NCBI GenBank assembly: GCA_026391835.1
Contig: JAPLDF010000041.1
Span: 186,001-250,000, forward strand
DNA length: 64,000 bases
Direction of reading: 5' to 3'
Origin: Bacteroidota bacterium
Lineage (GTDB): Bacteria > Bacteroidota > Bacteroidia > Bacteroidales > FEN-979
A program made the position numbers and the translations under genes. The notes beneath the pieces were generated by a model. The model made no database searches. It saw only the letters and a program-made list of their open reading frames with translations, and was not told the DNA's origin. Positions 1 to 64,000 of the stretch are shown piece after piece; position 1 is the stretch's first letter; the number at the start of each line of letters is the position of its first letter.

Positions 1-1
1 T

Positions 2-367
2 CATTGGATCGCCTTTGCAATTCTTGCAACAATTGGGATAAAGATGGTGTGGCAATCATTTTTGAATGATGAGAATAAGAAGGTTGTCGATATCCGGAAG
101 ATTTCAGTATTGCTCACACTTTCGGTTGCAACCAGCATCGACGCCCTGATAACCGGCGTCGGGTTTGGATTCATCGGGGCAAATATCTTTGAAGCTGTTA
201 TTATCATATCGGTTATCACCTTTGCCGTTTCGGTTACCGGGGCAAAACTTGGTGAAAAAACCACATTCATTCCCGCCAGGTGGGCAGAATTTGCCGGTGG
301 CATCGTACTGATCGCCATCGGTGTAAACGTAGTTCTGGAGCATATGGCAATCCGCTTAATGTTGTAA
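2..367 (+). CDS. mntP: Manganese efflux pump MntP family protein, C-terminal part (start outside window)
   Basis: The reading frame is open from base 2, so the gene begins upstream of the window; about 121 residues are visible. They contain hydrophobic helices, including a first one starting HWIAFAILATIG and the second-repeat motif SIDALITGVGF with the conserved Asp, which fit the DUF204/MntP family of inner-membrane Mn2+ exporters built from two three-helix repeats. A charged loop (NDENKKVVDIRK) separates the halves, as in the family. The protein ends close to the last helix. The call rests on this motif pattern; a related LysE-like cation exporter is the alternative. The downstream queD promoter overlaps the end of the gene. 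Confidence 0.8.
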   Translation, partial: HWIAFAILATIGIKMVWQSFLNDENKKVVDIRKISVLLTLSVATSIDALITGVGFGFIGANIFEAVIIISVITFAVSVTGAKLGEKTTFIPARWAEFAGGIVLIAIGVNVVLEHMAIRLML

Positions 368-394
368 CGAGCTTGATGGATTTTCATATCTTTG
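362..394 (+). promoter_or_regulatory. Candidate Bacteroidetes-type promoter for queD
   Basis: A -7 box TATCTTTG (387-394) matches TAnnTTTG, and a TTG at 362-364 lies 22 bp upstream as a possible -33 element. The queD start codon is 16 bp after the -7 box, so the leader would be very short. Inferred from sequence only. Confidence 0.45.
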
Positions 395-410
395 CAGCAT
401 AGTTAATTCC

Positions 411-857
411 ATGAACCAGATCAGGGTCACCAAAGAATTCAGGTTTGAAGCAGCCCATGCATTGATGGGTTACGATGGTCCGTGCAAAAATGTACACGGA
501 CATTCCTATGAGCTGACGGTCACAGTAATCGGCACCCCGGTCACTGACCGCTCCTCTGTAAAACTCGGGATGGTTATGGACTTCGGTGATCTTAAGAAAA
601 TCATTAAAAAGCAGATCGTAGATCCCTTTGACCATGCGCTGCTGTTGAATTCTGATGTTCCGCAAAAGGAGCTGCAAACATTCGGGGAACCCTTTACAAA
701 CATCGTCCTTTTACCCTACCAGCCTACCAGTGAAAATTTCCTGCTTGACTTTGCAAAACGAATTGGCGAACTTTTGCCATCCGGCACCAGGCTTCACAGC
801 ATGCGGCTGAGGGAAACCGCAAATTCCTATGCCGAATGGTTCGCCGAGGATAATTAA
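411..857 (+). CDS. queD: 6-carboxy-5,6,7,8-tetrahydropterin synthase (QueD/PTPS family)
   Basis: A 148-aa cytosolic enzyme of the 6-pyruvoyl-tetrahydropterin synthase fold. QueD converts 7,8-dihydroneopterin triphosphate to 6-carboxytetrahydropterin in queuosine and deazapurine synthesis. The zinc ligands of the family are visible as His16 (FEAAHAL), His29 and His31 (HGH), with the catalytic Cys25 four residues before the HGH motif. The C-terminal part carries PTSENFLLDFA and LRETANSYAEW, the conserved Glu-containing substrate region. It is slightly longer than the shortest QueD proteins. No other queuosine genes are in the window, so a PTPS-like paralogue cannot be excluded. Confidence 0.9.
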   Translation: MNQIRVTKEFRFEAAHALMGYDGPCKNVHGHSYELTVTVIGTPVTDRSSVKLGMVMDFGDLKKIIKKQIVDPFDHALLLNSDVPQKELQTFGEPFTNIVLLPYQPTSENFLLDFAKRIGELLPSGTRLHSMRLRETANSYAEWFAEDN

Positions 858-868
858 CTTTTATTTCG

Positions 869-1447
869 CTATTTTATTTTTGGTATCAGATGAACTTCCA
901 GGCTTATATCCTGGTTGCTGATTATGATCAGTTTGCAGGAGTCTGCATCTTCACACTGTTCATACCAGGCAGGTAAAAAATTCTTTGCCGGTTCTGAATT
1001 TCTGTCGGGAGCGATTCGCAGCATGTACTTCCCGGGCCTGATCTTTGCAAACCGAAAATGCCCGTAATTGTCTATGATTGCGGAACGATAATGTGTTGCA
1101 GAATCCCATGGGATGGTGTTATCGGCGACCTCGAACAACTCGGCCGATCCGTTGTGCAGGCGAACGTTTCCCGAATAGGCGTGGCCGCGAATTGTATGAC
1201 GATCTCTCAAAGCCAGGTAAGCCACTGACACGAAGAAGCCGAGCGCAGCCCCGCCAAGCGCAATAGAATAGACAACCGACTTCCCGGTTAAATGAAAAAA
1301 GGCTGCAGTGCGGATCCAGATATTGCCAGGCTGAAGGGGTGGGTGCAACTCCTTTTGCAGGTTTTCCCATACACCCGACGGCGGTTCTTCCTCAAAGTTT
1401 GAGAATGATTGCCTGAACTTATGTTCTATGGGATCATTTTCTTTCAT
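869..1447 (-). CDS. Single-pass membrane partner of an ECF sigma factor (anti-sigma-like) with a periplasmic module
   Basis: A 192-aa protein with a short cytosolic head containing EEEPPSGVWENLQKEL (residues 19-34), one membrane helix (about 58-80) and a periplasmic domain (84-190). The P-x-(S/P)-G-(V/L)-W motif recurs in the product at 3819-5240, which also directly follows an ECF sigma gene. The start codon overlaps the end of the sigma gene by 14 bp, so the two are translationally coupled. In Bacteroidetes such sigma-adjacent membrane proteins are thought to act as anti-sigma factors; here that is inference. The periplasmic domain aligns by eye with residues 285-393 of the secreted PKD protein encoded in the same operon (2050-3822). 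There is no classical zinc anti-sigma motif. Confidence 0.65.
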   Translation of the reverse strand: MKENDPIEHKFRQSFSNFEEEPPSGVWENLQKELHPPLQPGNIWIRTAAFFHLTGKSVVYSIALGGAALGFFVSVAYLALRDRHTIRGHAYSGNVRLHNGSAELFEVADNTIPWDSATHYRSAIIDNYGHFRFAKIRPGKYMLRIAPDRNSEPAKNFLPAWYEQCEDADSCKLIIISNQDISLEVHLIPKIK

Positions 1448-2039
1448 GGAGCATTATTAAGCAACGTTCCTTTTCCATTTCCTGCAGCCTTTGTTTGATA
1501 AGAATTTTTGCCCGGTGCAGTTGTGATTTTGAATTCCCTGTTGAGATGCCTAGCATTCCTGCAATCTCTTTATGTTCATAATTTTCGATGACATGCATGT
1601 TGAAAATAACACGACACCCCCCGGGAAGACCCTGGATAATTGACAACAGGTCCTTGGTCGAAAGTGCCGATAAGGCATCCTCCTTTAATCCTTTATCCTC
1701 TCCTGAGTCGGTATATTCAACAGCCCATCTGAATTTCAGGTTTTTCCGGTAATAATTTACAGCTGTTGTCACGAATATGCGTTGGACCCATCCTTCAAAA
1801 CTACCCTCAAACCTGAACTGATTCAAATGGCGGAAGAGTAACATAAATCCATTCTGAAGTATGTCCTTTGCCTCCGTTTCATTACCTCCGTAACGAAGGC
1901 AAATTCCGTACATTTTAGGTACAATGCGATGGTACAATTGATATTCCGCAGCAACTTCACCGTTGAGGCACCGGGAGATCAGATCATCGTAGTTGTCAGA
2001 CAATGGCTGGCAGATTTTTGAATCAGTAAAGTTAAGCAA
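1434..2039 (-). CDS. ECF-type RNA polymerase sigma factor (second in operon)
   Basis: A 201-aa sigma-70 family protein. Region 2 shows YGGNETEAKDILQNGFMLLF followed by GSFEGWVQRIFVTTAVNYYRK, and region 4 shows LPGGCRVIFNMHVIENYEHKEIAGMLGIS with the helix-turn-helix and the SKSQLHRAK recognition helix. It is a clear paralogue of the sigma factor at 5227-5799. It lies 10 bp after the PKD/T9SS gene and overlaps its membrane partner by 14 bp. Compared with its paralogue it has a longer N-terminus, so an internal start is possible. Its target promoters are not evident from the window. Confidence 0.9.
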   Translation of the reverse strand: MLNFTDSKICQPLSDNYDDLISRCLNGEVAAEYQLYHRIVPKMYGICLRYGGNETEAKDILQNGFMLLFRHLNQFRFEGSFEGWVQRIFVTTAVNYYRKNLKFRWAVEYTDSGEDKGLKEDALSALSTKDLLSIIQGLPGGCRVIFNMHVIENYEHKEIAGMLGISTGNSKSQLHRAKILIKQRLQEMEKERCLIMLHERK

Positions 2040-2049
2040 AAAATGTTGC

Positions 2050-3822
2050 TTAATATTTAAGGAGTTTTTTTACTGTAACCGGTGAGCCATCCATGGTGCT
2101 GATCAGCAATAAATATAGTCCTGCCCTGATTGACCTCACGGGAATGGTTATTAGATTGGACCCAGCACAGCAGGAACTTGACCCTGACCATGCTGTCTGG
2201 CCTGTCAAAGTCCTGACTTCAAACCTGATAGATGTTGCCTTTGCCAGCTCAACTGGAAGGTTTACGGTATTGGTTGCCGGGTTGGGGAACAATTCACCTG
2301 TAACAAACGGAGCAGGGGACATCTCCTGGAAACCGGTAACATCATGGTTGAAAACCTCAAGCCTGAGGCTGTCGGCGACAGGTATTGCAGGGTCGAGCCA
2401 GATTGCGGTCAGCCGTGAATATTTTCCCGGGTATTCAACATAAACATGATAGGCACCAAAAGGGATGCCTGCAAATACAAACTGACCTGATTTGTCTGAA
2501 GTTGCAAACAGAACAGGGTTCAGCTGGGCATTGTATAAAATGACTTCGGCAAAAGGAAGCACCTCAAAAAGACTTTTTGAATTTGCTTTCACTACGTCAC
2601 CCCTGATCACCCCCTGCCCTGTAAGCGAATCATTTGCACGCGTGAGATGGATATCAGACACATATGCATCTCCCTGCGTAAGATCAAGTATTTCAGTCTC
2701 TTTCCACAAAAGTCCCTGCCGGTAATATGCCGGGAAATATTTTGAATAATGCATTGAACCAGGCGTCAGTGAAGCCCTTATGATGTAGGAGCCATTGAGC
2801 GTCCCTGGAAATGTAAAATACCCCAGTTGCGTAAACCTGCAGGTATCATATGGAATCAGTCTGGATTTATCAATCCTGAAAAGATATGCAACTCCCGTAT
2901 CGCCGGTGGAGACAGGGTTGTTAATGGGAAAGTCGCCAACAAACAAATGGCCCCCGATATCAAAATATCTTGATGTGGAAATGGTCTGGCAGACGGAATC
3001 GGCACATTCAATACTGCCATGTTCTTCTCTTTTAATGACCAGGCACACTTCGTGCTGGCCTGATGATTGAAAATGATGCTTAGCGTCGCGCGTGCTTGAG
3101 GATGATCCATCGTCAAATTTCCAGAGGTACCTGTTTGGCCCGCCAGTGGAATTATTTGTAAAACTGAAAGTATTGGGCACAGGGTTCAGTGAGTCGAGTT
3201 CACTGGTAAACAATGCATGGCAGGGTGCAGGCTGGATGAGTTCGACGGAATCACACTTGATATCGTTGCAAACTGATAACGAATCGATGTTGTAGGCCGT
3301 TAAGCAAACTCTGAATTTTCCATAGGCCGGAAAGAGATGACTGGGGTTGCGGTCATCCGAGGAATTCCCGTCTCCAAAATCCCAGTGCCAGCGGTTGATG
3401 TTCCCGGTTGACTCGTCGAAAAACTGGATTCTTAACCGGTCAAGCGGGTCGCTGGTGTAATGATAGTCGGCCACGCATGTTCCAGGCTCATGGATCGTAA
3501 GCGAAATGCACATAAAATCATGACAGATATTTCCGGAATCGGAGTTGGAAACAGTAAGGCATACAAAATAGGTTCCCGCTGTGGCATAGGTATGCACCGG
3601 GTTTTGAACGGTAGTGGATGAACCATCCCCAAAACTCCACTGCCAGAGTGTGATTTGCCCGGTCGACTGGTCCTGGAAATGAATAACCATGGGTTGTAAC
3701 GGCTCAGGATTGGCAGAAAACCCGGCATGGCATGATGTCGTATTGTCTGTGTTCATTGACGCCTGGCCGGGGCTGTGACAGATCGTTGCAAGCAGGAAAA
3801 GTATCAGAAGAAAGGGTCTCAT
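2050..3822 (-). CDS. Secreted protein with three PKD domains and a T9SS C-terminal sorting domain
   Basis: A 590-aa exported protein. Residues 1-21 are a signal peptide. Three PKD beta-sandwich domains follow at about 30-110, 116-195 and 200-282, the first two with W(S/D)FGDG and a paired HxYxxxGxYxVCLT-like strand, the third a more divergent WKFDDG. Residues 285-393 and about 400-470 are two carboxypeptidase-regulatory or CNA-B-like modules. The last 80 residues (from FPNPATNTV at about 512 to KKLLKY) are a type A T9SS sorting domain, so the product should cross the outer membrane and be surface-attached or released. It overlaps the upstream beta-barrel gene by 4 bp and is bracketed by two sigma/membrane-partner pairs. 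PKD domains usually act in adhesion or polysaccharide binding; no catalytic domain is visible. Confidence 0.85.
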   Translation of the reverse strand: MRPFLLILFLLATICHSPGQASMNTDNTTSCHAGFSANPEPLQPMVIHFQDQSTGQITLWQWSFGDGSSTTVQNPVHTYATAGTYFVCLTVSNSDSGNICHDFMCISLTIHEPGTCVADYHYTSDPLDRLRIQFFDESTGNINRWHWDFGDGNSSDDRNPSHLFPAYGKFRVCLTAYNIDSLSVCNDIKCDSVELIQPAPCHALFTSELDSLNPVPNTFSFTNNSTGGPNRYLWKFDDGSSSSTRDAKHHFQSSGQHEVCLVIKREEHGSIECADSVCQTISTSRYFDIGGHLFVGDFPINNPVSTGDTGVAYLFRIDKSRLIPYDTCRFTQLGYFTFPGTLNGSYIIRASLTPGSMHYSKYFPAYYRQGLLWKETEILDLTQGDAYVSDIHLTRANDSLTGQGVIRGDVVKANSKSLFEVLPFAEVILYNAQLNPVLFATSDKSGQFVFAGIPFGAYHVYVEYPGKYSRLTAIWLDPAIPVADSLRLEVFNHDVTGFQEMSPAPFVTGELFPNPATNTVNLPVELAKATSIRFEVRTLTGQTAWSGSSSCCAGSNLITIPVRSIRAGLYLLLISTMDGSPVTVKKLLKY

Positions 3823-5240
3823 GGGCTTGTCTTTTTATTTCCAAAGTTGAACTGAATTCCCACGCCAAGGCCAATTGTCCATGGTGGTCTGAATGTGACA
3901 TTTTCCTGGGTAACCATTGGTTTAAGATAATATTTGAATGAAGGCTCCATGTAAAAACTGAGTTTTTTATTCAACCTCATTTCAAAGTAAATGTTTGCTA
4001 GGATCTGCCAGTTGGTCTGAATCCGTGAAGGAGTATTGTTATCCACGCTGATAATCCTGGCGTTCCGATAATCAACTGCCGGTTCCTCCTTGTGGGAGCC
4101 GAGGAGGACGGAAACTGCCGGACCGGCCTGAAACGTCAGGCTGATCCTGTTGGATTCAAAAAACCGGTAACCAAGCAGCAGCGGAACCTGTAAATATGTA
4201 TACCGGTTCCTCACACTGGCGCCGGCAAGATGCTGCAGGCTGTCATAAACACCGATGACCTGGGTGTTGTAAATTATTTCATTGTTCGATCCTACCGTAT
4301 ACGATGTGACACCATTAAAATATCCAATGCTGTCCCTGCTTTTATATTCCACGCCGTACTTACCCTCATCGTAAACATATCCAAGGTCTATTCCCGATGC
4401 AATTGAAAAACGGGAAATATGGTATGTGATTCCTCCATTCAGCCAGTAGTTTGTCCTCGTATATTCATCTGACCCGCCATAGAAGGCAATTTCGGGAGTG
4501 ATGCCAAGGTTGGCTGAGAAAAACTGAACTGCGGCGGGTCCTGTTTTTCTGACTTTTAAAATACCTGTCGGGGTGTGAATGGTTATAATGGTATCAGGCA
4601 TGGGGGATATGGAGAGCAGCATTGCCTTGCATGGCTTGACCGGTGTTATTCCCGAATAAGTGGTCAACCCGTTGTCGCCGGTGCTTGACAGCTTATTTTC
4701 ACCGGCAACTTCGGAAACGAAAGCAGATTCAGCTTCAACAGTCAAAATGCCTGTCGATTTTTTTTGCCTGCCCGAAACCGAAGCCAAAGCAATTTGTTCA
4801 GCTTCAATGGCGGACTTTGTTGGTTTTTCAGAGGCGGGCACCTGAGCAGGCCGGGTTCCTGTTATTGCATTCTCATTGTGCACTGGTTTTGAACTTGCTG
4901 GTATAAGGACAGAAGAGGTTGCAGCAGGATGCCCGGCTGAAAGACCAGCAGGAATATTAACTACCGGATTTGTTGTAACGTTATCAGTTGCAGCACCGGG
5001 GAATCCTATATAAAGGGTGGTCGCTACAATCAAGAGGGCAGTTGTTCCGGCAATCCAGAATTTCGGGGAAAGATTGGTAAAGTTGAAGTGGATGATCTCT
5101 TTCCACAACAACTTTCGGCTGATGCCTTTCCAGAGGCCGGGCCTGGGCTCAACGCGATAACCTGCCATGGTCTTTCGCATCAGCTGGTCTAACCCGCCCT
5201 CATCATTGGCCTTAAAATCTATTTTTTCACTCATTGACAA
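3819..5240 (-). CDS. ECF-sigma partner: cytosolic head, membrane helix, periplasmic linker and outer-membrane beta-barrel domain
   Basis: A 473-aa protein. The cytosolic head (1-58) contains EPRPGLWKGISRKLLWKE, similar to the motif in the other sigma partner of this operon. One membrane helix follows (about 63-80), then an Ala/Thr/Pro-rich linker (about 85-200), then a PorT-like eight-to-ten-strand beta-barrel (about 225-473) with alternating strands such as FSIASGIDLGYVYD and a terminal strand ending in WTIGLGVGIQFNFG. There is no cleavable signal peptide. The start overlaps the sigma gene at 5227-5799 by 14 bp and the end overlaps the PKD gene by 4 bp. If both predictions hold, one chain would link the inner and outer membranes and could pass a surface signal to the sigma factor; that role is inferred. 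Confidence 0.7.
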   Translation of the reverse strand: MSMSEKIDFKANDEGGLDQLMRKTMAGYRVEPRPGLWKGISRKLLWKEIIHFNFTNLSPKFWIAGTTALLIVATTLYIGFPGAATDNVTTNPVVNIPAGLSAGHPAATSSVLIPASSKPVHNENAITGTRPAQVPASEKPTKSAIEAEQIALASVSGRQKKSTGILTVEAESAFVSEVAGENKLSSTGDNGLTTYSGITPVKPCKAMLLSISPMPDTIITIHTPTGILKVRKTGPAAVQFFSANLGITPEIAFYGGSDEYTRTNYWLNGGITYHISRFSIASGIDLGYVYDEGKYGVEYKSRDSIGYFNGVTSYTVGSNNEIIYNTQVIGVYDSLQHLAGASVRNRYTYLQVPLLLGYRFFESNRISLTFQAGPAVSVLLGSHKEEPAVDYRNARIISVDNNTPSRIQTNWQILANIYFEMRLNKKLSFYMEPSFKYYLKPMVTQENVTFRPPWTIGLGVGIQFNFGNKKTSP

Positions 5241-5799
5241 ATATTGTATTTTTCACGAGATTTAATTCTATCAGTTTTTTACGCAGCATCCTCCTCGCTT
5301 TCAAAAGCTGGGTTTTGGAAGTGTTTTCTGAGATGCTTAGTTCCCGGGAGATTTCTTTATGGCTATATTCTTCAAATACGTACATGTTAAAGACCATGCG
5401 GTATCCGGGAGGAAGCATTTGGATAAGCGCTGTCAGCTTTTCAGCCGATACCGGAGCATGCAAGGCCGGAAGATCCTCCTTTTCCATAATCTCAGTTTCG
5501 TTGATGCTGTCGATATCCTCCAGGAATGGCAACTTCCTGTTTTTCCGATAATAATTGAGGGCATGATTGATCATGATGCGCTTCATCCACCCTTCGAACG
5601 ATCCCTCCTTCCTGTAAGAGCTTATGCTCTGGAATATTTTAAGAAACGCTTCCTGAAGAATGTCTTCCGCTTCATCACGATTTTGGGCATATCGCAGGCA
5701 TATCGCCAACATTACCGCAACATATTTACGGTAAAGGGCGCTCTGGGCACTGCGTTTACCAGCAACACAACCCTCGATTATGGAATCGTCAATGAGCAT
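5227..5799 (-). CDS. ECF-type RNA polymerase sigma factor (first gene of operon)
   Basis: A 190-aa ECF sigma factor. Region 2 has CLRYAQNRDEAEDILQEAFLKIFQ and GSFEGWMKRIMINHALNYYRKN; region 4 has LPPGYRMVFNMYVFEEYSHKEISREL and SENTSKTQLLKARRML. It is the first gene of the five-gene minus-strand operon ending at 869 and is coupled to its beta-barrel partner by a 14-bp overlap, the same overlap length as in the second sigma/partner pair. The repeated architecture suggests duplication of a sigma/partner unit. The 89 bp upstream, up to the end of the TetR gene, should hold the promoter, but I find no convincing TAnnTTTG box there. Confidence 0.92.
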   Translation of the reverse strand: MLIDDSIIEGCVAGKRSAQSALYRKYVAVMLAICLRYAQNRDEAEDILQEAFLKIFQSISSYRKEGSFEGWMKRIMINHALNYYRKNRKLPFLEDIDSINETEIMEKEDLPALHAPVSAEKLTALIQMLPPGYRMVFNMYVFEEYSHKEISRELSISENTSKTQLLKARRMLRKKLIELNLVKNTIFVNE

Positions 5800-5888
5800 C
5801 CAACTTTAACTATTAATCAGACGTAAATCAGGAAATTAAGTTGCCTGTGAGGTGTAAAAATACGAAAAAAGACAAACTGTGAACCTTA

Positions 5889-6512
5889 TCAAATCAAGGT
5901 CGCCTTGAATTTGTCGAAGTTGTTCTCAAAAAATGTCCGGCCTTCATGACTGAGGATTCCATGTAGGTGATAGACAAAAATTTCATGGAACATTTTGAGC
6001 GAGGTGAGTTCTTCCTGGGTAAACATATCGTTGTCAAGCAGATTTTCATTTCTGAAAACATGAACTTTCGCAATAATTTTAGAATTGAGTTCCTTTCGGT
6101 AGAGCCCCTCTTTTTTCCCCTGGTTTAAATTGTTGTATACCGAATCAAACATACGCTTCCGCCTGATCTCCCGGATTTTCAGGAACAGGTTAGGGTAATA
6201 TTTCCTGATGTCATACTCCATGGAAGGGTTGAATTCCCGCAACATTGCATTGATCATCTTATATACTTCGAACAGTTCCTCAATTGCGTTAAACTTTTTA
6301 TTTTCAATGGCACTCAGGAAACCGCAGCGGTGATCATGTTCATAAAGAAGCACTTGCCTTACAAGATCTTCCTTGTCACTGAAAAATTCGTAAATCGTCT
6401 TTTTGGAAACACCAAGGTGGCTTGCAACATCATCCATGGTCACACTCTTGATCCCATATCGCCGGTAAAGCCTTCCAACCTGCTCAAGAATGAAAATTGC
6501 TTTTGGATTCAT
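5889..6512 (-). CDS. TetR/AcrR-family transcriptional regulator, divergent from the RND efflux operon
   Basis: A 207-aa regulator. The N-terminal helix-turn-helix is clear: VTMDDVASHLGVSKKTIYEFFSDKEDLV (about residues 24-51). The ligand domain carries the block FNPSMEYDIRKYYP, shared almost residue for residue with the second TetR of this locus (12554-13180, VSPSMTFDLKKYYP), so the two are paralogues. It is transcribed divergently from the adaptor/pump operon across a 131-bp gap, the standard arrangement for a local repressor. The inducer is unknown. Confidence 0.9.
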   Translation of the reverse strand: MNPKAIFILEQVGRLYRRYGIKSVTMDDVASHLGVSKKTIYEFFSDKEDLVRQVLLYEHDHRCGFLSAIENKKFNAIEELFEVYKMINAMLREFNPSMEYDIRKYYPNLFLKIREIRRKRMFDSVYNNLNQGKKEGLYRKELNSKIIAKVHVFRNENLLDNDMFTQEELTSLKMFHEIFVYHLHGILSHEGRTFFENNFDKFKATLI

Positions 6513-6565
6513 GCTGCAAAAATACGGAAAAGGAACGTGGAAACGATTTTCGATTTAAAAGTTTT

Positions 6566-6620
6566 TTGCATCGCTAAAATTCCTATATTTGCCCTCAGAA
6601 TTCCTGCTTAAACGATGCAA
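6566..6620. promoter_or_regulatory. Candidate promoter and flanking inverted repeat of the RND operon
   Basis: A perfect -7 box TATATTTG lies at 6584-6591, about 52 bp before the adaptor start; a TTTG at 6565-6568 is rather close for a -33 box. The box is flanked by an 8-bp inverted repeat, TTGCATCG (6566-6573) and CGATGCAA (6613-6620). Such a pair could be a split operator for the neighbouring TetR protein, but this is only inferred. Confidence 0.35.
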
Positions 6621-6643
6621 TCCTTATCTATACGATTCCAACT

Positions 6644-7762
6644 ATGAAACAGATATTTCTTGTTACCGGTATTTTATTAATTCTTGCCGGTTGCGGCAGC
6701 AAGGAGGGTGATAAAACAGCCAGGCTGGCCGAACTAAAAAAAGAACACGATAAGCTTACAGAAGAGATAATGAAACTGGAAAAAGAGATCGCACCCGCCA
6801 ATTCAGTTTCATCCACGCTTGTCAGTGTCGAACTTGTCACAAAAAAACCTTTTGAACATTATGTTGAGGTTCAGGGGAGAATCGACGGCAATGAAAACAT
6901 TTCGGTAAACCCCCGTAACCAGGGTGGCATGGTGACCAGGATCCTTGTTCATGAAGGTGAGACAGTAACCAAAGGCCAGGTGCTTGCTGAACTTGATGCC
7001 GAAGTGTTGAAACAGCAGCTCTCCGACCTGAAAAACAAACTTGCTTTCGTCACCGATATTTATGCCCGTCAGAAAACGCTTTGGGATCAAAAAATCGGAT
7101 CAGAGGTGCAATACCTGAAGGCTAAAAACGACATGGAGTCGGTACAGAATGGAATTTCCACGCTCGATGAACAGATTAAAATGTCGGTGATCATGTCTCC
7201 CATCAACGGCACGGTTGAGGATATTCCGATCAAAGTAGGGCAACTGGCTTCTCCAGCCTCTCCTATTCCGGCCTTCCGCATTGTCAATTTTTCAAAAGCC
7301 AAAGCCTTGGCCGATGTTGGCGAAGCCTATTCAGCACAGGTTAAAACCGGCGACCAGGTAAAAATATTCCTCCCCGACCTCAACCGGGAATTTGTTCAGC
7401 AAATCACTTTCGCCAGCAAATTTATCAATCCGACGAACCGTACATTCCTTGTGGAAGCCGCTTTGCCCGGCTCGGATGTTGTATTTCGTGCCAACATGAT
7501 CGCTGTCCTCCGCATCAAGGATTATTCAAACCCATCTGCCCTCGCGATTCCTCAGAATTACATTCAGAATTCCCGTGATGACGGCCAGTTCGTCTTTGTG
7601 GCGGTTGAAGAAAACGGAAAAAAAATTGCCCGAAAAAGAACCATTACTTCTGCCATTTCCTATAATGGCCTCACAGAAATAGTCACCGGGCTGGCTGAAG
7701 GTGATAAAATCATTACCGCAGGGTACAAAGATCTTTACAATGGCCAGCCCATCGATTTCTAA
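6644..7762 (+). CDS. RND efflux periplasmic adaptor subunit (membrane fusion lipoprotein)
   Basis: A 372-aa HlyD/AcrA-family adaptor. The N-terminus is a lipoprotein signal (LLILAGCGS, acylated Cys16), followed by a short coiled coil (about 25-48) before the first beta domain. The barrel-sandwich lipoyl halves are visible as VTRILVHEGETVTKGQVLAELD and SPINGTVEDIPIKVGQLASP, joined by the alpha-hairpin LKNKLAFVTDIYARQKTLWDQ. The beta-barrel and membrane-proximal domains follow (ending GLAEGDKIITAGYKDLYNGQPIDF). It bridges the pump encoded 12 bp downstream and an outer-membrane TolC protein, probably the one at 11181-12548. First gene of a two-gene operon. Confidence 0.93.
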   Translation: MKQIFLVTGILLILAGCGSKEGDKTARLAELKKEHDKLTEEIMKLEKEIAPANSVSSTLVSVELVTKKPFEHYVEVQGRIDGNENISVNPRNQGGMVTRILVHEGETVTKGQVLAELDAEVLKQQLSDLKNKLAFVTDIYARQKTLWDQKIGSEVQYLKAKNDMESVQNGISTLDEQIKMSVIMSPINGTVEDIPIKVGQLASPASPIPAFRIVNFSKAKALADVGEAYSAQVKTGDQVKIFLPDLNREFVQQITFASKFINPTNRTFLVEAALPGSDVVFRANMIAVLRIKDYSNPSALAIPQNYIQNSRDDGQFVFVAVEENGKKIARKRTITSAISYNGLTEIVTGLAEGDKIITAGYKDLYNGQPIDF

Positions 7763-7774
7763 TCAGAACAGGAA

Positions 7775-10700
7775 ATGAAAGAAAAACAACATAAACTGAA
7801 AGAGTTTTTTGCTACAAGCTGGTCCATTGATAATAAGGTGAGCATCTATGTGCTCACCGTCATCATCACAACCCTGGGTCTATTGTCCTATTTCAACATT
7901 CCGAAGGAACAATTTCCCGAAATTGTAATCCCGACCATCCTCGTGAATACGGTTTATCCCGGCACTTCCCCCGAGGACATGGAAAACCTGGTAACCCGCC
8001 CCATCGAGAAACAGTGTAAATCGCTTGCTGATGTAAAAAAGATCACCAGCAATTCGATCCAGGATTTTTCGACCATCGTAGTAGAGTTTAACCCGGGCAT
8101 CGAGGTTTCTGAAGCCAAACAACGGGTGCGTGATGCGGTGGACAAAGCCAAAACCAATTTGCCCAACAACCTGCCAAAAGATCCTGATATCAAGGAGTTT
8201 GACATTTCGGAAATACCGATCATGAACATCAACCTCGCCGGGGATTATGACCTGCAGCGGTTGAAAAAATATGCCGAGGATGCCCAGGATAAAATCGAGA
8301 CACTCAAGGAGATCACCCGCGTCGATATTGTCGGCGCCCTTGAACGTGAGATCCAGATCGATGTGGACATGTATAAAATGCAGGCGGCCAGCGTCTCCTT
8401 TCGCGACATTGAATCGGCCGTTGCTGCTGAGAATGTAACGGTTTCTGCCGGTACGATCACCTCATTCGGAACAAAATACACGATTCGCCTGGCCGGGCAG
8501 TTCAAATCACCTGACCAGATCAAAAACATCATGTTAAAATCTGCCAGCGGTGCCATGGTGTATATCCAGGATGTTGCAGATGTTAAAGATTCGTTCAAGG
8601 AGCAGGAAAGCTTTGCCCGCCTTGATGGAAAGAACGTAATTACGCTGAATGTCATTAAAAAAAGCGGTGAAAACCTGATCAATGCCTCCGATAAAATCAA
8701 GGAGATCATGGATTTAATGAAAAAGAACTCATATCCGCCCGACCTGAATGTGCATATCACCGGAGATCAGTCCCGCTTTACAAAAAGCACCCTGGAAGAG
8801 TTGAACAATACGATCATCATCGGGTTTATCATGGTGATCGTCGTCCTGATGTTCTTCATGGGCTTCAACAATGCCTTTTTTGTCGCACTGTCAGTGCCCC
8901 TTTCGATGTTTGTCGCTTACCTTGTGATGCCCAGCCTCGGGTTCACCATGAACATGATCGTGATGTTCGGATTCATCTTTGCCCTGGGGATCATTGTTGA
9001 CGATGCCATTGTGGTCATAGAAAACACCCACCGGCTGCACCGGTATCAGCCGGATATTGTGAAGGCGGCGAAAAACGCCGCCGGTGAAGTATTTCTGCCC
9101 ATCCTTTCGGGAACACTCACCACGCTGGCTCCATTCTTCCCGCTGGCATTCTGGCCGGGAATTGTCGGGAAATTCATGCACTACATGCCAGTCACCCTGA
9201 TCCTTACCCTCTTTGCTTCGCTTTTCGTGGCCTATATCATCAACCCTGTGTTCGCTGTTACCTTCATGAAACACGAATACGATGAGGTTGAACACAAAAC
9301 CAATCGCAGGAGGTTATTCATCACAAGCGCGTTATTCCTGGTACTTGCCCTGATTTCCTATTTTGCCGGTGGATTTGCCATTGGGAACATCTTAATCTTT
9401 ATCCTTTTATTGAATGCATTTTACAGGCTTGTTCTTAAAAGAGCCATCATCAGTTTCCAGACAGTTGCCTGGCCCTGGGTACTCAACATGTATGAGCGCT
9501 CACTGTACTTTGCTTTAAAGGGCCGCAATCCATGGTATATCCTGGCATTCGTAGTCTCGCTGCTGTTTTTCAGTTTCTGGCTCATTGGCGTAATTAAGCC
9601 ACCGGTACTGTTCTTCCCCAACAACAATCCTACCTATGTGAATGTCTTCATCAAGATGCCTGAAGGAACCGACCAGAATGTTACTGATTCAGTGACGACA
9701 CTTGTTGAAAAACGGGTGACCCGGGTACTCGGAGAAAAGAATCCCGTTGTTGAATCGATCATCACCAATGTCGGGTTCGGAGCCGGGGACAATATGTTCG
9801 ACCGGTCTGTATCTTCGAATAAAGGGAAGATTACAATCAATTTCACCGAGAGTAAATTCCGGAAAGGTATTTCAACGCAGAAAATCATGGATGACATCCG
9901 GGCCAACATGAAAAATATTCCCGGCGCCACAATCAGCGTAGAAAAAAACAGGATGGGGCCTCCTACCGGCAAACCGATCAGCATTGAAATTAATGGAGAA
10001 AACATGGAGGATCTGATTGCCACATCCGTGCATTTCAAATCCTATCTTGACTCCCTGCGAATTCCCGGGATTGAACAACTTAAATCCGATTTTGACAATA
10101 ATAAACCTGAGATCATCATCGACATCGACCGGATTCGTGCAAACCGAGAAGGATTGTCGCTCGGTCAGATCGGCCTGGAACTCCGGACTGCCATTTTCGG
10201 GAAAGAGATTTCAAAATACAAGGAAGATGAGGACGAATATCCCATACAACTGAAATATTCTGCAAAAGAACGGACCAATATCAACAAGATCATCAACGCC
10301 AAGATTACCTACCGCGATATGAATTCCGGTCTGTTGCGCCAGATCCCGATCTCATCGGTCGCAACCATTCATTACAAGGATACTTATGGCGGTATCAAAC
10401 GAAAAAATCTCAAACGGGTAATAACCCTTTCTTCAGAAGTTCTGTCAGGATTTACCGCCAATGAGGTTGTTGCCATGATCAACCGGTCGCTGTCGGGTTA
10501 TACCACGCCAAAAGGTGTGGAAATCAGCCTTACCGGTGAAAAAGAAGACCAGGCGGAAACGATGGTCTTCCTCGTCAAGGCGATGATGATCGCAATCGGT
10601 TTGATCTTCTTCATCTTAATCACCCAGTTTGGCTCACTCAGCAAATCGTTCATTATTTTGAGCGAAGTCATCTTTAGTGTGATCGGGGTACTGCTTGGCA

Positions 10701-11164
10701 TAGCCATATTCGGCATGTCGATCAGCGTGATCATGACCGGACTGGGTGTTGTTGCTCTTGGAGGTATTGTTGTAAGGAACGGGATCCTGATTGTTGAATT
10801 CGGTGATGAACTCAAGTCACGCGGTATGAAAACAAAGCAGGCCATCATCCAGGCCGGGAAAACCAGGATTACACCTGTGGTTCTTACGGCAACTGCCACC
10901 ATGCTGGGGCTTGTGCCGCTTGCCGTAGGGATGAACATCAACTTTATCACATTGTTTACAGAGCTGAACCCCCACCTCTATTTTGGCGGGGACAATGTGG
11001 CTTTCTGGGGTCCGCTGTCATGGACCATCATCTTCGGTTTGAGTTTTGCAACATTCCTCACACTTGTTTTCGTGCCGGCAATGGTGCTGATCGATGCACA
11101 GATGATTGCCGGGATCCGGCGGAGAAGGTCAAACCGGCTCGCGAAGAAACGAGCAAGATCCTAA
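7775..11164 (+). CDS. RND-family efflux pump inner-membrane permease (AcrB-like)
   Basis: A 1129-aa proton-driven exporter, somewhat longer than AcrB (about 1050). The fold shows two repeats of one helix, a large periplasmic loop and helices 2-6. The porter start IPKEQFPEI..PGTSPEDMENLVTRPIE and the helix-4 proton relay GIIVDDAIVVIENTHR with the Asp-Asp pair are present. The second half carries GVVALGGIVVRNGILIVEFGDE and TATATMLGLVPLAVGM. An extra hydrophobic stretch around residues 510-550 and the extended loop before the last helix account for part of the length. The substrate is not predictable; the AcrB/MexB drug-efflux type is favoured over CusA because metal-relay methionines are not evident. 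Confidence 0.93.
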   Translation: MKEKQHKLKEFFATSWSIDNKVSIYVLTVIITTLGLLSYFNIPKEQFPEIVIPTILVNTVYPGTSPEDMENLVTRPIEKQCKSLADVKKITSNSIQDFSTIVVEFNPGIEVSEAKQRVRDAVDKAKTNLPNNLPKDPDIKEFDISEIPIMNINLAGDYDLQRLKKYAEDAQDKIETLKEITRVDIVGALEREIQIDVDMYKMQAASVSFRDIESAVAAENVTVSAGTITSFGTKYTIRLAGQFKSPDQIKNIMLKSASGAMVYIQDVADVKDSFKEQESFARLDGKNVITLNVIKKSGENLINASDKIKEIMDLMKKNSYPPDLNVHITGDQSRFTKSTLEELNNTIIIGFIMVIVVLMFFMGFNNAFFVALSVPLSMFVAYLVMPSLGFTMNMIVMFGFIFALGIIVDDAIVVIENTHRLHRYQPDIVKAAKNAAGEVFLPILSGTLTTLAPFFPLAFWPGIVGKFMHYMPVTLILTLFASLFVAYIINPVFAVTFMKHEYDEVEHKTNRRRLFITSALFLVLALISYFAGGFAIGNILIFILLLNAFYRLVLKRAIISFQTVAWPWVLNMYERSLYFALKGRNPWYILAFVVSLLFFSFWLIGVIKPPVLFFPNNNPTYVNVFIKMPEGTDQNVTDSVTTLVEKRVTRVLGEKNPVVESIITNVGFGAGDNMFDRSVSSNKGKITINFTESKFRKGISTQKIMDDIRANMKNIPGATISVEKNRMGPPTGKPISIEINGENMEDLIATSVHFKSYLDSLRIPGIEQLKSDFDNNKPEIIIDIDRIRANREGLSLGQIGLELRTAIFGKEISKYKEDEDEYPIQLKYSAKERTNINKIINAKITYRDMNSGLLRQIPISSVATIHYKDTYGGIKRKNLKRVITLSSEVLSGFTANEVVAMINRSLSGYTTPKGVEISLTGEKEDQAETMVFLVKAMMIAIGLIFFILITQFGSLSKSFIILSEVIFSVIGVLLGIAIFGMSISVIMTGLGVVALGGIVVRNGILIVEFGDELKSRGMKTKQAIIQAGKTRITPVVLTATATMLGLVPLAVGMNINFITLFTELNPHLYFGGDNVAFWGPLSWTIIFGLSFATFLTLVFVPAMVLIDAQMIAGIRRRRSNRLAKKRARS

Positions 11165-11180
11165 ACCAACATTGCGCTGG

Positions 11181-12548
11181 CTAGTATTTTTCCAGCAGTT
11201 TGGTAAGTTTGATTTTCTGACTAAGCACAGTGTATATTGACTGCATGTAGTCGCTGTTTGAGACGAGGAACTGGTTATAACGCTGGTTCAGGTCTGTGCT
11301 GCCGACCATCCCCTGTTTGTATTTTGCCAGGGTTTTTTCGTAAATCTTCAGAGCTGTCTGAAATCCCTTTACTTTGTTCTGATATATGGCATAAGCATTG
11401 CTGAAATCTGTCTTGGCAGTGGCTACCTGCAATTGCAATCCCACACGCATTTTCTCATCAGTCACTTTCGTCTTTGCCACGTTCAGTCTCGCCTGGTCAA
11501 CCGTATACTTTCGGCTGCCGCTGCTCCAGATAGGTATTTGCAGGGATACCCCAAAGATTGCTGTCGGGTACCAGCTCTCGCTGGTTTTTACAAAGTTCCA
11601 TTCATTCCGCTGGGCAGCGGTCGAACCGGTTAAAAACCCGCTCAGTGACGGCTGATAGGCGGTTTTTGAAAGTTTATACTGCATTAAAGTCAGGTAATCC
11701 GCCTTTTTTAACAGCACATAATCCAGGTTCGAATTGTAATCAAACTGTTGGTTTACAAGGGCATCACGGTTCACCTGGGCAAGAAAAAACTCCAGGTTGT
11801 CAGTCTGAACCAATTCCTGGTTATCCTTCAAACCAACAATAAATTTGAGCGATGCATACCCGAGGTTCCTCATGTTCCTGGTGTAGGTAATCGTTGCAGC
11901 CAGGTTTGACTTGTTCAGGTCGGCCTGGTCAACATCAATATCTTCAATCAATCCGGCTTCGTAACTCTTACGAGCTTCTTCAACCAGCTTGCTTACCACC
12001 ACATAGGTAGAATCAAGAATTTTAATGCTTTCGTCAACCACAAGCAGGCGGATGTACGCATCGGCAACCTGGTCGCGGACATCTACCTTATCCCTGACAT
12101 TTTTTTGTTTGGAAGTTTCGAGAAATGCCTTCGCTGTTTGCAAACCAACAAGGTATTGTCCGCTGTATATAAGTTGTGTGATGGTTGCCTTGAGGGTTGC
12201 ATTAAACGGGGTCCCAAACTGTACCGGGATGTAGGTCCCGGCAGGCTTTCCCTGGATCTCTCCAGGCAGCATGGTTGTCGGGATAACCAGGTAGTTCGTA
12301 TAATCAATGTTCCCGCTGACTTGCGGCAACCCGATGGAGGTGTTTTGCTTCACCATTTTCCGGGCGATCTCCACATCCGTAGAAGAGTTCTTCAGATCAT
12401 AGTTATTCTCACTGGCATAGGCCTGTGCCTGCTCAAGTGAAAATTTCAGGACTTCTGTTCCCTGGGTGGCAGAAGCAGTCTGCGCAATTAAATCAATCCC
12501 TGCATACAGGTAAACGATTATAAGAATAAGGAAAAACCGGTAGTTCAT
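11181..12548 (-). CDS. TolC-family outer-membrane efflux protein
   Basis: A 455-aa outer-membrane channel. A signal peptide (about 1-22, ending IDLIAQ) is followed by two OEP repeats of long helices: FSLEQAQAYASENNYDLKNS marks the first and SKTAYQPSLSGFLTGS with IWSSGSRKYTVDQARLNVAKTK the second; YKQGMVGSTDLNQRYNQFL ends the second coiled coil. It is convergent with the pump gene (16 bp between stops) and lies 5 bp downstream of the second TetR gene, so it is probably controlled separately from adaptor and pump although the three should form one tripartite exporter. Confidence 0.93.
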   Translation of the reverse strand: MNYRFFLILIIVYLYAGIDLIAQTASATQGTEVLKFSLEQAQAYASENNYDLKNSSTDVEIARKMVKQNTSIGLPQVSGNIDYTNYLVIPTTMLPGEIQGKPAGTYIPVQFGTPFNATLKATITQLIYSGQYLVGLQTAKAFLETSKQKNVRDKVDVRDQVADAYIRLLVVDESIKILDSTYVVVSKLVEEARKSYEAGLIEDIDVDQADLNKSNLAATITYTRNMRNLGYASLKFIVGLKDNQELVQTDNLEFFLAQVNRDALVNQQFDYNSNLDYVLLKKADYLTLMQYKLSKTAYQPSLSGFLTGSTAAQRNEWNFVKTSESWYPTAIFGVSLQIPIWSSGSRKYTVDQARLNVAKTKVTDEKMRVGLQLQVATAKTDFSNAYAIYQNKVKGFQTALKIYEKTLAKYKQGMVGSTDLNQRYNQFLVSNSDYMQSIYTVLSQKIKLTKLLEKY

Positions 12549-12553
12549 TTGAG

Positions 12554-13180
12554 TTAATTAAATTTTTTAAAGTTGACCTTGCGCTTTTGTTTTTCATAGT
12601 AATCGATCCCGTTGGCATTTGCAATGCCGCGAATGAAATTGTCGAACATCACATCGAACAGGGTCTGAAATGAAAATTTATCGGCCGGGAAAAATTCAGG
12701 ATTATGAAGGTCGATCAGCCTCCGCATATAAAGCCGTGCAACCAACTCGATGCTCAGGTCATCACGGTACATGCCCTGGCTGATTCCTTTTTGGAGATTT
12801 ATTTGTATCTTGTTGTAAATAAATTCGATACGATCATCCACATGTTTGTGGTAAATATCCGGGTAATATTTCTTCAAGTCAAAGGTCATGGAAGGGCTGA
12901 CATCGCGAAAACGATCTCCAAGGTCGCGGCTGACGATAAGCAGGATATCTATGGCATTGACACCTTCGAAATTATGGTTGTCGAAAATGATTTCAAAATT
13001 CTGGCGCTCAAGTTCCAGCAGTTTGCCTACCAATTCGGTTTTGCTGGCAACATGCTGGTACAATTTCTTCTTCGACATTCCAAGGTCACGGCAAATATCA
13101 TCTACAGAGACACTTCTGACTCCGTACTTATAAAAAAGTTCCCTGACTCTTTCAAGGATGTCGATCAACGCTTTGTTCAT
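12554..13180 (-). CDS. TetR/AcrR-family regulator co-transcribed with tolC
   Basis: A 208-aa regulator whose helix-turn-helix is VSVDDICRDLGMSKKKLYQHVASKTELV. It is paralogous to the TetR at 5889-6512, sharing the order PSM-D-(R/K)KYYP and a similar C-terminal layout. It sits 5 bp upstream of tolC and behind a good promoter at 13250-13283, so it probably represses its own operon. A C-terminal basic tail (KQKRKVNFKKFN) is distinctive. Confidence 0.9.
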   Translation of the reverse strand: MNKALIDILERVRELFYKYGVRSVSVDDICRDLGMSKKKLYQHVASKTELVGKLLELERQNFEIIFDNHNFEGVNAIDILLIVSRDLGDRFRDVSPSMTFDLKKYYPDIYHKHVDDRIEFIYNKIQINLQKGISQGMYRDDLSIELVARLYMRRLIDLHNPEFFPADKFSFQTLFDVMFDNFIRGIANANGIDYYEKQKRKVNFKKFN

Positions 13181-13249
13181 TCGGATTTATTAATAAGATA
13201 ACTCCTTTTCTCAGACATTACCTCCCCAGGCTGATTTGGGGTGGCGAGA

Positions 13250-13283
13250 CAAAGGTAGGAAAAATCCGAAAACCAGAAACAAA
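13250..13283 (-). promoter_or_regulatory. Candidate promoter for the tetR-tolC operon
   Basis: On the minus strand TACCTTTG (13250-13257) matches the TAnnTTTG -7 box and TTTG (13280-13283) lies 22 bp upstream as a -33 element, close to the Bacteroidetes consensus spacing. The start codon is about 70 bp downstream. Confidence 0.5.
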
Positions 13284-13313
13284 ACAAGGGTAAAAAGTTT
13301 CTGCCGGACCCTC

Positions 13314-14873
13314 CTATTGGACAACCATTTTTCGCTTCACAGACATTTCGTCGCTTATCAGTGAAAAATAGTATAACCCGGGAGCCAGGCCGGATTCCCG
13401 GCAGTCGAATTGTTCAATATGCTTGCCCGGCGAAACAGGTACGTTGGATAGGATCGTAGCAACCTGATGTCCGTAGATATCATATACCTTAAGGCTTACG
13501 CTTGCCGGAGCATGAACCTTGTATGAGAAGTAGGTAATGCCATGAACCGGGTTCGGGTAATTCTGTTCAAGTGAAAAGGGGACAATTTTTTCTTTCTCGG
13601 GGCTTACCCCGGTAAAAATGCTGTCGGCAAGGGCAGTCATGACGCTTAATGTGCCATTGTGAAGCCTGGTCCAGATGGGGCGGACAATATTGTTATGTGC
13701 TACAATGCAGGTGTAGTCGCCGAAAAAAATCGCCGGATCCGGATTGAAAGGCGTTTCGCTTATCTTAAAATTATTAAAAGTTTCGCCCCCGTCCTTTGAT
13801 ACCGCCATGAACACATCGGTAAGATTGTCATTGTGATTGCGCCGGTCGTAAAAAACGGTATAGATAATTCCGGTGACCTGGTCAACCGCCATCCAGGTAA
13901 AAAATTGCTGATGCCCTGCCGGATCATCGTTCACCCGTTTTGGTGATGACCAGCTCGTACCGCCGTCTGTTGACTTGATGATCCAGATATCGGTATCATT
14001 TTCTCCGTTGCGCTGATCAGACCAGTTGATGTATATTGTTCCGTGGTAAGGCCCGTTGCTCAGGTCGCAACAGGTAACAGGCAGGCCATTGGCACGGTAA
14101 ATCCCGGCAACACCGAAATCCCAGCCCCCGGGGATGTCCCCGGCAACCAGGTTGTCGGCCCAGGTCTCACCTTCATCGGTCGATTTTGTGAACACAAGTC
14201 CCAGGGGTCCTGCCCACGACACATAGATCTCCCCGTTTGGGCCTGTGGCAGGCACTGCGCCTTCAACCGTATTGTCCATATCGAGGCAATCACCTGCTCT
14301 GCTGTTGATACGTTTTGCAGGGCTCCAGGTTCCCCCGCCATCTGACGAACGGCTGAACATTATGTTGGAACTGTCATAAGGAGAAGCACTCCCGTATGCA
14401 TCAAACTGGGTCCAGCAGGTGTAAATGGCATTGTTCGCCGGGTTAACGACAGCCCACTCCTTGTCCTCATCTTTCAGGCCATTGAGTCCCATATAGGAAC
14501 CATCGTTCCAGGTTTGCCCGCAATTGACCGACTTTTGACAAACAATCCTGTCGAGCCACGCCGATCCCCAGGACGGGACAGAGAGGTGGAAAAAATAGAA
14601 ACTTCCTGCTGTATCTGCAATCACTACCGGATCGCCCCATACTCCATAGCTGGATGTTAGGACGCCATGGTTCCAGGTAAGTCCGCCATCGGATGAATAG
14701 TAATAGTTTTCGGTGTTTGATCCGGCGACCATCTGCAATGGGTTTTTCGGGTTGATGCAGATGGAAGGCTCATTGGGGGTGTTTTCCGATGAGATCATCA
14801 CATTGGGATATTGGGCTTGCAATCCGGCCGCGATGGCGAACAACAGGATCAAAGTGAAAAACAGGTTCCGCAT
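13314..14873 (-). CDS. Secreted sialidase-like Asp-box beta-propeller protein with T9SS sorting domain
   Basis: A 519-aa exported protein. Residues 1-20 are a signal peptide (ending GLQAQ). The body contains about six Asp boxes of the form S-x-D-x-G-x-(T/S)-(W/F), for example SSDGGLTW, SSDGGGTW, STDEGETW, STDGGTSW and SKDGGETF, which place it in the BNR/sialidase-type propeller superfamily. The C-terminal 80 residues (from NYPNPVHGITYF) are a T9SS type A sorting domain. I cannot identify the sialidase arginine triad by eye, so enzymatic activity is open; a carbohydrate-binding or structural surface role is equally possible. Confidence 0.82.
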   Translation of the reverse strand: MRNLFFTLILLFAIAAGLQAQYPNVMISSENTPNEPSICINPKNPLQMVAGSNTENYYYSSDGGLTWNHGVLTSSYGVWGDPVVIADTAGSFYFFHLSVPSWGSAWLDRIVCQKSVNCGQTWNDGSYMGLNGLKDEDKEWAVVNPANNAIYTCWTQFDAYGSASPYDSSNIMFSRSSDGGGTWSPAKRINSRAGDCLDMDNTVEGAVPATGPNGEIYVSWAGPLGLVFTKSTDEGETWADNLVAGDIPGGWDFGVAGIYRANGLPVTCCDLSNGPYHGTIYINWSDQRNGENDTDIWIIKSTDGGTSWSSPKRVNDDPAGHQQFFTWMAVDQVTGIIYTVFYDRRNHNDNLTDVFMAVSKDGGETFNNFKISETPFNPDPAIFFGDYTCIVAHNNIVRPIWTRLHNGTLSVMTALADSIFTGVSPEKEKIVPFSLEQNYPNPVHGITYFSYKVHAPASVSLKVYDIYGHQVATILSNVPVSPGKHIEQFDCRESGLAPGLYYFSLISDEMSVKRKMVVQ

Positions 14874-14893
14874 GTTAACAGGAGATTAAAATG

Positions 14894-14901
14894 CAAAAAT
14901 A
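14894..14901 (-). promoter_or_regulatory. Candidate -7 box for the sialidase-like gene
   Basis: TATTTTTG on the minus strand matches TAnnTTTG and lies 20 bp before the start codon at 14873. No clear -33 element is visible. Confidence 0.35.
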
Positions 14902-14945
14902 GGCAAAATTGCCCCCTGGATCCCTCGAAATACCATTTTTTTCTG

Positions 14946-14953
14946 TATGTTTG
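14946..14953 (+). promoter_or_regulatory. Candidate -7 box for the M14 peptidase gene
   Basis: TATGTTTG matches TAnnTTTG and lies 21 bp before the start codon at 14975. The divergent region of 101 bp thus carries one box for each direction. Confidence 0.4.
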
Positions 14954-14974
14954 ACACCTCAGTAATTCTTCATT

Positions 14975-16798
14975 ATGAAACGATTCAACCTGCTCCTGTC
15001 AGGGCTCCTGGTTTTCCATGCTGTATTGGCACAAGACATTGACTGGCAAACTTTTTATGAAAAATCCGGCAAGCTTGAGACACCCCGGTACCAGGCCACC
15101 ATTGACTATTGCAAACAACTTGCCGGTGCCTCAAAAATGGTCACCTACGCTGCTTTTGGAAAGAGTGCCCAGGGCAGAGACCTGCCATTGCTCATCCTCG
15201 ACAGGCAGGGGCTTACTGATCCCAAGGCAATTCATGCTTCCGGCAGGACGATCCTGCTGATCCAGGCGTGTATTCATGCCGGGGAGTGCGAAGGCAAAGA
15301 TGCTGGACTGATGCTTTTCCGGGACCTGGTAAGGGCAGTCGGCGAATCCCGGGCCAAACTACCTGCTTCCGGGATCCCGCATCTTCCGGCAAAGTTACTG
15401 GACAATGTATCCATCCTTTTTATCCCCATTTTCAACGTGGACGGCCACGAACGGTTTGGCCCTTACAACCGCATCAACCAGAACGGGCCAAAAGAGATGG
15501 GCTGGCGCACAACAGCCTCCAACCTCAACCTGAACCGTGATTTCCTGAAGGCCGACTCGCCCGAGATGCAGGCATGGCTGCGCATGTTCAACAAATGGAT
15601 GCCCGATTTTTTTATTGATTCCCACACCACCGATGGCGCCGACTACCAGTATGTGCTTACATACCTGATGGAAATTTATGGCGACATGGATGACGGACTG
15701 ACAAACTGGTCACGAAACAATTTTATTCCGCAGATGGAAGGACATATGAATAAAGGGGGATACCCGGTTTTTCCTTACGTCGGTTTCCGCAACTGGCATG
15801 ATCCCCGGAGCGGGCTCATTACTGAAGTTGCACCACCTATGCTTTCACAGGGGTACACCGCCCTGAGGAATCGTCCGGGGTTGCTGATTGAAACACACAT
15901 GCTCAAACCTTACCCGCAAAGGGTGGAAGGGACCTACGAATGCATGCTGACAACCCTTGAACTCCTGAATAAAGAGTCGAAAAACCTCAACGCGTTGATC
16001 CGTAAAGCGGACCAGTTTGTTTGCAGTGAGCCGTTTATACACACCCCATTTCCGCTGCAGTTTGAAACCCGGAAAGATGACAGTACCATGGTCGGCTTCC
16101 TGGGTGTGGAGTACCATGCCGTAAAGAGTGAGATTACTGGAGGAGACTGGTTTCAATACAGCAACATCCCCGCAACACTGAACATACCTTATTTTTCAAC
16201 AGCCCAACCTGTGAATTCTGTACAATTGCCCTATGCATATGTAATACCGGCAGAATGGGCAACGGTGATTGACCGGTTAAAAATCCACGGGATCCAAATG
16301 ACGGAACTAACCAGGGATGCAACACTAAAAGTAAAAACCTGCAGGTTTAAAAACCCGAAATGGCAACAGAATCCATATGAAGGGCGACATCCAATGACAA
16401 ATATTGAATACGATGAATTTGAAGAAACCAGGCTTTATCCTGCCGGATCAGTCGTGGTCGAAGTGATGCAGCCGGCTGGCCGCATCATTCCTCACATCCT
16501 GGAGCCCAAAGGTAACGGCTCATTTGTTTACTGGGGGTTTTTCGATGCCACCTTTGAACAGAAGGAGTACGGTGAATCGTATGTCATTGAGAAAATGGCC
16601 CGTGACATGATGGCCGGGGATCCTGAACTGGCACGGGAATTTGAGCAAAAAAAGTCTGCAGACACAACATTCGCAAAAAACCCGCAACAGATCCTCAACT
16701 GGTTTTACAACAAATCGCTCTATGCAGATAGCCATAAAGGGATTTACCCGGTTGGGAAAATATATGATTTAAAAGTAGTTGAATCGCTCAGACGATAA
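14975..16798 (+). CDS. Exported M14-family zinc carboxypeptidase-like peptidase
   Basis: A 607-aa exported protein with a signal peptide (1-19, ending VLAQ). The M14 zinc site is visible as IHAGECEGKD (His and Glu ligands in HAGE) with a distal His ligand in FFIDSHTTDG. NVDGHERFGPYNRINQNGP and NLNLNRDFLKADSPE resemble the substrate-binding arginine/asparagine loop of the family. A long C-terminal extension of about 250 residues follows the catalytic domain. The stop codon overlaps that of the convergent desulfurase-SelD gene by 11 bp. Substrate and whether it is periplasmic or outer-membrane attached are unknown; there is no T9SS domain. Confidence 0.85.
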   Translation: MKRFNLLLSGLLVFHAVLAQDIDWQTFYEKSGKLETPRYQATIDYCKQLAGASKMVTYAAFGKSAQGRDLPLLILDRQGLTDPKAIHASGRTILLIQACIHAGECEGKDAGLMLFRDLVRAVGESRAKLPASGIPHLPAKLLDNVSILFIPIFNVDGHERFGPYNRINQNGPKEMGWRTTASNLNLNRDFLKADSPEMQAWLRMFNKWMPDFFIDSHTTDGADYQYVLTYLMEIYGDMDDGLTNWSRNNFIPQMEGHMNKGGYPVFPYVGFRNWHDPRSGLITEVAPPMLSQGYTALRNRPGLLIETHMLKPYPQRVEGTYECMLTTLELLNKESKNLNALIRKADQFVCSEPFIHTPFPLQFETRKDDSTMVGFLGVEYHAVKSEITGGDWFQYSNIPATLNIPYFSTAQPVNSVQLPYAYVIPAEWATVIDRLKIHGIQMTELTRDATLKVKTCRFKNPKWQQNPYEGRHPMTNIEYDEFEETRLYPAGSVVVEVMQPAGRIIPHILEPKGNGSFVYWGFFDATFEQKEYGESYVIEKMARDMMAGDPELAREFEQKKSADTTFAKNPQQILNWFYNKSLYADSHKGIYPVGKIYDLKVVESLRR

Positions 16799-19145
16799 TC
16801 CGCGGATCACCTTGTATTATTTTACCGATGATGGCAGCATCCCCGATGCCGGCTTCATGGAGACGGGAAACCAGTGATGCGGCCTGGTCTGCCGGCAGTG
16901 AAATGAGCAGGCCGCCCGATGTCTGGGCATCTGCCAGTATGAATTTCATCAGCTCCGGGATTGTTTCACCCCAGTGAACAAACTCCTTCACATACTCAAG
17001 GTTGTTTTTGGTTCCGCCGGGAATCGCTCCGGCGCCTGCATATTCCCATGCCGCATCCATGATTGGAACCTTTTCGAACTGTAATATTGCCTGAACGCCT
17101 GCACCACATACCATCTCTTTCAGATGGCCAAGCAAGCCGAACCCGGTTACATCCGTGCAGGCGCTGACCGAAAAACCGGCCATGATTTCTGCCGCTTTCC
17201 GGTTCAGTTGGGCCATCACATTCATCACGCGGTCAACTGCCGCAGTACTGGCTAGTCCACGCTTGATGGCCGTTGTGATGATCCCCGTCCCGATGGGCTT
17301 TGTCAGAACCAGCATGTCTCCCGGCCTTGAAGTTGAATTACGCAGGATCTTTGACGGATGAACAAGACCTGTTACCACCAGCCCGAATTTGGGCTCACTA
17401 TCCTCGATGCTGTGCCCCCCGACCACCTGGATGCCGGCCTCAGCTACCTTGTCGTTCGCGCCCTTGAGTATTTGCTGCAATACTTCTACCGGCAATTTCC
17501 GGTCAGGAAATCCCACAATGCTCAGGGCAAAAAGTGGTTTGCCACCCATGGCATATACATCACTTATGGCATTTGCCGCAGAAATGGCACCATACATATA
17601 AGGATCATCTACGACCGGGGGGATAAAATCCACCGTTTGAACAATGGCCGTATGCGCATCAATCTGGTAAACTGCGGCATCATCAGAGGTTTCATGGCCG
17701 ACCAGGATTGCCGGATTGTCCTTCACCGGGAGGCCACCCAGTATTTTTTCAAGCAGTTGCGGCCTGATCTTGCACGCGCAACCCAGTGCATGGGTATATT
17801 CGGTAAGGCGGAATCCGGATTTTTGATTCTCGATTTTAGATTTTAGATTTGGGGGTTCATACCTGGTCGCCCCAAAACTGAATTCCGCATTCGTCATTCT
17901 TGATTCGTCATTTGTCATTCGTAATTCGTCATTCGTCACTTGCAATTCGTCATTCGTAAATCGTAAATCGTCACTCGTAAATGGTAAATCCCCTTTCAGC
18001 CTCCTGTATCCATCGACAATAATGGGGATCGCTTCATCTATCTCCTCCATTGTCGTCATCCTGCCAACCGAAAAGCGGATTGTTCCGATAGCATATTCCA
18101 AGGGAACATGCATGGCCGACAGCACTCCCGAAATATCAACCTGGTCGGTATGGCACGCGGCACCGGCTGATGCTGCGACACCCTTCATCTCTTCGAGCAG
18201 TATTGCCGCTTCAACACCTGGAAATCCAAGGCTCAGGGTATTTGGCAGCCGGCATTCGCGGTGGCCGTTGAGGCGAACTTCCGGAATGGCGAGGCAGATA
18301 CCATCGTGCAGGTGGTCGCGAAGATCACGGAGCACTATTTCCGATTGACGATTGACGGTTGACGAACCAAGTGCCAGCAGTTGTTGCGATAACTCTGCAG
18401 CTTTTCCAAGTCCGACGATTTCAATTACATTTTCTGTTCCGGCACGCAGGTTTGATTCGTGGTCGGCTCCATGGATCAGCTTTTCGAGTTTGACACCCCG
18501 CCGGATATACAGCACGCCGACTCCTTTTGGGGCATATAATTTATGCCCGGCAACAGAGAGCAGATCAACATTTAACTTTTCTACATCAACCGGGATTTTC
18601 CCTGCCGACTGGGCGGCATCTGTATGAAAAAGGATCCCATTTGCCCGGGCAATTTTGCCTATCTCCCCGATTGGCTGAATCGTTCCGGTTTCATTGTTGG
18701 CATGCATGACAGTGATCAGGATCGTTTGTGGTGTGATTGCCCTCCTAACATCTTCCGGATCAACCATTCCATATTCATCAACCGGCAAACAGGTAATGTT
18801 GTATCCGTTTTGCCCGAGGTAGTTACAAACTTCTGTGACTGCAGGATGTTCAATGCTTGTTGTAATGATGTGTTTTCCCTTCTGCCGGTTGGCTATAGCT
18901 GCACCTTTGACGGCAAAATTATTTGACTCAGTACCCCCGCTGGTAAAGATGATTTCGTCACTTCGCGCATTCAGCAGGGAGGCAACCTGGCGGCGTGCCT
19001 TTTCAATGGCATTTTTTGCCCGGACACCATGGGCATGCGTACTTGAAGGGTTCCCAAAATGGTGCTCCAGAAAAGGGATAATTGCTTCGATCACCAATGG
19101 ATCTACCGGTGTTGTTGCATTGTAGTCGAGGTAAATCGATTCCAT
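16788..19145 (-). CDS. selD: Fusion protein: NifS-like cysteine desulfurase (selenocysteine lyase-like) plus selenide, water dikinase (SelD)
   Basis: A 785-aa two-domain enzyme. Residues 1-384 are a class V PLP enzyme starting YLDYNATTPVDP, with the PLP Lys202 in VAGHKLYAPKG and the catalytic Cys331 in ASAGAACHTD. Residues 447-785 are SelD: THALGCACKI gives Cys456 and Lys459, equivalent to the catalytic Cys17 and Lys20 of E. coli SelD, followed by SDDAAVYQ and NAISDVYAMGG for ATP/Mg binding. The domains should release selenium from selenocysteine or cysteine-bound selenium and make selenophosphate. The linker (385-446) is encoded by 7-bp tandem repeats. I chose the ATG at 19145 because it gives the usual desulfurase N-terminus and follows selU by 1 bp; an in-frame start at 19172 would overlap selU. 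SelD uses Cys, not Sec. Confidence 0.93.
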   Translation of the reverse strand: MESIYLDYNATTPVDPLVIEAIIPFLEHHFGNPSSTHAHGVRAKNAIEKARRQVASLLNARSDEIIFTSGGTESNNFAVKGAAIANRQKGKHIITTSIEHPAVTEVCNYLGQNGYNITCLPVDEYGMVDPEDVRRAITPQTILITVMHANNETGTIQPIGEIGKIARANGILFHTDAAQSAGKIPVDVEKLNVDLLSVAGHKLYAPKGVGVLYIRRGVKLEKLIHGADHESNLRAGTENVIEIVGLGKAAELSQQLLALGSSTVNRQSEIVLRDLRDHLHDGICLAIPEVRLNGHRECRLPNTLSLGFPGVEAAILLEEMKGVAASAGAACHTDQVDISGVLSAMHVPLEYAIGTIRFSVGRMTTMEEIDEAIPIIVDGYRRLKGDLPFTSDDLRFTNDELQVTNDELRMTNDESRMTNAEFSFGATRYEPPNLKSKIENQKSGFRLTEYTHALGCACKIRPQLLEKILGGLPVKDNPAILVGHETSDDAAVYQIDAHTAIVQTVDFIPPVVDDPYMYGAISAANAISDVYAMGGKPLFALSIVGFPDRKLPVEVLQQILKGANDKVAEAGIQVVGGHSIEDSEPKFGLVVTGLVHPSKILRNSTSRPGDMLVLTKPIGTGIITTAIKRGLASTAAVDRVMNVMAQLNRKAAEIMAGFSVSACTDVTGFGLLGHLKEMVCGAGVQAILQFEKVPIMDAAWEYAGAGAIPGGTKNNLEYVKEFVHWGETIPELMKFILADAQTSGGLLISLPADQAASLVSRLHEAGIGDAAIIGKIIQGDPRIIV
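17818..17852. repeat. Heptamer tandem array (5 units) inside the desulfurase-SelD gene
   Basis: Five 7-bp units of the form GATTTTA (GATTTTT, GATTCTC, GATTTTA twice, GATTTGG). They are translated in frame on the minus strand as the SelD-proximal part of the linker, near NLKSKIENQKS. Confidence 0.85.
17889..17993. repeat. Heptamer tandem array (15 units) inside the desulfurase-SelD gene
   Basis: Fifteen degenerate 7-bp units (CATTCGT, GATTCGT, AATTCGT, AAATCGT and variants) without interruption. Because three units make 21 bp, they are translated as five seven-residue peptide repeats, consensus x-T-N-D-E-L-R, at residues 389-424 of the fusion protein. Related units occur at 24191, 43462 and 45662. 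Confidence 0.92.
18343..18363. repeat. Short heptamer run (3 units) inside the desulfurase domain
   Basis: GATTGAC twice followed by GGTTGAC, encoding part of STVNRQS (residues 262-268), a surface-loop region of the desulfurase. It is the third heptamer run within this gene. Confidence 0.6.
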
Positions 19146-19146
19146 A

Positions 19147-20175
19147 TTATATGCATTTATAGCCAAATTCAATAATACTTTTAGCGTCCTTTACCACATC
19201 CACCCCCGAAACAGGGATATCGAACACCTTTTTACTTTCCCGGCGGGCCATGGAAAACAGATACGCTTTATCGTAATATGACAAGGCAATGGCGGCAACT
19301 TCGTCAAAACGGTCGTTCTCAAGTGCTGCAATCGCCTCTTTCGTCCTGGTTCCTCCCAGGCGTTCACCTATCCTGTTTATTGCATCAGATAAAAGTTGTT
19401 TGTCAAATCCTGAATACTCATTGACCAGCCGGTTGATACGGATCGCAAGGTCAAGCTCAACCCTGATGAGTGTGCCGTTGTTGATCTGTTCAACTACCGG
19501 ATCGGGCAGGGTAACCCTTCCGATCATGCGGCTTTCATCTTCCACCCATACCACCCGGGTGAGATCAAGTTCCGACCAGTGGCGGTATAACTCATTTTCA
19601 AATTGCTCATTTGTCGGTTGTGCCGATTGTCCGAGGGCACCGAATACGGAACCTTTGTGGCATGCCAGGCCTTCAAGGTCAACCACCTGCTCACCCAGTG
19701 AAAAAATTGCGTGCAACAAATCCGTTTTTCCGCTACCGGTATAACCTCCCAGCACGATCATGCGCACCGGCAAGGCAAGCTGTTCACGAATATACCGCCG
19801 GTATGCCTTATAACCGCCCGTAAGCAGGTCAACGTCATATCCGGCCCTGCTAAACACTTCTGCCATCAATGTACTTCGCAGACCACCCCGCCAGCAATGC
19901 ACCAAAATTTCAGGCGATGAACATACTTCCCGCAGTGATTCAATGTACCAGACGGTTTTAGGTAAGGCAAAATCCAGCCCTTTTTGTATGGCATAATCCC
20001 TTCCCGACTGAACATACAACGTTCCCACCATCGCACGCTCAACATCATCAAAAAGCGGGATATTGATGGCTCCCGGGATATGTCCCTGGCCGAATTCTCC
20101 CGGTGAGCGCACATCGATTACCGGAAACCGTGTTGCATGTTTCAGAAAACTGGTCGGTTCAATTGGCCGGATCAT
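19147..20175 (-). CDS. selU: tRNA 2-selenouridine synthase (MnmH/SelU)
   Basis: A 342-aa enzyme that replaces the sulfur of 2-thiouridine at the tRNA wobble position with selenium from selenophosphate, via a geranylated intermediate. The N-terminal rhodanese domain (about 1-130) has DVRSPGEF and the active-site Cys94 in VHCWRGGLRS. The C-terminal half has a P-loop, GGYTGSGKT (143-151). I placed the start at the ATG at 20175, where the usual MIRPI N-terminus begins; the upstream in-frame start at 20250 would add 25 unrelated residues. The stop is followed after 1 bp by the desulfurase-SelD start, so selenophosphate producer and consumer are one operon. Confidence 0.94.
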   Translation of the reverse strand: MIRPIEPTSFLKHATRFPVIDVRSPGEFGQGHIPGAINIPLFDDVERAMVGTLYVQSGRDYAIQKGLDFALPKTVWYIESLREVCSSPEILVHCWRGGLRSTLMAEVFSRAGYDVDLLTGGYKAYRRYIREQLALPVRMIVLGGYTGSGKTDLLHAIFSLGEQVVDLEGLACHKGSVFGALGQSAQPTNEQFENELYRHWSELDLTRVVWVEDESRMIGRVTLPDPVVEQINNGTLIRVELDLAIRINRLVNEYSGFDKQLLSDAINRIGERLGGTRTKEAIAALENDRFDEVAAIALSYYDKAYLFSMARRESKKVFDIPVSGVDVVKDAKSIIEFGYKCI

Positions 20176-20264
20176 CGTTTGGTTGGGAGCATTTGTCAAA
20201 AATAGTCTGGTTTTTCCTGCCAAACAAGGATATTGTGCTACATTTATCATTCATTTTTCCTGAA

Positions 20265-22247
20265 ATGCCGCTCCGTAAGTGGATATTACCGCTAGTACTT
20301 GTTTCGGCTCTTGTCTTTGTCCTGTCGCTCAGGCAACTCTCAGACCCAGACCTTGGTTTTCACCTCAAATATGGTAAATGGATCGTTACGAACCAATGCG
20401 TTCCTGTCAATGATCTGAGTACCTATACTGTACCAACGCATGCTTACATCGACCTGCATTGGCTTTTCCAGGTGGTGCTATATGGTGTTTACATACTTAC
20501 AGGATACCCGGGCATCAGCATTTTTGTATGTGTGCTCAGCATGTTTCTTGCCCTGCTTATGCTGCTTCGGCTAAGATCCCCTGAAATCTCTCCACCTGTT
20601 ACCTGCATTGCCTTGTTTGCTTTCTTCCTAATCATCGAGCCCAGGATTGCACCTCGTCCCGAGATGTTCACCTTCCTGTTTCTGGCAGCCATGTTGCTCA
20701 TTCTTGATTTATATGCCGCGCAGCGAAAGAACATGCTGTACCTGCTACCGGTGATCATGCTCCTTTGGTGCAACATGCATGCCCTGTTTGTCATCGGATT
20801 GGTAGTTATGGCCGTCTATTTCATCAGCCTGGTCATACGATACAGGAAATTCGACAACCAGTTGCTGACCTGGATGATCATCTCCTGGCTGGTATGCCTC
20901 ATCAATCCATACGGAATAAGGGGTTTTGCCCTCCCGATCGAATTGCTGACACGATTTGATCCAAACAATATCTACAACCAGCATATTCAGGAGTTCATCC
21001 CCTTCTTTTCGCAGCCACATTTCGTGATCCGCGATTATCTCTTCATCATCCTTCTCGGAATATCTGCTGTATTTACATTTCTCACATTTGATAAACGAAA
21101 GCCCCATATCGTTATCCTGCTTTTACTTTTTGGATTCCTTGCAATCGGTTCTGTCAGAAACATTCCGCTCTTTGCGCTGATCGCCGTTCCAATCATAAGC
21201 CGGCAGTTGTCTCAGCTTTCGGGTAAAACCGGGCAGTGGTGCAATCATATTAACCAGCCGCTGTTTGTCCTGATGATCATTTTCCCGGCACTGTTGATTC
21301 CGAGGCTGTTCACCAATGCCTATTACACCGGCAACAATTCATTTAACAAGACCGGAATTGGGATTGACAATGCGCATCTGCCTGCGCAGGCTGCCACTTT
21401 TTTGCTGAACAACCACCTTGATGAAAGAATCATCAACAGCATTGGATTTGGAGGTTGGTTTTCATGGACACTCCCACAGCCGGTTTTTATGGATGGAAGG
21501 CTGGAGGTTATGCAGGAGCCGCTATACCGGGAAGTTACGCAAAGCTGGAACGACGGGCTTGAAAACCTGATCAGCAGGTACCACCCGCAACTGATCGTAT
21601 ACAACTACCTTAAATACTATCCATGGACCTTGCAAATAAAGGAGATGGGCAACTGGAGGCTTATCTATGCCGATGGAATCGCAGCAATATTTGCCAGTAA
21701 TACCTGTGCCGAAGAAATTCCTGCAGTCGATTTGTCATCATTGCCGTCATCCGACATCCCTGGCATGCATCAAACATTCAGGGATTGGGTAAGAGGATTT
21801 TACCAACAAACCGATGATGAGCAGATCAGCCGGCAGCACCTGGACTTATTCAGGCTCCAGATGGTTTCCGAGCGCAAGAATGACAGGAGAGGTCTGCGGG
21901 CAGTCACGTTTTTCAATGCTGCAAACCTGAAGTACAACAGTGGCGACATCAACGGGGCGCTTGCTGATTATGATTCCGCGATCATGCTTCAACCGGATTA
22001 TGCAAAAGCCTTCAACAACCGTGGAATCCTCCTTGCTTCAGCGTTCAGGAACTATACCGGCGCCATTTCGGATTTCACCAGGGCCATAGAAATCAATTCA
22101 GCTTATGGTGACGCGTACCTTGGCCGCGGTACGGCATTTTTTATGATGAAGGACCCCGCATCAGCCTGCAAAGATTGGAAAATCGCCTGGTCGTATGGAA
22201 ATTCACAGGCAGCCACATTGGTCAAATTGCATTGCACTCGGCAATAA
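20265..22247 (+). CDS. Polytopic membrane protein (glycosyltransferase-like) with C-terminal TPR repeats
   Basis: A 660-aa protein. About ten to twelve membrane helices occupy residues 5-400, preceded by the luminal motif DPDLGFHLKYGKWIVTNQCV and YIDLHWLFQ, which recurs in a widespread family of putative lipid-linked-sugar glycosyltransferases. A soluble part (about 400-540) has GFGGWFSWTLPQPVFMDGR. The last 120 residues hold three TPR units (GDINGALADYDSAIMLQPDYAKAFNNRG and two more). I chose the ATG at 20265; an upstream in-frame start at 20103 would run through selU's promoter region. It is divergent from selU. Function is not established. Confidence 0.7.
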   Translation: MPLRKWILPLVLVSALVFVLSLRQLSDPDLGFHLKYGKWIVTNQCVPVNDLSTYTVPTHAYIDLHWLFQVVLYGVYILTGYPGISIFVCVLSMFLALLMLLRLRSPEISPPVTCIALFAFFLIIEPRIAPRPEMFTFLFLAAMLLILDLYAAQRKNMLYLLPVIMLLWCNMHALFVIGLVVMAVYFISLVIRYRKFDNQLLTWMIISWLVCLINPYGIRGFALPIELLTRFDPNNIYNQHIQEFIPFFSQPHFVIRDYLFIILLGISAVFTFLTFDKRKPHIVILLLLFGFLAIGSVRNIPLFALIAVPIISRQLSQLSGKTGQWCNHINQPLFVLMIIFPALLIPRLFTNAYYTGNNSFNKTGIGIDNAHLPAQAATFLLNNHLDERIINSIGFGGWFSWTLPQPVFMDGRLEVMQEPLYREVTQSWNDGLENLISRYHPQLIVYNYLKYYPWTLQIKEMGNWRLIYADGIAAIFASNTCAEEIPAVDLSSLPSSDIPGMHQTFRDWVRGFYQQTDDEQISRQHLDLFRLQMVSERKNDRRGLRAVTFFNAANLKYNSGDINGALADYDSAIMLQPDYAKAFNNRGILLASAFRNYTGAISDFTRAIEINSAYGDAYLGRGTAFFMMKDPASACKDWKIAWSYGNSQAATLVKLHCTRQ

Positions 22248-22259
22248 TTCATACCTTTG
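22232..22259 (+). promoter_or_regulatory. Candidate promoter for the purF-like gene
   Basis: TTG (22232-22234) and TACCTTTG (22252-22259) with 17 bp between them fit the Bacteroidetes pattern. The start codon lies 20 bp after the -7 box, within the tail of the preceding gene. Confidence 0.45.
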
Positions 22260-22279
22260 CGACTTACTAAAAACTTAAA

Positions 22280-24181
22280 ATGAGCGATTCCATCCATCAT
22301 GAATGCGGTATCGCCATGATCCGCCTGCTTAAACCATTGGAATACTATCTGGCAAAGTACGGAACAGCATTCTATGGCCTCAACAAACTGCACCTGCTCA
22401 TGCAAAAGCAGCACAATCGCGGGCAGGATGGTGCAGGCATTGCCAGTATTAAATTTGACCTGGACCCGGGAAATAAATTTATCAACCGCATCAGGTCCAT
22501 TGCCAATGCCCCGATCCAGGACATTTTCAACAAGGTGAACGTCAACCTGAAAGAACTTGAAGACCGTCACCCACACCGGTTCAACGATGTACAGTGGTTA
22601 AAACACAAGGTCGACATGCTTGGTGAACTTTACCTGGGCCATCTCCGTTACGGCACCTATGGCAAAAACAGCCTCCTCAATATTCATCCGTTTATCAGGG
22701 AAAACAACTGGATGACCAAAAACCTTGTCCTCGCCGGTAATTTCAACCTGACCAACGTGGATGAGCTTTTTGAGAAACTGATCGATTTGGGGCAATACCC
22801 CGTTGAAACCAGCGATACCATAACCATTCTTGAAAAAATGGGACATTTTCTGGATGAAGAAAATGAAGATCTTTACCAAAAGTTTAAGAAGAAAGGTTTT
22901 CCAAAAAGAGAAATTACCTTCCAGATTGCAAAACACCTGAACATTCAGAAAATCTTGCGCGGTGCCGCGAAAACCTGGGACGGCGGCTATGTAATCGCCG
23001 GAATGTTTGGTCATGGTGATGCCTTTGTGATGCGTGATCCTTCCGGGATCCGTCCCGCATACTATTACCAGGATGATGAGATTGTTGTTGTTACGTCGGA
23101 ACGGCCGGTTATACAAACAGCGTTGAATGTGTCGTTTGATTCGGTCCATGAAATAAAGCCGGGCCACGCCCTGATCATTAAAAAAGATGGCAGGGTCACT
23201 GAAAAAGAATTCAGCAAACCCCTCGAAAAAAAGCCCTGTTCATTTGAACGTATCTATTTTTCAAGAGGTACAGATAAAGAGATATACCGGGAACGTAAAA
23301 AACTAGGAAAGCTGCTTACGCCTGCCATCCTGAGAGCCATCGACCATGATGTTGAAAACACCGTGTTTTCATATATTCCGAACACCGCCATTGATGCCTA
23401 TTACGGACTGATCGAGGAGATGGATGTTTTTTGCGATAAGATCAAGATCGACCGGATCCTGGACGCGGGTGCCTCTCTCAGCCAGGAAAAACTAAAAACC
23501 ATTTTTCAACTGAAACCCCGGGCCGAAAAAGTTGCTGTGAAGGATGTGAAACTCCGCACCTTCATCACCCGCGATTCGCAACGTGATGACCTGGCTGCCC
23601 ATGTATACGATATAACCTATGGCAGCATTCACAGGGGTGTTGACAACCTTGTCGTACTCGACGATTCTATTGTAAGGGGAACTACGCTGAAACAAAGCAT
23701 CCTGCGGATTCTCGACCGGCTTGGCCCCCGGAAAATTGTCATCGCTTCCTCTGCGCCACAAATCAGGTATCCTGACTGCTACGGCATCGACATGGCCAAA
23801 ATTACCGACTTCATTGCCTTCAATGCAGCCATCGAACTATTGAAAGACACGCACCAGGAGCACATTATCAATGAAGTATATGTGAAATCCAAGGCCCAGG
23901 AAAAACTCCCTAAGGAAAGGATCATCAACCATGTAAAGGAGATTTACAAACCCTTCACGGCGGAACGAATCTCTGAGAAAATTTCCGAACTGCTCACCCC
24001 TGTCTCATGCAAAGCAACTGTGGAAATCATCTATCAGACTATTTCCGACCTGCACGAAGCCATTCCCAATCACAAGGGCGACTGGTACTTTACCGGGAAC
24101 TATCCAACACCCGGCGGCAACAAGGTCGTAAACCGGGCATTTACCAATTATATTGAGGGAAGGAATGAAAGGGCCTATTGA
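22280..24181 (+). CDS. Long amidophosphoribosyltransferase-like glutamine PRPP transferase (PurF paralogue)
   Basis: A 633-aa class II glutamine amidotransferase fused to a PRPP-transferase domain, about 130-150 residues longer than standard PurF. The N-terminal nucleophile is Cys9 in HHECGIAMIRLL, so an eight-residue propeptide would have to be removed. QKQHNRGQDGAG and HLRYGTYG are glutaminase motifs. The PRPP loop VVLDDSIVRGTTLKQS is intact, preceded by YIPNTAIDAYYGL. Bacteroidetes often carry this long form beside a shorter PurF; the extra segments lie at about 60-120 and at the C-terminus. It probably makes phosphoribosylamine in purine synthesis, but a specialised role is possible. Confidence 0.82.
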   Translation: MSDSIHHECGIAMIRLLKPLEYYLAKYGTAFYGLNKLHLLMQKQHNRGQDGAGIASIKFDLDPGNKFINRIRSIANAPIQDIFNKVNVNLKELEDRHPHRFNDVQWLKHKVDMLGELYLGHLRYGTYGKNSLLNIHPFIRENNWMTKNLVLAGNFNLTNVDELFEKLIDLGQYPVETSDTITILEKMGHFLDEENEDLYQKFKKKGFPKREITFQIAKHLNIQKILRGAAKTWDGGYVIAGMFGHGDAFVMRDPSGIRPAYYYQDDEIVVVTSERPVIQTALNVSFDSVHEIKPGHALIIKKDGRVTEKEFSKPLEKKPCSFERIYFSRGTDKEIYRERKKLGKLLTPAILRAIDHDVENTVFSYIPNTAIDAYYGLIEEMDVFCDKIKIDRILDAGASLSQEKLKTIFQLKPRAEKVAVKDVKLRTFITRDSQRDDLAAHVYDITYGSIHRGVDNLVVLDDSIVRGTTLKQSILRILDRLGPRKIVIASSAPQIRYPDCYGIDMAKITDFIAFNAAIELLKDTHQEHIINEVYVKSKAQEKLPKERIINHVKEIYKPFTAERISEKISELLTPVSCKATVEIIYQTISDLHEAIPNHKGDWYFTGNYPTPGGNKVVNRAFTNYIEGRNERAY

Positions 24182-24190
24182 AAAAAGGAC

Positions 24191-24262
24191 AAATTACAAA
24201 TGACGAATGACATATATGCAACGCAGAATTTGTCATTTGCATATTCTTAATTCATCATTTTT
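24191..24262. repeat. Inverted heptamer array between convergent genes
   Basis: Left units AAATTAC, AAATGAC, GAATGAC (24191-24211) and right units ATTTGTC, ATTTGCA, TATTCTT, AATTCAT (24228-24255) are roughly complementary and flank a 16-nt spacer. The array fills the gap between the stop codons of the purF-like and HIT genes and may fold as a weak bidirectional terminator. Confidence 0.6.
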
Positions 24263-24658
24263 TTACTCAATTGCAGATGAAATCTTCCCAGCAATTTCCC
24301 CGAATTCCGTGGGTGTGAAGGTCAGCTTGGGTCTGCGAAAATCCATATCATACATACTTTTCAGCGGGATAAGGTGGATGTGCGCATGAGGAACCTCAAG
24401 GCCAATCACGGTAATGCCAATCCGCTGACAGGGCACCACTTTTTCGATGGCTTTCCCGATTTTTTTTGCGAAATTCCACAATCCGGCATGCAGTTCATCC
24501 TCCATATCAAAGATATAGTTGACCTCTAATTTGGGAATCACAAGTGTGTGCCCTTCCTGAAGGGGATTGATATCAAGAAACGCCAGGTACTTATCATCCT
24601 CTGCTACCTTGTAACATGGAATTTCGCCATTTACAATCCGTGTGAATATCGTTGCCAT
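24263..24658 (-). CDS. HIT-family (histidine triad) nucleotide hydrolase
   Basis: A 131-aa cytosolic protein with the histidine-triad motif HAHIHLIPL near residue 95 and the N-terminal signature IFTRIVNGEIPCYKVAEDDKYLAFLDINPLQEGHTLVIPK. Members hydrolyse purine nucleotide phosphoramidates or dinucleotides. It lies 2 bp downstream of greA on the same strand, a common pairing in Bacteroidetes. Confidence 0.93.
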   Translation of the reverse strand: MATIFTRIVNGEIPCYKVAEDDKYLAFLDINPLQEGHTLVIPKLEVNYIFDMEDELHAGLWNFAKKIGKAIEKVVPCQRIGITVIGLEVPHAHIHLIPLKSMYDMDFRRPKLTFTPTEFGEIAGKISSAIE

Positions 24659-24660
24659 CT

Positions 24661-25143
24661 TTAACTTTTCAGACGTGTTATTTCCACAATTTCGAATGTA
24701 ATTTTTCCGGCGGGAACAGCGATTTCAACAGTTTCGCCAATGCTTTTTCCCAATAACCCCTTGGCAATGGGTGAGCTCACTGAAAGTTTTCCGATTTTAA
24801 TGTTGGCTTCATTTTCAGGCACAAGAGTATAAACCACCGTAGCGCCATTTTGGGTATTCCGAAGTTTGATGGTAGAAAATATCAATATTTTAGTGTTGTC
24901 CAGTTTGCGTTCATCAATCAGCCGGGCATTGTTCAGCACTTCCTGCAACTTGGATATCTTCAATTCAAGCATCGACTGAGCCTCTTTTGCTGCTGCGTAT
25001 TCAGCGTTTTCCGACAAATCACCCTTGTCTCTGGCTTCTGCAATTTGCCTTGAAATTGAAGGCCTTTCGACAGTTGTCAAATGATGCAGGTCGTCCCGTA
25101 GTTTATCTAAACCTTCAGGAGTATAGTATTTGATATCTGACAT
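24661..25143 (-). CDS. greA: Transcription elongation factor GreA
   Basis: A 160-aa protein of standard length. The N-terminal coiled coil (YYTPEGLDKLRDDLHHLTTVERP to about 75) has the acidic tip RDKGDLSENAEYAAAKE, whose Asp and Glu reach the polymerase active site. The C-terminal FKBP-like domain has SVSSPIAKGLLGKSIGETVEI. It rescues backtracked RNA polymerase by stimulating transcript cleavage. Confidence 0.96.
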   Translation of the reverse strand: MSDIKYYTPEGLDKLRDDLHHLTTVERPSISRQIAEARDKGDLSENAEYAAAKEAQSMLELKISKLQEVLNNARLIDERKLDNTKILIFSTIKLRNTQNGATVVYTLVPENEANIKIGKLSVSSPIAKGLLGKSIGETVEIAVPAGKITFEIVEITRLKS

Positions 25144-25175
25144 TGTAGCGATTATATTTGATGTTATAATAAGGC

Positions 25176-25197
25176 AAAAGACCCTATGAAAGGGTCC
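25176..25197 (-). terminator. Intrinsic terminator after the PorV/PorQ gene
   Basis: On the minus strand a GACCCT/AGGGTC stem (6 bp) with a 5-nt loop is followed by TTTT. It lies 47 bp downstream of the stop at 25244 and upstream of greA. Confidence 0.6.
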
Positions 25198-25243
25198 TTA
25201 TGCACAAAGAAACGAAATTATTGTAAAAAGTTGTACCGAACTG

Positions 25244-26317
25244 TTAAAAGTTAAGTTTAATGCCAACACTATGGGTTCCCTGGAAAGGATTGGTTGCCCG
25301 GTAGGAATAGTCAATGGCTATTCCGGATTCCTTCTCCTTGTTGAACGGAACCGAAACTGTGAAACCTGCACTTGGTCCTGTGAAAACAGTTCCACGGTCC
25401 GCAAGGCTGCCTTTAAAGATTCCGTCCTGATATGTGTATCCGGCCCGTAATTGCAGGTAGTATTTCAGTGAATACTCGAGTCCGAGAATAAACTGATCCT
25501 TTGTAAAAGAGTTTGAGTTGAAATTGCCGGCTACAGTAATCCTGTGCAAATCGCCAATAAAGAAATCATAGGATGCACCAATACGAAGCGTTGCAGGGAG
25601 CTCATATGTAGCTGACCGCTGCTCAACAGTAAACTGGTCGTTGTTATTATCGTGTCCCGGGATAATACCACGGAACGACAGACCATCCCCGCTGAAATGC
25701 ATGGGAGCACCGACATTCTTCAGAGCGATTCCGAATTTTATCTGTTCCTTTTCTCCAGTCACATATTGAATACCCGCATCAATGGCCAGGGCAGTGGCAC
25801 TTGCATCAGAAATTGACTCAGTGATCAATTTAATAGCAAGTCCGCCATAAATACTATTTGAAAACGCCTTGGCATATGCAAGGTTGATGTTCATGTAGTT
25901 CGGTTTAAAAGTACCGGCACCTTCAGGTAACGCAACCGTGGTGACCTGTATTTCACCAAATGTCATGGACATGACAGCTGCTGTAAGAACACCACCATTT
26001 TGTCCCAACTTCTGGCTAATACCAAATGCCATCACATTGACATCAGAACCTTTCAGCCAGTTTGTATAGGAAAAAATAATGTCTGTTCCTTTGGTAAAGC
26101 CAGTTCCCGCAACATTGGTAAACAATGCTTCGAGCCCGTGCCCGCAGGATGTACCAACCGATCCCCAACCCGAACTTCTGGCCCAAGGGTTGATCAACAA
26201 TTCCGCAGCACCTGCCTGACCAGAACGGTCTTTATTTCCGGCTGTTACCCTATCCATGGGAAAAATGACCATCCCAATCAAGAATATTGCAACTAAGCAG
26301 CTATATATATTTTTCAT
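25244..26317 (-). CDS. PorV/PorQ-family outer-membrane beta-barrel protein
   Basis: A 357-aa outer-membrane protein. The ATG at 26317 gives a clean signal peptide (MKNIYSCLVAIFLIGMVIF to about residue 27); the longer frame from 26407 would overlap the upstream gene. The N-terminal block AGAAELLINPWARSSGWGSVG...LEALFTNVAG is the hallmark of the PorV/PorQ/UPF0164 family. The rest consists of alternating beta strands, ending GTHSVGIKLNF. In T9SS organisms PorV shuttles cargo from the translocon to the attachment complex; specialised paralogues sit next to their substrates. This gene is last in an operon behind a giant secreted protein and a TonB receptor, which suggests a dedicated role. Confidence 0.82.
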   Translation of the reverse strand: MKNIYSCLVAIFLIGMVIFPMDRVTAGNKDRSGQAGAAELLINPWARSSGWGSVGTSCGHGLEALFTNVAGTGFTKGTDIIFSYTNWLKGSDVNVMAFGISQKLGQNGGVLTAAVMSMTFGEIQVTTVALPEGAGTFKPNYMNINLAYAKAFSNSIYGGLAIKLITESISDASATALAIDAGIQYVTGEKEQIKFGIALKNVGAPMHFSGDGLSFRGIIPGHDNNNDQFTVEQRSATYELPATLRIGASYDFFIGDLHRITVAGNFNSNSFTKDQFILGLEYSLKYYLQLRAGYTYQDGIFKGSLADRGTVFTGPSAGFTVSVPFNKEKESGIAIDYSYRATNPFQGTHSVGIKLNF

Positions 26318-26364
26318 AATCCTGGAATTTTTTGTTTTTATCATGTTATAAATCGCAAATACCA

Positions 26365-29300
26365 TTACAATGAGTTTAAGTCGACAGGGCGCAATATACC
26401 AAACCATTTGATCGTGCGCTCACCGAGTCCGTCGGCTTTCACATGTATCAGATACACCCCACCTGCGATCGGGATACCCGCAAAGTTTTTAAGATCCCAG
26501 TCCAAAGATGTCTTCGCATCGGTGTTCAAACCTGTTGTTGCCCCCCGTGGCATGACAATGAGTGACTTGTCCACGTTGAACTGGCGTATCATGGTACCAC
26601 TCATATCAAAAATGGTAACGACACATTTGTTTGGCAGGTTTACAATTTTAATTCGATTGTCAAGCTGGTTCCGCTCATAATCATCATACGCAAAATACGG
26701 ATTTGGCACAACATTGATCAGATCAAGCTGGGTAGTGGATTTAGCTACATTATTCTTTGACGTCGAAATAGAATTGGTGTTAAATGTATACATCGGATAA
26801 TTACGATTTACAGTATCAGTTGACCCGGCAGGCATCGGAGTAGAGTAATACCGCTGGTATGGTTTTGATATCCTGATTTTCGTTGTAACTGTTGTTGATA
26901 ACCATTCCTGTCCTGCAACTGCTAGCGGAATATTGACATACATTGCCGTTCCAAAAGCATATGCTTTAAATACCGTATTCCTCGGTAATTGCGTCATGAG
27001 GAAAGCACCGCCGTCATAAGCAGGGTAATCAAGTTTAAGACCTGCACCCTGGTATGAATAATGGTTCATGACATAAACATAATGCTGCCCTCCAAATACA
27101 GGGGTACCTGCTTCATTATATATCCGGGTTGAAGGATTCCACAACATGTCACGGCCGTTGTCGGCAACAAGCCATGAATTCTCGCCGAACATTATATTCA
27201 AACGTTCACCGGTTTCAAGGTTGATCGCATAGCCGGGGAACCAACCCATTCCTGTTGCGCTGATGAAGTTCGAATTATACATGGGATTATCACTCACAAC
27301 ACCTGTATCACCATCAACATTTACCGATGCCGAATACCGTGCACCAAAGAATTTGGCTCCTCCCTGTGCAAGTTTTACATCCGGGCACATTTCCACAACA
27401 GGGCACCTGGTCCAGAATTTTTTCTCCTTAGTAATCACAATGTCAACACTTGCAATGTTTGTAATGTTGGCATTTTTCTTTGATATTTGTGAAAAAGCGG
27501 GACCGACGACCGATTGGTCTTTATTATAACTACTTGCCACAAGGCAATAAGGGGCCCAGATTCCAGTTTGAATGCGCTGGAAATTCTTATTCGGGTCAAC
27601 AGGTTTACCGTTTGTCCCATTCGCCATATCCCAGTCATAATAGGAGTCTCCATTGTTCGGATCTTTCCCCTTGTATGTTCCCGACCTGATCCAGTTGGCA
27701 GGATCACCCGGAACATCGCTGTCTTCAACACCGGTAAGCCACCTTTTGGTACTGTCGCCAAAAATAGCAGGTGATGCATACAACAGGCCATTGCTGGGCG
27801 TTACAGAACTTGTAGTTGCCGATGTTTTAATGGAGTCTCCTGCGTTCGGCACCTGGTTTATGGTCAGTGCGATACCCAGGTCAAGGAAACATTGTTCATA
27901 TTGATAAATGGTTGTTGTATCGGACCGGTATGAAGCACCTGTTGCATTGTTGATCAGTGTATATTTTCCGAACTGAATTTTTTTAGTGTCCGTAAACGGG
28001 TTGCCCGTCTTGACGTAAACCATGGAATCAAATCTCACGGTATACTCGCCCTGAACAACGTTCAGCGGATCGATCACCTTCACCTGTAAAGGTCCTTTGC
28101 CAATAAGGTAAGTAGGCCTGTAGCAAATCGGATAAGCAGTATCACCCAGTTTTGTTTTCGTCGAATCAATGGGTGGCTTAGACAGGATTTCAGCAATCGA
28201 TGCTTCTGAGAAATCAAGTATCATTCCACCATTTCCCTGTCCCTGGATACGGGTAATCACAGGACCTTCGCCATAACTTGAATTTGTAATAACACCTAAC
28301 GGGAGATGTGGAATGGCTGTATAAATCTTAATGTTGCTGCGGCCTCTCAGGTATGGTTTTTTCTGACCATCAAGTGCCAGCGGATCATTTTGGACATACT
28401 TTTTAAACTGATTGTAACCATAGGCAATCGCCAGGTAGTAATATTGTTTATGGTTGATCAGGCGGTCATCACCTGTTGCAAACATATCCTTCGTGAAAAC
28501 AAATGAGTGCCTTACCCCTTTGTCTTCTCCCGGTGTCATAACCTGCCCGGTGTTGCCACCCAATGCCTGGTCATATGACCAGTTCACAAGTTTTGTTACC
28601 CCGTTCTGTACATCACATTCTGCAACCAGCCTTGATTTGCTTGCATCATCAATATCGGCTGACGACACTGTTGCATCTTTCAACTGGTAAATCTGGTATC
28701 CTTCAAAACGATAGAGTGAATCAGGGTTACGGATGGTTGGATCGACTTCCTGGTATTTTTCATTATAGTTGTTTCCCAGATCATTCCATTTACGGTTCGA
28801 CAGGTAAACGATCAGTGAGTTTGGCAATTCTTCGATGGTGACATCAGGTGCATTTGGTCCGTTTAATACGGCAAAGCAATTATCGAAAAGGCTTTGTGCT
28901 TTATCATCAACCTGTTGCAACAATCTTACTGACTCCTCAGCCGTACCTGAAATGGAACGGGCCCAGGGAATACCTACAGTGATATAGTTACATGCGCCTG
29001 GCTCCAGTTTAAATGGTCCGGCTGATTGCATGAAACGACGGTCTGACGGGTTGTTCCCTGCAGTAACCTCCGTCCACTCCTTCGGGCCGAAGGGATCTTG
29101 ACCCTGGGTACCCCAGTTGCAGATATCGGTCAGGTTTGGAAACATGAAATCGCAATCAGGACCAACACTTCCGGGGGATCCAACGTGCGCGTTTCCTCCG
29201 TAAATCATTTTGGCATTGTCTTTCCATATACCACGTAAGAACAGGTAGTATTCAGGGGCATAATCAGGGTCCTGCATATATTCGGGAACGCCGGAGAGGT

Positions 29301-30729
29301 TGTTGTTGTGATAAACGAACCGCCTCATGCCATATCGTTCATTATCCACAATTCCATCACCAAAGTTAACACCGTTGATAGCTTCAGCCCTTACAAGAAA
29401 AATAGCCGAATCAGTGCCACTCGGGCCATAGCCCATTTTTATTTTTGTTTTATCAAAATTGACAATTTCGCAAGGATGAGGATCAGCAGCGGTCGGATAT
29501 GTGCTAAAGGAGGGTCCTTTCAAAGAATTACCTTTAAAAGAAGGATTGTCATAACCATCAGGATCCATGTAAGGTCCCTGGAAAAAGTCAACGCCGATTG
29601 CAGGCGGATGGGCGCCGTAGGCAAAACTCTGACCTGTGCCATCGATAGGTGTACCATTGTAGCAATAACCAAGTCCGCGGCCTACATCGCAACCTACATA
29701 ATCATCGTTGGAATATCCAAGGTCCGGGTCAACCCATTGGCTGAAATAAGTTCCGGTTAAGGTATAAGTGGAACGGTTAATAAGTTCATAGGAGTAAAAG
29801 GTCATGTTGTTTATTTCGTCATTGGTAGCAAAGGCGAAATACTGTGCCCTGATTTCCATCCCGATGGGCTCACCCGTAGTTTCAGAATGGTAACTCCCTT
29901 TATCGTTGTATACGCTCCACAATGTCTGGTCACCTTTCAGCACCTGGTCAACCAGGATCCCTGCTGTGTCAATCTCAACGCCATTGGCGTTTTTTCCACC
30001 GTTTTTAATTTTAGCACGGGCAAGACGTGAACCTGGTTTCAGGTTTATGGGGCAAAGGGCATTTGCTAAATCGTAATAGGGATAATCACCACTTTTAGGA
30101 TCGTAATTACCATCTCCGTTCACATCCATAAATGGTGCAAGATAATAGGCCTGGCCTTTTGATTTGTTACCATGTGCCGGCCATTCCAAAATCGATTTTG
30201 GTATCACATAATTTGGATAATCTGCCTGGTTGTCCCACCATGCGAGAAATTCCTGTACTTCAACCCGGGTTATCGGGAAAAGTTTATCATATTCTGCACA
30301 GGTTTCCGTGCTGATAGCGGCTGTTCCGTCAACAGTCAGCGGGCCGGGCCAGAAATCGTTCTTTGTGTGGGAAGTAGCGGTTGTCGGTCCCTGGCCGTAT
30401 CGATAAGCAGCCAATTTCAGGTTGTTATTGACGTCGATCCCACCGATCCACAGGGAGAAAGAAAACATTGAGGTCTTCTTGGAACCTTTCGGGATTTCAT
30501 ATTCGGCGTTTTCGAGAAACCAACCATTGCCGTAAGAATAGCAAAGAGTTCTTACGTTATTGATATCAAGATATTTATAACTCGAACCAGAAGCACAGCC
30601 GGCTGCTGTTGATTTAATTGTGTTGGTGCTCTTTGTGCCACCCGTCTTGTGAAACTCCTCTGCACGCAGCATATTTGGGACCACCATACAGCAGAGTGCG
30701 ATCACTAAAAAGCGAAGGATATTTTTCAT
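26365..30729 (-). CDS. Giant secreted protein with C-terminal T9SS-like/FlgD-like domain
   Basis: A 1454-aa exported protein; the ATG at 30729 gives a signal peptide ending MLRAEE. I recognise no catalytic domain. Visible features are a Ser/Thr-rich start, calcium-loop-like stretches such as DVNGDGNYDPKSGDYPYYD, a run of beta-rich segments, and a C-terminal module starting INVVPNPYFAYDDYERN with VTIFDMSGTMIRQFNV and PIAGGVYLIHVKA, which is T9SS type A/FlgD-like but ends in the unusual tail ILRPVDLNSL. The gene lies between a TonB receptor (56 bp upstream) and a PorV/PorQ gene (47 bp downstream). Its size, secretion signal and neighbours suggest a surface protein delivered by T9SS. Confidence 0.75.
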   Translation of the reverse strand: MKNILRFLVIALCCMVVPNMLRAEEFHKTGGTKSTNTIKSTAAGCASGSSYKYLDINNVRTLCYSYGNGWFLENAEYEIPKGSKKTSMFSFSLWIGGIDVNNNLKLAAYRYGQGPTTATSHTKNDFWPGPLTVDGTAAISTETCAEYDKLFPITRVEVQEFLAWWDNQADYPNYVIPKSILEWPAHGNKSKGQAYYLAPFMDVNGDGNYDPKSGDYPYYDLANALCPINLKPGSRLARAKIKNGGKNANGVEIDTAGILVDQVLKGDQTLWSVYNDKGSYHSETTGEPIGMEIRAQYFAFATNDEINNMTFYSYELINRSTYTLTGTYFSQWVDPDLGYSNDDYVGCDVGRGLGYCYNGTPIDGTGQSFAYGAHPPAIGVDFFQGPYMDPDGYDNPSFKGNSLKGPSFSTYPTAADPHPCEIVNFDKTKIKMGYGPSGTDSAIFLVRAEAINGVNFGDGIVDNERYGMRRFVYHNNNLSGVPEYMQDPDYAPEYYLFLRGIWKDNAKMIYGGNAHVGSPGSVGPDCDFMFPNLTDICNWGTQGQDPFGPKEWTEVTAGNNPSDRRFMQSAGPFKLEPGACNYITVGIPWARSISGTAEESVRLLQQVDDKAQSLFDNCFAVLNGPNAPDVTIEELPNSLIVYLSNRKWNDLGNNYNEKYQEVDPTIRNPDSLYRFEGYQIYQLKDATVSSADIDDASKSRLVAECDVQNGVTKLVNWSYDQALGGNTGQVMTPGEDKGVRHSFVFTKDMFATGDDRLINHKQYYYLAIAYGYNQFKKYVQNDPLALDGQKKPYLRGRSNIKIYTAIPHLPLGVITNSSYGEGPVITRIQGQGNGGMILDFSEASIAEILSKPPIDSTKTKLGDTAYPICYRPTYLIGKGPLQVKVIDPLNVVQGEYTVRFDSMVYVKTGNPFTDTKKIQFGKYTLINNATGASYRSDTTTIYQYEQCFLDLGIALTINQVPNAGDSIKTSATTSSVTPSNGLLYASPAIFGDSTKRWLTGVEDSDVPGDPANWIRSGTYKGKDPNNGDSYYDWDMANGTNGKPVDPNKNFQRIQTGIWAPYCLVASSYNKDQSVVGPAFSQISKKNANITNIASVDIVITKEKKFWTRCPVVEMCPDVKLAQGGAKFFGARYSASVNVDGDTGVVSDNPMYNSNFISATGMGWFPGYAINLETGERLNIMFGENSWLVADNGRDMLWNPSTRIYNEAGTPVFGGQHYVYVMNHYSYQGAGLKLDYPAYDGGAFLMTQLPRNTVFKAYAFGTAMYVNIPLAVAGQEWLSTTVTTKIRISKPYQRYYSTPMPAGSTDTVNRNYPMYTFNTNSISTSKNNVAKSTTQLDLINVVPNPYFAYDDYERNQLDNRIKIVNLPNKCVVTIFDMSGTMIRQFNVDKSLIVMPRGATTGLNTDAKTSLDWDLKNFAGIPIAGGVYLIHVKADGLGERTIKWFGILRPVDLNSL

Positions 30730-30785
30730 AGTTGCATTATTTATAAACATACCGTAATTTTTTCTCATTAAAATTGTCAAATACC

Positions 30786-33700
30786 TTAGAAATTGAACAT
30801 AAGACCTAATCTGATGGTCCTCGGAGAACTATAGCGATACGGGTTATTCATCTGGATCGAATACAGGTCACGATATGCCTGGGGATCAACCTGCTGGCTG
30901 ATGGCATTTTGCCATTCGGGAGCAGTAAGATAACCGTCATCGGCTGCGTCGCCGGTTCCAGGGTAAACAGCAGTTACATTCTGGGTATTTAACAAGTTTG
31001 CGAATTCAATATAAACATTGATGGTACCTTCTTTCTTCTTGTTGAGCGCAAAGTTGAAGTCCTTGTCGAAACGGGCGCTGATAAGAAACTGCCATGGCAA
31101 CCGGGCACCGTTGATACTTCCCTTGATGGGGCCCATGGCTCCGAAGGCAAGGATCTTGCTTGTCTGGGTGTAGGGTGTTCCCGATCCCCCTGTGAGGGTA
31201 ACGTTGGCGCCCAGGTTTGACAGAATCTGTACAGGCGCCTTCCCGCTCTTTTTACGGTTGACAACAGGTCCGTTATAGTCCTTGCCACCGCCCCAGCGAT
31301 AGTCGAAACTGATGTTGAACTGGTGACGACGGTCAAAGTTCAATGGATTCAGTGTACGCAGGTTGGGTTGGTCGGAACGGATAATCGTACTTGCTGCATC
31401 CGGGTCGGAACCGGTACCGTCCGCAAACTGGAGGGTGTAGTTGAAGCGCAAACGGGCATTGCCTGACCGGCGTAAATCGTATGTGAGGGTCAACCCTTTT
31501 ACTGTTCCAAAGTCAATGTTGGTGTAGGAATAATAGGTTTTGGGATAAGCACCGCTTAACCGGTATTGCTGGATCTGGTCACGCATTTCACGATAAAAGA
31601 CCGCCAGTTTCAATGAAGACGAATTGTTTATTTTCTGCTGGAAGCCCAACTCATAGTCGATGGTTTTCTCAGGCTTCAGGGCAGGGTTGTTAATCGTTCC
31701 TGTTGAACCGGTGATCCCGATGTAATAATAACTTACAGGCTGAATCTGTACTTCATTGGAAGAAGGACGCTGTGTTAAAATGTCATAATGTGCATAGAAC
31801 AACGCATCATCACTAATTGGGAAAGAGAAGGAGATACGTGGCATCCAGTTGGTCTGGGGATCATAATCCTTGAAGGCAATGGCCCGGGTAGGCGCACCAA
31901 CGGTGTCAACACCAGGATAAAGGAGATAAGGCTGCACACCGCTTCCGGCATCGAGTGCACGGACAGGATCCGTTATCGGGCTGCCATCTTTATTGTACCA
32001 GTTGTTGTCTGACCGGTATCCCGTAATTTTTGTCGGCTCCCGTGCATCATCAACATATACAATATAATCTCTTCCCATGCTTGAAGGGTGGGATACACTT
32101 GTTCCGTTTAGATCCGTCACTTCTCCAACAGTTTTAGCGGGATAAAACAGGTAAGGATCTTTCAGGACGGGTTGATTGGCATCAAAACGGTCGACACGAA
32201 TCCCCACGTTGAAGATCAAATCTTTAAAAGCAAATTTATCCTGGATGTACCCTGCAATATAAATTGGCTGGTAAGGCCCGATCGCCCTTGTATAATTTCC
32301 GCTGGCATCCTGCTGGGTAAAGAAATCATCAAAACTTGTGCTTCCTGATATTTTTTTACCCGTGTAATCGTATCCGTAATACCCTACACTCGGTGATCCG
32401 TTGTTCAGGACTTCTTCGGCGCTGAACATGTCCATGGAGAGGAGTTGTCCGCTGGTCGAAAGCGTATGAAGCTGTAAGTTCTTGTCGTAATAGTTGATGG
32501 AGTTTTTTGCAAAATCATAGGAATACATATCAATCCAATCGCTGCCATCAATGGGTAAACCGAGTTTTTTACGCAGGTTGATGTCAAAATTCCGCTGTAG
32601 TACGGGAACATAGTTACGGAAGTAATTGATGGTATCCATATAAACGCCATTCCGGTAAACTGGCTGGGGATTTGCAAGATTCAATTCGTTGAGCTGGGTA
32701 TTTGTCAATCCGCGCATAACATCCCAGAGAGAAGATCCGATATTGGTATAACCTGAATTTTTACGCTGCTGGTATTGCAATCCAACCTGGATTTCATGAT
32801 TACCGAAGTCAGCGGCAAAGGAAGCATTTACGGCAACCTGGTCGTTGACCTGTTCGGAATAACCGTTGGGCCTGTTCCCAATGCTTGCGATGTTGCCATT
32901 CATCCCGCTGTAAGGGGGGGTTGGTTCCATCCCGTTGATCAGGCCTTTGCCGGAAATGATCTCGTTGATATTCTCATAATGTCCGACAGCGTCATCAAAC
33001 AAGCCGTAATACTGCTGTGTCCAGCTGGAGGATTCGGGATTCAGATCGGAACCCTTATAGATAACGATGGTGTCGCGGGTACCATTCTGCAAATGTCCCC
33101 AAAGCCTGAGAACTGAGTCGTATGCAAGAGCCGGGGTATAGGCACGAACTGTATGAGTGGCAAAACTGCCCACATATCCATATTCAAAATAGTTATCTTT
33201 GTGATCAGCGTCTTCGGTTTTGTAGAAACTGCGGGTAAAGTCGGCACCAATTGAGTAATAGATGTTCTTAACAAAACTCTTGCTGTCGGTGGCAGCAGGG
33301 AACCGCTGCGTAAACCGGCCATTCACACGCCATGTATAATTGTTGGAGTGGGAATTATTCTGCCAGTTCATCATGGAATTGGCAAAACTGAAATTACGGC
33401 TGTCGTGCCAGGTAAAGGTACCGCCAAAAGAAAGGTTGATGGTCGGTGCTACCCTGAAATCAAGTTTTCCGGAAACGTTGATGTCGGTTCCGGCGGAGTT
33501 GAGCGTCGATTTTGTGGTCTGCATCTGGTCATAGGTCAGGAACTCCGAGTTGTACATAACGGCATTGTTCCCTCCGTATAGCCGCAACGGACTGGCAGTC
33601 AGGCTGTTCTTTACATCGTCCTTGACCCTGTATAATGGGAATGCAGCAGGACTTCCGTCTTTCTGGTAAATAAGGTCGCCGGCAATAAAGAAACCCATAA

Positions 33701-34523
33701 TGGGTGTTTTATATCCACGGACGGTATCTTTTTTTGACACCAGCGGGCCGGTAAAGTTCACACCCAACCGGTTATATCCGAAAGCATCCAGCAATTGCGA
33801 TGTCTGAAGATCGATTCCACCTGAAAAATCTTTGGAAGGGCCTTTGGTAGTGACATTGATAATACCACCGGTTGCATCGCCGTAGGCGGCAGGAGTACCG
33901 CCAAGGATTACCTCTACCTGCTCAATAGCGCTCTGTGGCAGGGAATTGCTCCCGGTAACGCGCATCCCGTCAATAAAGTATACTGTCCCCGCCGTACGCG
34001 CTCCACGCATACTGGTGATATTGCCGTTTGCATCAGTCGAAACACCACCAACGGTGGTTGCGACGGCAGAAGCGGATTTATTGGCCATTTTCGAAATTTC
34101 TTCAGAAGTAACTGTTCCTCCGGAAGTGGTCTGGTCTTTGGAGATCAGAGGCACCTTATAATCCACAACCTCAATTTCATTAAGGGTGGTTGTGGAAGCT
34201 TCCAGCTCGAGGTTCTGGAAGGTAATCTTGTCGGGAGAAACATAAATACCCCTGTACATAAAGGGCTTGTATCCAACAAAACTGGCCTTGAGGTCAACTT
34301 TTCCCGGAGGGATTGGCTTGATGGTGAAGTTACCGTCAAAATCGGAAGTAGACCCTCCAACCTGCACGCCCCCGACCTCAATAACAACATTGGCAAAGGA
34401 GATCGGTTCTTTGGTAGCTTTGTCAATGATCTTTCCCTTTAGTGTTCCCGACCCGGTTTGTGAAAATACCAACACGCTTGTTGCCAGTACAAAACCAATA
34501 GTAAATAGTAAATTTCTTAACAT
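30786..34523 (-). CDS. TonB-dependent outer-membrane receptor with N-terminal carboxypeptidase-regulatory domain
   Basis: A 1245-aa receptor. From the ATG at 34523: signal peptide (1-22), carboxypeptidase-regulatory beta-sandwich (about 25-108: LKGKIIDKATKEPISFANVVIE..DFDGNFTIKPIPPG), plug domain (about 125-230: MRGARTAGTVYFIDGMRV, AIEQVEVILGGTPAAYGDATGGIINVTTKG) and a long beta-barrel ending RTIRLGLMFNF. It is first in a three-gene operon. No SusD follows, so this is not a standard SusCD glycan importer. Large barrels of this kind import bulky ligands; the substrate is unknown. An alternative start at 34532 would add three residues. Confidence 0.9.
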   Translation of the reverse strand: MLRNLLFTIGFVLATSVLVFSQTGSGTLKGKIIDKATKEPISFANVVIEVGGVQVGGSTSDFDGNFTIKPIPPGKVDLKASFVGYKPFMYRGIYVSPDKITFQNLELEASTTTLNEIEVVDYKVPLISKDQTTSGGTVTSEEISKMANKSASAVATTVGGVSTDANGNITSMRGARTAGTVYFIDGMRVTGSNSLPQSAIEQVEVILGGTPAAYGDATGGIINVTTKGPSKDFSGGIDLQTSQLLDAFGYNRLGVNFTGPLVSKKDTVRGYKTPIMGFFIAGDLIYQKDGSPAAFPLYRVKDDVKNSLTASPLRLYGGNNAVMYNSEFLTYDQMQTTKSTLNSAGTDINVSGKLDFRVAPTINLSFGGTFTWHDSRNFSFANSMMNWQNNSHSNNYTWRVNGRFTQRFPAATDSKSFVKNIYYSIGADFTRSFYKTEDADHKDNYFEYGYVGSFATHTVRAYTPALAYDSVLRLWGHLQNGTRDTIVIYKGSDLNPESSSWTQQYYGLFDDAVGHYENINEIISGKGLINGMEPTPPYSGMNGNIASIGNRPNGYSEQVNDQVAVNASFAADFGNHEIQVGLQYQQRKNSGYTNIGSSLWDVMRGLTNTQLNELNLANPQPVYRNGVYMDTINYFRNYVPVLQRNFDINLRKKLGLPIDGSDWIDMYSYDFAKNSINYYDKNLQLHTLSTSGQLLSMDMFSAEEVLNNGSPSVGYYGYDYTGKKISGSTSFDDFFTQQDASGNYTRAIGPYQPIYIAGYIQDKFAFKDLIFNVGIRVDRFDANQPVLKDPYLFYPAKTVGEVTDLNGTSVSHPSSMGRDYIVYVDDAREPTKITGYRSDNNWYNKDGSPITDPVRALDAGSGVQPYLLYPGVDTVGAPTRAIAFKDYDPQTNWMPRISFSFPISDDALFYAHYDILTQRPSSNEVQIQPVSYYYIGITGSTGTINNPALKPEKTIDYELGFQQKINNSSSLKLAVFYREMRDQIQQYRLSGAYPKTYYSYTNIDFGTVKGLTLTYDLRRSGNARLRFNYTLQFADGTGSDPDAASTIIRSDQPNLRTLNPLNFDRRHQFNISFDYRWGGGKDYNGPVVNRKKSGKAPVQILSNLGANVTLTGGSGTPYTQTSKILAFGAMGPIKGSINGARLPWQFLISARFDKDFNFALNKKKEGTINVYIEFANLLNTQNVTAVYPGTGDAADDGYLTAPEWQNAISQQVDPQAYRDLYSIQMNNPYRYSSPRTIRLGLMFNF

Positions 34524-34620
34524 ACCATACAATTTTATGTTAGATTATAAATGCGCTTGTAAAAGGCCGTAAATGTAATAATTATTTAAAATCAAACAGA
34601 AAATTATTTGATTCCTAAAT

Positions 34621-34628
34621 CAAATATA
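34621..34628 (-). promoter_or_regulatory. Candidate -7 box of the TonB-receptor operon
   Basis: TATATTTG on the minus strand lies 97 bp upstream of the start at 34523. A TTG sits about 25 bp further upstream, a little too far for a good -33 box. The leader between is AT-rich and otherwise featureless. Confidence 0.4.
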
Positions 34629-34716
34629 TAACCATTCTAAATTAGTCTGAAGTCAATTATGCAAACTGTTTCAAATGATCGGTAAACGGGTAAGAAGAGG
34701 GGCTAAAACCACCCGG

Positions 34717-34971
34717 TCAATGGATGTTGGGTGTGACTTTTTTCGACTCTTTTTTCATTTTTTTCATGCTTGCCCTGGTCGATTTAGACTGCCTGATGTT
34801 ATGTCGCCTGACAGCCTTTTCGTAATCTGCTCTTGCCTGCTTTTGCTTCCTGGCACGCTCCCGCTCGATCTTTTTCTGATTTACCCGCGACTCTTGCGGT
34901 ACAAAGGATACCAGCATAGGTAACATGGCAGACATCAAGATCAATAATAAAAACCTTTTTCCGGTAACCAT
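34717..34971 (-). CDS. Small secreted basic protein of unknown function
   Basis: An 84-aa product with a signal peptide (1-24, MSAMLPMLVSFVPQ) followed by a strongly basic helical segment rich in Lys/Arg (QKKIERERARKQKQARADYE and MKKMKKESKKV). I recognise no family. Short secreted proteins of this composition are frequent in Bacteroidetes. It stands alone between the TonB operon promoter and a divergent lipoprotein gene. Moderate support: signal peptide and composition only. Confidence 0.5.
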   Translation of the reverse strand: MVTGKRFLLLILMSAMLPMLVSFVPQESRVNQKKIERERARKQKQARADYEKAVRRHNIRQSKSTRASMKKMKKESKKVTPNIH

Positions 34972-35174
34972 AACCGACTTTTTTATCAGATTGTAAAATC
35001 CTCACCCTAACGTACCCTGGCAAAAATTCTGATTTACCTTATTTTTGACCAAAAACAGGCTACGGGAAAGGGTGAATTGATAAAATGCTTATTAAAACGA
35101 ATCTGATTATTTTTATCCCTGACGATATTATAATATTGTATGAAAGCAAACGTTAAAATTACGAAATTTGTATC

Positions 35175-35621
35175 ATGATAAATTTATTCCTGAAAAAAAC
35201 TGTTATGGTACGGCTGTTCATGACCGTCATGATCCTGGTTGCATGCTCCTGTAAAAAAGAGGAGCAGGCGCCTCAAATCCCTTACGTTTATGTTAATTTC
35301 AGCCTGAACCCCGATGGGACCCAGTACATTAATCTGAATGTCGTGAACGGTTGGGAGACAGTAAGCGGAGGATACAATGGAATCCTGATTTTCCGCAAAT
35401 CATTAAACGAATTTGCTGCATTCGAACGAGCCTGCCCGTATGATCCGACCAAAACAGGTGCCCAGGTGAGGGTTGAAACATCAGGAATAACATGTTATTG
35501 CCCGGTATGCGGTTCAAAATTCATTTTAGTTGACGGAACACCCTATGCAGGTCCTTCGCATTATCCGCTCAAGCAATATACGACTTTTTATGACGGGGTG
35601 ACACTCTATATTTCGAATTAG
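35175..35621 (+). CDS. Rieske-like lipoprotein with altered cluster-ligand residues
   Basis: A 148-aa lipoprotein (lipobox LVAC, acylated Cys24). Its C-terminal 70 residues follow the Rieske fold pattern: a first ligand loop ACPYD (Cys87-Pro-Tyr89), a second loop CYCPVCGSKF (Cys107, Cys109, Cys112), then PLKQY. In true Rieske [2Fe-2S] proteins the loops read C-x-H and C-x-x-H; here both His positions are replaced (Tyr89, Cys112). The protein may bind a different metal centre or none. It is monocistronic and convergent with ahcY. Confidence 0.7.
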   Translation: MINLFLKKTVMVRLFMTVMILVACSCKKEEQAPQIPYVYVNFSLNPDGTQYINLNVVNGWETVSGGYNGILIFRKSLNEFAAFERACPYDPTKTGAQVRVETSGITCYCPVCGSKFILVDGTPYAGPSHYPLKQYTTFYDGVTLYISN

Positions 35622-35628
35622 GTTAACG

Positions 35629-35712
35629 AGTAAACGGGTAAACGGGTGAAAAAACCACCTGTTTACCCGTTTACTGTTCACTCGTTTACTTGTTTACCTG
35701 TTTACTTGCTTA
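35629..35712. repeat. Octamer array forming a long hairpin between convergent genes
   Basis: Period-8 units (GGGTAAAC and variants) at 35629-35648 and their inverted copies at 35656-35675 pair as 20-bp arms with one G/A difference around a 7-nt A-rich loop; further inverted units run to about 35712. It fills the gap between the lipoprotein and ahcY stop codons and could terminate transcription from both sides. Confidence 0.8.
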
Positions 35713-35722
35713 CCAGTTTTTC

Positions 35723-37144
35723 CTAATACCTGTAATGTTCCGGCTTGTAGGGTCCATCCAGGCTGACATTGAGATAATCTGCCTGTTCCTGGGTGAGTTT
35801 TGTCAATTTTACACCGATTTGTTCAAGGTGTAAACGGGCTACTTCTTCGTCAAGCCGTTTTGGAAGGCGATAAACAGCCACTTCGTAGTTGTGTTGCCAC
35901 AGGTCAAGCTGGGCCAGGGTTTGGTTGGTAAAGGAGTTCGACATGACAAATGAAGGGTGGCCTGTGGCACAGCCCAGGTTTACAAGGCGGCCTTCAGCAA
36001 GCAGGTATATGCATTTTCCGTCAGGAAAAATAAATTTATCAACCTGTGGTTTGATGTTGATCATTTTGATGCCGGGCCAGTTGGTCAGTTGCTCTACCTG
36101 GATCTCATTGTCAAAATGGCCGATGTTGCAGACAATGGATTGATCCTTCATTTCGGACAGATGTTTTGCCGTAATCACATCTTTATTCCCGGTGGTGGTG
36201 ACATAAATGTTGCCTTCAGAGAGTGCGTCTTCGATGGTGCTCACCTCAAAGCCTTCCATGGCTGCCTGAAGCGCGCAAATAGGATCAATTTCGGTAACGA
36301 TCACGCGTGCACCGTATGAACGCATTGAGTGGGCACATCCTTTTCCCACATCGCCATATCCGAGCACAACCACAACTTTACCTGCAATCATTACATCTGT
36401 TGCACGTTTGATCCCGTCGGCCAGTGATTCCCGGCAGCCATAAAGGTTGTCGAATTTCGATTTTGTCACCGAGTCATTCACATTGATCGCTGGAACAAGC
36501 AAGGCTCCTTTTTCTTTCATCTGGTAGAGGCGGTGAACTCCCGTGGTGGTTTCTTCAGAAACGCCTTTCCATTCGGCAACGGTACGGGTCCATCTTGTTT
36601 TATCTTCAATATAGATCTCCTGCAGTTGTTTCATAAATGCTTTTTCATCGGCATTTTCAGCAACAACTTTGAGCAGTTCATTGTTCTTCTCAATTTCAAA
36701 CCCCTTATGGATCATCATGGTAGCATCGCCGCCATCGTCAACGATGAGGTTCGGGCCCTTCCCTTCAGGGAAGCATAGCGCCATGTTGGTACACCACCAG
36801 TATTCGTCGAGGGTTTCACCTTTCCAGGCAAAAACCGGGATTCCTTTTGCGGCTATTGCTGCTGCGGCATGATCCTGGGTTGAAAAAATATTACAACTGG
36901 CCCAGCGTACATCTGCACCAAGTTCAATGAGCGTTTCAATAAGGACGGCTGTCTGGATTGTCATGTGAAGGGATCCGCTGATACGTGCTCCTTTCAAAGG
37001 TTTTTCAACACTGTATTTTTTACGGATTGCCATCAGACCCGGCATCTCCTTCTCAGCAATTTCAATCTCTTTTCTGCCCCATTCAGCCAGGGACATGTCA
37101 GCTACTTTATATTTCATGTTTGTTGGTGTTGCAATGTTTTCCAT
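35723..37144 (-). CDS. ahcY: Adenosylhomocysteinase (SAH hydrolase)
   Basis: A 473-aa cytosolic NAD-dependent enzyme that splits S-adenosylhomocysteine into adenosine and homocysteine. Visible signatures are [40 protein letters not shown] near the N-terminus, the NAD-binding [27 protein letters not shown], and the C-terminal [12 protein letters not shown]. The bacterial insert [12 protein letters not shown] is present. It feeds homocysteine to MetH, encoded nearby on the other strand. A -7 box lies at 37218-37225. Confidence 0.97.
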
Positions 37145-37217
37145 GTTTCCGTAGGTTAGCTTTTGTGCTTAAAAATTAATTTTGAAGTGAATGTTATTTC
37201 TTTCACTTAACGGGCGG

Positions 37218-37225
37218 CAAAAGTA
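37218..37225 (-). promoter_or_regulatory. Candidate -7 box for ahcY
   Basis: TACTTTTG on the minus strand matches TAnnTTTG and lies 73 bp before the start codon. I see no SAH-riboswitch-like structure in the leader. Confidence 0.4.
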
Positions 37226-37260
37226 CAAAAAATCCCGATATAAAGGATGACATAATGTCG

Positions 37261-37268
37261 TATTTTTG
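37261..37268 (+). promoter_or_regulatory. Candidate -7 box for the phosphopantetheinyl transferase gene
   Basis: TATTTTTG lies 27 bp before the start codon at 37296. No clear -33 element. Confidence 0.35.
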
Positions 37269-37295
37269 CGCCGGACTTAAAAAAAACAACATCAA

Positions 37296-37934
37296 ATGCC
37301 CTTTTTACGGGAAATCAGCATTGCCGGCGGAATCCGGACGGGAATATGGCAGATCACGGAAACACCGGATGAACTGCTGGCCCTTGTTCACCTGAGTCAT
37401 TCGGAATTGAGTACTTACGCAACATTCCGTAACGACCTGAGGAAGAAGCAATGGCTGGCTTACCACGCCCTGTTGAACCACCTGCTCGCCCCGCTCCCTG
37501 CGAATCTATCCTATGATCCCAATGGCAAACCTCTCCTGGATTCAGGAAGCCACCATATCTCTGTATCCCATGCCGGAGAATTTGCCGCCGCCGTTTGCAG
37601 TGAAAAAAATGCTGTTGGCATAGACATTGAGAAGATGAAGGAACGCGTAGAACGTGTGAAAGACCGTTTCCTGCAGCAATCTGAACTGGAATCCATCGGT
37701 GCGGAACACAGGATTGAACAGTTGTACGTGTTCTGGGGAGGAAAGGAAGCCCTGTACAAACTGCATGGCAAGCCCGACGTCGATTTCAGGAATGACATCT
37801 ATATTCATCCATTTGATTACCTTTGCAATACAAATCAACAATGCAAAGCTGCCATGACAATCAATGAGCAAAACCTGGAATATACCTTGTTTTTTGAGAA
37901 AATCGGGGACTATATGCTGGTAGTTGCCCATTGA
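37296..37934 (+). CDS. 4'-phosphopantetheinyl transferase superfamily protein (Sfp-like)
   Basis: A 212-aa enzyme that would transfer phosphopantetheine from CoA to acyl- or peptidyl-carrier proteins. The family motifs are visible: ISVSHAGEFAAAV, the Mg-binding AVGIDIEKM, and FWGGKEALYKLHG (W-x-x-K-E-A). The length fits the Sfp/AcpT group rather than the short AcpS type. No carrier-protein synthase genes are in the window, so the target is unknown; in Bacteroidetes it often serves the primary ACP. Confidence 0.9.
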   Translation: MPFLREISIAGGIRTGIWQITETPDELLALVHLSHSELSTYATFRNDLRKKQWLAYHALLNHLLAPLPANLSYDPNGKPLLDSGSHHISVSHAGEFAAAVCSEKNAVGIDIEKMKERVERVKDRFLQQSELESIGAEHRIEQLYVFWGGKEALYKLHGKPDVDFRNDIYIHPFDYLCNTNQQCKAAMTINEQNLEYTLFFEKIGDYMLVVAH

Positions 37935-38038
37935 AACAGGGCATCGTGTTAACTGCAAATTTGAACTGTTTTGCCATGTTACTTTTTCCTTCGTGGCCCC
38001 GTTGATTTGAAGTTTTATTACCTTTTACCAAGCATACA

Positions 38039-41000
38039 ATGACAACTGATATATATAGTGCGATCAAATCCCGTGTCCTTGTGCTCGATGGCGCAATGGG
38101 CACCATGGTTCAGCGGTATAAACTGGAAGAATACGACTTCCGCGGCAGCCGGTTCAAAGACTTTGCATATAATCTTAAGGGGAACAACGACCTGCTTGTG
38201 CTGACCAAACCCGGGGTAATCCGCGAAATCCACGAGGCGTACCTTGAAGCCGGGGCCGACATCATCGAAACCGATACATTCAATGCCAACCGGATCTCCC
38301 TTTCCGATTACCATCTTGAAGACCTGGCTTATGAAATAAACCTTGCTGCTGCGCGGCTTGCCAAAGAGGCAACTGCAAAGTTCACCCTGCTCGCTTCGGA
38401 TAAACCCCGCTGGGTTGCCGGCTCCATCGGCCCTACAAGCAAAACAGCCTCCATGTCGCCCGACGTTCAAAATCCTGCATACCGGGCCGTTAGTTTTGAC
38501 GACCTCTACAATGCCTACCGTGAACAGGCCAGGGGACTCCTCGATGGCGGCGTCGATATCCTTATGGTTGAAACCATTTTTGACACGCTCAATGCAAAAG
38601 CAGCCCTGATTGCTGTTTTTGACGAAATTAATGCCAGAACCCCAGCCCATAAAGGCTCATTGGCCGATCACCTCCCAGGCAGGATCCCCGTAATAGCCAG
38701 TGTTACCATTTCCGACAACAGCGGGAGAACCCTTTCGGGGCAAACACTCGAAGCATTTCTCTTTTCAATCATTCATTTCGACCTCTTTGCCATAGGGATA
38801 AATTGTTCCCTCGGGGCCGAGGAATTACGACCTTATATTGAGGAACTGTCTGTAAAAGCCCCTTTTCCCGTCATCGCCTATCCGAATGCCGGTTTACCCA
38901 ACCAGTTTGGTGAATATGACCAGTCGCCCGTTGAGATGGCAGGGTATATCAAGGATTTTCTTGATAACGGTTTTGTAAACATGGTTGGCGGATGCTGCGG
39001 CACCAATCCCGAACACATCCGCAGGTTTGCAGAATTGGCGATGGATGCAGCGGTACGGCCGGTCCCGGTCAGGGCCCATGAACTGAGGCTCAGCGGTCTT
39101 GAACCACTCACGATCTTTAAGGGAAGCAATTTTATCAACATCGGTGAACGCACCAATGTGAGCGGATCCCGGAAATTTGCACGCCTCATCAAGGAGGAAA
39201 AATACGAAGAGGCACTCTCTGTGGCGCGTCAGCAGGTTGAGAGCGGCGCCCAGGTGATCGACATCAGCATGGACGAAGCCATGCTTGATGCGGAAAAAGC
39301 CATGGTCAACTTTCTCAACATGGTGGCTTCCGACCCTGATGTGGCAAGGGTTCCCATCATGATCGATTCATCCAAATTTTCGGTCATCCATGCAGGATTG
39401 AAATGCATCCAGGGGAAACCGATCGTCAATTCCATCAGCCTGAAGGAAGGTGAGGCCGCATTCAGGGAACACGCCACCCTCCTGCGCAAATTCGGCGCCG
39501 CCACGGTGATCATGGCATTTGATGAGGAGGGCCAGGCGACCACGCTTGACCGCCGCATAGCCATTGCAACACGGGCATACAGGATTTTGACACAGGAGCT
39601 GGGGTTTCCGCCCGAGGATATCATATTCGACCCAAACATTCTTACCGTAGCTACAGGCATTGACGAACACGCAAACTATGCGGTTGAATTCCTGAATGCT
39701 GTTAAATGGATAAAGGAGAACCTCCCCTATGTTTCCGTCAGCGGCGGAATCAGCAACCTTTCTTTTTCCTTCAGGGGCAACGACGCATTGCGTGAGGCCA
39801 TGCATTCTGCGTTCCTGTACCATGCCATCAGGGCGGGACTTGATATGGGGATCGTCAATGCAGGAGCACTTCCTGTTTATGATGAAATCCCGAAAATGCT
39901 CCTGAAACTGGTCGAGGATGTGATCCTGAACCGCCGTAAGGATGGCACCGAACGACTTCTTGCCTATGCCGACCAGGTAACTGATTCGGGCAAAAAAGAG
40001 GAAACAGAGGCGGAATGGCGGTCGCTGCCAGTTGCCGAACGCCTCAGGCATTCACTGATCAAGGGCAATGCAGAATTCATCGACCAGGACATTGATGAGG
40101 CCATGCCCCAGTTCGACCTGGCGCTGAAAATCATTGAAGGGCCTTTGATGGACGGCATGAACCAGGTAGGCGACCTTTTTGGAAGCGGCAAGATGTTTCT
40201 GCCCCAGGTTGTAAAAAGTGCCCGTGTGATGAAAAAGGCGGTGGCAAGGCTCACCCCGCGACTGGAAGCTGAAAAGGCCGACCTGAAAGGATCTCCCAGG
40301 AACAATGGGAAAATATTGCTGGCCACCGTGAAAGGTGATGTGCACGACATTGGGAAGAACATTGTGGGCGTGGTACTTGCCTGTAACAATTACGAAGTCA
40401 TCGACCTGGGTGTCATGATCCCTGCCGACAAGATCCTGGCTGCGGCCAGAGAACACAACGTGGATGTACTTGGCCTCAGCGGCCTCATCACTCCTTCACT
40501 TGAAGAGATGGTGCACGTTGCAAAAGAGATGGAACGGCAGAAATTCACGATACCCCTGCTGATCGGCGGTGCAACCACTTCTGATATACATACGGCTGTA
40601 AAAATTGAGCCATTCTATTCCCAATCCGTCATTCATGTGAAGGACGCCTCCAAAGCGGTTGGTGTTGTTTCTAACCTCCTTTCGGCAGAAGCCAAAAAGG
40701 ACTTTACCGGTTCCATCAAAAGGAAATATGAGCGGATACGCAACACCTACGACAAAAAAGCTGATTACTCCTATATACCAATTGCCGAAGCGCGGAAAAA
40801 CAAACTGAAAATCGACTGGGAAACCAGCGGGATCTACAAACCCAAGTTCACCGGGAACAAAGTATTTATCGATTATTCGCTGGAAGAAATTGCACCATAT
40901 ATAGACTGGACCTTCTTTTTCCATGCCTGGAAAATGAACGGGAAATACCCGGCCATCCTTACGGATCCTGTGAAGGGCGCGGAAGCTACCAAACTGTTTA

Positions 41001-41746
41001 ACGATGCCCAAAGACTGCTGAAGGAGATCACAGGCAAGAAAATGCTGATTGCCCGTGGTGTCATCGGTCTTTATCCTTGCAATTCAACCGGTGACGATGT
41101 GGAGGTATATGCAGATGAATCACGTTCAAATGTGCTGACAACCTTCAGGTTCCTGCGAAACCAGCAGTTGAAGGACCCTGGCCAGCCAAATCTTTGCCTT
41201 GCCGATTATATTGCACCCAAAGAATCGGGGATCATTGATTACATGGGAGGGTTTGCCGTTACCGCCGGACTTGGCGTTGAGGAGTGGGTATCAAGGTTTG
41301 AAAAGGAGATGGACGACTACAACTCCATTCTGGTCAAGATACTCGCCGACAGGCTGGCCGAAGCTTTTGCGGAACTGATGCACGCGCGTGTCCGCAAGGA
41401 GTTCTGGGGATATGCCAAAGACGAGCAACTTGACGTTTTCTCTATGATCCGCGAAGAATACCAGGGTATCCGCCCTGCGCCGGGATATCCCGCCTGCCCC
41501 GAACATTCCGAAAAACGCACGCTTTTCAACCTGCTCGATGCCGAGCAGAAGGTTAACATACATCTTACCGAAAATTATGCCATGTACCCCGGGGCCTCGG
41601 TAAGCGGATTCTATTTTTCACACCCGCTCGCCCGGTACTTCAACCTAGGACGCATCAGCAAGGACCAGCTGACTGAATATGCAAAACGAAAAAATTTCAG
41701 TGTCGAACATGCTGAAAAATTACTGAATACAAATCTGAACTATTAA
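38039..41746 (+). CDS. metH: Cobalamin-dependent methionine synthase MetH
   Basis: A 1235-aa four-module enzyme that methylates homocysteine from 5-methyl-tetrahydrofolate. Homocysteine domain (about 1-330) with the zinc ligands in [10 protein letters not shown] and [10 protein letters not shown]; pterin domain (about 360-620) with [14 protein letters not shown] and [11 protein letters not shown]; cobalamin domain (about 660-890) with the cap and the His ligand loop [15 protein letters not shown]; reactivation domain (about 920-1235) with [16 protein letters not shown] and [15 protein letters not shown], which binds S-adenosylmethionine. Full length. First gene of a metH-metF-GGGP synthase operon. 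No cobalamin or SAM riboswitch is evident upstream. Confidence 0.97.
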
Positions 41747-41748
41747 CG

Positions 41749-42705
41749 ATGAAAGTCATAGACCTTATTAACAAGTCTGACAGGACACTTTTTTCCTTTG
41801 AATTGCTCCCCCCGCTCAGGGGGCACAATATCAACAGCATTTACCGTACAATCGATCCGCTTCTTGAATTCAAGCCGTCTTTTATCAATGTGACCTACCA
41901 TCAGGAAGAGGTCGTATATAAAAAGCACGAGAATGGGCTCCTGGAGAAAAAAACCGTGCGGAAGCGCCCCGGAACCGTTGCTATTTCGGCGGCTATCAAG
42001 TACAAGTACCCTGATGTCGAAGTGGTTCCGCACATCATCTGCGGAGGGTTTACCAAAGAAGAGACGGAGTATGCGCTGATTGATTTTCATTACCTGGGAA
42101 TCGACAACATCCTTGCGTTACGTGGCGACGCCCCAAAAAATCAGCGGACATTCACGCCGGAAAAAAACGGGCATGCCTATGCAAATACCCTGGTAGCGCA
42201 AATTACCGATATGAACCGGGGCAAATACCTCGATGATGAACTGCAAAACACATTCAGCACCAATTTTTGTGTCGGCGTGGCAGGCTATCCCGAAAAACAC
42301 ATTGAATCGCCCAACCTGGCCTACGACATGAAATATCTGAAAGCCAAAATCGATGCCGGGGCCGAGTACATCATTACCCAGATGTTTTTCGACAACCGGA
42401 AATATTTTGATTTCGTTGAGGGTTGCCGGAAAGAGGGTATCACCGTACCTATTATCCCGGGACTGAAACCCATTTGCACCGCCAGGGAGATCAACGTGCT
42501 TCCGCAGATCTTCAACATCGACATTCCCGATGAACTTGTGAAAAAGGTGATGGGTTGCAAGAATAACGAGGAGGCCTTTAAGGTCGGCATTGAATGGGGT
42601 ATTAAACAATCGGAAGAACTGATAAAATTTGGTGTTCCTGTCGTTCACTATTTTTCAGTCGGGATTTCTGAGAATATCCGTCAGATAGCCAAATCAGTAT
42701 TTTAA
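41749..42705 (+). CDS. metF: Methylenetetrahydrofolate reductase
   Basis: A 318-aa FAD enzyme of standard length that produces the 5-methyl-tetrahydrofolate used by MetH, encoded 2 bp upstream. Signatures: FSFELLPPLRGHNINSIYRTI, NILALRGDAPKN, GYPEKHIESPN and QMFFDNRKYFDFVEGCRKEGI, followed by PIIPGLKPI. The tight spacing implies co-translation with metH. Confidence 0.96.
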   Translation: MKVIDLINKSDRTLFSFELLPPLRGHNINSIYRTIDPLLEFKPSFINVTYHQEEVVYKKHENGLLEKKTVRKRPGTVAISAAIKYKYPDVEVVPHIICGGFTKEETEYALIDFHYLGIDNILALRGDAPKNQRTFTPEKNGHAYANTLVAQITDMNRGKYLDDELQNTFSTNFCVGVAGYPEKHIESPNLAYDMKYLKAKIDAGAEYIITQMFFDNRKYFDFVEGCRKEGITVPIIPGLKPICTAREINVLPQIFNIDIPDELVKKVMGCKNNEEAFKVGIEWGIKQSEELIKFGVPVVHYFSVGISENIRQIAKSVF

Positions 42706-42714
42706 ACAGTTTTT

Positions 42715-43443
42715 ATGAGCCTCTATCAACTACTGCTGAAGGATACTTTGGCGGGCAAAAAAAAATTTGCCATACTCATCGATCCCGATAAATACTCGCT
42801 CGAATCCCTGTCCAGGGTATTAAAACAGGGCGTAAACGCTGGGATTGACTATTTCTTCCTGGGAGGAAGTCTTCTGATGCACGACAACCAATCGCAGCTC
42901 ATCGCCCATATCAAGGAGGCTACGGCTATTCCGGTTGTGCTGTTCCCGGGAAACAACATGCAGTTGAACCACACGGCCGACGGCATCCTGCTTTTATCAC
43001 TGATCTCAGGCAGAAACCCCGACATGCTGATCGGCCGGCATGTGATCTCGGCACCCTACCTGAAGGCCAGCAACCTCGAAGTGATCTCAACCGGCTATAT
43101 GCTGATCGAAAGCGGGCGTACGACCTCCGTTTCTTATATGAGCAATACCACCCCCATTCCGGCACACAAGAGCGATATCGCCGCCTGTACCGCTATGGCC
43201 GGTGAAATGCTGGGCATGAAACTGATCTATATGGATGCCGGCAGCGGCGCCATCAACCCTGTTCCACTTGCCATGATTTCGAAAGTAAAAGAATCCATCG
43301 GGCTTCCATTGATCATCGGCGGGGGCATTACCAGTCCCGACCTTGCAAAAGCCGCATATTCAGCAGGGGCCGATCTACTGGTGGTTGGCAACGGCATTGA
43401 ACATGACCCCGATCTGATTGCCCGCATTGCCGCCGTCAGGTAG
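42715..43443 (+). CDS. Geranylgeranylglyceryl/heptaprenylglyceryl phosphate synthase family protein
   Basis: A 242-aa TIM-barrel prenyltransferase that joins a long isoprenyl diphosphate to glycerol-1-phosphate. Signatures: AILIDPDKYSLESLSRVL, DYFFLGGSLLMHDNQS, PVVLFPGNNMQLNHTADGILLLSLISGRNPD, YMDAGSGAINPVP and PLIIGGGITSPDLAKAAYSAGADLLVVGNGIE. Group II members in Bacteroidetes make archaeal-type ether lipid precursors in vitro; their physiological product is not settled. It lies 9 bp after metF, an operon partner with no obvious pathway link. Confidence 0.92.
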   Translation: MSLYQLLLKDTLAGKKKFAILIDPDKYSLESLSRVLKQGVNAGIDYFFLGGSLLMHDNQSQLIAHIKEATAIPVVLFPGNNMQLNHTADGILLLSLISGRNPDMLIGRHVISAPYLKASNLEVISTGYMLIESGRTTSVSYMSNTTPIPAHKSDIAACTAMAGEMLGMKLIYMDAGSGAINPVPLAMISKVKESIGLPLIIGGGITSPDLAKAAYSAGADLLVVGNGIEHDPDLIARIAAVR

Positions 43444-43461
43444 GATGCTAAACCAAAACTT

Positions 43462-43496
43462 AAATCGTAAATCAAAAATCGTACATCGTAAATTCA
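43462..43496. repeat. Heptamer tandem array upstream of the S9 peptidase gene
   Basis: Five units: AAATCGT, AAATCAA, AAATCGT, ACATCGT, AAATTCA. It ends 6 bp before the start codon of the next gene, so it would form most of its leader. Confidence 0.85.
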
Positions 43497-43502
43497 TTTA
43501 GC

Positions 43503-45662
43503 ATGCCCAGATTCCGCCACTGCCTGCTCCTCGCCTGTCTTCTTCCGGTCATCGCCCTTGGTCAGTCAAGGTTGCTTACAGTGGAGGATGCAAGTTACAT
43601 GAATCCCAAACTCAATGCAGCTTCGCTGAGCCAGCTCCAATGGCGGCCGGGGACAGACCAGTTCGTATATGTGGCCAAAAACAGCCTTGTCCTGGGATCT
43701 GCGGCAAATACCAGCCGGGATACCCTGCTGCGGTTATCTGAATTAAACACGTTTCTGAGGATTGCCCTGCAGGATACCCTGAAACGGTTTCCTGTTATCA
43801 CTTTCGATGCCGCCGCTGAATTTCACTTTACCAATGCGAACAAACTTCTATCCTGTGATCTGTTGAAGAAAAAGGTTACAGAAGAAAACTCCTGGAAAGA
43901 AAAAGCTGAGAACCTTGATATCGCCAGGGCCGGAAAACTTGTCGCTTACACGCTGAACAACAATTTGTATATTTCCGGGGAAGGTAAAGAAACCGCGGTG
44001 ACCGAAGAAAAAAACCCTGGCATTGTTTATGGTTCAAACCGGGTACATCGCAACGAATTCGGCATTGACAAAGGAACATTCTGGTCACCCGACGGCCTGC
44101 AACTGGCTTTTTACCGGATGGATGAAACCATGGTGGCTGATTACCCGCTGGTAGATATTACACCACGCATTGCAACGGTAAACCCGACCAAATACCCGAT
44201 GGCTGGTATGACCAGTCATAAAGTTACTGTAGGCGTTTATTCCGCAGTCAGTGGAAAAACCAGCTATCTTCAAACTGAATCAGCACCTGGCGTGGATTCT
44301 GCCATGCGTACCGAATACCTGACAAACATCACGTGGGACCCGGATGGGAAAACCATCTACATCGCCACCCTCAACCGAGATCAGAATTTTATGCAGTTGA
44401 ACAAATATGACGCATCATCCGGAAAATTCATCAAAACCCTTTTTAAAGAAAAAAACAACACCTATGTTGAACCCTTGCATGGTCCTCAGTTTGTGACCGG
44501 CGATCCCGGCAAGTTCATCTGGGAAAGCAGGCGCGACGGGTTTAACCACCTTTATTTGTACGATACCACTGGTAACCTTGTCAAACAACTCACCAAAGGT
44601 CCCTGGGAGGTGACAGAGTACCTGAAATCTGATGGAGCCGGCTCCAAAGCCTGGTTTCACTGCAACAAAGACAACCCGCTCGACCGCCAGTTATACACGG
44701 TTGATCTAAAAACCGGCCGCTTCTCCCCCATCACTGCTATATCAGCGACGCATGCCGCCAAAATTTCGGAAGACGGAAAGTTTATCCTCGACAACTACTC
44801 CAGCACCGCAGTTGCACGCCAGGCAGAACTGCTGGATGCAAAGGGAAAAACGTTGCAGGTTTTGCTTGCGAACGACAATCCGCTGAAGGATATCCAGGTT
44901 GGAGAGACAACGATCTTCACATTAAAAGGTGAAGACAACACGGACCTTTACTGTCGTTTGATCAAACCTGCCGGTTTCGATCCACAAAAGAAATATCCTG
45001 CAATCATTTATGTTTACGGCGGTCCTCACTCCCAGCTCATTACCAATTCATGGCTGGGCGGTGCCGGGCTTTTCCTGAACTACCTGGCCGACAAGGGATA
45101 TGTTGTGTTCACCCTGGACAACCGGGGAACATCCAACCGCGGCCGCGATTTCGAGCAGGCCGTTTTCCGCAATCTCGGCGTCAAAGAGCTAAGCGACCAG
45201 ATGACCGGCGTAAACTACCTGAAATCACTGGCTTTTGTCGACTCTGCCCGTATCGGCATTAATGGATGGAGCTATGGTGGTTTCTTGACAGTTACTATGT
45301 TCCTGAAGCATCCAGGGACCTTTAAAGTGGCGGTTTGCGGCGGACCTGTCATCGACTGGAAATATTATGAAGTGATGTACGGCGAGCGTTATATGGATAC
45401 ACCCCAAAGCAATCCCGAAGGCTATAAAAATGCCTGTCTGCTCAACTATGTCAAAAACTTAAACGGAAAGCTCCTCATCATTCATGATGACCAGGATGGC
45501 ACGGTTGTTCCCCAAAATTCATTTACCTTTCTTAAGAAGTGCGTGGATGAAGGCAAACAAGTCGATTTTTTCATGTATCCAGGCCATGAACACAATGTTC
45601 GGGGGAAGGACCGTGTGCATCTCAACCAGAAGATGGTGCTCTATTTTGATGAAAACCTGTAG
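43503..45662 (+). CDS. Exported dipeptidyl-peptidase IV-like serine peptidase (S9 family)
   Basis: A 719-aa protein with a signal peptide (1-20, ending ALGQS). Residues about 50-480 form the DPP IV N-terminal beta-propeller (for example HRNEFGIDKGTFWSPDGLQLAFYRMDE), and about 490-719 the alpha/beta hydrolase. The catalytic Ser590 is in GWSYGGF, Asp665 in HDDQDGTVV, and the His is His695 or His697 in GHEHNV. Members release N-terminal dipeptides in the periplasm. It is bracketed by inverted heptamer arrays at 43462 and 45662. Confidence 0.92.
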   Translation: MPRFRHCLLLACLLPVIALGQSRLLTVEDASYMNPKLNAASLSQLQWRPGTDQFVYVAKNSLVLGSAANTSRDTLLRLSELNTFLRIALQDTLKRFPVITFDAAAEFHFTNANKLLSCDLLKKKVTEENSWKEKAENLDIARAGKLVAYTLNNNLYISGEGKETAVTEEKNPGIVYGSNRVHRNEFGIDKGTFWSPDGLQLAFYRMDETMVADYPLVDITPRIATVNPTKYPMAGMTSHKVTVGVYSAVSGKTSYLQTESAPGVDSAMRTEYLTNITWDPDGKTIYIATLNRDQNFMQLNKYDASSGKFIKTLFKEKNNTYVEPLHGPQFVTGDPGKFIWESRRDGFNHLYLYDTTGNLVKQLTKGPWEVTEYLKSDGAGSKAWFHCNKDNPLDRQLYTVDLKTGRFSPITAISATHAAKISEDGKFILDNYSSTAVARQAELLDAKGKTLQVLLANDNPLKDIQVGETTIFTLKGEDNTDLYCRLIKPAGFDPQKKYPAIIYVYGGPHSQLITNSWLGGAGLFLNYLADKGYVVFTLDNRGTSNRGRDFEQAVFRNLGVKELSDQMTGVNYLKSLAFVDSARIGINGWSYGGFLTVTMFLKHPGTFKVAVCGGPVIDWKYYEVMYGERYMDTPQSNPEGYKNACLLNYVKNLNGKLLIIHDDQDGTVVPQNSFTFLKKCVDEGKQVDFFMYPGHEHNVRGKDRVHLNQKMVLYFDENL

Positions 45663-45696
45663 ATTTACGAATTCCGATTTACGATTTACGATTTGG
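45662..45696. repeat. Inverted heptamer array downstream of the S9 peptidase gene
   Basis: Five units: GATTTAC, GAATTCC, GATTTAC twice, GATTTGG. They are the reverse complement of the AAATCGT-type units at 43462-43496. The array begins on the last base of the stop codon. Confidence 0.85.
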
Positions 45697-45998
45697 AATT
45701 TTCATATGATGATACCATAAAGACTCTCTTCCAATCGCTTACCGTGCCATTTCCAACGTAAAACTCAGCATATCAACACCGTACACGTTCATCGACTAAA
45801 TACCGGTGTTGGTCGGGTTTAAACCTCTTCTCATCGACTTTCTTTTTATTGAATCCAGATAAACTGGTACATTTGCATCACAATTAATTAATTATCAATC
45901 GTTTGTTAAATAATTGTTAACAACCCTGCAGATTGTAACATTGAAATCAATGCTGCGTCTTATGGGCACTAAAAACACAAAGATTAAATATTAAAACA
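45697..45998 (+). other. Gene-free leader region of the four-repeat secreted protein
   Basis: About 300 bp with no plausible gene. It holds an 8-bp inverted repeat, CAACACCG (45775-45782) and CGGTGTTG (45805-45812), and a good -7 box TACATTTG (45868-45875) with TTG 16 bp upstream (45849-45851). Transcription from that box would leave a leader of roughly 115 nt. Confidence 0.5.
45868..45875 (+). promoter_or_regulatory. Candidate -7 box for the four-repeat secreted protein
   Basis: TACATTTG matches TAnnTTTG; a TTG at 45849-45851 is 16 bp upstream. The start codon is 123 bp downstream. Confidence 0.45.
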
Positions 45999-46421
45999 AT
46001 GAAAACTACCAATATGATTACCACAAAGACCATCTATATCCTTGTTGCTTTACTGGGATTGCAGTTCAACACCATGTTCGCAGCAGGAAACTACAGTGAA
46101 TTACCCGTTATGTCAAAAGAGTCCGTAAGTATTGTCAACAGTGTCATGCTGACACCGTCGACACCAGCTGAGGCCACATTTGAAGATTTGATTGAATCGG
46201 ATGAATTATTTTCTAATTTCTCAGCCCTTGCCCCGGTAATTCCGATGGTTGCTGATTTCAGCGACGGGGCCCCGGTATCGGAAATTAACATGATCAGCCT
46301 GGCACCTGTTACGCCAAAAGAGGCAGATTTTGAAGATTCAACAGCAACCGTCAACACGTCAGTTGTCATGGATCTTGCACCGGTCACGCCTGCCAGGGCA
46401 GATTTTACCGACCACATTTAA
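45999..46421 (+). CDS. Small exported protein with four imperfect 13-residue repeats
   Basis: A 140-aa acidic product with a signal peptide (about 1-29, ending MFAAG). Four 13-residue units follow at 51-63, 77-89, 101-113 and 126-138, consensus L-A-P-V-T-P-x-x-A-D-F-x-D (for example LAPVTPKEADFED), spaced 24-26 residues apart. There are no Cys residues and no recognised domain. The gene has its own promoter, a long leader and a strong terminator, so it may be well expressed. Function unknown; a periplasmic or envelope role is suggested only by the signal peptide. Confidence 0.7.
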   Translation: MKTTNMITTKTIYILVALLGLQFNTMFAAGNYSELPVMSKESVSIVNSVMLTPSTPAEATFEDLIESDELFSNFSALAPVIPMVADFSDGAPVSEINMISLAPVTPKEADFEDSTATVNTSVVMDLAPVTPARADFTDHI

Positions 46422-46451
46422 CCCAATATATTTCCCGATCAAAGCTCATTG

Positions 46452-46486
46452 AAAAGGGGCTGTCATTTCCGGCAGCCCCTTTTTTT
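46452..46486 (+). terminator. Strong intrinsic terminator
   Basis: GGGGCTG (46456-46462) pairs with CAGCCCC (46473-46479), extended by A/T pairs, and is followed by seven T residues. It ends the transcript of the four-repeat protein. Confidence 0.9.
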
Positions 46487-46490
46487 ACGT

Positions 46491-46519
46491 ACCTTCCAGG
46501 TCTTGAAGACCTGGAAGGT
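46491..46519. repeat. Perfect 12-bp inverted repeat with 5-nt loop
   Basis: Arms ACCTTCCAGGTC and GACCTGGAAGGT around TTGAA. It lies 4 bp after the terminator T-tract and 14 bp before the stop of the convergent AHSA1-type gene, so it could end transcription from the other side or be a dispersed palindromic element. Confidence 0.85.
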
Positions 46520-46533
46520 TATGATCGCAAACG

Positions 46534-46914
46534 TCAATCTTTGTAAAACTCCCGGAGTGAGCCAAAATAACTGTTGTTCCATCCATCTTCAATATCCTCA
46601 AAATCTTCGTCGGGAATATTGGTATGCGATAATTCAACGGAAGTGCTCATGCCTTTTGCATGCAACAGGATCGTAACAATTGATTCTTCGGGCTGGTCGC
46701 CAAAATACCATTGCTGAACCAGCTTTTTCCCAGGTTCAAATTCAATGTTTTTACCAACGATGCTCCCATCCCATAACGAAAATTCAGATCCGGGGACTGT
46801 CGTCATTTCTGCGGGTTCACCCGTCCATAACTGAATAGTGACCGGATTGGTAAGTGCGGTATAAACATCTTCAGCCAGCGCTGGTATGGTGTAATATTTC
46901 CTGAAGTCTTTCAT
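46534..46914 (-). CDS. SRPBCC/AHSA1-type START-like domain protein
   Basis: A 126-aa protein of the Bet v1-like fold: KYYTIPALAEDVYTALTNPVTIQLWTG at the start, FSLWDGSIVGKNIEFEPGKKLVQQW in the middle and a C-terminal helix GWNNSYFGSLREFYKD. The motif order is that of activator-of-Hsp90-ATPase homologue 1-like domains, whose bacterial members bind small hydrophobic ligands. The ligand is unknown. Confidence 0.88.
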   Translation of the reverse strand: MKDFRKYYTIPALAEDVYTALTNPVTIQLWTGEPAEMTTVPGSEFSLWDGSIVGKNIEFEPGKKLVQQWYFGDQPEESIVTILLHAKGMSTSVELSHTNIPDEDFEDIEDGWNNSYFGSLREFYKD

Positions 46915-46958
46915 ATCTGTTGATTTTATTCCTGATGTTTCTCAAATGCACTGATATC

Positions 46959-47156
46959 CTAATGATGGTTGCGTAATTCATACCTGTACCTTGTTTCGGC
47001 TTCCATGCTTTTATCGGCAATAAATATTATTGTTTTCCCATCATCAAGAATCACCGGGTATTTATCTATTATTGAACCTGTTAACAGCTTTGAGTGTGGG
47101 ATACTCATGCGGTGGTTTCCAAGGTTCATCCTATTGGATAAAACGTCATTTTTCAT
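46959..47156 (-). CDS. Small conserved-looking protein of unknown function
   Basis: A 65-aa product without signal peptide. It has a compact beta pattern KYPVILDDGKTIIFIADKSMEAETRYRYE that looks like a real small domain. It lies 44 bp upstream of the AHSA1-type gene on the same strand and may be co-transcribed with it. Support is limited to coding-like composition and context. Confidence 0.5.
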   Translation of the reverse strand: MKNDVLSNRMNLGNHRMSIPHSKLLTGSIIDKYPVILDDGKTIIFIADKSMEAETRYRYELRNHH

Positions 47157-47432
47157 AATCGGGTTGTATATTTATGGTTGTGAATTTTTATAATTGCGCA
47201 ACTAAGATACACTCAATTTGATCCTTTTCCCTGCCGCCACGGATATAGTTATCAACAACAATTCACATGGTCAGCCAGGGTAGCTTAAATGACAACAAAA
47301 GCCGGAAACTTTCGTTAAAAAAATAACAGTTCTGTTAATTTATTCTATTTTTGATTCCCGGATTTTCAAACACAAAAAGATAATTGAACAGTTCCGGTGT
47401 TATTAACCGTTTTCTACCAAAAAATGACAAAC
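47157..47432. other. Divergent intergenic region
   Basis: AT-rich 276 bp between the 65-aa gene and the propeller cluster. On the plus strand it holds TATTTTTG (47346-47353), a TAnnTTTG box 80 bp before the first propeller gene. I see no other structure. Confidence 0.4.
47346..47353 (+). promoter_or_regulatory. Candidate -7 box of the propeller/Fe-S cluster
   Basis: TATTTTTG matches TAnnTTTG; no convincing -33 box. The start codon at 47433 is 80 bp downstream. Confidence 0.4.
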
Positions 47433-48650
47433 ATGAAGAAAATTCTGCCGCTCATAAGCCTGGTATGTGTTTTATACATCCAAACCATTGCACAGGAAAC
47501 GGTACAGTGGCGCGGTGCCGGCCGTGACGGTATATACAGCGAAACCAATTTATTAAAAAAATGGCCTGAGGCCGGGCCGCAACTGTTGTGGCATTTTGAC
47601 GGTTTGGGTGAAGGGCATGCCTCCCCCGCCGTGACCGGTAACCGGGTTTATACAGCCGGAATACTTGAAGGCATCGGTTACCTTTTCTGTTTTGACCTGG
47701 CCGGCAAACAACTATGGAAAGTTGCCTATGGTGAAGAGTGGACAGAAAGCTGGCCTGGTGTAAGGAGTACACCACTGGTATCCAACGGCAAAATATACCA
47801 GTTGAGCGGATTCGGGAAGCTGGTATGCCGCAATGCTGAAAACGGCGACTTCATCTGGAGCGTTGATGTTCTTAAGGATTATCAGGGCCCCAACATAAAG
47901 TGGGGTGTAACTGAAAACCTGCTTATCGACGGGAATAAGTTGTTTTGTACTGTCGGGGGAACAGAAGCCAATGTAATTGCGCTCAACCCCAACACAGGCA
48001 GCCTGATCTGGAAAAGCAAAGGGAAAGGTGAGGTCAGCGCTTACGGATCGCCTGCACTGATCAAACTGGCAAAAAAGCACATCCTGGTAGCCCAAACTGC
48101 CAATTCGATCCTGGGTATTGATACGGATAACGGCGCCCTGCTGTGGAGCCACGATCAGCCAAACAAGTACTCGGTGCATGCCAATACGCCACTATACCAT
48201 GACGGTTACCTCTATTGTGTTTCAGGATACGGGAAAGGCGGTGTAATGCTGAAAGTTTCCGACGATGGCAGCTCGGTTCAGGAAGTGTGGCGCAACACCA
48301 ACATTGACAATAAGATGGGTGGTTTTGTGCTTGTCAACGGAAAAATTTTCGGTTCTGACGATGCAGGAAAAGCATGGTATTGTCTTGACTGGAAAACCGG
48401 CACCAACATGTATTCTGAAAAAATTACCGGCCGCGGCAACATCATCTTTGCCGATGGGATGCTCTATTTATATGGTGACAATGGCGAAGTCGTCCTGGCC
48501 GAACCCCTGGCCAATTCATTCAAAAAGATCAGTGCATTCCAGGTTCCGTTTGGCGCAGATCAGCACTGGGCACACCTTGTGATCGGGAATGGCAGGCTCT
48601 ACGTGCGCCATGGAAGTTCACTGATGGTCTACGATATCCGGAGCAAATAG
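47433..48650 (+). CDS. Exported PQQ-like beta-propeller protein (tandem paralogue 1)
   Basis: A 405-aa exported protein; the ATG at 47433 gives a clean signal peptide (MKKILPLISLVCVLYIQTIAQ), whereas an upstream GTG at 47397 would not. The mature N-terminus has QWRGAGRDGIYSETNLLKKW, a motif seen in PQQ-like/BamB-type propellers of Planctomycetes, Verrucomicrobia and Bacteroidetes. Blade signatures such as ALNPNTGSLIWKSKGKG recur. It shares this layout with the next two genes, including SPxVTxxRIYxxG and EWTExxPGxRSTP. No haem motif (CxxCH) and no quinoprotein catalytic residues are seen, so it is probably structural or ligand-binding. Confidence 0.85.
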   Translation: MKKILPLISLVCVLYIQTIAQETVQWRGAGRDGIYSETNLLKKWPEAGPQLLWHFDGLGEGHASPAVTGNRVYTAGILEGIGYLFCFDLAGKQLWKVAYGEEWTESWPGVRSTPLVSNGKIYQLSGFGKLVCRNAENGDFIWSVDVLKDYQGPNIKWGVTENLLIDGNKLFCTVGGTEANVIALNPNTGSLIWKSKGKGEVSAYGSPALIKLAKKHILVAQTANSILGIDTDNGALLWSHDQPNKYSVHANTPLYHDGYLYCVSGYGKGGVMLKVSDDGSSVQEVWRNTNIDNKMGGFVLVNGKIFGSDDAGKAWYCLDWKTGTNMYSEKITGRGNIIFADGMLYLYGDNGEVVLAEPLANSFKKISAFQVPFGADQHWAHLVIGNGRLYVRHGSSLMVYDIRSK

Positions 48651-48737
48651 GATCACAGCGGGAAGCAGGTTCTTTCGTTTTCGTCGGCTTTCTATTGGCG
48701 TTTGTCAAATTTCCTGTCGTTTTTGGTTTTCACGTGG

Positions 48738-48745
48738 TATATTTG
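48738..48745 (+). promoter_or_regulatory. Candidate internal -7 box in the propeller cluster
   Basis: TATATTTG lies 31 bp before the start codon at 48777, in the 126-bp gap between propeller paralogues 1 and 2. Confidence 0.4.
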
Positions 48746-48776
48746 TGATTCAACCTGTTAATCAAAGAAAGTTTAC

Positions 48777-50003
48777 ATGAAAAAACAGTTCTCCATCCTG
48801 TTGATGCTGCTCGTCGCTGCACTTCCCGGTTATGTGCAAACAATCACCCAATGGCGCGGGGTCACCCGCGACGGGATTTACCACGAAACGAACCTGTTAA
48901 AGACATGGCCCGAAAACGGTCCTGAACTCAAATGGGCAATTGACAGCCTGGGAAATGGTTTTGCCTCTCCGGTTGTTACAAACGACCGTATTTACATACC
49001 CGGGGAAGTTGACAGTACAGGTTATCTTTTTGCATTTGACAAACAGGGAGGGCTGATCTGGAAACAGGAGACCGGGAAGGAGTGGACCGAAAACTTTCCG
49101 GGGCCCCGGTCAACACCTACTGTTGTGGACAACCTGATCTATTACTGCTCAAGCATGGGCGAGGTTATTTGCATGGACGCGGCAAACGGACAAAGAAAGT
49201 GGTCGGTCAACATGCTAAAAGATCTTCACGGCATAAATGTAAGGTTTGGCTATACCGAGTCACCGCTGATTGATGGGGACCGGCTGTTCTGTTTCCCAGG
49301 GGGCAGGGATACAAACGTGGTTGCATTAAACAGGTTCACCGGGAAGATGATATGGAAATCAAAAGCCATGGCCGATTCCGCATCGTATTGTTCGCCCATG
49401 ATGATCCGTCTGCCTGCAAACAACAAGATCCTTGTTACCCTGATGATCCATCACCTGATCGGGGTAGATGCTGCTACTGGCGACTTGTTGTGGTCATATC
49501 CGTTTGAACGCCCCGGCGACATCCATTGCAATACGCCTGTCTACGAAGGAGGGTTCATTTATTATGATGACAGGGGAGGAAATGGGATTGTAAAACTGGA
49601 ATTATCCCCTGATGGAAAATCCATCAGGGAGGTATGGCGGAATTTCAAGGGAGGGAATGTCCAGGGCGGCTCTGTTAAAATCGGGGAATACCTCTATGGC
49701 TCTCGGTATCGGCCAGCCCGGTTTGAGAGTGTTGTAGCATCAACAGGTGTGGTCGCCGACTCGGTAAAGTTCAATTGCGGTTCGACCATCTTTGCCGATG
49801 ACATGCTATACTGCTACAATGACCAGGGAGTGATGGGGCTGATCAAACCAAACCAGGGAAAACCTGAAGTTGTAAGTACATTTAAAATCACGGAAGGGAC
49901 CCTGGAACATTTCGCCCACCCGGTGATTTGTGACGGCGTGTTGTACATCAGGCATGGAAATGTACTCCTGGCATATGATATTCTCAAAAAACAACCTAAA
50001 TGA
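48777..50003 (+). CDS. Exported PQQ-like beta-propeller protein (tandem paralogue 2)
   Basis: A 408-aa exported protein with a signal peptide (1-20, ending PGYVQ). It starts QWRGVTRDGIYHETNLLKTW and shares with paralogues 1 and 3 the order GEVDSTGYLFAFD, GKEWTENFPGPRSTPTVV, GEVICMDAANGQRKWSV and ALNRFTGKMIWKSKA. It overlaps the next gene by 4 bp, so paralogues 2 and 3 are translationally coupled. It is closer to paralogue 3 than to 1 (shared GEVDSTGYLFAF and LSPDGKSIREVWRN-type segments). Confidence 0.85.
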   Translation: MKKQFSILLMLLVAALPGYVQTITQWRGVTRDGIYHETNLLKTWPENGPELKWAIDSLGNGFASPVVTNDRIYIPGEVDSTGYLFAFDKQGGLIWKQETGKEWTENFPGPRSTPTVVDNLIYYCSSMGEVICMDAANGQRKWSVNMLKDLHGINVRFGYTESPLIDGDRLFCFPGGRDTNVVALNRFTGKMIWKSKAMADSASYCSPMMIRLPANNKILVTLMIHHLIGVDAATGDLLWSYPFERPGDIHCNTPVYEGGFIYYDDRGGNGIVKLELSPDGKSIREVWRNFKGGNVQGGSVKIGEYLYGSRYRPARFESVVASTGVVADSVKFNCGSTIFADDMLYCYNDQGVMGLIKPNQGKPEVVSTFKITEGTLEHFAHPVICDGVLYIRHGNVLLAYDILKKQPK

Positions 50004-51253
50004 AGAATGTTATGAAAAACCGCTTCTGTCTTATTGCCTTCCTCTTTGTTTATTCCATTTCAGGTTTTGTTCAAACAACCGCCCAGTGGCGCGGGCCGGA
50101 AAGGAACGGGATTTTCCCGGAATCAAATCTTTTAAAAGCATGGCCTGCCGAAGGACCGGCGATGCTCTGGAAAACTGAGATCATCGGGAATGGTTACGGT
50201 GCCCCGACCGTTACTGCCGGCAGGATATTTATCACAGGAGAAGTTGACTCGACCGGATACCTGTTTGCTTTTACCCTCGAGGGAAAACTGCTGTGGAAAT
50301 CGGAATACGGGAAGGAATGGGTTGTAAATTACCAGGGTTCACGCTGTGCGCCAACTGTGGCAGGCGACCTAGTCTATGTTTGTTCGGGCCTGGGAGATCT
50401 TGCATGTTTTGATGCAGGGAACGGCAGAAAAAAATGGTCGGTCGACATGATCCATGATCTGCATGGAAGATTCACCCTGTTCGGGCATGCAGAATCATCG
50501 CTTATTGACGGCGACAAGGTTTTCCTGGTACCGGGAGGAAAAGACACCAATGTGGTGGCGATGAACCGGTTCACCGGGAAAATTATCTGGATATCCAAAG
50601 GACAAGGTGAAATCCCCGGTTATAATTCACCTTACCTGATCAAGTTGCCCGCCCGCCATGTGCTGGTAACATTTACTGCCTATTCCATGCTGGGACTCGA
50701 TGCACAAACGGGTCAGCTCCTCTGGGTTCATCCGCAGGATAACATACCGGTCCCCGAACGTAAACCTGGCAACGGAGATACCCACAGCAACACGGTTATC
50801 TATGACAGCGGGTTTATCTATTATTTTGCCGGAGACGGGAATTGCGCTGTAAAACTTGAATTGTCGGCTGATGGAAAAAATATCAGGCAGGTATGGCGGA
50901 ATAAAACCATCGACAACTACATGGGAGGCTTCGTGAAACAGGGAAAATATCTTTATTCATGCGTCTCGGAGAAGAGACAGCTGAAATGCCTTGATGCAGC
51001 CACCGGCCTGGTTGTGGATTCTCTGAAATGCGGGGCAGGTTCTATCATTCTGGCCGACAGCATGCTTTATTACTATAACCAAAAGGGAGAAGTCAGGCTG
51101 GTAAATCCCGGTCAGGGGAAAATGGTGCAGTCGGGATTTTTTAAACTCACCGCCGGAACAAAGGAACATTTTTCACATCCGGTTGTTGACAAAGGCGTGT
51201 TGTATATCAGGCATGGGGGTGTGATGGTGGCATATGATGTCGCGAGGAAGTAA
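50000..51253 (+). CDS. Exported PQQ-like beta-propeller protein (tandem paralogue 3)
   Basis: A 417-aa exported protein; the ATG at 50000 overlaps the previous stop (ATGA), and an ATG four codons later would also give a signal peptide (ending GFVQ). It starts QWRGPERNGIFPESNLLKAW and has GEVDSTGYLFAFTLEGKLLWKSEYGKEW and AMNRFTGKIIWISKGQGE. It ends with the shared tail GVLYIRHGGVMVAYDV, found also in paralogues 1 and 2 (LYVRHGSSLMVYD, LYIRHGNVLLAYD). An octamer array starts right after its stop codon. Confidence 0.85.
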   Translation: MKNVMKNRFCLIAFLFVYSISGFVQTTAQWRGPERNGIFPESNLLKAWPAEGPAMLWKTEIIGNGYGAPTVTAGRIFITGEVDSTGYLFAFTLEGKLLWKSEYGKEWVVNYQGSRCAPTVAGDLVYVCSGLGDLACFDAGNGRKKWSVDMIHDLHGRFTLFGHAESSLIDGDKVFLVPGGKDTNVVAMNRFTGKIIWISKGQGEIPGYNSPYLIKLPARHVLVTFTAYSMLGLDAQTGQLLWVHPQDNIPVPERKPGNGDTHSNTVIYDSGFIYYFAGDGNCAVKLELSADGKNIRQVWRNKTIDNYMGGFVKQGKYLYSCVSEKRQLKCLDAATGLVVDSLKCGAGSIILADSMLYYYNQKGEVRLVNPGQGKMVQSGFFKLTAGTKEHFSHPVVDKGVLYIRHGGVMVAYDVARK

Positions 51254-51309
51254 GCGGACGGGCGGACGGGCGGACGGGCGGACAGGCGGACGGGCGGACG
51301 GGTGGACAG
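51254..51309. repeat. GC-rich octamer tandem array (7 units)
   Basis: Seven nearly perfect 8-bp units (GCGGACGG five times, GCGGACAG once, GTGGACAG once) starting on the base after the stop codon of paralogue 3. Other period-8 arrays are at 35629 and 56475. Confidence 0.95.
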
Positions 51310-51402
51310 TGTTATTCAGATTGGTTTTGAATTCAGGCTGAGCTGATTATGCTGTGTGATTTTCAAGTAATTTAGCAGTTCATTTGCCGCATATAACTCC
51401 TT

Positions 51403-52833
51403 ATGTTCAAGAAGCACCTGACCAGGATTATTCTGCTGTTATTCATCATGTCGGCCACGGGGGTGCTTGGCTGGTGGTTTTTTCATGATCCTGTCAGGTC
51501 CATTAGCACTTCAGTTCCCGGCATGGATAACAGGAAAAAAGGAGCTGTTATTGCCGGAAAACCTGTTGTGATTGGTGCTGAATTCAAACTGTACAAGACT
51601 TCGCCGGACATACCCGGAACAAGATGGACGCGCTTCAGGGGGGCAGATTTTGACAATATCAGCAAAGAACCTGTCCGTTTGATAGAAAAATGGGGAAAGA
51701 CAGGACCGCGGATCCTATGGAAAATAACCCTTGGCGAAGGTCATGCCGCCCCGGTTGTTTACGACGGGAAAATCTACCTGCTTGATTACGACGAAGCCGG
51801 AAAGTCGGACCAGTTGCGTTGTTTCCTGCTGGCAACCGGTGAAGAACTATGGCGGCGCGGCTACCAGGTGAGGCTGAAGCGAAATCACGGGTTATCAAGG
51901 ACCGTTCCTGCCGTAAATGCAAAATTTGTACTGACCATCGGGCCAAAATGCCAGGTAATGTGCGTCAACCGTTTGAGCGGTGATTTTCTGTGGGGGCTCG
52001 ATCTTGAAAAGGAATTCAATACCGAAATTCCATTCTGGTATACCGGTCAATGCCCGCTGCTTGACAACGACACGGCGATCATTGCCCCTGGTGGCAAAGC
52101 GCTCCTTGTAGCCATTGACTGCAATACCGGCAGGAAAATTTGGGAAACGTCCAATCCTAAAGGGTGGAAAATGTCCCACTCATCGGTGATGCCAATGACC
52201 ATCAAAGGGAAAAAAATGTATGTTTACTTCGCTATCGGCGGGGTTTGCGGAATTTCGGCATCCGGTCCCGACAAGGGCAGGGTCTTGTGGGAGACCTCTG
52301 GTTTTTCACCATCCGTCGTGGCGCCGTCGCCGGTTATTCTTGACGACGGGAAAATATTCCTGACTGCCGGGTATGGAGCGGGATCGGCACTGCTGCAGGT
52401 CACGCATAAAGAAGGAAAATACCTTGTGAACGTGTTGCAAAAGTACAAACCACAGGATGGGCTGGCATCTGAGCAGCAAACGCCGATTTTTCACAACGGC
52501 TACCTGTATGGGATCATGCCCAAGGATGCAGGTGGTTTGAGAAACCAGTTCACCTGCTACCGGTCGGGCGATTGTAAAATGCCGGTCATGAACAGCGGCA
52601 AAACCAACAGGTTCGGCCTGGGGCCATACATCATGGCGGATGGGAAATTTTTCATCCTGAACGACGACGGGGAGATGACAATTGCCGCTGTCTCAACGTC
52701 GCAATTTAACGTCCTGGATAAAGCCCGGATCATTGAGGGCCAGGACTCATGGGGGCCGGTTGCCATCACAGGCGGTTACCTGCTGATGCGGGATTCAAGG
52801 CAAATGGTATGCATCGATATTGAAGCGCATTAA
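51403..52833 (+). CDS. Membrane-anchored PQQ-like beta-propeller protein (divergent)
   Basis: A 476-aa protein with an uncleaved-looking N-terminal helix (about 8-27, IILLLFIMSATGVLGWWFF), so it is probably anchored in the inner membrane with the propeller in the periplasm. The propeller start RWTRFRGADFDNISKEPVRLIEKWGKTGPRILW is a diverged form of the WRGxxRxG motif in the neighbouring paralogues, and GHAAPVVYDGKIYLLDYDE follows. It is separated from paralogue 3 by 149 bp including the octamer array. The stop is followed after 1 bp by the next gene. Confidence 0.82.
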   Translation: MFKKHLTRIILLLFIMSATGVLGWWFFHDPVRSISTSVPGMDNRKKGAVIAGKPVVIGAEFKLYKTSPDIPGTRWTRFRGADFDNISKEPVRLIEKWGKTGPRILWKITLGEGHAAPVVYDGKIYLLDYDEAGKSDQLRCFLLATGEELWRRGYQVRLKRNHGLSRTVPAVNAKFVLTIGPKCQVMCVNRLSGDFLWGLDLEKEFNTEIPFWYTGQCPLLDNDTAIIAPGGKALLVAIDCNTGRKIWETSNPKGWKMSHSSVMPMTIKGKKMYVYFAIGGVCGISASGPDKGRVLWETSGFSPSVVAPSPVILDDGKIFLTAGYGAGSALLQVTHKEGKYLVNVLQKYKPQDGLASEQQTPIFHNGYLYGIMPKDAGGLRNQFTCYRSGDCKMPVMNSGKTNRFGLGPYIMADGKFFILNDDGEMTIAAVSTSQFNVLDKARIIEGQDSWGPVAITGGYLLMRDSRQMVCIDIEAH

Positions 52834-52834
52834 T

Positions 52835-53803
52835 ATGAAAAAGAAAATCATACTCTTTGCTGCACTGACTCTTTTAATGGCAGTCATTTTATTTATGGCC
52901 TGGGATATGTTTTTCAACAAACCGGCCGACAAGGGGAATCCATATGCCTACGATCTTAAGGCATTCAAGTCGGGAGATTCTTCAAAGATCATGTATGCCG
53001 AAGTGCAGCATTTCAGCCCCGGACTCCCTGCCATTCACGGGATCGCCTGTGATCAATCTGACCGTATCTTTATCTGTGGCGATAACGGGGTTGAAATCTA
53101 TGATCATGCCGGCAATCGTAAAAACGGTTTTACTGTAAACGGGACAGCCAACTGCATCCAGGTTGATCCGGACGGACGGATTTACCTTGGCATGCAGGAA
53201 CATGTCGAAATTTTTGACAACACGGGCAAACAGCTGAAAAAATGGAAGACCTGCGATAAAGATGCGATCATTACATCCATTGCCATTGCCGGAAAAGATG
53301 TGTTCATTGCTGATGCCGGCAATAAAGTGGTATGCCATTATGACCAGGATGGCAACCTTGTGAAAAGAATTGGGGAAAAAGATCCTGCCAGGAATATCCC
53401 CGGGTTTGTTGTTCCAAGTCCTTACTTTGACCTGGGCACTGATGGCAACGGGTCACTCTGGGTTGTAAATCCCGGCCGTCACCGTATTGAGAAATACAAC
53501 CACGACGGGGATTTAACCTTCACCTGGGGTGAATCTTCCATGGCCATGGAGGGTTTTTGCGGATGCTGCAATCCGTCTAACTTTGCCATGCTTTCCGACG
53601 GTTCTTTTGTTACCAGTGAAAAGGGGATCGAACGCATCAAGGTATATGGAATGCGTGGTGATTTCAGATACATGGTAGCGGGTTCCGACGCATTTGTTGA
53701 AGGCACCCGTGGCCTTGATATTGCCGTGGATTCAAAGGACCGGATCCTCGTGCTTGATCCTGAAAAGAAACAGGTAAGGATTTTTACGTTGAAAAAACCA
53801 TAG
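52835..53803 (+). CDS. Membrane-anchored NHL-repeat beta-propeller protein with GCCNP motif
   Basis: A 322-aa protein with an N-terminal membrane helix (about 4-26). Six NHL-like blades follow (GIACDQSDRIFICGDNGVEIYD, CIQVDPDGRIYLGMQEHVEIFD and others). The motif FCGCCNPSNFAMLSDGSFVTSEKG carries Cys242, Cys244 and Cys245 and is characteristic of a widely occurring exported NHL family. The ATG at 52835 starts 1 bp after the previous stop; a TTG at 52820 in the same frame is less likely. The clustered cysteines could hold a metal or a disulfide. Confidence 0.8.
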   Translation: MKKKIILFAALTLLMAVILFMAWDMFFNKPADKGNPYAYDLKAFKSGDSSKIMYAEVQHFSPGLPAIHGIACDQSDRIFICGDNGVEIYDHAGNRKNGFTVNGTANCIQVDPDGRIYLGMQEHVEIFDNTGKQLKKWKTCDKDAIITSIAIAGKDVFIADAGNKVVCHYDQDGNLVKRIGEKDPARNIPGFVVPSPYFDLGTDGNGSLWVVNPGRHRIEKYNHDGDLTFTWGESSMAMEGFCGCCNPSNFAMLSDGSFVTSEKGIERIKVYGMRGDFRYMVAGSDAFVEGTRGLDIAVDSKDRILVLDPEKKQVRIFTLKKP

Positions 53804-53833
53804 GACTGACCAGTGAATCAGGAGAAAAAAGTG

Positions 53834-54070
53834 ATGCAGAACCGGAGAAAATTCATAAACACGCTCATCAGAGGAGGGATTTTTACCTCACTGACCTTGT
53901 TTAGCGGGATACTGGTGCGGCGTTGGAGTGAATCTGAGGGTTGTCAACAAAACCATGCCTGCGGCAACTGCGGATTGTCTGACCGTTGCCGGCTCCCTGA
54001 AGCAGACAGGCACCGCCTTGACAGGGCATTGCAAAAAACCAAAACAGCTGATGGAAGATCCGGGAAATAA
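53834..54070 (+). CDS. Small twin-arginine signal protein with a Cys-rich tail
   Basis: A 78-aa protein starting MQNRRKFINTLIRGG, a twin-arginine-like signal/anchor with a hydrophobic stretch (about 16-28), followed by a short tail with four cysteines, Cys37, Cys43, Cys46 and Cys52 (C-x5-C-x2-C-x5-C) and LPEADRHR. I chose the ATG at 53834 with AGGAG upstream; a GTG at 53813 is also in frame. The last 20 bp overlap the next gene. The Cys pattern could hold an Fe-S cluster or zinc. The signal resembles that of the following ferredoxin (NRRRFLAAGVRGS). Confidence 0.72.
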   Translation: MQNRRKFINTLIRGGIFTSLTLFSGILVRRWSESEGCQQNHACGNCGLSDRCRLPEADRHRLDRALQKTKTADGRSGK

Positions 54071-54632
54071 CCAAAAAATCAACCGGCGGAGATTTCTTGC
54101 AGCCGGTGTGAGAGGCTCGGTGCTGCTGGGAATCGGCGGGGTTGCCGCCCTCGTTGTTAAAAACAGCGCTGCCGGCCAGATGGTGTGGCAGCTTAACCCG
54201 GCAAAGTGCATCCAGTGCGGCCGTTGCGCGACCAATTGTGTCATGTCCCCTTCGGCTGTGAAATGTGTGCATGTTTATGCCATGTGCGGGTACTGCGATT
54301 TATGCGGCGGGTATTTCAAGCCCGAAACCAAAACGCTGAACACCGGTGCCGAAAACCAGCTTTGTCCCACCAGTGCCATCAAGCGGAAGTTTGTGGAGGA
54401 TCCGTTCTTTGAGTATACCATTGACGAGCCGCTTTGTATTGGCTGCGGAAAATGCGTGAAGGGTTGCAGCTCATTCGGCAACGGGTCACTGCAACTTCAG
54501 GTGAGGCATGACAGGTGTCAAAATTGCAACCACTGCTCCATTGCACGGAATTGTCCGGCTGATGCATTCAGCCGCGTGCCGGCTGGGGAGCCTTACCTGC
54601 TCAGACAGGTTGCTGATGATAAAAAGGCATAA
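54051..54632 (+). CDS. Twin-arginine-exported polyferredoxin (NapG-like)
   Basis: A 193-aa protein. The Tat signal NRRRFLAAGVRGSVLLGIGG is followed by four Cys-rich cluster motifs: CIQCGRCATNC, CGYCDLCGG, CIGCGKCVKGC and CQNCNHCSIARNCP, enough for about four [4Fe-4S] clusters. This is the layout of NapG/MauM-type periplasmic ferredoxins that pair with a NapH-like membrane protein, here encoded 10 bp downstream. I chose the ATG at 54051; the in-frame ATG at 53928 lies deep in the previous gene. It should carry electrons on the periplasmic side. Confidence 0.85.
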   Translation: MEDPGNNQKINRRRFLAAGVRGSVLLGIGGVAALVVKNSAAGQMVWQLNPAKCIQCGRCATNCVMSPSAVKCVHVYAMCGYCDLCGGYFKPETKTLNTGAENQLCPTSAIKRKFVEDPFFEYTIDEPLCIGCGKCVKGCSSFGNGSLQLQVRHDRCQNCNHCSIARNCPADAFSRVPAGEPYLLRQVADDKKA

Positions 54633-54642
54633 ACGCTGTACG

Positions 54643-55929
54643 ATGAAGAAACGCCTGCCAACCATTTTCCTGATGATCCTGTTCGCCATTCTGATGTTGA
54701 ACGGGTACGGGGTGCAGCGTTTTCCGAAGCCTGAATTTGAGTCGGGCTATCTCCAGCCCGAAACTTTACAACCCACATCCCGTGCCGAAATACTTGGAAT
54801 GCTGGACGTGATCGTTCTGGCTGTTTCCATGGCAGTTGTAACCTGGCTTGTGCTAAAGAAACGGTCACGAACCGGTGTTTTCTGGGCTTCCCTGTTCTCC
54901 CTTGCCTATTTTGGCTTTTACCGCCAGGGATGTATCTGTTCAATCGGCGCCATCCAAAACATAACGCTGGCCATCTTCGACAGTTCATATGGTTTGCCTT
55001 TGACGGCAATCGCATTCTTCATCCTCCCATTGATTGCCACGCTTTTTTTCGGTCGTACGTTCTGCGCCGGGGTATGTCCATTCGGAGCCATCCAGGACCT
55101 GGTTTCTTTCAAACCTCAAAAACTTGGAACACGATTGAATACAGTATTGGGGCTTATTCCTTACATCTACCTCGGGCTGGCAATTCTTTATGCAGCGACA
55201 AAAAGTGATTTTATCATCTGCCGCTACGATCCTTTTGTTGGGATATTCAGGTTTAATGCATCATTTGGGATGTTCATCTTTGCAGGAACACTGCTGGTTT
55301 CAGGGATTTTCATTGCCCGCCCCTACTGCCGGTTCCTTTGTCCATACGGTGTATTGCTGAACTGGATCAGCCGTTTTTCATGGAAACACATGACCATCAC
55401 TCCCACAACCTGTATTCAATGCAGGCTGTGTGAAGATTCCTGTCCGTATGATGCAATCGACATGCCTGTTACGGATAAAAATCCGGAAAGCCGGTCCACA
55501 ACCATCAGGAAACTGATCCTCATCTGTTTTCTGGTTCCGTTTTTAACGGTACTAGGGGGCTGGACGATCTCCCGGATGCATGAAACCCTGGCAGGGGTCA
55601 ATGGTAAAGTGAGTCTTGCCAGGACCTTGCTGCAGCCCGAAAAACCAACCGATCAGCCTGAACAGGTTGAGGTAACAGCCTTCAAATCATCCGGAATACC
55701 AGCTGCAAGGGTATATGCCGAAGCATCCGTTGTGCTGAAGCATTTTTATATTGGCAGCTGGGTCCTTGGCTGCTTCCTGGGGCTTGCATTCGGCCTTACG
55801 CTTGCTTTCCGGATGGTTACGACATACCAGCCGGATTACACCCCAAACAAAGGCACCTGTTATAGTTGTGCGAGGTGCGTTGATTATTGTCCGGTCGGCG
55901 GGAACGAACTTACACCTGATAAAACATGA
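54643..55929 (+). CDS. NapH/NosR-like membrane ferredoxin
   Basis: A 428-aa polytopic protein. About five to six membrane helices carry the typical cysteine motifs at helix ends: GCICSIGAIQN, FCAGVCPFGAIQD and YCRFLCPYGVLLN. Cytosolic cluster motifs are CIQCRLCEDSCPYDAI and, at the C-terminus, CYSCARCVDYCPVGG. NapH and the C-terminal half of NosR pass electrons between quinol or cytosolic donors and periplasmic partners; the FMN-binding domain of NosR is absent. Starts at 54616 and 54643 are both possible. It overlaps the next gene by 4 bp. Confidence 0.85.
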   Translation: MKKRLPTIFLMILFAILMLNGYGVQRFPKPEFESGYLQPETLQPTSRAEILGMLDVIVLAVSMAVVTWLVLKKRSRTGVFWASLFSLAYFGFYRQGCICSIGAIQNITLAIFDSSYGLPLTAIAFFILPLIATLFFGRTFCAGVCPFGAIQDLVSFKPQKLGTRLNTVLGLIPYIYLGLAILYAATKSDFIICRYDPFVGIFRFNASFGMFIFAGTLLVSGIFIARPYCRFLCPYGVLLNWISRFSWKHMTITPTTCIQCRLCEDSCPYDAIDMPVTDKNPESRSTTIRKLILICFLVPFLTVLGGWTISRMHETLAGVNGKVSLARTLLQPEKPTDQPEQVEVTAFKSSGIPAARVYAEASVVLKHFYIGSWVLGCFLGLAFGLTLAFRMVTTYQPDYTPNKGTCYSCARCVDYCPVGGNELTPDKT

Positions 55930-57758
55930 CCAGATCAATTTTTCCATACGACAGTGGGAACACGCAGAAAATCGTGTCGTTGCTGCGCTATATTGCCATT
56001 GCCAGCGCAATTTCCGCCATGATCCTATGTCTCCTCATTGCGGTCAATTTCATCCAGGTCAGGCGTGCTGATCCGCTCAACACACAAGTGATGAAGGTTA
56101 TGATTGAACGGATGCATGCCAATCCTGCGGATCAACAACTCCGCCAGGAAATCCGGGAAATAGACCTCCTTTCACGTAAGGCTTTCTTCACCACCCAATG
56201 GCAGATCCGTACGGGAGGATATCTCCTGTTTTTCAGCCTGCTGATTTCTGTCATTTGCATAAAAAGTATCGAATTGCTGGGCAAATCAACACCCGGGGTA
56301 CCTGCTGCATTGAAGGCTGATTTCTGGATCACCAGGAAAACCGGCAGAAAATGGGTGGTTTATACCGGGATTTCGGTTGTGATATTTTCATTTGTCCTGG
56401 TTATTCTTACGCACCAGGAGCTTGGAACAAGCCTGGATATGGCTATAAAAGACCCGGGAAATAAGGAAATGAGTGAATACGGGAATACAAGAATACGGGA
56501 ATACAAGAATACGGGAATAAAGGAACAAGGGAATGCAGATACGGTGCAGCAACAAGACACCGTTAAGATTGCAGCCGCCACAAACATGGATGGCTACCCA
56601 TCGATGCAGGAGATAACCGGCAATTTCCCGTCATTCCGGGGGCCCGGTGGAAATGGGATCGCCTTTCAGAAAAACATCCCCTCCAGCTGGGACGGGAAAA
56701 GCGGGAAAAACATCAAATGGAAGACGGCGATCCCGCTGCCGGGATACAACTCCCCCATCATCTGGAACGACAGGGTTTTTATCACCGGTGCCAGCGAAAC
56801 CAAACGTGAGGTTTATTGCATTGATCTCAATACAGGGAAGATACTGTGGCAGAAGGATGTCGGAAAAATCCCCGGCAGCCCTTCGCAGGAGCCGAAAACT
56901 ATAAGGGAAACAGGGTTTTGTGCGCCGACCATGACAACTGACGGACGGCGTGTATATGCAATATTTGCTAACGGAGATCTCATCGCCCTCGATTTTGACG
57001 GGAACCAGGTATGGACAAAAAATCTTGGCATGCCGCAGAATCACTACGGGCACTCCTCCTCGCTGATCATGTACCGCGACCTGCTCATCATCCAATACGA
57101 TCAGCGCGGATCGGGCAGTGTCATGGCTCTTTATGGGAAAACCGGTGAGAAGGCATGGCAGGCAAGCCGCAGCGTCAAAATTTCATGGGCTTCGCCGGTA
57201 ATCGTCAATACCGGAAAACGAACTGAATTGATTCTCGCTGCGGATCCCATTATTGCATCGTACAATCCTGCCGATGGCAAGGATTTGTGGCAGATGAACT
57301 GCATCTCCGGCGAAGTAGGCCCAAGTGTGGCCTATGCCGACGGGGTGGTTTTTGCGGTAAATGATTTCTCCAAACTATCCGCCATCGCGATCGGCGATCC
57401 GCCTAAATTGCTCTGGGAGGATTCCGACTACCTGTCGGATATTCCCAGTCCGCTGGCCACCGGGAAGTTCCTGTTCCTGGTAACCAGCTACGGAACCGTT
57501 GTTTGCTATGATGCAAAAAACGGGACCAAATACTGGGAACAGGAATTTGAGACGCCCACCTATGCTTCACCAATACTGGCAGAAGGAAGAGTTTACCTGC
57601 TTGATAAAAAAGGCATCATGCATATTTTCCCTGCCGACCAGGTATACAAAGCCACCGGGCAACCCGCACTTGGCGAAGGTTCCTCATGCACCCCGGCGTT
57701 TGCCGATGGAAAGATAATTCTCAGGGGGGATAAAAACCTGTATTGTATCGGAAAATAA
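55926..57758 (+). CDS. Polytopic membrane protein fused to a PQQ-like beta-propeller
   Basis: A 610-aa protein. Three membrane helices (about 18-43, 95-115 and 138-158) precede a linker encoded by 8-bp tandem repeats (about 178-205) and a seven-to-eight-bladed propeller (about 220-610) that starts FPSFRGPGGNGIAF. Blade signatures include VYCIDLNTGKILWQKDVGK and LIALDFDGNQVWTKNL. It ends in NLYCIGK, close to the KVYCFGK end of the propeller at 62348-63478. It is translationally coupled to the NapH/NosR-like gene, suggesting that its membrane part contacts that protein. Confidence 0.82.
   Translation: MTRSIFPYDSGNTQKIVSLLRYIAIASAISAMILCLLIAVNFIQVRRADPLNTQVMKVMIERMHANPADQQLRQEIREIDLLSRKAFFTTQWQIRTGGYLLFFSLLISVICIKSIELLGKSTPGVPAALKADFWITRKTGRKWVVYTGISVVIFSFVLVILTHQELGTSLDMAIKDPGNKEMSEYGNTRIREYKNTGIKEQGNADTVQQQDTVKIAAATNMDGYPSMQEITGNFPSFRGPGGNGIAFQKNIPSSWDGKSGKNIKWKTAIPLPGYNSPIIWNDRVFITGASETKREVYCIDLNTGKILWQKDVGKIPGSPSQEPKTIRETGFCAPTMTTDGRRVYAIFANGDLIALDFDGNQVWTKNLGMPQNHYGHSSSLIMYRDLLIIQYDQRGSGSVMALYGKTGEKAWQASRSVKISWASPVIVNTGKRTELILAADPIIASYNPADGKDLWQMNCISGEVGPSVAYADGVVFAVNDFSKLSAIAIGDPPKLLWEDSDYLSDIPSPLATGKFLFLVTSYGTVVCYDAKNGTKYWEQEFETPTYASPILAEGRVYLLDKKGIMHIFPADQVYKATGQPALGEGSSCTPAFADGKIILRGDKNLYCIGK
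56475..56538. repeat. Octamer tandem array translated within a propeller gene
   Basis: Eight 8-bp units (GAATACGG three times, GAATACAA twice, then GAATAAAG, GAACAAGG, GAATGCAG). Three units make 24 bp, so the peptide repeats every eight residues (EYGNTRIR, EYKNTGIK, EQGN). It forms part of the linker between membrane helices and propeller. Confidence 0.92.
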
Positions 57759-57848
57759 AATCACCATTGTACAAAAAACACGAAGAAGGCAGATGCCACA
57801 GAACTGACATTCGTTCAATTTATGGATAACAGAAAAATATTTACGGGA

Positions 57849-57870
57849 TTTTTCGTTTGTAAACGAAAAA
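57849..57870. promoter_or_regulatory. Perfect 10-bp palindrome upstream of the MaoC-like gene
   Basis: Arms TTTTTCGTTT (57849-57858) and AAACGAAAAA (57861-57870) are separated by GT. The palindrome lies 26 bp before the start codon at 57896. It could be an operator or a weak terminator for the preceding operon. Confidence 0.5.
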
Positions 57871-57895
57871 AGCATAATTTGATAAAAAAAACGAC

Positions 57896-58360
57896 ATGGG
57901 GAAACTGGTAATAAACAGCTTTGAAGAATTCGAGCAATACATCGGAAAAGAATTGGGAATCTCCGGGTATCTGAAAATCACGCAGGAGCAGATCAACAAA
58001 TTTGCTGAAGCCACCCTGGATTATCAATGGATCCATATGGATGCCGAACGGGCAAAGGCGGAAAGTCCATATAAGACAACCATTGCGCATGGATATTTAA
58101 ATCTTTCCGTCCTGCCGTATTTATGGGGGCAGATCGTTGAGGTAAACAATATCAAGATGCTGGTAAATTACGGCATTGAAAAACTCAGGTTCAACCACCC
58201 TGTTTTGGTTGACAATGAAGTGAGGGTCCGGGCAAAACTCGCTTCTTTAATCAACCTGAGAGGAATAACCAAAGCTGAGGTGAATGTCTCGCTTGAGATC
58301 AAGGATAACAAGAAAACGGCCTTTGATGCAACAGTGGTTTTTCTCTATCATTTTATGTGA
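57896..58360 (+). CDS. MaoC-like dehydratase (enoyl-CoA hydratase type)
   Basis: A 154-aa hot-dog-fold protein. The hydratase 2 catalytic region is DYQWIHMDAERAKAESPYKTTIAHGYLNLSVLP, with the Asp and His of the active site (D-x4-H-x-D order) and the G(Y/H) loop. Family members hydrate trans-2-enoyl-CoA or release acyl groups, for example in polyhydroxyalkanoate supply. It sits between the membrane half and the cytosolic half of the cluster; whether it belongs to the same pathway is unclear. Confidence 0.85.
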   Translation: MGKLVINSFEEFEQYIGKELGISGYLKITQEQINKFAEATLDYQWIHMDAERAKAESPYKTTIAHGYLNLSVLPYLWGQIVEVNNIKMLVNYGIEKLRFNHPVLVDNEVRVRAKLASLINLRGITKAEVNVSLEIKDNKKTAFDATVVFLYHFM

Positions 58361-58399
58361 TGTGACATCTCGCAATTCTAAAAGATAGCGGCCGGAAAC

Positions 58400-60757
58400 A
58401 TGGATGTAAATAACCAGCATATCAACGAAAAAGTCGACCGGATGGTAGCCCTCCATGGCTCAACCGTTGATGCCGTTATTCCGATACTGCAGGATATCCA
58501 GCATGAATTCAACTTTCTCCCTGAACCAGCCCTCAGGCGGGTTTGCGAAACCACCGACATTACGCCGGCAGGGATTTCGGGGATATCTACCTTTTATACG
58601 CAGTTCAGGCATTCGCCGGCCGGGAGGCACAGCATCCTTGTATGCACCGGCACGGCCTGCCATGTGAAGGGTGCCTTGTTTGTTTATGAAGCGTTCAGGC
58701 GCGAACTTAAACTGGAGGAGGGTGAAGACACGGACGCCTCCATGATATTCACCCTCGGGAAAGTAGCCTGTCTGGGCTGCTGTACCCTGGCGCCGGTTGT
58801 GCGGATTGACGAGGTGACCTATGGCCATGTGCAGCCGGAAAGTGTTTCATCGCTTTTACGTGATTTTCTTACCAAGAAAAACGATGGCATTTCCACTGCC
58901 CTGCCGGCAGGAGCCGGGAGACATGTTTCACAGGGTGAAATCCGTATCGGGTTGGGATCCTGTTGCGTGGCCAGCGGCAGTTCCGACGTTAAAATGCAGC
59001 TCGAACGGACCCTGGCGCAGACAAAGATCAACGTGGATGTCAGGCAGGTCGGATGTGTTGGCATTTGCAACCAGGTTCCCATTATGGAGATCATCAAGCC
59101 CGGGGAGAGCCCGGCATATTATGCAAGGATTAAGCCGGAAGAAGTGAGGGAAGTGCTGCTCAGGCATTTCAAACCGGAGGGTTATGTAAACCGGTTCAAA
59201 ACCGGTTTTTACAACCTTTTTGAAAATATCCTGGCGGATGGCGCTCCAAAGTCGTTCAGGAAATACCTGGGCGAACAACGGGACACACCATTGTCAAAAT
59301 TTCTGGGCCCGCAGGTCAACATTGCCACAGAGAACAGGGGAGTTACAAACCCCATTGACCTGGAAGGCTACAGGGGTGGCGGCGGATTCGAATCCCTGCG
59401 AAAATGCCTGGCAGAGATGACTCCCGGGGAGGTAACCGACGAGATCAAATTGAGCGGTTTGCGTGGCCGCGGGGGTGCAGGTTTTCCGACCGGACAAAAA
59501 TGGCAGCTGGTAAAAGACCAGGCTGATCCTGAAAAATTCGTGATCTGCAACGGCGATGAGGGCGATCCCGGCGCTTTTATGGACCGCATGCTGCTTGAAT
59601 CCTATCCGTTCAGGATCATTGAAGGAATGCTGATTGCCGGTTACGCCACCGGGGCATCCCACGGAATCTTTTACATCCGCGCCGAGTACCCGCTTGCGGT
59701 GATGCGCATCGGCGAAGCATTGAGAATCTGCCGGGAAAACGGAATTATCGGATCCTCCATCCTCGGTTCGGGGTTCTCTTTTGATGTCCGTATTTTTGGC
59801 GGGGCCGGCGCTTTCGTATGCGGGGAGGAGACCGCCCTTATCGCCTCTGTGGAAGGGAAACGCGGAATCCCCCGGATGCGGCCACCCTACCCGGTCGTAA
59901 AAGGACTATGGAATAAACCCACCCTCATCAACAATACCGAAACGCTATCCCTGGTTCCATGGATCATCCACCACGGGGCCGATGCCTTTGCAAAAACCGG
60001 CAGCCCCGGCAGCAAGGGAACGAAAGTATTTGCCCTGGCAGGCAAAGTAAAACGTGGCGGGTTGATCGAAGTACCCATGGGCATTACCATCCGGAAGATC
60101 GTAGAGGAGATCGGCGGGGGTATTGCCGGCGATAAAAAATTCAAGGCCGTTCAGATCGGGGGCCCGTCGGGGGGCTGCCTGCCGGCTTCGGAAACGGATA
60201 TGCCCATTGATTTTGAAGCACTGAAAGGCGCAGGGACCATGATGGGCTCAGGCGGCATGATCGTCCTGGACGAAGCTGATTGCATGGTCGATATTGCCCA
60301 CTATTTTCTTTCATTTACCCAAAGCCAATCCTGCGGACGATGCACCTTTTGCAGGATCGGCACCCGCCGGATGCTGGAAATTCTTGACAAGATACGCAAT
60401 GGAAACGGAATGCAGGAAGACCTGGCAAACCTGGAAACACTGGCGCTGAGCACTTCACGCGGCAGCCTGTGCGGACTCGGAAAGACAGCACCAAACCCGG
60501 TTCTTACCACTCTTCGTTACTTCCGCGAAGAGTATGAGGCCCACCTGAATGGAATGTGTCCTGCGGGGAAATGTCTTCCGCTTATTCACTATGAGGTTAC
60601 CGATGCATGCATCGGATGCACCAAATGTGCACAGCGCTGCCCGTCGGATGCAATTGCGTTCGCCCCCTATGAAAAACATACCATTGACCCGGAAAAATGT
60701 ATTAAATGCGACATCTGCAGGCAAATCTGCCCGGTTGATGCCATCCTGATTCTTTAA
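58400..60757 (+). CDS. NuoE-NuoF fusion with extra Fe-S domains (HydB/C-like NADH-binding flavoprotein)
   Basis: A 785-aa cytosolic protein. Residues 1-155 are a NuoE domain with its [2Fe-2S] ligands Cys82, Cys87, Cys124 and Cys128. Residues 180-260 are a second thioredoxin-like [2Fe-2S] domain (Cys188 or Cys189, Cys219, Cys223). Residues 270-715 are NuoF: GRGGAGFPTGQKW for NADH, CNGDEGDPGAFMDR and GAGAFVCGEETAL for FMN, and Cys645, Cys648, Cys651 and Cys691 for [4Fe-4S]. Residues 735-785 hold two further [4Fe-4S] motifs. This domain order is that of the HydB subunit of bifurcating hydrogenases with HydC fused in front. The next gene starts 1 bp after the stop. Confidence 0.93.
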   Translation: MDVNNQHINEKVDRMVALHGSTVDAVIPILQDIQHEFNFLPEPALRRVCETTDITPAGISGISTFYTQFRHSPAGRHSILVCTGTACHVKGALFVYEAFRRELKLEEGEDTDASMIFTLGKVACLGCCTLAPVVRIDEVTYGHVQPESVSSLLRDFLTKKNDGISTALPAGAGRHVSQGEIRIGLGSCCVASGSSDVKMQLERTLAQTKINVDVRQVGCVGICNQVPIMEIIKPGESPAYYARIKPEEVREVLLRHFKPEGYVNRFKTGFYNLFENILADGAPKSFRKYLGEQRDTPLSKFLGPQVNIATENRGVTNPIDLEGYRGGGGFESLRKCLAEMTPGEVTDEIKLSGLRGRGGAGFPTGQKWQLVKDQADPEKFVICNGDEGDPGAFMDRMLLESYPFRIIEGMLIAGYATGASHGIFYIRAEYPLAVMRIGEALRICRENGIIGSSILGSGFSFDVRIFGGAGAFVCGEETALIASVEGKRGIPRMRPPYPVVKGLWNKPTLINNTETLSLVPWIIHHGADAFAKTGSPGSKGTKVFALAGKVKRGGLIEVPMGITIRKIVEEIGGGIAGDKKFKAVQIGGPSGGCLPASETDMPIDFEALKGAGTMMGSGGMIVLDEADCMVDIAHYFLSFTQSQSCGRCTFCRIGTRRMLEILDKIRNGNGMQEDLANLETLALSTSRGSLCGLGKTAPNPVLTTLRYFREEYEAHLNGMCPAGKCLPLIHYEVTDACIGCTKCAQRCPSDAIAFAPYEKHTIDPEKCIKCDICRQICPVDAILIL

Positions 60758-60758
60758 C

Positions 60759-62351
60759 ATGGTAAAGCTGACGATCGACCATATCCCCGTTGAGGTGCAG
60801 GAAGGAATTTCTGTCATGGATGCTGCCGCCACCTTTGGCATCACCATTCCTTCCTTGTGTTTCCTGCAGGGGCTCTCAAACCATCCCTCGTGCATGATCT
60901 GCCTGGTGAAGGATCTTGACAGGGGGCACCTTGTCCCGTCGTGTGCCATGCCGGTTTCAGATGGAATGAACATCCTCACCGGGTGTGCTGAAGTCCTGGA
61001 AGCCAGGAAAGAAGCTCTCGAACTGCTGCTCAGCGACCATGTGGGCGATTGTGAAGCTCCGTGCAGGATCTCATGCCCGGCATTTATGGATATTCCCCTG
61101 ATGAACCGGCTGATCGGCTCAGGCAATTTTGAGCAGGCCCTGAGTGTTGTGCGGGAGGAGATTGCCCTGCCCATGGTGCTTGGTTATATCTGCCCGGCTC
61201 CGTGTGAAAAGGCCTGCAAGCGCAAGCAGATCGACCAGCCGGTTTCGGTCTGCCTGCTAAAACGGGCAACAGCCCAGTATGAAATACCGCAAAACGACGC
61301 ATTTTATAGTATTTCGCTGGACAACAGGAAGAAGGTAGCCATCATCGGTACCGGACCAGCCGGGCTTGCCGCCGCATTCAGCCTGCTAAGCTCAGGCCAT
61401 GCCTGCGTTTTGTACGACCAGCATGAAAAAGCCGGCGGTACTTTGCAATATGACATCCCGGATGAACACCTTCCAAGGGCGGTGCTTGATGCTGAAATCG
61501 CTGTCATCAGGAAGATGGGCGCTGAATTCCGACTGGGCATTACCGTTACCAGGGAAATATTCCGGCATTCGATCCTGCCTGCGTTTGATGCGGTAATCCT
61601 GGCAACAGGAACCATGTTATCTGATCCCGCCACCATGTTCGGCCTTGCACCGGATGAACATGGCACGTACATTGATAAAAAAACATTCTCAACAAGCCTG
61701 CCCGGTGTTTTTGCCGGTGGAAATATCATCCGCGAACAGAAAATGGCGGTGCATTCGGTGGCGCAGGGAAAAATGGCGGCAAAACAGGTGGAGATCTATC
61801 TTGGGACACAACATCCTGGAACCGAAGGCGAGTCCAGGCGTAAATCCGTTTCGGCAACAGGCCCCTTGTTTGAGCCTGAATGGAATGAGTACCTCAAAGA
61901 GAGCAGCCATGACCAGCGGACCATCCCGGCAGGGGGCATTTCCCGGGGCTTCACCCGCGAAGAGGCCATACATGAAGCAAAACGCTGCCTCCGTTGCGAT
62001 TGCAGGAAACCGGTCAGCTGCAAACTCAGGATGTACGCCGAAACATATGGTGCAGGCAGGAAACGATTCACAGGCCCGGAGCGAAAAATACTCACAAAAT
62101 CGTTTCACCATGAATTTGTTGTTTACGAAACGGAGAAATGCATCCGCTGCGGTTTATGTGTTGAAATTACGGAGAAGCAGGGTGAATCGGTCGGGCTGAC
62201 ATTTGCAGGCAGGGGATTTGATGTCCGTATTTCAGTCCCGTTTAATCAGACTACCAGGGAGGCGCTGACCTCAACGGCAAAGCTTTGCGTGGAGTCATGC
62301 CCCACGGGAGCCCTGGCATTTAAAGACCAGGAAGAAAGAAAACCATTATGA
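60759..62351 (+). CDS. GltD-like Fe-S flavoprotein with N-terminal [2Fe-2S] domain, lacking the NAD(P)H domain
   Basis: A 530-aa protein. Residues 1-78 are a NuoG/HydA-type [2Fe-2S] domain with Cys34, Cys45, Cys48 and Cys62. Residues 98-165 correspond to the Fe-S N-domain of the glutamate synthase small subunit (Cys98, Cys102, Cys106, Cys145, Cys149, Cys153). The FAD-binding Rossmann fold starts VAIIGTGPAG (193-202) and closes with LPGVFAGGN (314-322). Only about 35 residues separate ILATGT from VFAGGN, where GltD proteins carry a whole NADPH-binding domain. The C-terminus (about 415-530) has NuoG-like motifs CIRCGLC and SCPTGAL. It probably receives electrons from the NuoEF partner rather than from a nucleotide of its own. 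Confidence 0.85.
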   Translation: MVKLTIDHIPVEVQEGISVMDAAATFGITIPSLCFLQGLSNHPSCMICLVKDLDRGHLVPSCAMPVSDGMNILTGCAEVLEARKEALELLLSDHVGDCEAPCRISCPAFMDIPLMNRLIGSGNFEQALSVVREEIALPMVLGYICPAPCEKACKRKQIDQPVSVCLLKRATAQYEIPQNDAFYSISLDNRKKVAIIGTGPAGLAAAFSLLSSGHACVLYDQHEKAGGTLQYDIPDEHLPRAVLDAEIAVIRKMGAEFRLGITVTREIFRHSILPAFDAVILATGTMLSDPATMFGLAPDEHGTYIDKKTFSTSLPGVFAGGNIIREQKMAVHSVAQGKMAAKQVEIYLGTQHPGTEGESRRKSVSATGPLFEPEWNEYLKESSHDQRTIPAGGISRGFTREEAIHEAKRCLRCDCRKPVSCKLRMYAETYGAGRKRFTGPERKILTKSFHHEFVVYETEKCIRCGLCVEITEKQGESVGLTFAGRGFDVRISVPFNQTTREALTSTAKLCVESCPTGALAFKDQEERKPL

Positions 62352-63478
62352 GGCAAGGAATACGCCAAAGGTCGTTCACGCTGCTGCTAATCTTTTTGGC
62401 AGGAACATTTGGTTTGTCCGCCCAGGTAAAAAGCGCAGAATGCTGGCCCTCTTTTCGGGGTGATGCCCGTCTGTCGGGCGTTTCTCCGGCCATCATCAAG
62501 CCTCCTTTCAGGCTGCTCTGGACTTTTAAAACCGGGGATGCCATCAAATCTTCTGCTGTTATCTGGAAAACCACGATTTATATAGGATCCAACGACGGGT
62601 ATGTTTATGCGCTCAATTCCTCCGGAACGCTGAAATGGAAATTCAATGCCGGAACATCCGTTGAAGCTCCCCCGTTGATTGTGGGAAATACCATTTATGC
62701 CGGGACCATGGAGGGAATCCTCTTCGCCCTAGATGCAGAAACAGGTTCGGTGAAATGGAAGTACGCCACGGATGGCCAGATTTCAGGATCAGCAAACGTT
62801 GTTTCTGGTGTTGACAACAAACATACATCGATCCTGGTTGGAAGTTACGATTTCAACCTTCATTCCGTGGATGCAGCGAGTGGAAAACTCCTGTGGAAAT
62901 ACGAATCGGGGAATTTCATCAATGGTTCACCTGCTATTGCCGGTAAACTCGCCATTTTTGGCGGTTGCGACGGCTTTTTACACCTCGTCGGGACGCAGGA
63001 CGGGAAAGCAAGGCAAAAGGTTGATCTCGGGACGTACATTCCCGCATCAGCCGCTATTTTAGGAGAAAAAGCTTTTTTTGGCAATTATGACGGGGTGTTC
63101 TATTGTTTTGATCTCAGGCTGAAGAAAATCCTTTGGAAAACCGAAGGAGGAGGGGCCTTCCTGGCATCACCTGCGATCGGATCCGGCAAGGTTGTTACCG
63201 GGTCGCAGAACCGCAACATCTCCTGTTTTGATGCGGTGAGCGGAAAGCTGTTGTGGAAATTCAAAACACTCGGAAAAGCAGATGCTTCGCCGGTGATTTC
63301 AGGCAACCTCGTCCTCGCCGCTTCGGGCGACGGCAGGTTGCATGTGCTGGATATCGGCACCGGAAATGAATTATGGGTTTATGAAATCGGAAGTCCCGTT
63401 TTCAGCACCCCTGCTGTCACTTCAAACATGATCGTGGTCGGGGCGCAGGATGGAAAGGTTTATTGTTTTGGAAAATAG
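62348..63478 (+). CDS. Exported PQQ-like beta-propeller protein (cluster-terminal)
   Basis: A 376-aa exported protein with a signal peptide (about 1-25, ending GLSAQ). The mature part starts CWPSFRGDARLSG, a variant of the WRGxxRxG motif, with regular blades marked by ALDAETGSVKWKYATDG, SVDAASGKLLWKYESGN, CFDAVSGKLLWKFKTLG and VLDIGTGNELWVYEIG. These are BamB-like PQQ-fold repeats without catalytic residues. It overlaps the flavoprotein gene by 4 bp, so an exported propeller is translationally coupled to a cytosolic redox enzyme. It ends KVYCFGK. Confidence 0.88.
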   Translation: MRQGIRQRSFTLLLIFLAGTFGLSAQVKSAECWPSFRGDARLSGVSPAIIKPPFRLLWTFKTGDAIKSSAVIWKTTIYIGSNDGYVYALNSSGTLKWKFNAGTSVEAPPLIVGNTIYAGTMEGILFALDAETGSVKWKYATDGQISGSANVVSGVDNKHTSILVGSYDFNLHSVDAASGKLLWKYESGNFINGSPAIAGKLAIFGGCDGFLHLVGTQDGKARQKVDLGTYIPASAAILGEKAFFGNYDGVFYCFDLRLKKILWKTEGGGAFLASPAIGSGKVVTGSQNRNISCFDAVSGKLLWKFKTLGKADASPVISGNLVLAASGDGRLHVLDIGTGNELWVYEIGSPVFSTPAVTSNMIVVGAQDGKVYCFGK

Positions 63479-63512
63479 GCCTTCAACGGGCATGAATTAA
63501 TTTAAGTTGATT

Positions 63513-64000
63513 ATGAAGATTGTATATATTGTTCCCGGCTTTGGCGGCACCTTTTATTGCGGTAACTGCCTGCGCGACGGCGCTTATGTGAATTCCCTCC
63601 GGGAGATGGGGCACGATGCCATCACCCTGCCGATGTACCTTCCGCTCACCCTGGATGGTGACAAAACCGACGGGGATGTCCCGGTGTTTTACGGGGCCGT
63701 CAACATATATCTCAAGCAGCAATTCCCCCTTTTCAGGCACATGCCGGGATGGATGGAAAATCTGTTCGATTCAAAACCGCTTCTGAAATTCGCAGCCAGG
63801 AAATCAGGATCAACCAGGGCGCATGGACTGGAGGAGCTCACTGAATCAATGCTTCTCGGGCAAAAAGGCCACCAGGGCCATGAACTTGACCGGCTGGTCG
63901 ACTTCCTGAAAAACCATGAAAAACCTGATGTCGTGCATTTTTCAAACGCGCTCCTGCTTGGCATGGCCAAACAGATCAGGGAAGAGGTGAAGGTGCCTGT
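63513..64000 (+). CDS. Glycosyltransferase (GT-B type), N-terminal part; gene runs off the window
   Basis: The first 162 codons are visible. MKIVYIVPGFGGTFYCGNCLRDGAYVNSLREMGHDAITLP is the beta-alpha-beta start of a family 4-like GT-B glycosyltransferase, and HEKPDVVHFSNALLLGMAKQIREE is the typical DVVHxxN acceptor-domain segment. The CGNCLRD motif close to the N-terminus is unusual for the family. It starts 34 bp after the last propeller gene, so it may be part of the same transcript. The catalytic C-terminal half is outside the window. Confidence 0.8.
   Translation, partial: MKIVYIVPGFGGTFYCGNCLRDGAYVNSLREMGHDAITLPMYLPLTLDGDKTDGDVPVFYGAVNIYLKQQFPLFRHMPGWMENLFDSKPLLKFAARKSGSTRAHGLEELTESMLLGQKGHQGHELDRLVDFLKNHEKPDVVHFSNALLLGMAKQIREEVKVP

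Follow-up and report, generated by a model that had tools for sequence, protein, structure and literature searches.

The locus described here raises the question of why an NADH-linked iron–sulfur flavoenzyme should be encoded among membrane ferredoxins and exported beta-propellers. The window, i.e., the whole stretch of DNA analyzed, comprises 64,000 nucleotides of a contig from a bacterium of the Bacteroidales. A sequence-only reading had described positions 47433–63478 as one co-directional cluster joining a NuoE–NuoF fusion, a GltD-like flavoprotein, a NapH-like membrane ferredoxin, two Tat-exported proteins, an NHL propeller, and six PQQ-like propellers. This layout was borne out, with all of the listed features on the + strand:

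47433..48650, + strand: PropA, an exported PQQ_2/BamB-like beta-propeller of 405 aa with an N-terminal signal (PF13360, 5e-26; lone N-terminal hydrophobic segment)
48777..50003, + strand: PropB, an exported propeller and paralogue, 408 aa (PF13360, 1.1e-27)
50000..51253, + strand: PropC, an exported propeller and paralogue, 417 aa, overlapping PropB by 4 bp (PF13360, 2.1e-25)
51403..52833, + strand: PropD, a propeller of 476 aa with one hydrophobic segment at the N-terminus (PF13360, 5.2e-18)
52835..53803, + strand: NHL, a membrane-anchored NHL propeller with GFCGCCNP (C244–C245) (PF01436)
53834..54070, + strand: TatS, a Tat-signal protein of 78 aa with C-x5-C-x2-C-x5-C (from the sequence)
54051..54632, + strand: TatFd, a NapG-like Tat-exported polyferredoxin with Cys for four [4Fe-4S] clusters (Fer4 domains)
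54643..55929, + strand: NapH-like membrane ferredoxin with two CxxxCP and two [4Fe-4S] motifs (PF12801, 6e-15; hydropathy)
55926..57758, + strand: MemProp, a PQQ_2 propeller with three N-terminal membrane segments (hydropathy), overlapping NapH by 4 bp (PF13360, 1.7e-31)
57896..58360, + strand: MaoC-like dehydratase (PF01575, 8.9e-22)
58400..60757, + strand: predicted BfuC–BfuB fusion, with NuoE, a second thioredoxin-like 2Fe-2S domain, NuoF, and two [4Fe-4S] (PF01257, PF01512, PF10589, Fer4_21)
60759..62351, + strand: predicted BfuA, with a NuoG-like 2Fe-2S domain, a GltD-like FAD part, and an Fe-S domain, without an NADP(H) domain (Pfam, alignment)
62348..63478, + strand: PropZ, an exported BamB-like propeller, overlapping BfuA by 4 bp (TIGR03300, 149 bits, cut-off 285.2)
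63507..64000, + strand: GT4 glycosyltransferase, extending beyond the window end (family scan)

Five of the six PQQ-like propellers, including the one for which three membrane segments had been claimed, were recognized by PF13360, and the sixth (at 62348) by TIGR03300 below its cut-off. Among the several 4-bp joints reported, three were confirmed (50000–50003, 55926–55929, and 62348–62351), including those between BfuA and PropZ and between NapH and MemProp; the TatS and TatFd genes overlap by 20 bp. As had also been stated, family scans of the window identified no catalytic subunit of the nap, nos, hydrogenase, or formate dehydrogenase type. The proposed extent was right for the listed genes, but a MaoC-like gene inside the cluster had been overlooked and the conserved unit runs past 63478; in locus L009, a glycosyltransferase followed by an ABC ATPase and an FtsX-type permease forms the tail of the unit. 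Since the MaoC-like gene was called in just 5 of 63 other loci, it was left out of the system.

The gene set is not a chance neighborhood but one conserved system. Among 120 relatives, TatFd was found in 47, PropD in the same 47, and BfuA in 44 of these; of the three without a BfuA match, G065 has a short BfuA, and the contigs of G100 and G004 stop before its position. The system was not found in the other 73, including G007, which belongs to the window's genus. Genomes with both TatFd and PropD come from 13 families of the order. Both halves of the system thus occurred in the same genomes of the 120 relatives, rather than the Fe-S/flavin genes without the propellers, or the reverse, in most genomes. 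Of 33 loci covering the stretch from PropD to PropZ, 31 have the eight core genes in one order and on one strand, and in the remaining two, TatFd is fused to NapH; by construction, these 33 exclude loci with split or rearranged sets (e.g., G079, L105, and L114). In G079, PropD lies on a separate contig and is absent from the 6.9 kb upstream of NHL, and in L105 and L114, BfuA is not followed by PropZ, which stands directly after BfuA in 50 of 56 cases. Genes for exported, membrane, and cytosolic proteins are interleaved, with gaps that are mostly short or overlapping. The weakest joint is that between MemProp and the NuoEF fusion, which is direct in 39 of 51 cases and is interrupted by approximately 9 kb in L041, by at least 3.8 kb in L045, and by at least two unrelated genes in L063, so that two transcripts are allowed. 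The inserted ORFs vary between genomes (kinds judged by eye) and, considered as a clue to the substrate, gave no lead. In the tail, PropZ is followed by the glycosyltransferase in 42 of 45 cases, the glycosyltransferase by the ABC ATPase in 35 of 40, and the latter by FtsX in 32 of 32; the tails of L138 and L144 have no glycosyltransferase.

Other members are more variable. PropB-type and PropC-type propellers were called in 7 and 6 of 63 other loci, respectively, and the propeller copy number varies among relatives. TatS was called in 14 of 63 loci, a low count that probably arises because BLAST misses so short a protein and because fused copies are uncounted; in two genomes of genus g8 (L055 and L077), TatS, TatFd, and NapH form a single open frame. 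No fusion of BfuA to NapH was seen. The conservation counts refer to one orthologue per locus, matching >80% of the query, with L138–L145 not included, and n therefore differs between proteins. Of 32 named loci, 17 were annotated; most of the others have contigs matching in length those of loci already included, and L115, L121, and L123, being fragments, were omitted.

In a class sample of 395 genomes, BfuA at 1e-45 matched five, with full-length matches confined to the window genome and G415, and TatFd matched four (the window genome, G434, G290, and G415). G434 carries a BfuA without the FAD domain that escaped the BfuA search, and the contig of G290 breaks off within MemProp. In a phylum sample, TatFd matched 1 of 395 genomes, that of the window, and BfuA matched 88 of 395, with matches other than that of the window spanning at most about the first 320 residues. 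In the five loci that were opened (L127–L130 and L133), this protein stood alone or in a Stn-type set, and the partial matches were rejected as members of the system.

What, then, is the cytosolic enzyme? The domains of the NuoE–NuoF fusion were correctly recognized in the earlier reading, but a complex-I-like interpretation did not hold, because the protein carries the signature of an electron-bifurcating BfuBC core. Its three best PDB matches are the B subunits of Nfn-ABC, NfnABC, and StnABC, and HydB hydrogenase, formate dehydrogenase, and complex I rank below the Bfu/Stn B subunits. In the NuoE-type domain of BfuC (PF01257, 8.9e-47), C82, C87, C124, and C128 are kept in 52 of 52 rows; BfuB has a 51-kDa FMN domain, an N3-type cluster, and two C-terminal [4Fe-4S] clusters (PF01512, PF10589, PF14697), with the cluster Cys kept in 51 or 52 of 52. 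The ligands of the unusual B2 cluster, aligned to 7t2r_B (C438, H525, C531, and C536 in NiFe-Bfu), are C628, H715, C720, and C725, present in all 52 rows. The B2-cluster His is found in virtually all BfuB and is absent from non-bifurcating homologues, and the fifth B2 ligand varies between Cys and Thr and lies outside the domain definition (PMC9304861). At the corresponding position, 666, the 52 rows contain Arg (28, including the window), Cys (16), Thr (6), or Lys (2), and the Arg or Lys in 30 of them means that bifurcation may be altered or lost. In the BfuB tree, the system forms one clade (100/100), placed beside Stn-type BfuB by a join that is not strong (84/89). Judged from its residues, the fusion is BfuC–BfuB, a predicted NADH/ferredoxin electron-bifurcating core, which would be expected to have ferredoxin as a second partner in the cytosol.

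The GltD-like protein had been described as a flavoprotein without a nucleotide domain, and this was confirmed: its Pyr_redox_2 match covers only 1–72 of 291, and a full-length homologue in the same genome covers 1–291. StnC/NfnA-type subunits align with it before and after a gap of approximately 135 residues (9bov_A 292–426), and the NADP(H)-binding Rossmann domain is absent; the orthologues are 439–574 aa long, some of them cut by contig ends. K168, equivalent by alignment to StnC K170 (a ligand of cluster C7), is kept in 55 of 56 rows. The equivalent of StnC R239, near the FAD, is position 237, which is Arg in 9 of 56 rows and His in the window. The structure model had a middling pLDDT of 70.9, and its top four Foldseek hits were the same StnC/NfnA-type subunits; only the identity of these hits was used, as the superposition was poor (rmsd >22 on the top hits). 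By alignment, then, the protein can be assigned as a StnC/NfnA-type BfuA with its NADP(H) domain cut out.

BfuA without the FAD domain occurs in two genomes of other families. In these proteins (L138 and L144; 323 and 327 aa), the equivalent of K168 is lost and the conserved Cys are all kept except C165. With the NADP domain gone, FAD gone twice, and the Fe-S Cys nearly all kept, the third partner of the Bfu core is probably a protein, for which the cluster's own NapGH-like pair is the best candidate.

In TatFd, the conserved Cys are kept in 35 of 35 rows (C72 in 34 of 35) and the Tat motif in 34 of 35; the four Cys of TatS are kept in 6 of 6 aligned rows, and 15 Cys and one His of the NapH-like protein in 44 of 44. 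MauMN and NosGH are pairs similar to NapGH. As in NapGH, a Tat polyferredoxin with Cys for four clusters precedes a polytopic protein that has two CxxxCP and two [4Fe-4S] motifs, but the NapH-like protein scores far under the TIGR02163 cut-off (54.5 versus 213.05 bits), there is no Nap/Nos catalytic partner, the cytosolic partner is a Bfu enzyme, and TatS is fused in two genomes. An FMN-binding domain had no Pfam match (E 0.001) in ten window proteins, TatS, and the MaoC, glycosyltransferase, ABC, and FtsX proteins, PropZ being covered by NCBIfam only, and CxxCH does not occur in the 13 window proteins or the three tail proteins. Flavinylated systems likewise use NapH-like proteins as modular transmembrane electron carriers of mostly undefined purpose (PMC8238504); unlike these, the present cluster has no FMN-binding Pfam match and has a multi-cluster ferredoxin in the periplasmic place.

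The propellers are less readily classified. C140, C187, and C217 of PropD occur in 34 of 34 aligned rows, and C244 and C245 of NHL are invariant (37 of 37). The AF2 model of NHL (pLDDT 89.9) had NHL domains as its best Foldseek hits, the nearest solved structures being animal NHL domains such as TRIM2, which suggest no function. An adjacent Cys pair is a PQQ-binding feature of PQQ-dependent dehydrogenases. None is present in the six window propellers, and such a pair occurs somewhere in the orthologues of PropA (5 of 31 rows), PropD (13 of 34), MemProp (1 of 44), and PropZ (2 of 47). PF01011 exceeded its Pfam cut-off in PropA, PropB, PropC, and MemProp (26.8–41.5 versus 26.7 bits), with best stretches of 38–81 of 595 positions, and the best PDB match of PropA was quinoprotein ethanol dehydrogenase, over residues 94–215. 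In an NCBIfam scan of PropB, PropD, MemProp, and PropZ, but not PropA or PropC, TIGR03075 gave 48.7 bits for PropB, 50.8 for MemProp, and 85 for PropZ against a cut-off of 480, with no match in PropD, and TIGR03300 (BamB) gave 30.6–149 against 285.2 bits. The propellers thus share PQQ_2/BamB-type repeats and short PF01011 matches with BamB and the PQQ-dependent dehydrogenases; the four that were scanned scored far under the NCBIfam cut-offs of both families, and with PF01011 above its cut-off in four propellers, if over short stretches, some may bind PQQ.

The gene set suggests a so far undescribed electron route to or from the cell envelope. We consider it on balance probable that it encodes a membrane-tethered NADH/ferredoxin oxidoreductase of the Bfu type in which a transmembrane Fe-S conduit has taken the place of NADP, the soluble third substrate. 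The BfuC–BfuB fusion would exchange electrons with NAD(H) and ferredoxin, possibly by bifurcation, and BfuA would gather them at mid potential, serving as an Fe-S wire. From BfuA, electrons would pass to the NapH-like protein, which would carry them across the membrane to the clusters of TatFd and TatS, and NHL and the BamB-like propellers would organize the envelope side. The most likely direction would be outward, with NADH and reduced ferredoxin confurcated to an acceptor in the envelope. The earlier proposal of an NADH-linked Fe-S path across the membrane is therefore upheld insofar as an NAD(H) module and transmembrane and periplasmic Fe-S proteins are co-encoded, and revised insofar as the module is not complex-I-like and ferredoxin is expected as a second partner. 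A more far-reaching version, which is possible but doubtful, is cytochrome-free envelope or extracellular electron export in Bacteroidales, in which NADH/ferredoxin confurcation would feed a purely Fe-S transmembrane conduit and a propeller-built envelope assembly, the third substrate being the cell exterior.

The same wiring could run in reverse, from an envelope donor through TatFd and NapH to a Bfu core that bifurcates to NAD+ and ferredoxin. The identical layout suits either direction, the Bfu mechanism has been described as reversible (PMC9304861), and NapH-like modules have been reported both alongside reductases and alongside an alcohol oxidase (PMC8238504). However, a periplasmic donor near -400 mV would be required, and the catalytic subunit of a periplasmic oxidase or dehydrogenase was not recognized in the cluster, unless a propeller is one; we regard this direction as unlikely. 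The membrane step might instead end at menaquinone, with the NapH-like protein as the quinone site, the Bfu core and NapH together forming an NADH/ferredoxin:menaquinone oxidoreductase, and TatFd performing a separate periplasmic task. NapGH has been proposed as a quinol dehydrogenase (PMC6195509), and Nuo-Bfu has been proposed to use menaquinone (PMC9304861), but this arrangement, which seems rather unlikely, leaves the TatFd–NapH fusion and the propeller set unexplained. Nor does the system look like a simple substitute for Rnf/Nqr: in hand-chosen genomes, PF03116 was found in 14 of the 29 that carry the system and in 18 of the 27 that do not. No PF03116 match occurs in the window genome, and 19 of the 23 family-f1 genomes in this selection lack PF03116 whether or not the system is present; replacement of Rnf/Nqr was rejected on these counts.

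Two further explanations were considered. Rather than serving respiration, the system could supply reductant for envelope maturation, driving the reductive assembly or modification of proteins, glycans, or lipids there on a scaffold of propellers. This is consistent with the conserved tail of glycosyltransferase, ABC ATPase, and FtsX permease, with a distant NHL(GCCNP), TatFd, and NapH set in G004 that sits with a DsbD-type gene and has no Bfu genes on its 6-kb contig, and with squalene-hopene-cyclase-like, polyprenyl-synthetase, and radical SAM genes (some recognized by eye) upstream of PropA in G065 and G434. Against it, the tails of L138 and L144 do without the glycosyltransferase, and terpenoid genes were not recognized beside other clusters, where most unassigned upstream ORFs lay outside the scan, and we find it quite unlikely. 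The concentration of insertions at the MemProp–NuoEF joint, together with relatives of NHL, TatFd, and NapH in L141 that lack Bfu genes, would suit two unrelated neighboring operons, a Bfu enzyme and a separate NapH/propeller envelope system. Such an accident of proximity is improbable, given that no genome with only one half was found among the 120 relatives, that the two halves are tied by the overlap of PropZ with the BfuA gene, which it follows in most loci, and that TatFd and PropD occur together across so many families of the order.

Returning to the tethered oxidoreductase, its closest known relatives are the type 1 Nfn-Bfu and StnABC transhydrogenases (8oh5, 9bov, 9n5u), with which it shares the BfuB/BfuC core, the same Fe-S ligands, and the FMN domain, as well as a BfuA composed of a NuoG-like 2Fe-2S domain, a GltD-like FAD part, and an Fe-S domain with the K170 equivalent. 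Unlike in these relatives, BfuC and BfuB are fused, the NADP(H) domain is absent, R239 is not kept, and BfuA has no long C-terminal FdhF-like domain (530 aa versus 1172 in StnC); furthermore, the FAD domain is gone in two genomes, and membrane Fe-S and propeller genes are linked. A Bfu module bound to membrane subunits has also been proposed for Nuo-Bfu and Mbh-Bfu, but those complexes, suggested to pump protons, are built with complex-I-type or Mbh subunits (PMC9304861), none of which occur in this cluster. The system is thus a variant of the Bfu family with an apparently new kind of third partner, and a literature text search, judged mostly from titles and abstract openings, found no published description of this gene combination.

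Seventeen BfuB clades have no assigned function (PMC9304861), and for one BfuB lineage the set provides a concrete, testable functional proposal, in which a nucleotide site has been lost and a transmembrane Fe-S conduit is encoded alongside. The hosts include many uncultured Bacteroidales, some of them, according to their record names, from lakes and sediments. If the proposal is true, it would assign a function to a previously unassigned group of "PQQ-like" and NHL propellers, and it would represent a new way to tie electron bifurcation to the cell envelope, through a conduit without haem, in uncultured bacteria.

The region at 47433–63478 contains thirteen genes, all co-directional, which were assigned with Pfam and NCBIfam family scans, with membrane segments taken from hydropathy. 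All the components that the sequence-only reading had listed for an NADH-linked Fe-S pathway with surface propellers were recovered in these ORFs, scans and hydropathy profiles.

Genes of the 47433–63478 cluster, all in one direction
PropA, PropB, PropC: three exported propellers, paralogous to one another
PropD: propeller with an N-terminal anchor
NHL: anchored NHL propeller
TatS: Tat protein of 78 aa with four Cys
TatFd: Tat polyferredoxin
NapH-like: membrane protein
MemProp: propeller with three membrane segments
MaoC-like gene
NuoEF: NuoE–NuoF fusion
BfuA: GltD-like protein
PropZ: exported propeller

Downstream of the cluster are genes for a glycosyltransferase, an ABC ATPase and an FtsX permease. 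A 140-aa ORF at 45999–46421 of the window contains repeated LAPVTP..ADF-like stretches and has no Pfam match. Elsewhere in the window (16788–20250), a NifS-like class V aminotransferase is fused to a SelD-like AIRS domain, and the adjoining rhodanese-domain gene may encode tRNA 2-selenouridine synthase.

BfuA, TatFd and PropD were searched separately in one set of 120 relatives. TatFd and PropD were each matched in 47 of them, and these were the identical 47 genomes, representing 13 families of the order; BfuA was matched in 44, all of which fall within the 47. Of the three genomes with no BfuA match, one (G065) has a shorter BfuA, and the other two (G100 and G004) have contigs that stop short of the BfuA position. 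In this sample, neither the Fe-S half nor the propeller half was found alone, a separation that would have counted against the coupling of the two halves proposed earlier. Using the window proteins as BLAST queries, we annotated 63 loci, among which a simple check showed no overlaps. The stretch from PropD to PropZ was spanned in 33 loci, which are by construction those free of large breaks, and 31 of these had the order PropD–NHL–TatFd–NapH–MemProp–NuoEF–BfuA–PropZ on the same strand. The two remaining loci (L055 and L077, genus g8) seem to lack TatFd only because TatS, TatFd and NapH are joined there in a single open frame, 638 codons long in the first and 637 in the second. The order was kept in other families, although identity to the window proteins drops to about 30–66%. 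The presence of PropB, PropC and MaoC varied among the 63 loci.

The MemProp–NuoEF joint was direct in 39 of 51 cases, and in several loci other genes lay between the two: about 9 kb of them at L041, at least 3.8 kb at L045 and at least two genes at L063. In genome G079, PropD sits on a different contig from NHL, and no propeller was found within 6.9 kb upstream of NHL. The gene after BfuA is not PropZ at L105 and L114, and a long ORF separates the two at L107.

In one genome scan, the named records with the system were uncultured Bacteroidales, Marinilabiliales, other Bacteroidetes, Cytophagales and one Chlorobiota MAG, and their isolate names suggest lake and sediment origins. Outside the order, only G415 and G290 turned up in the samples, both from a single family in the same class; the phylum sample added nothing further. 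A GltD-like protein with a NuoG-type 2Fe-2S domain was matched in many family-f158 genomes of the phylum sample, mostly as open frames of 660–840 aa; in the two such loci opened (L127 and L128), it had no adjoining NuoE or NuoF.

The closest PDB matches of NuoEF were the B subunits of the Nfn-ABC, T. sibiricus NfnABC and StnABC complexes, with hydrogenase HydB, formate dehydrogenase and complex I ranking below them. As described in PMC9304861, the B2 cluster of BfuB has five ligands, of which the fifth is Cys or Thr, and virtually all BfuB have a B2 His that non-bifurcating homologues lack. The equivalents C628, H715, C720 and C725 were conserved in 52 of 52 NuoEF rows, as were the Cys of the other clusters save for one single miss; the fifth position is Arg in the window protein and Arg or Lys in 30 of the 52 rows. 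In a BfuB tree that included the paralogues of the window genome, the system formed a single clade (support 100/100) beside Stn-type BfuB (moderate support, 84/89). Besides the system, the window genome carries a full Stn-like NuoE–NuoF–GltD/molybdopterin set (L131) and two NuoE/NuoF/[FeFe]-hydrogenase sets (L132), which makes the system a further, distinct Bfu. Judged by sequence, the cytosolic core has the domains that define Bfu. Contigs C65, C51, C81 and C4 of this genome gave three NuoH-family matches, two of them strong, and one cytochrome bd oxidase match; a family search of the genome gave no NQR2/RnfD match.

BfuA residues 2–289 and 277–522 align to residues 4–291 and 427–674 of 9bov_A (StnC-type subunits), and the intervening stretch, which carries the NADP(H) Rossmann fold in those subunits, is missing, with the FAD GxGxxG motif retained. 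In Stn, the StnC R239-to-Ala change leaves 0.03 of 1.08 U/mg (PMC10482914). Just 9 of 56 BfuA rows have Arg at the aligned equivalent of R239, and 55 of 56 have Lys at that of K170. At L138 and L144, which represent other families within the order, BfuA has 323 or 327 aa and the FAD domain is also gone, along with the K168 equivalent; all conserved Cys save C165 are retained. With the nucleotide site gone in one lineage and the flavin too in another, BfuA would act as an electron wire; this is the main argument that its partner is probably a one-electron protein rather than a soluble hydride carrier. Terpenoid-type genes immediately precede PropA in G065 and G434, two genomes from other families (L138:173–2790, L144:14867–19899, L146:1–1882 and L147:15657–19901), and the nearest of them overlaps it by 4 bp. 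The scanned genes carry prenyltransferase and squalene-hopene-cyclase domains in G065, and are polyprenyl-synthetase/DUF116, radical SAM and Fe-S genes in G434; for each group, the counterpart genes of the other genome were identified by visual inspection.

In the NapH-like protein, which carries two CxxxCP motifs, 15 Cys and one His are conserved across all 44 rows, and TatFd has Cys sufficient for four [4Fe-4S] clusters. At L138 and L144, NHL has, by eye, a Tat-like signal at its start and a TatS-like Cys motif at its end; together with the TatS–TatFd–NapH fusion, this points to joint function of NHL, TatS, TatFd and NapH. A distant paralogous set in G004, a genome with 6% contamination, comprises a DUF4369–NHL protein with GCCNP, relatives of TatFd (37%) and NapH (33%), and phosphonate-binding-like and DsbD-type genes (L141:1–6042, G004:C237). 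Neither Bfu genes nor PQQ_2 propellers occur on this 6-kb contig, and the membrane module may therefore be older and reusable.

Among the propellers, PF01011 (PQQ dehydrogenase propeller) exceeded the Pfam cut-off in short stretches of PropA, PropB, PropC and MemProp, and the best PDB match of PropA was quinoprotein ethanol dehydrogenase, over 122 residues. Four propellers scanned with NCBIfam all fell under the BamB and PQQ-dehydrogenase cut-offs. An adjacent Cys pair was present in some orthologues and in none of the six window propellers. The propellers may serve as a scaffold.

Most likely, NADH and reduced ferredoxin would meet at the Bfu core, from which intermediate-potential electrons are predicted to pass via BfuA to the NapH-like protein, to cross the membrane to TatFd/TatS and to be handed to a partner in the envelope that the propellers hold. 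It is also possible that electrons flow the opposite way, from the envelope inward, or that the NapH-like protein is a menaquinone site. The TatFd and NapH-like pair resembles NapGH, whose role as a quinol dehydrogenase is contested, according to PMC6195509. PMC8238504 presents NapH-like proteins as modular machinery for electron transfer, with reactions that are mostly unknown, and the systems it treats have FMN-binding partners, of which none was seen in the window cluster. A role in reductive maturation is a further possibility.

Although Bfu, Stn and NapGH papers exist on the component parts, we found no account of the Bfu, NapH-like and propeller combination in literature coverage that mostly excluded subscription journals. 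By its domains, the cytosolic core is of a kind already known, and the novelty of the system would lie in the third partner of that core.
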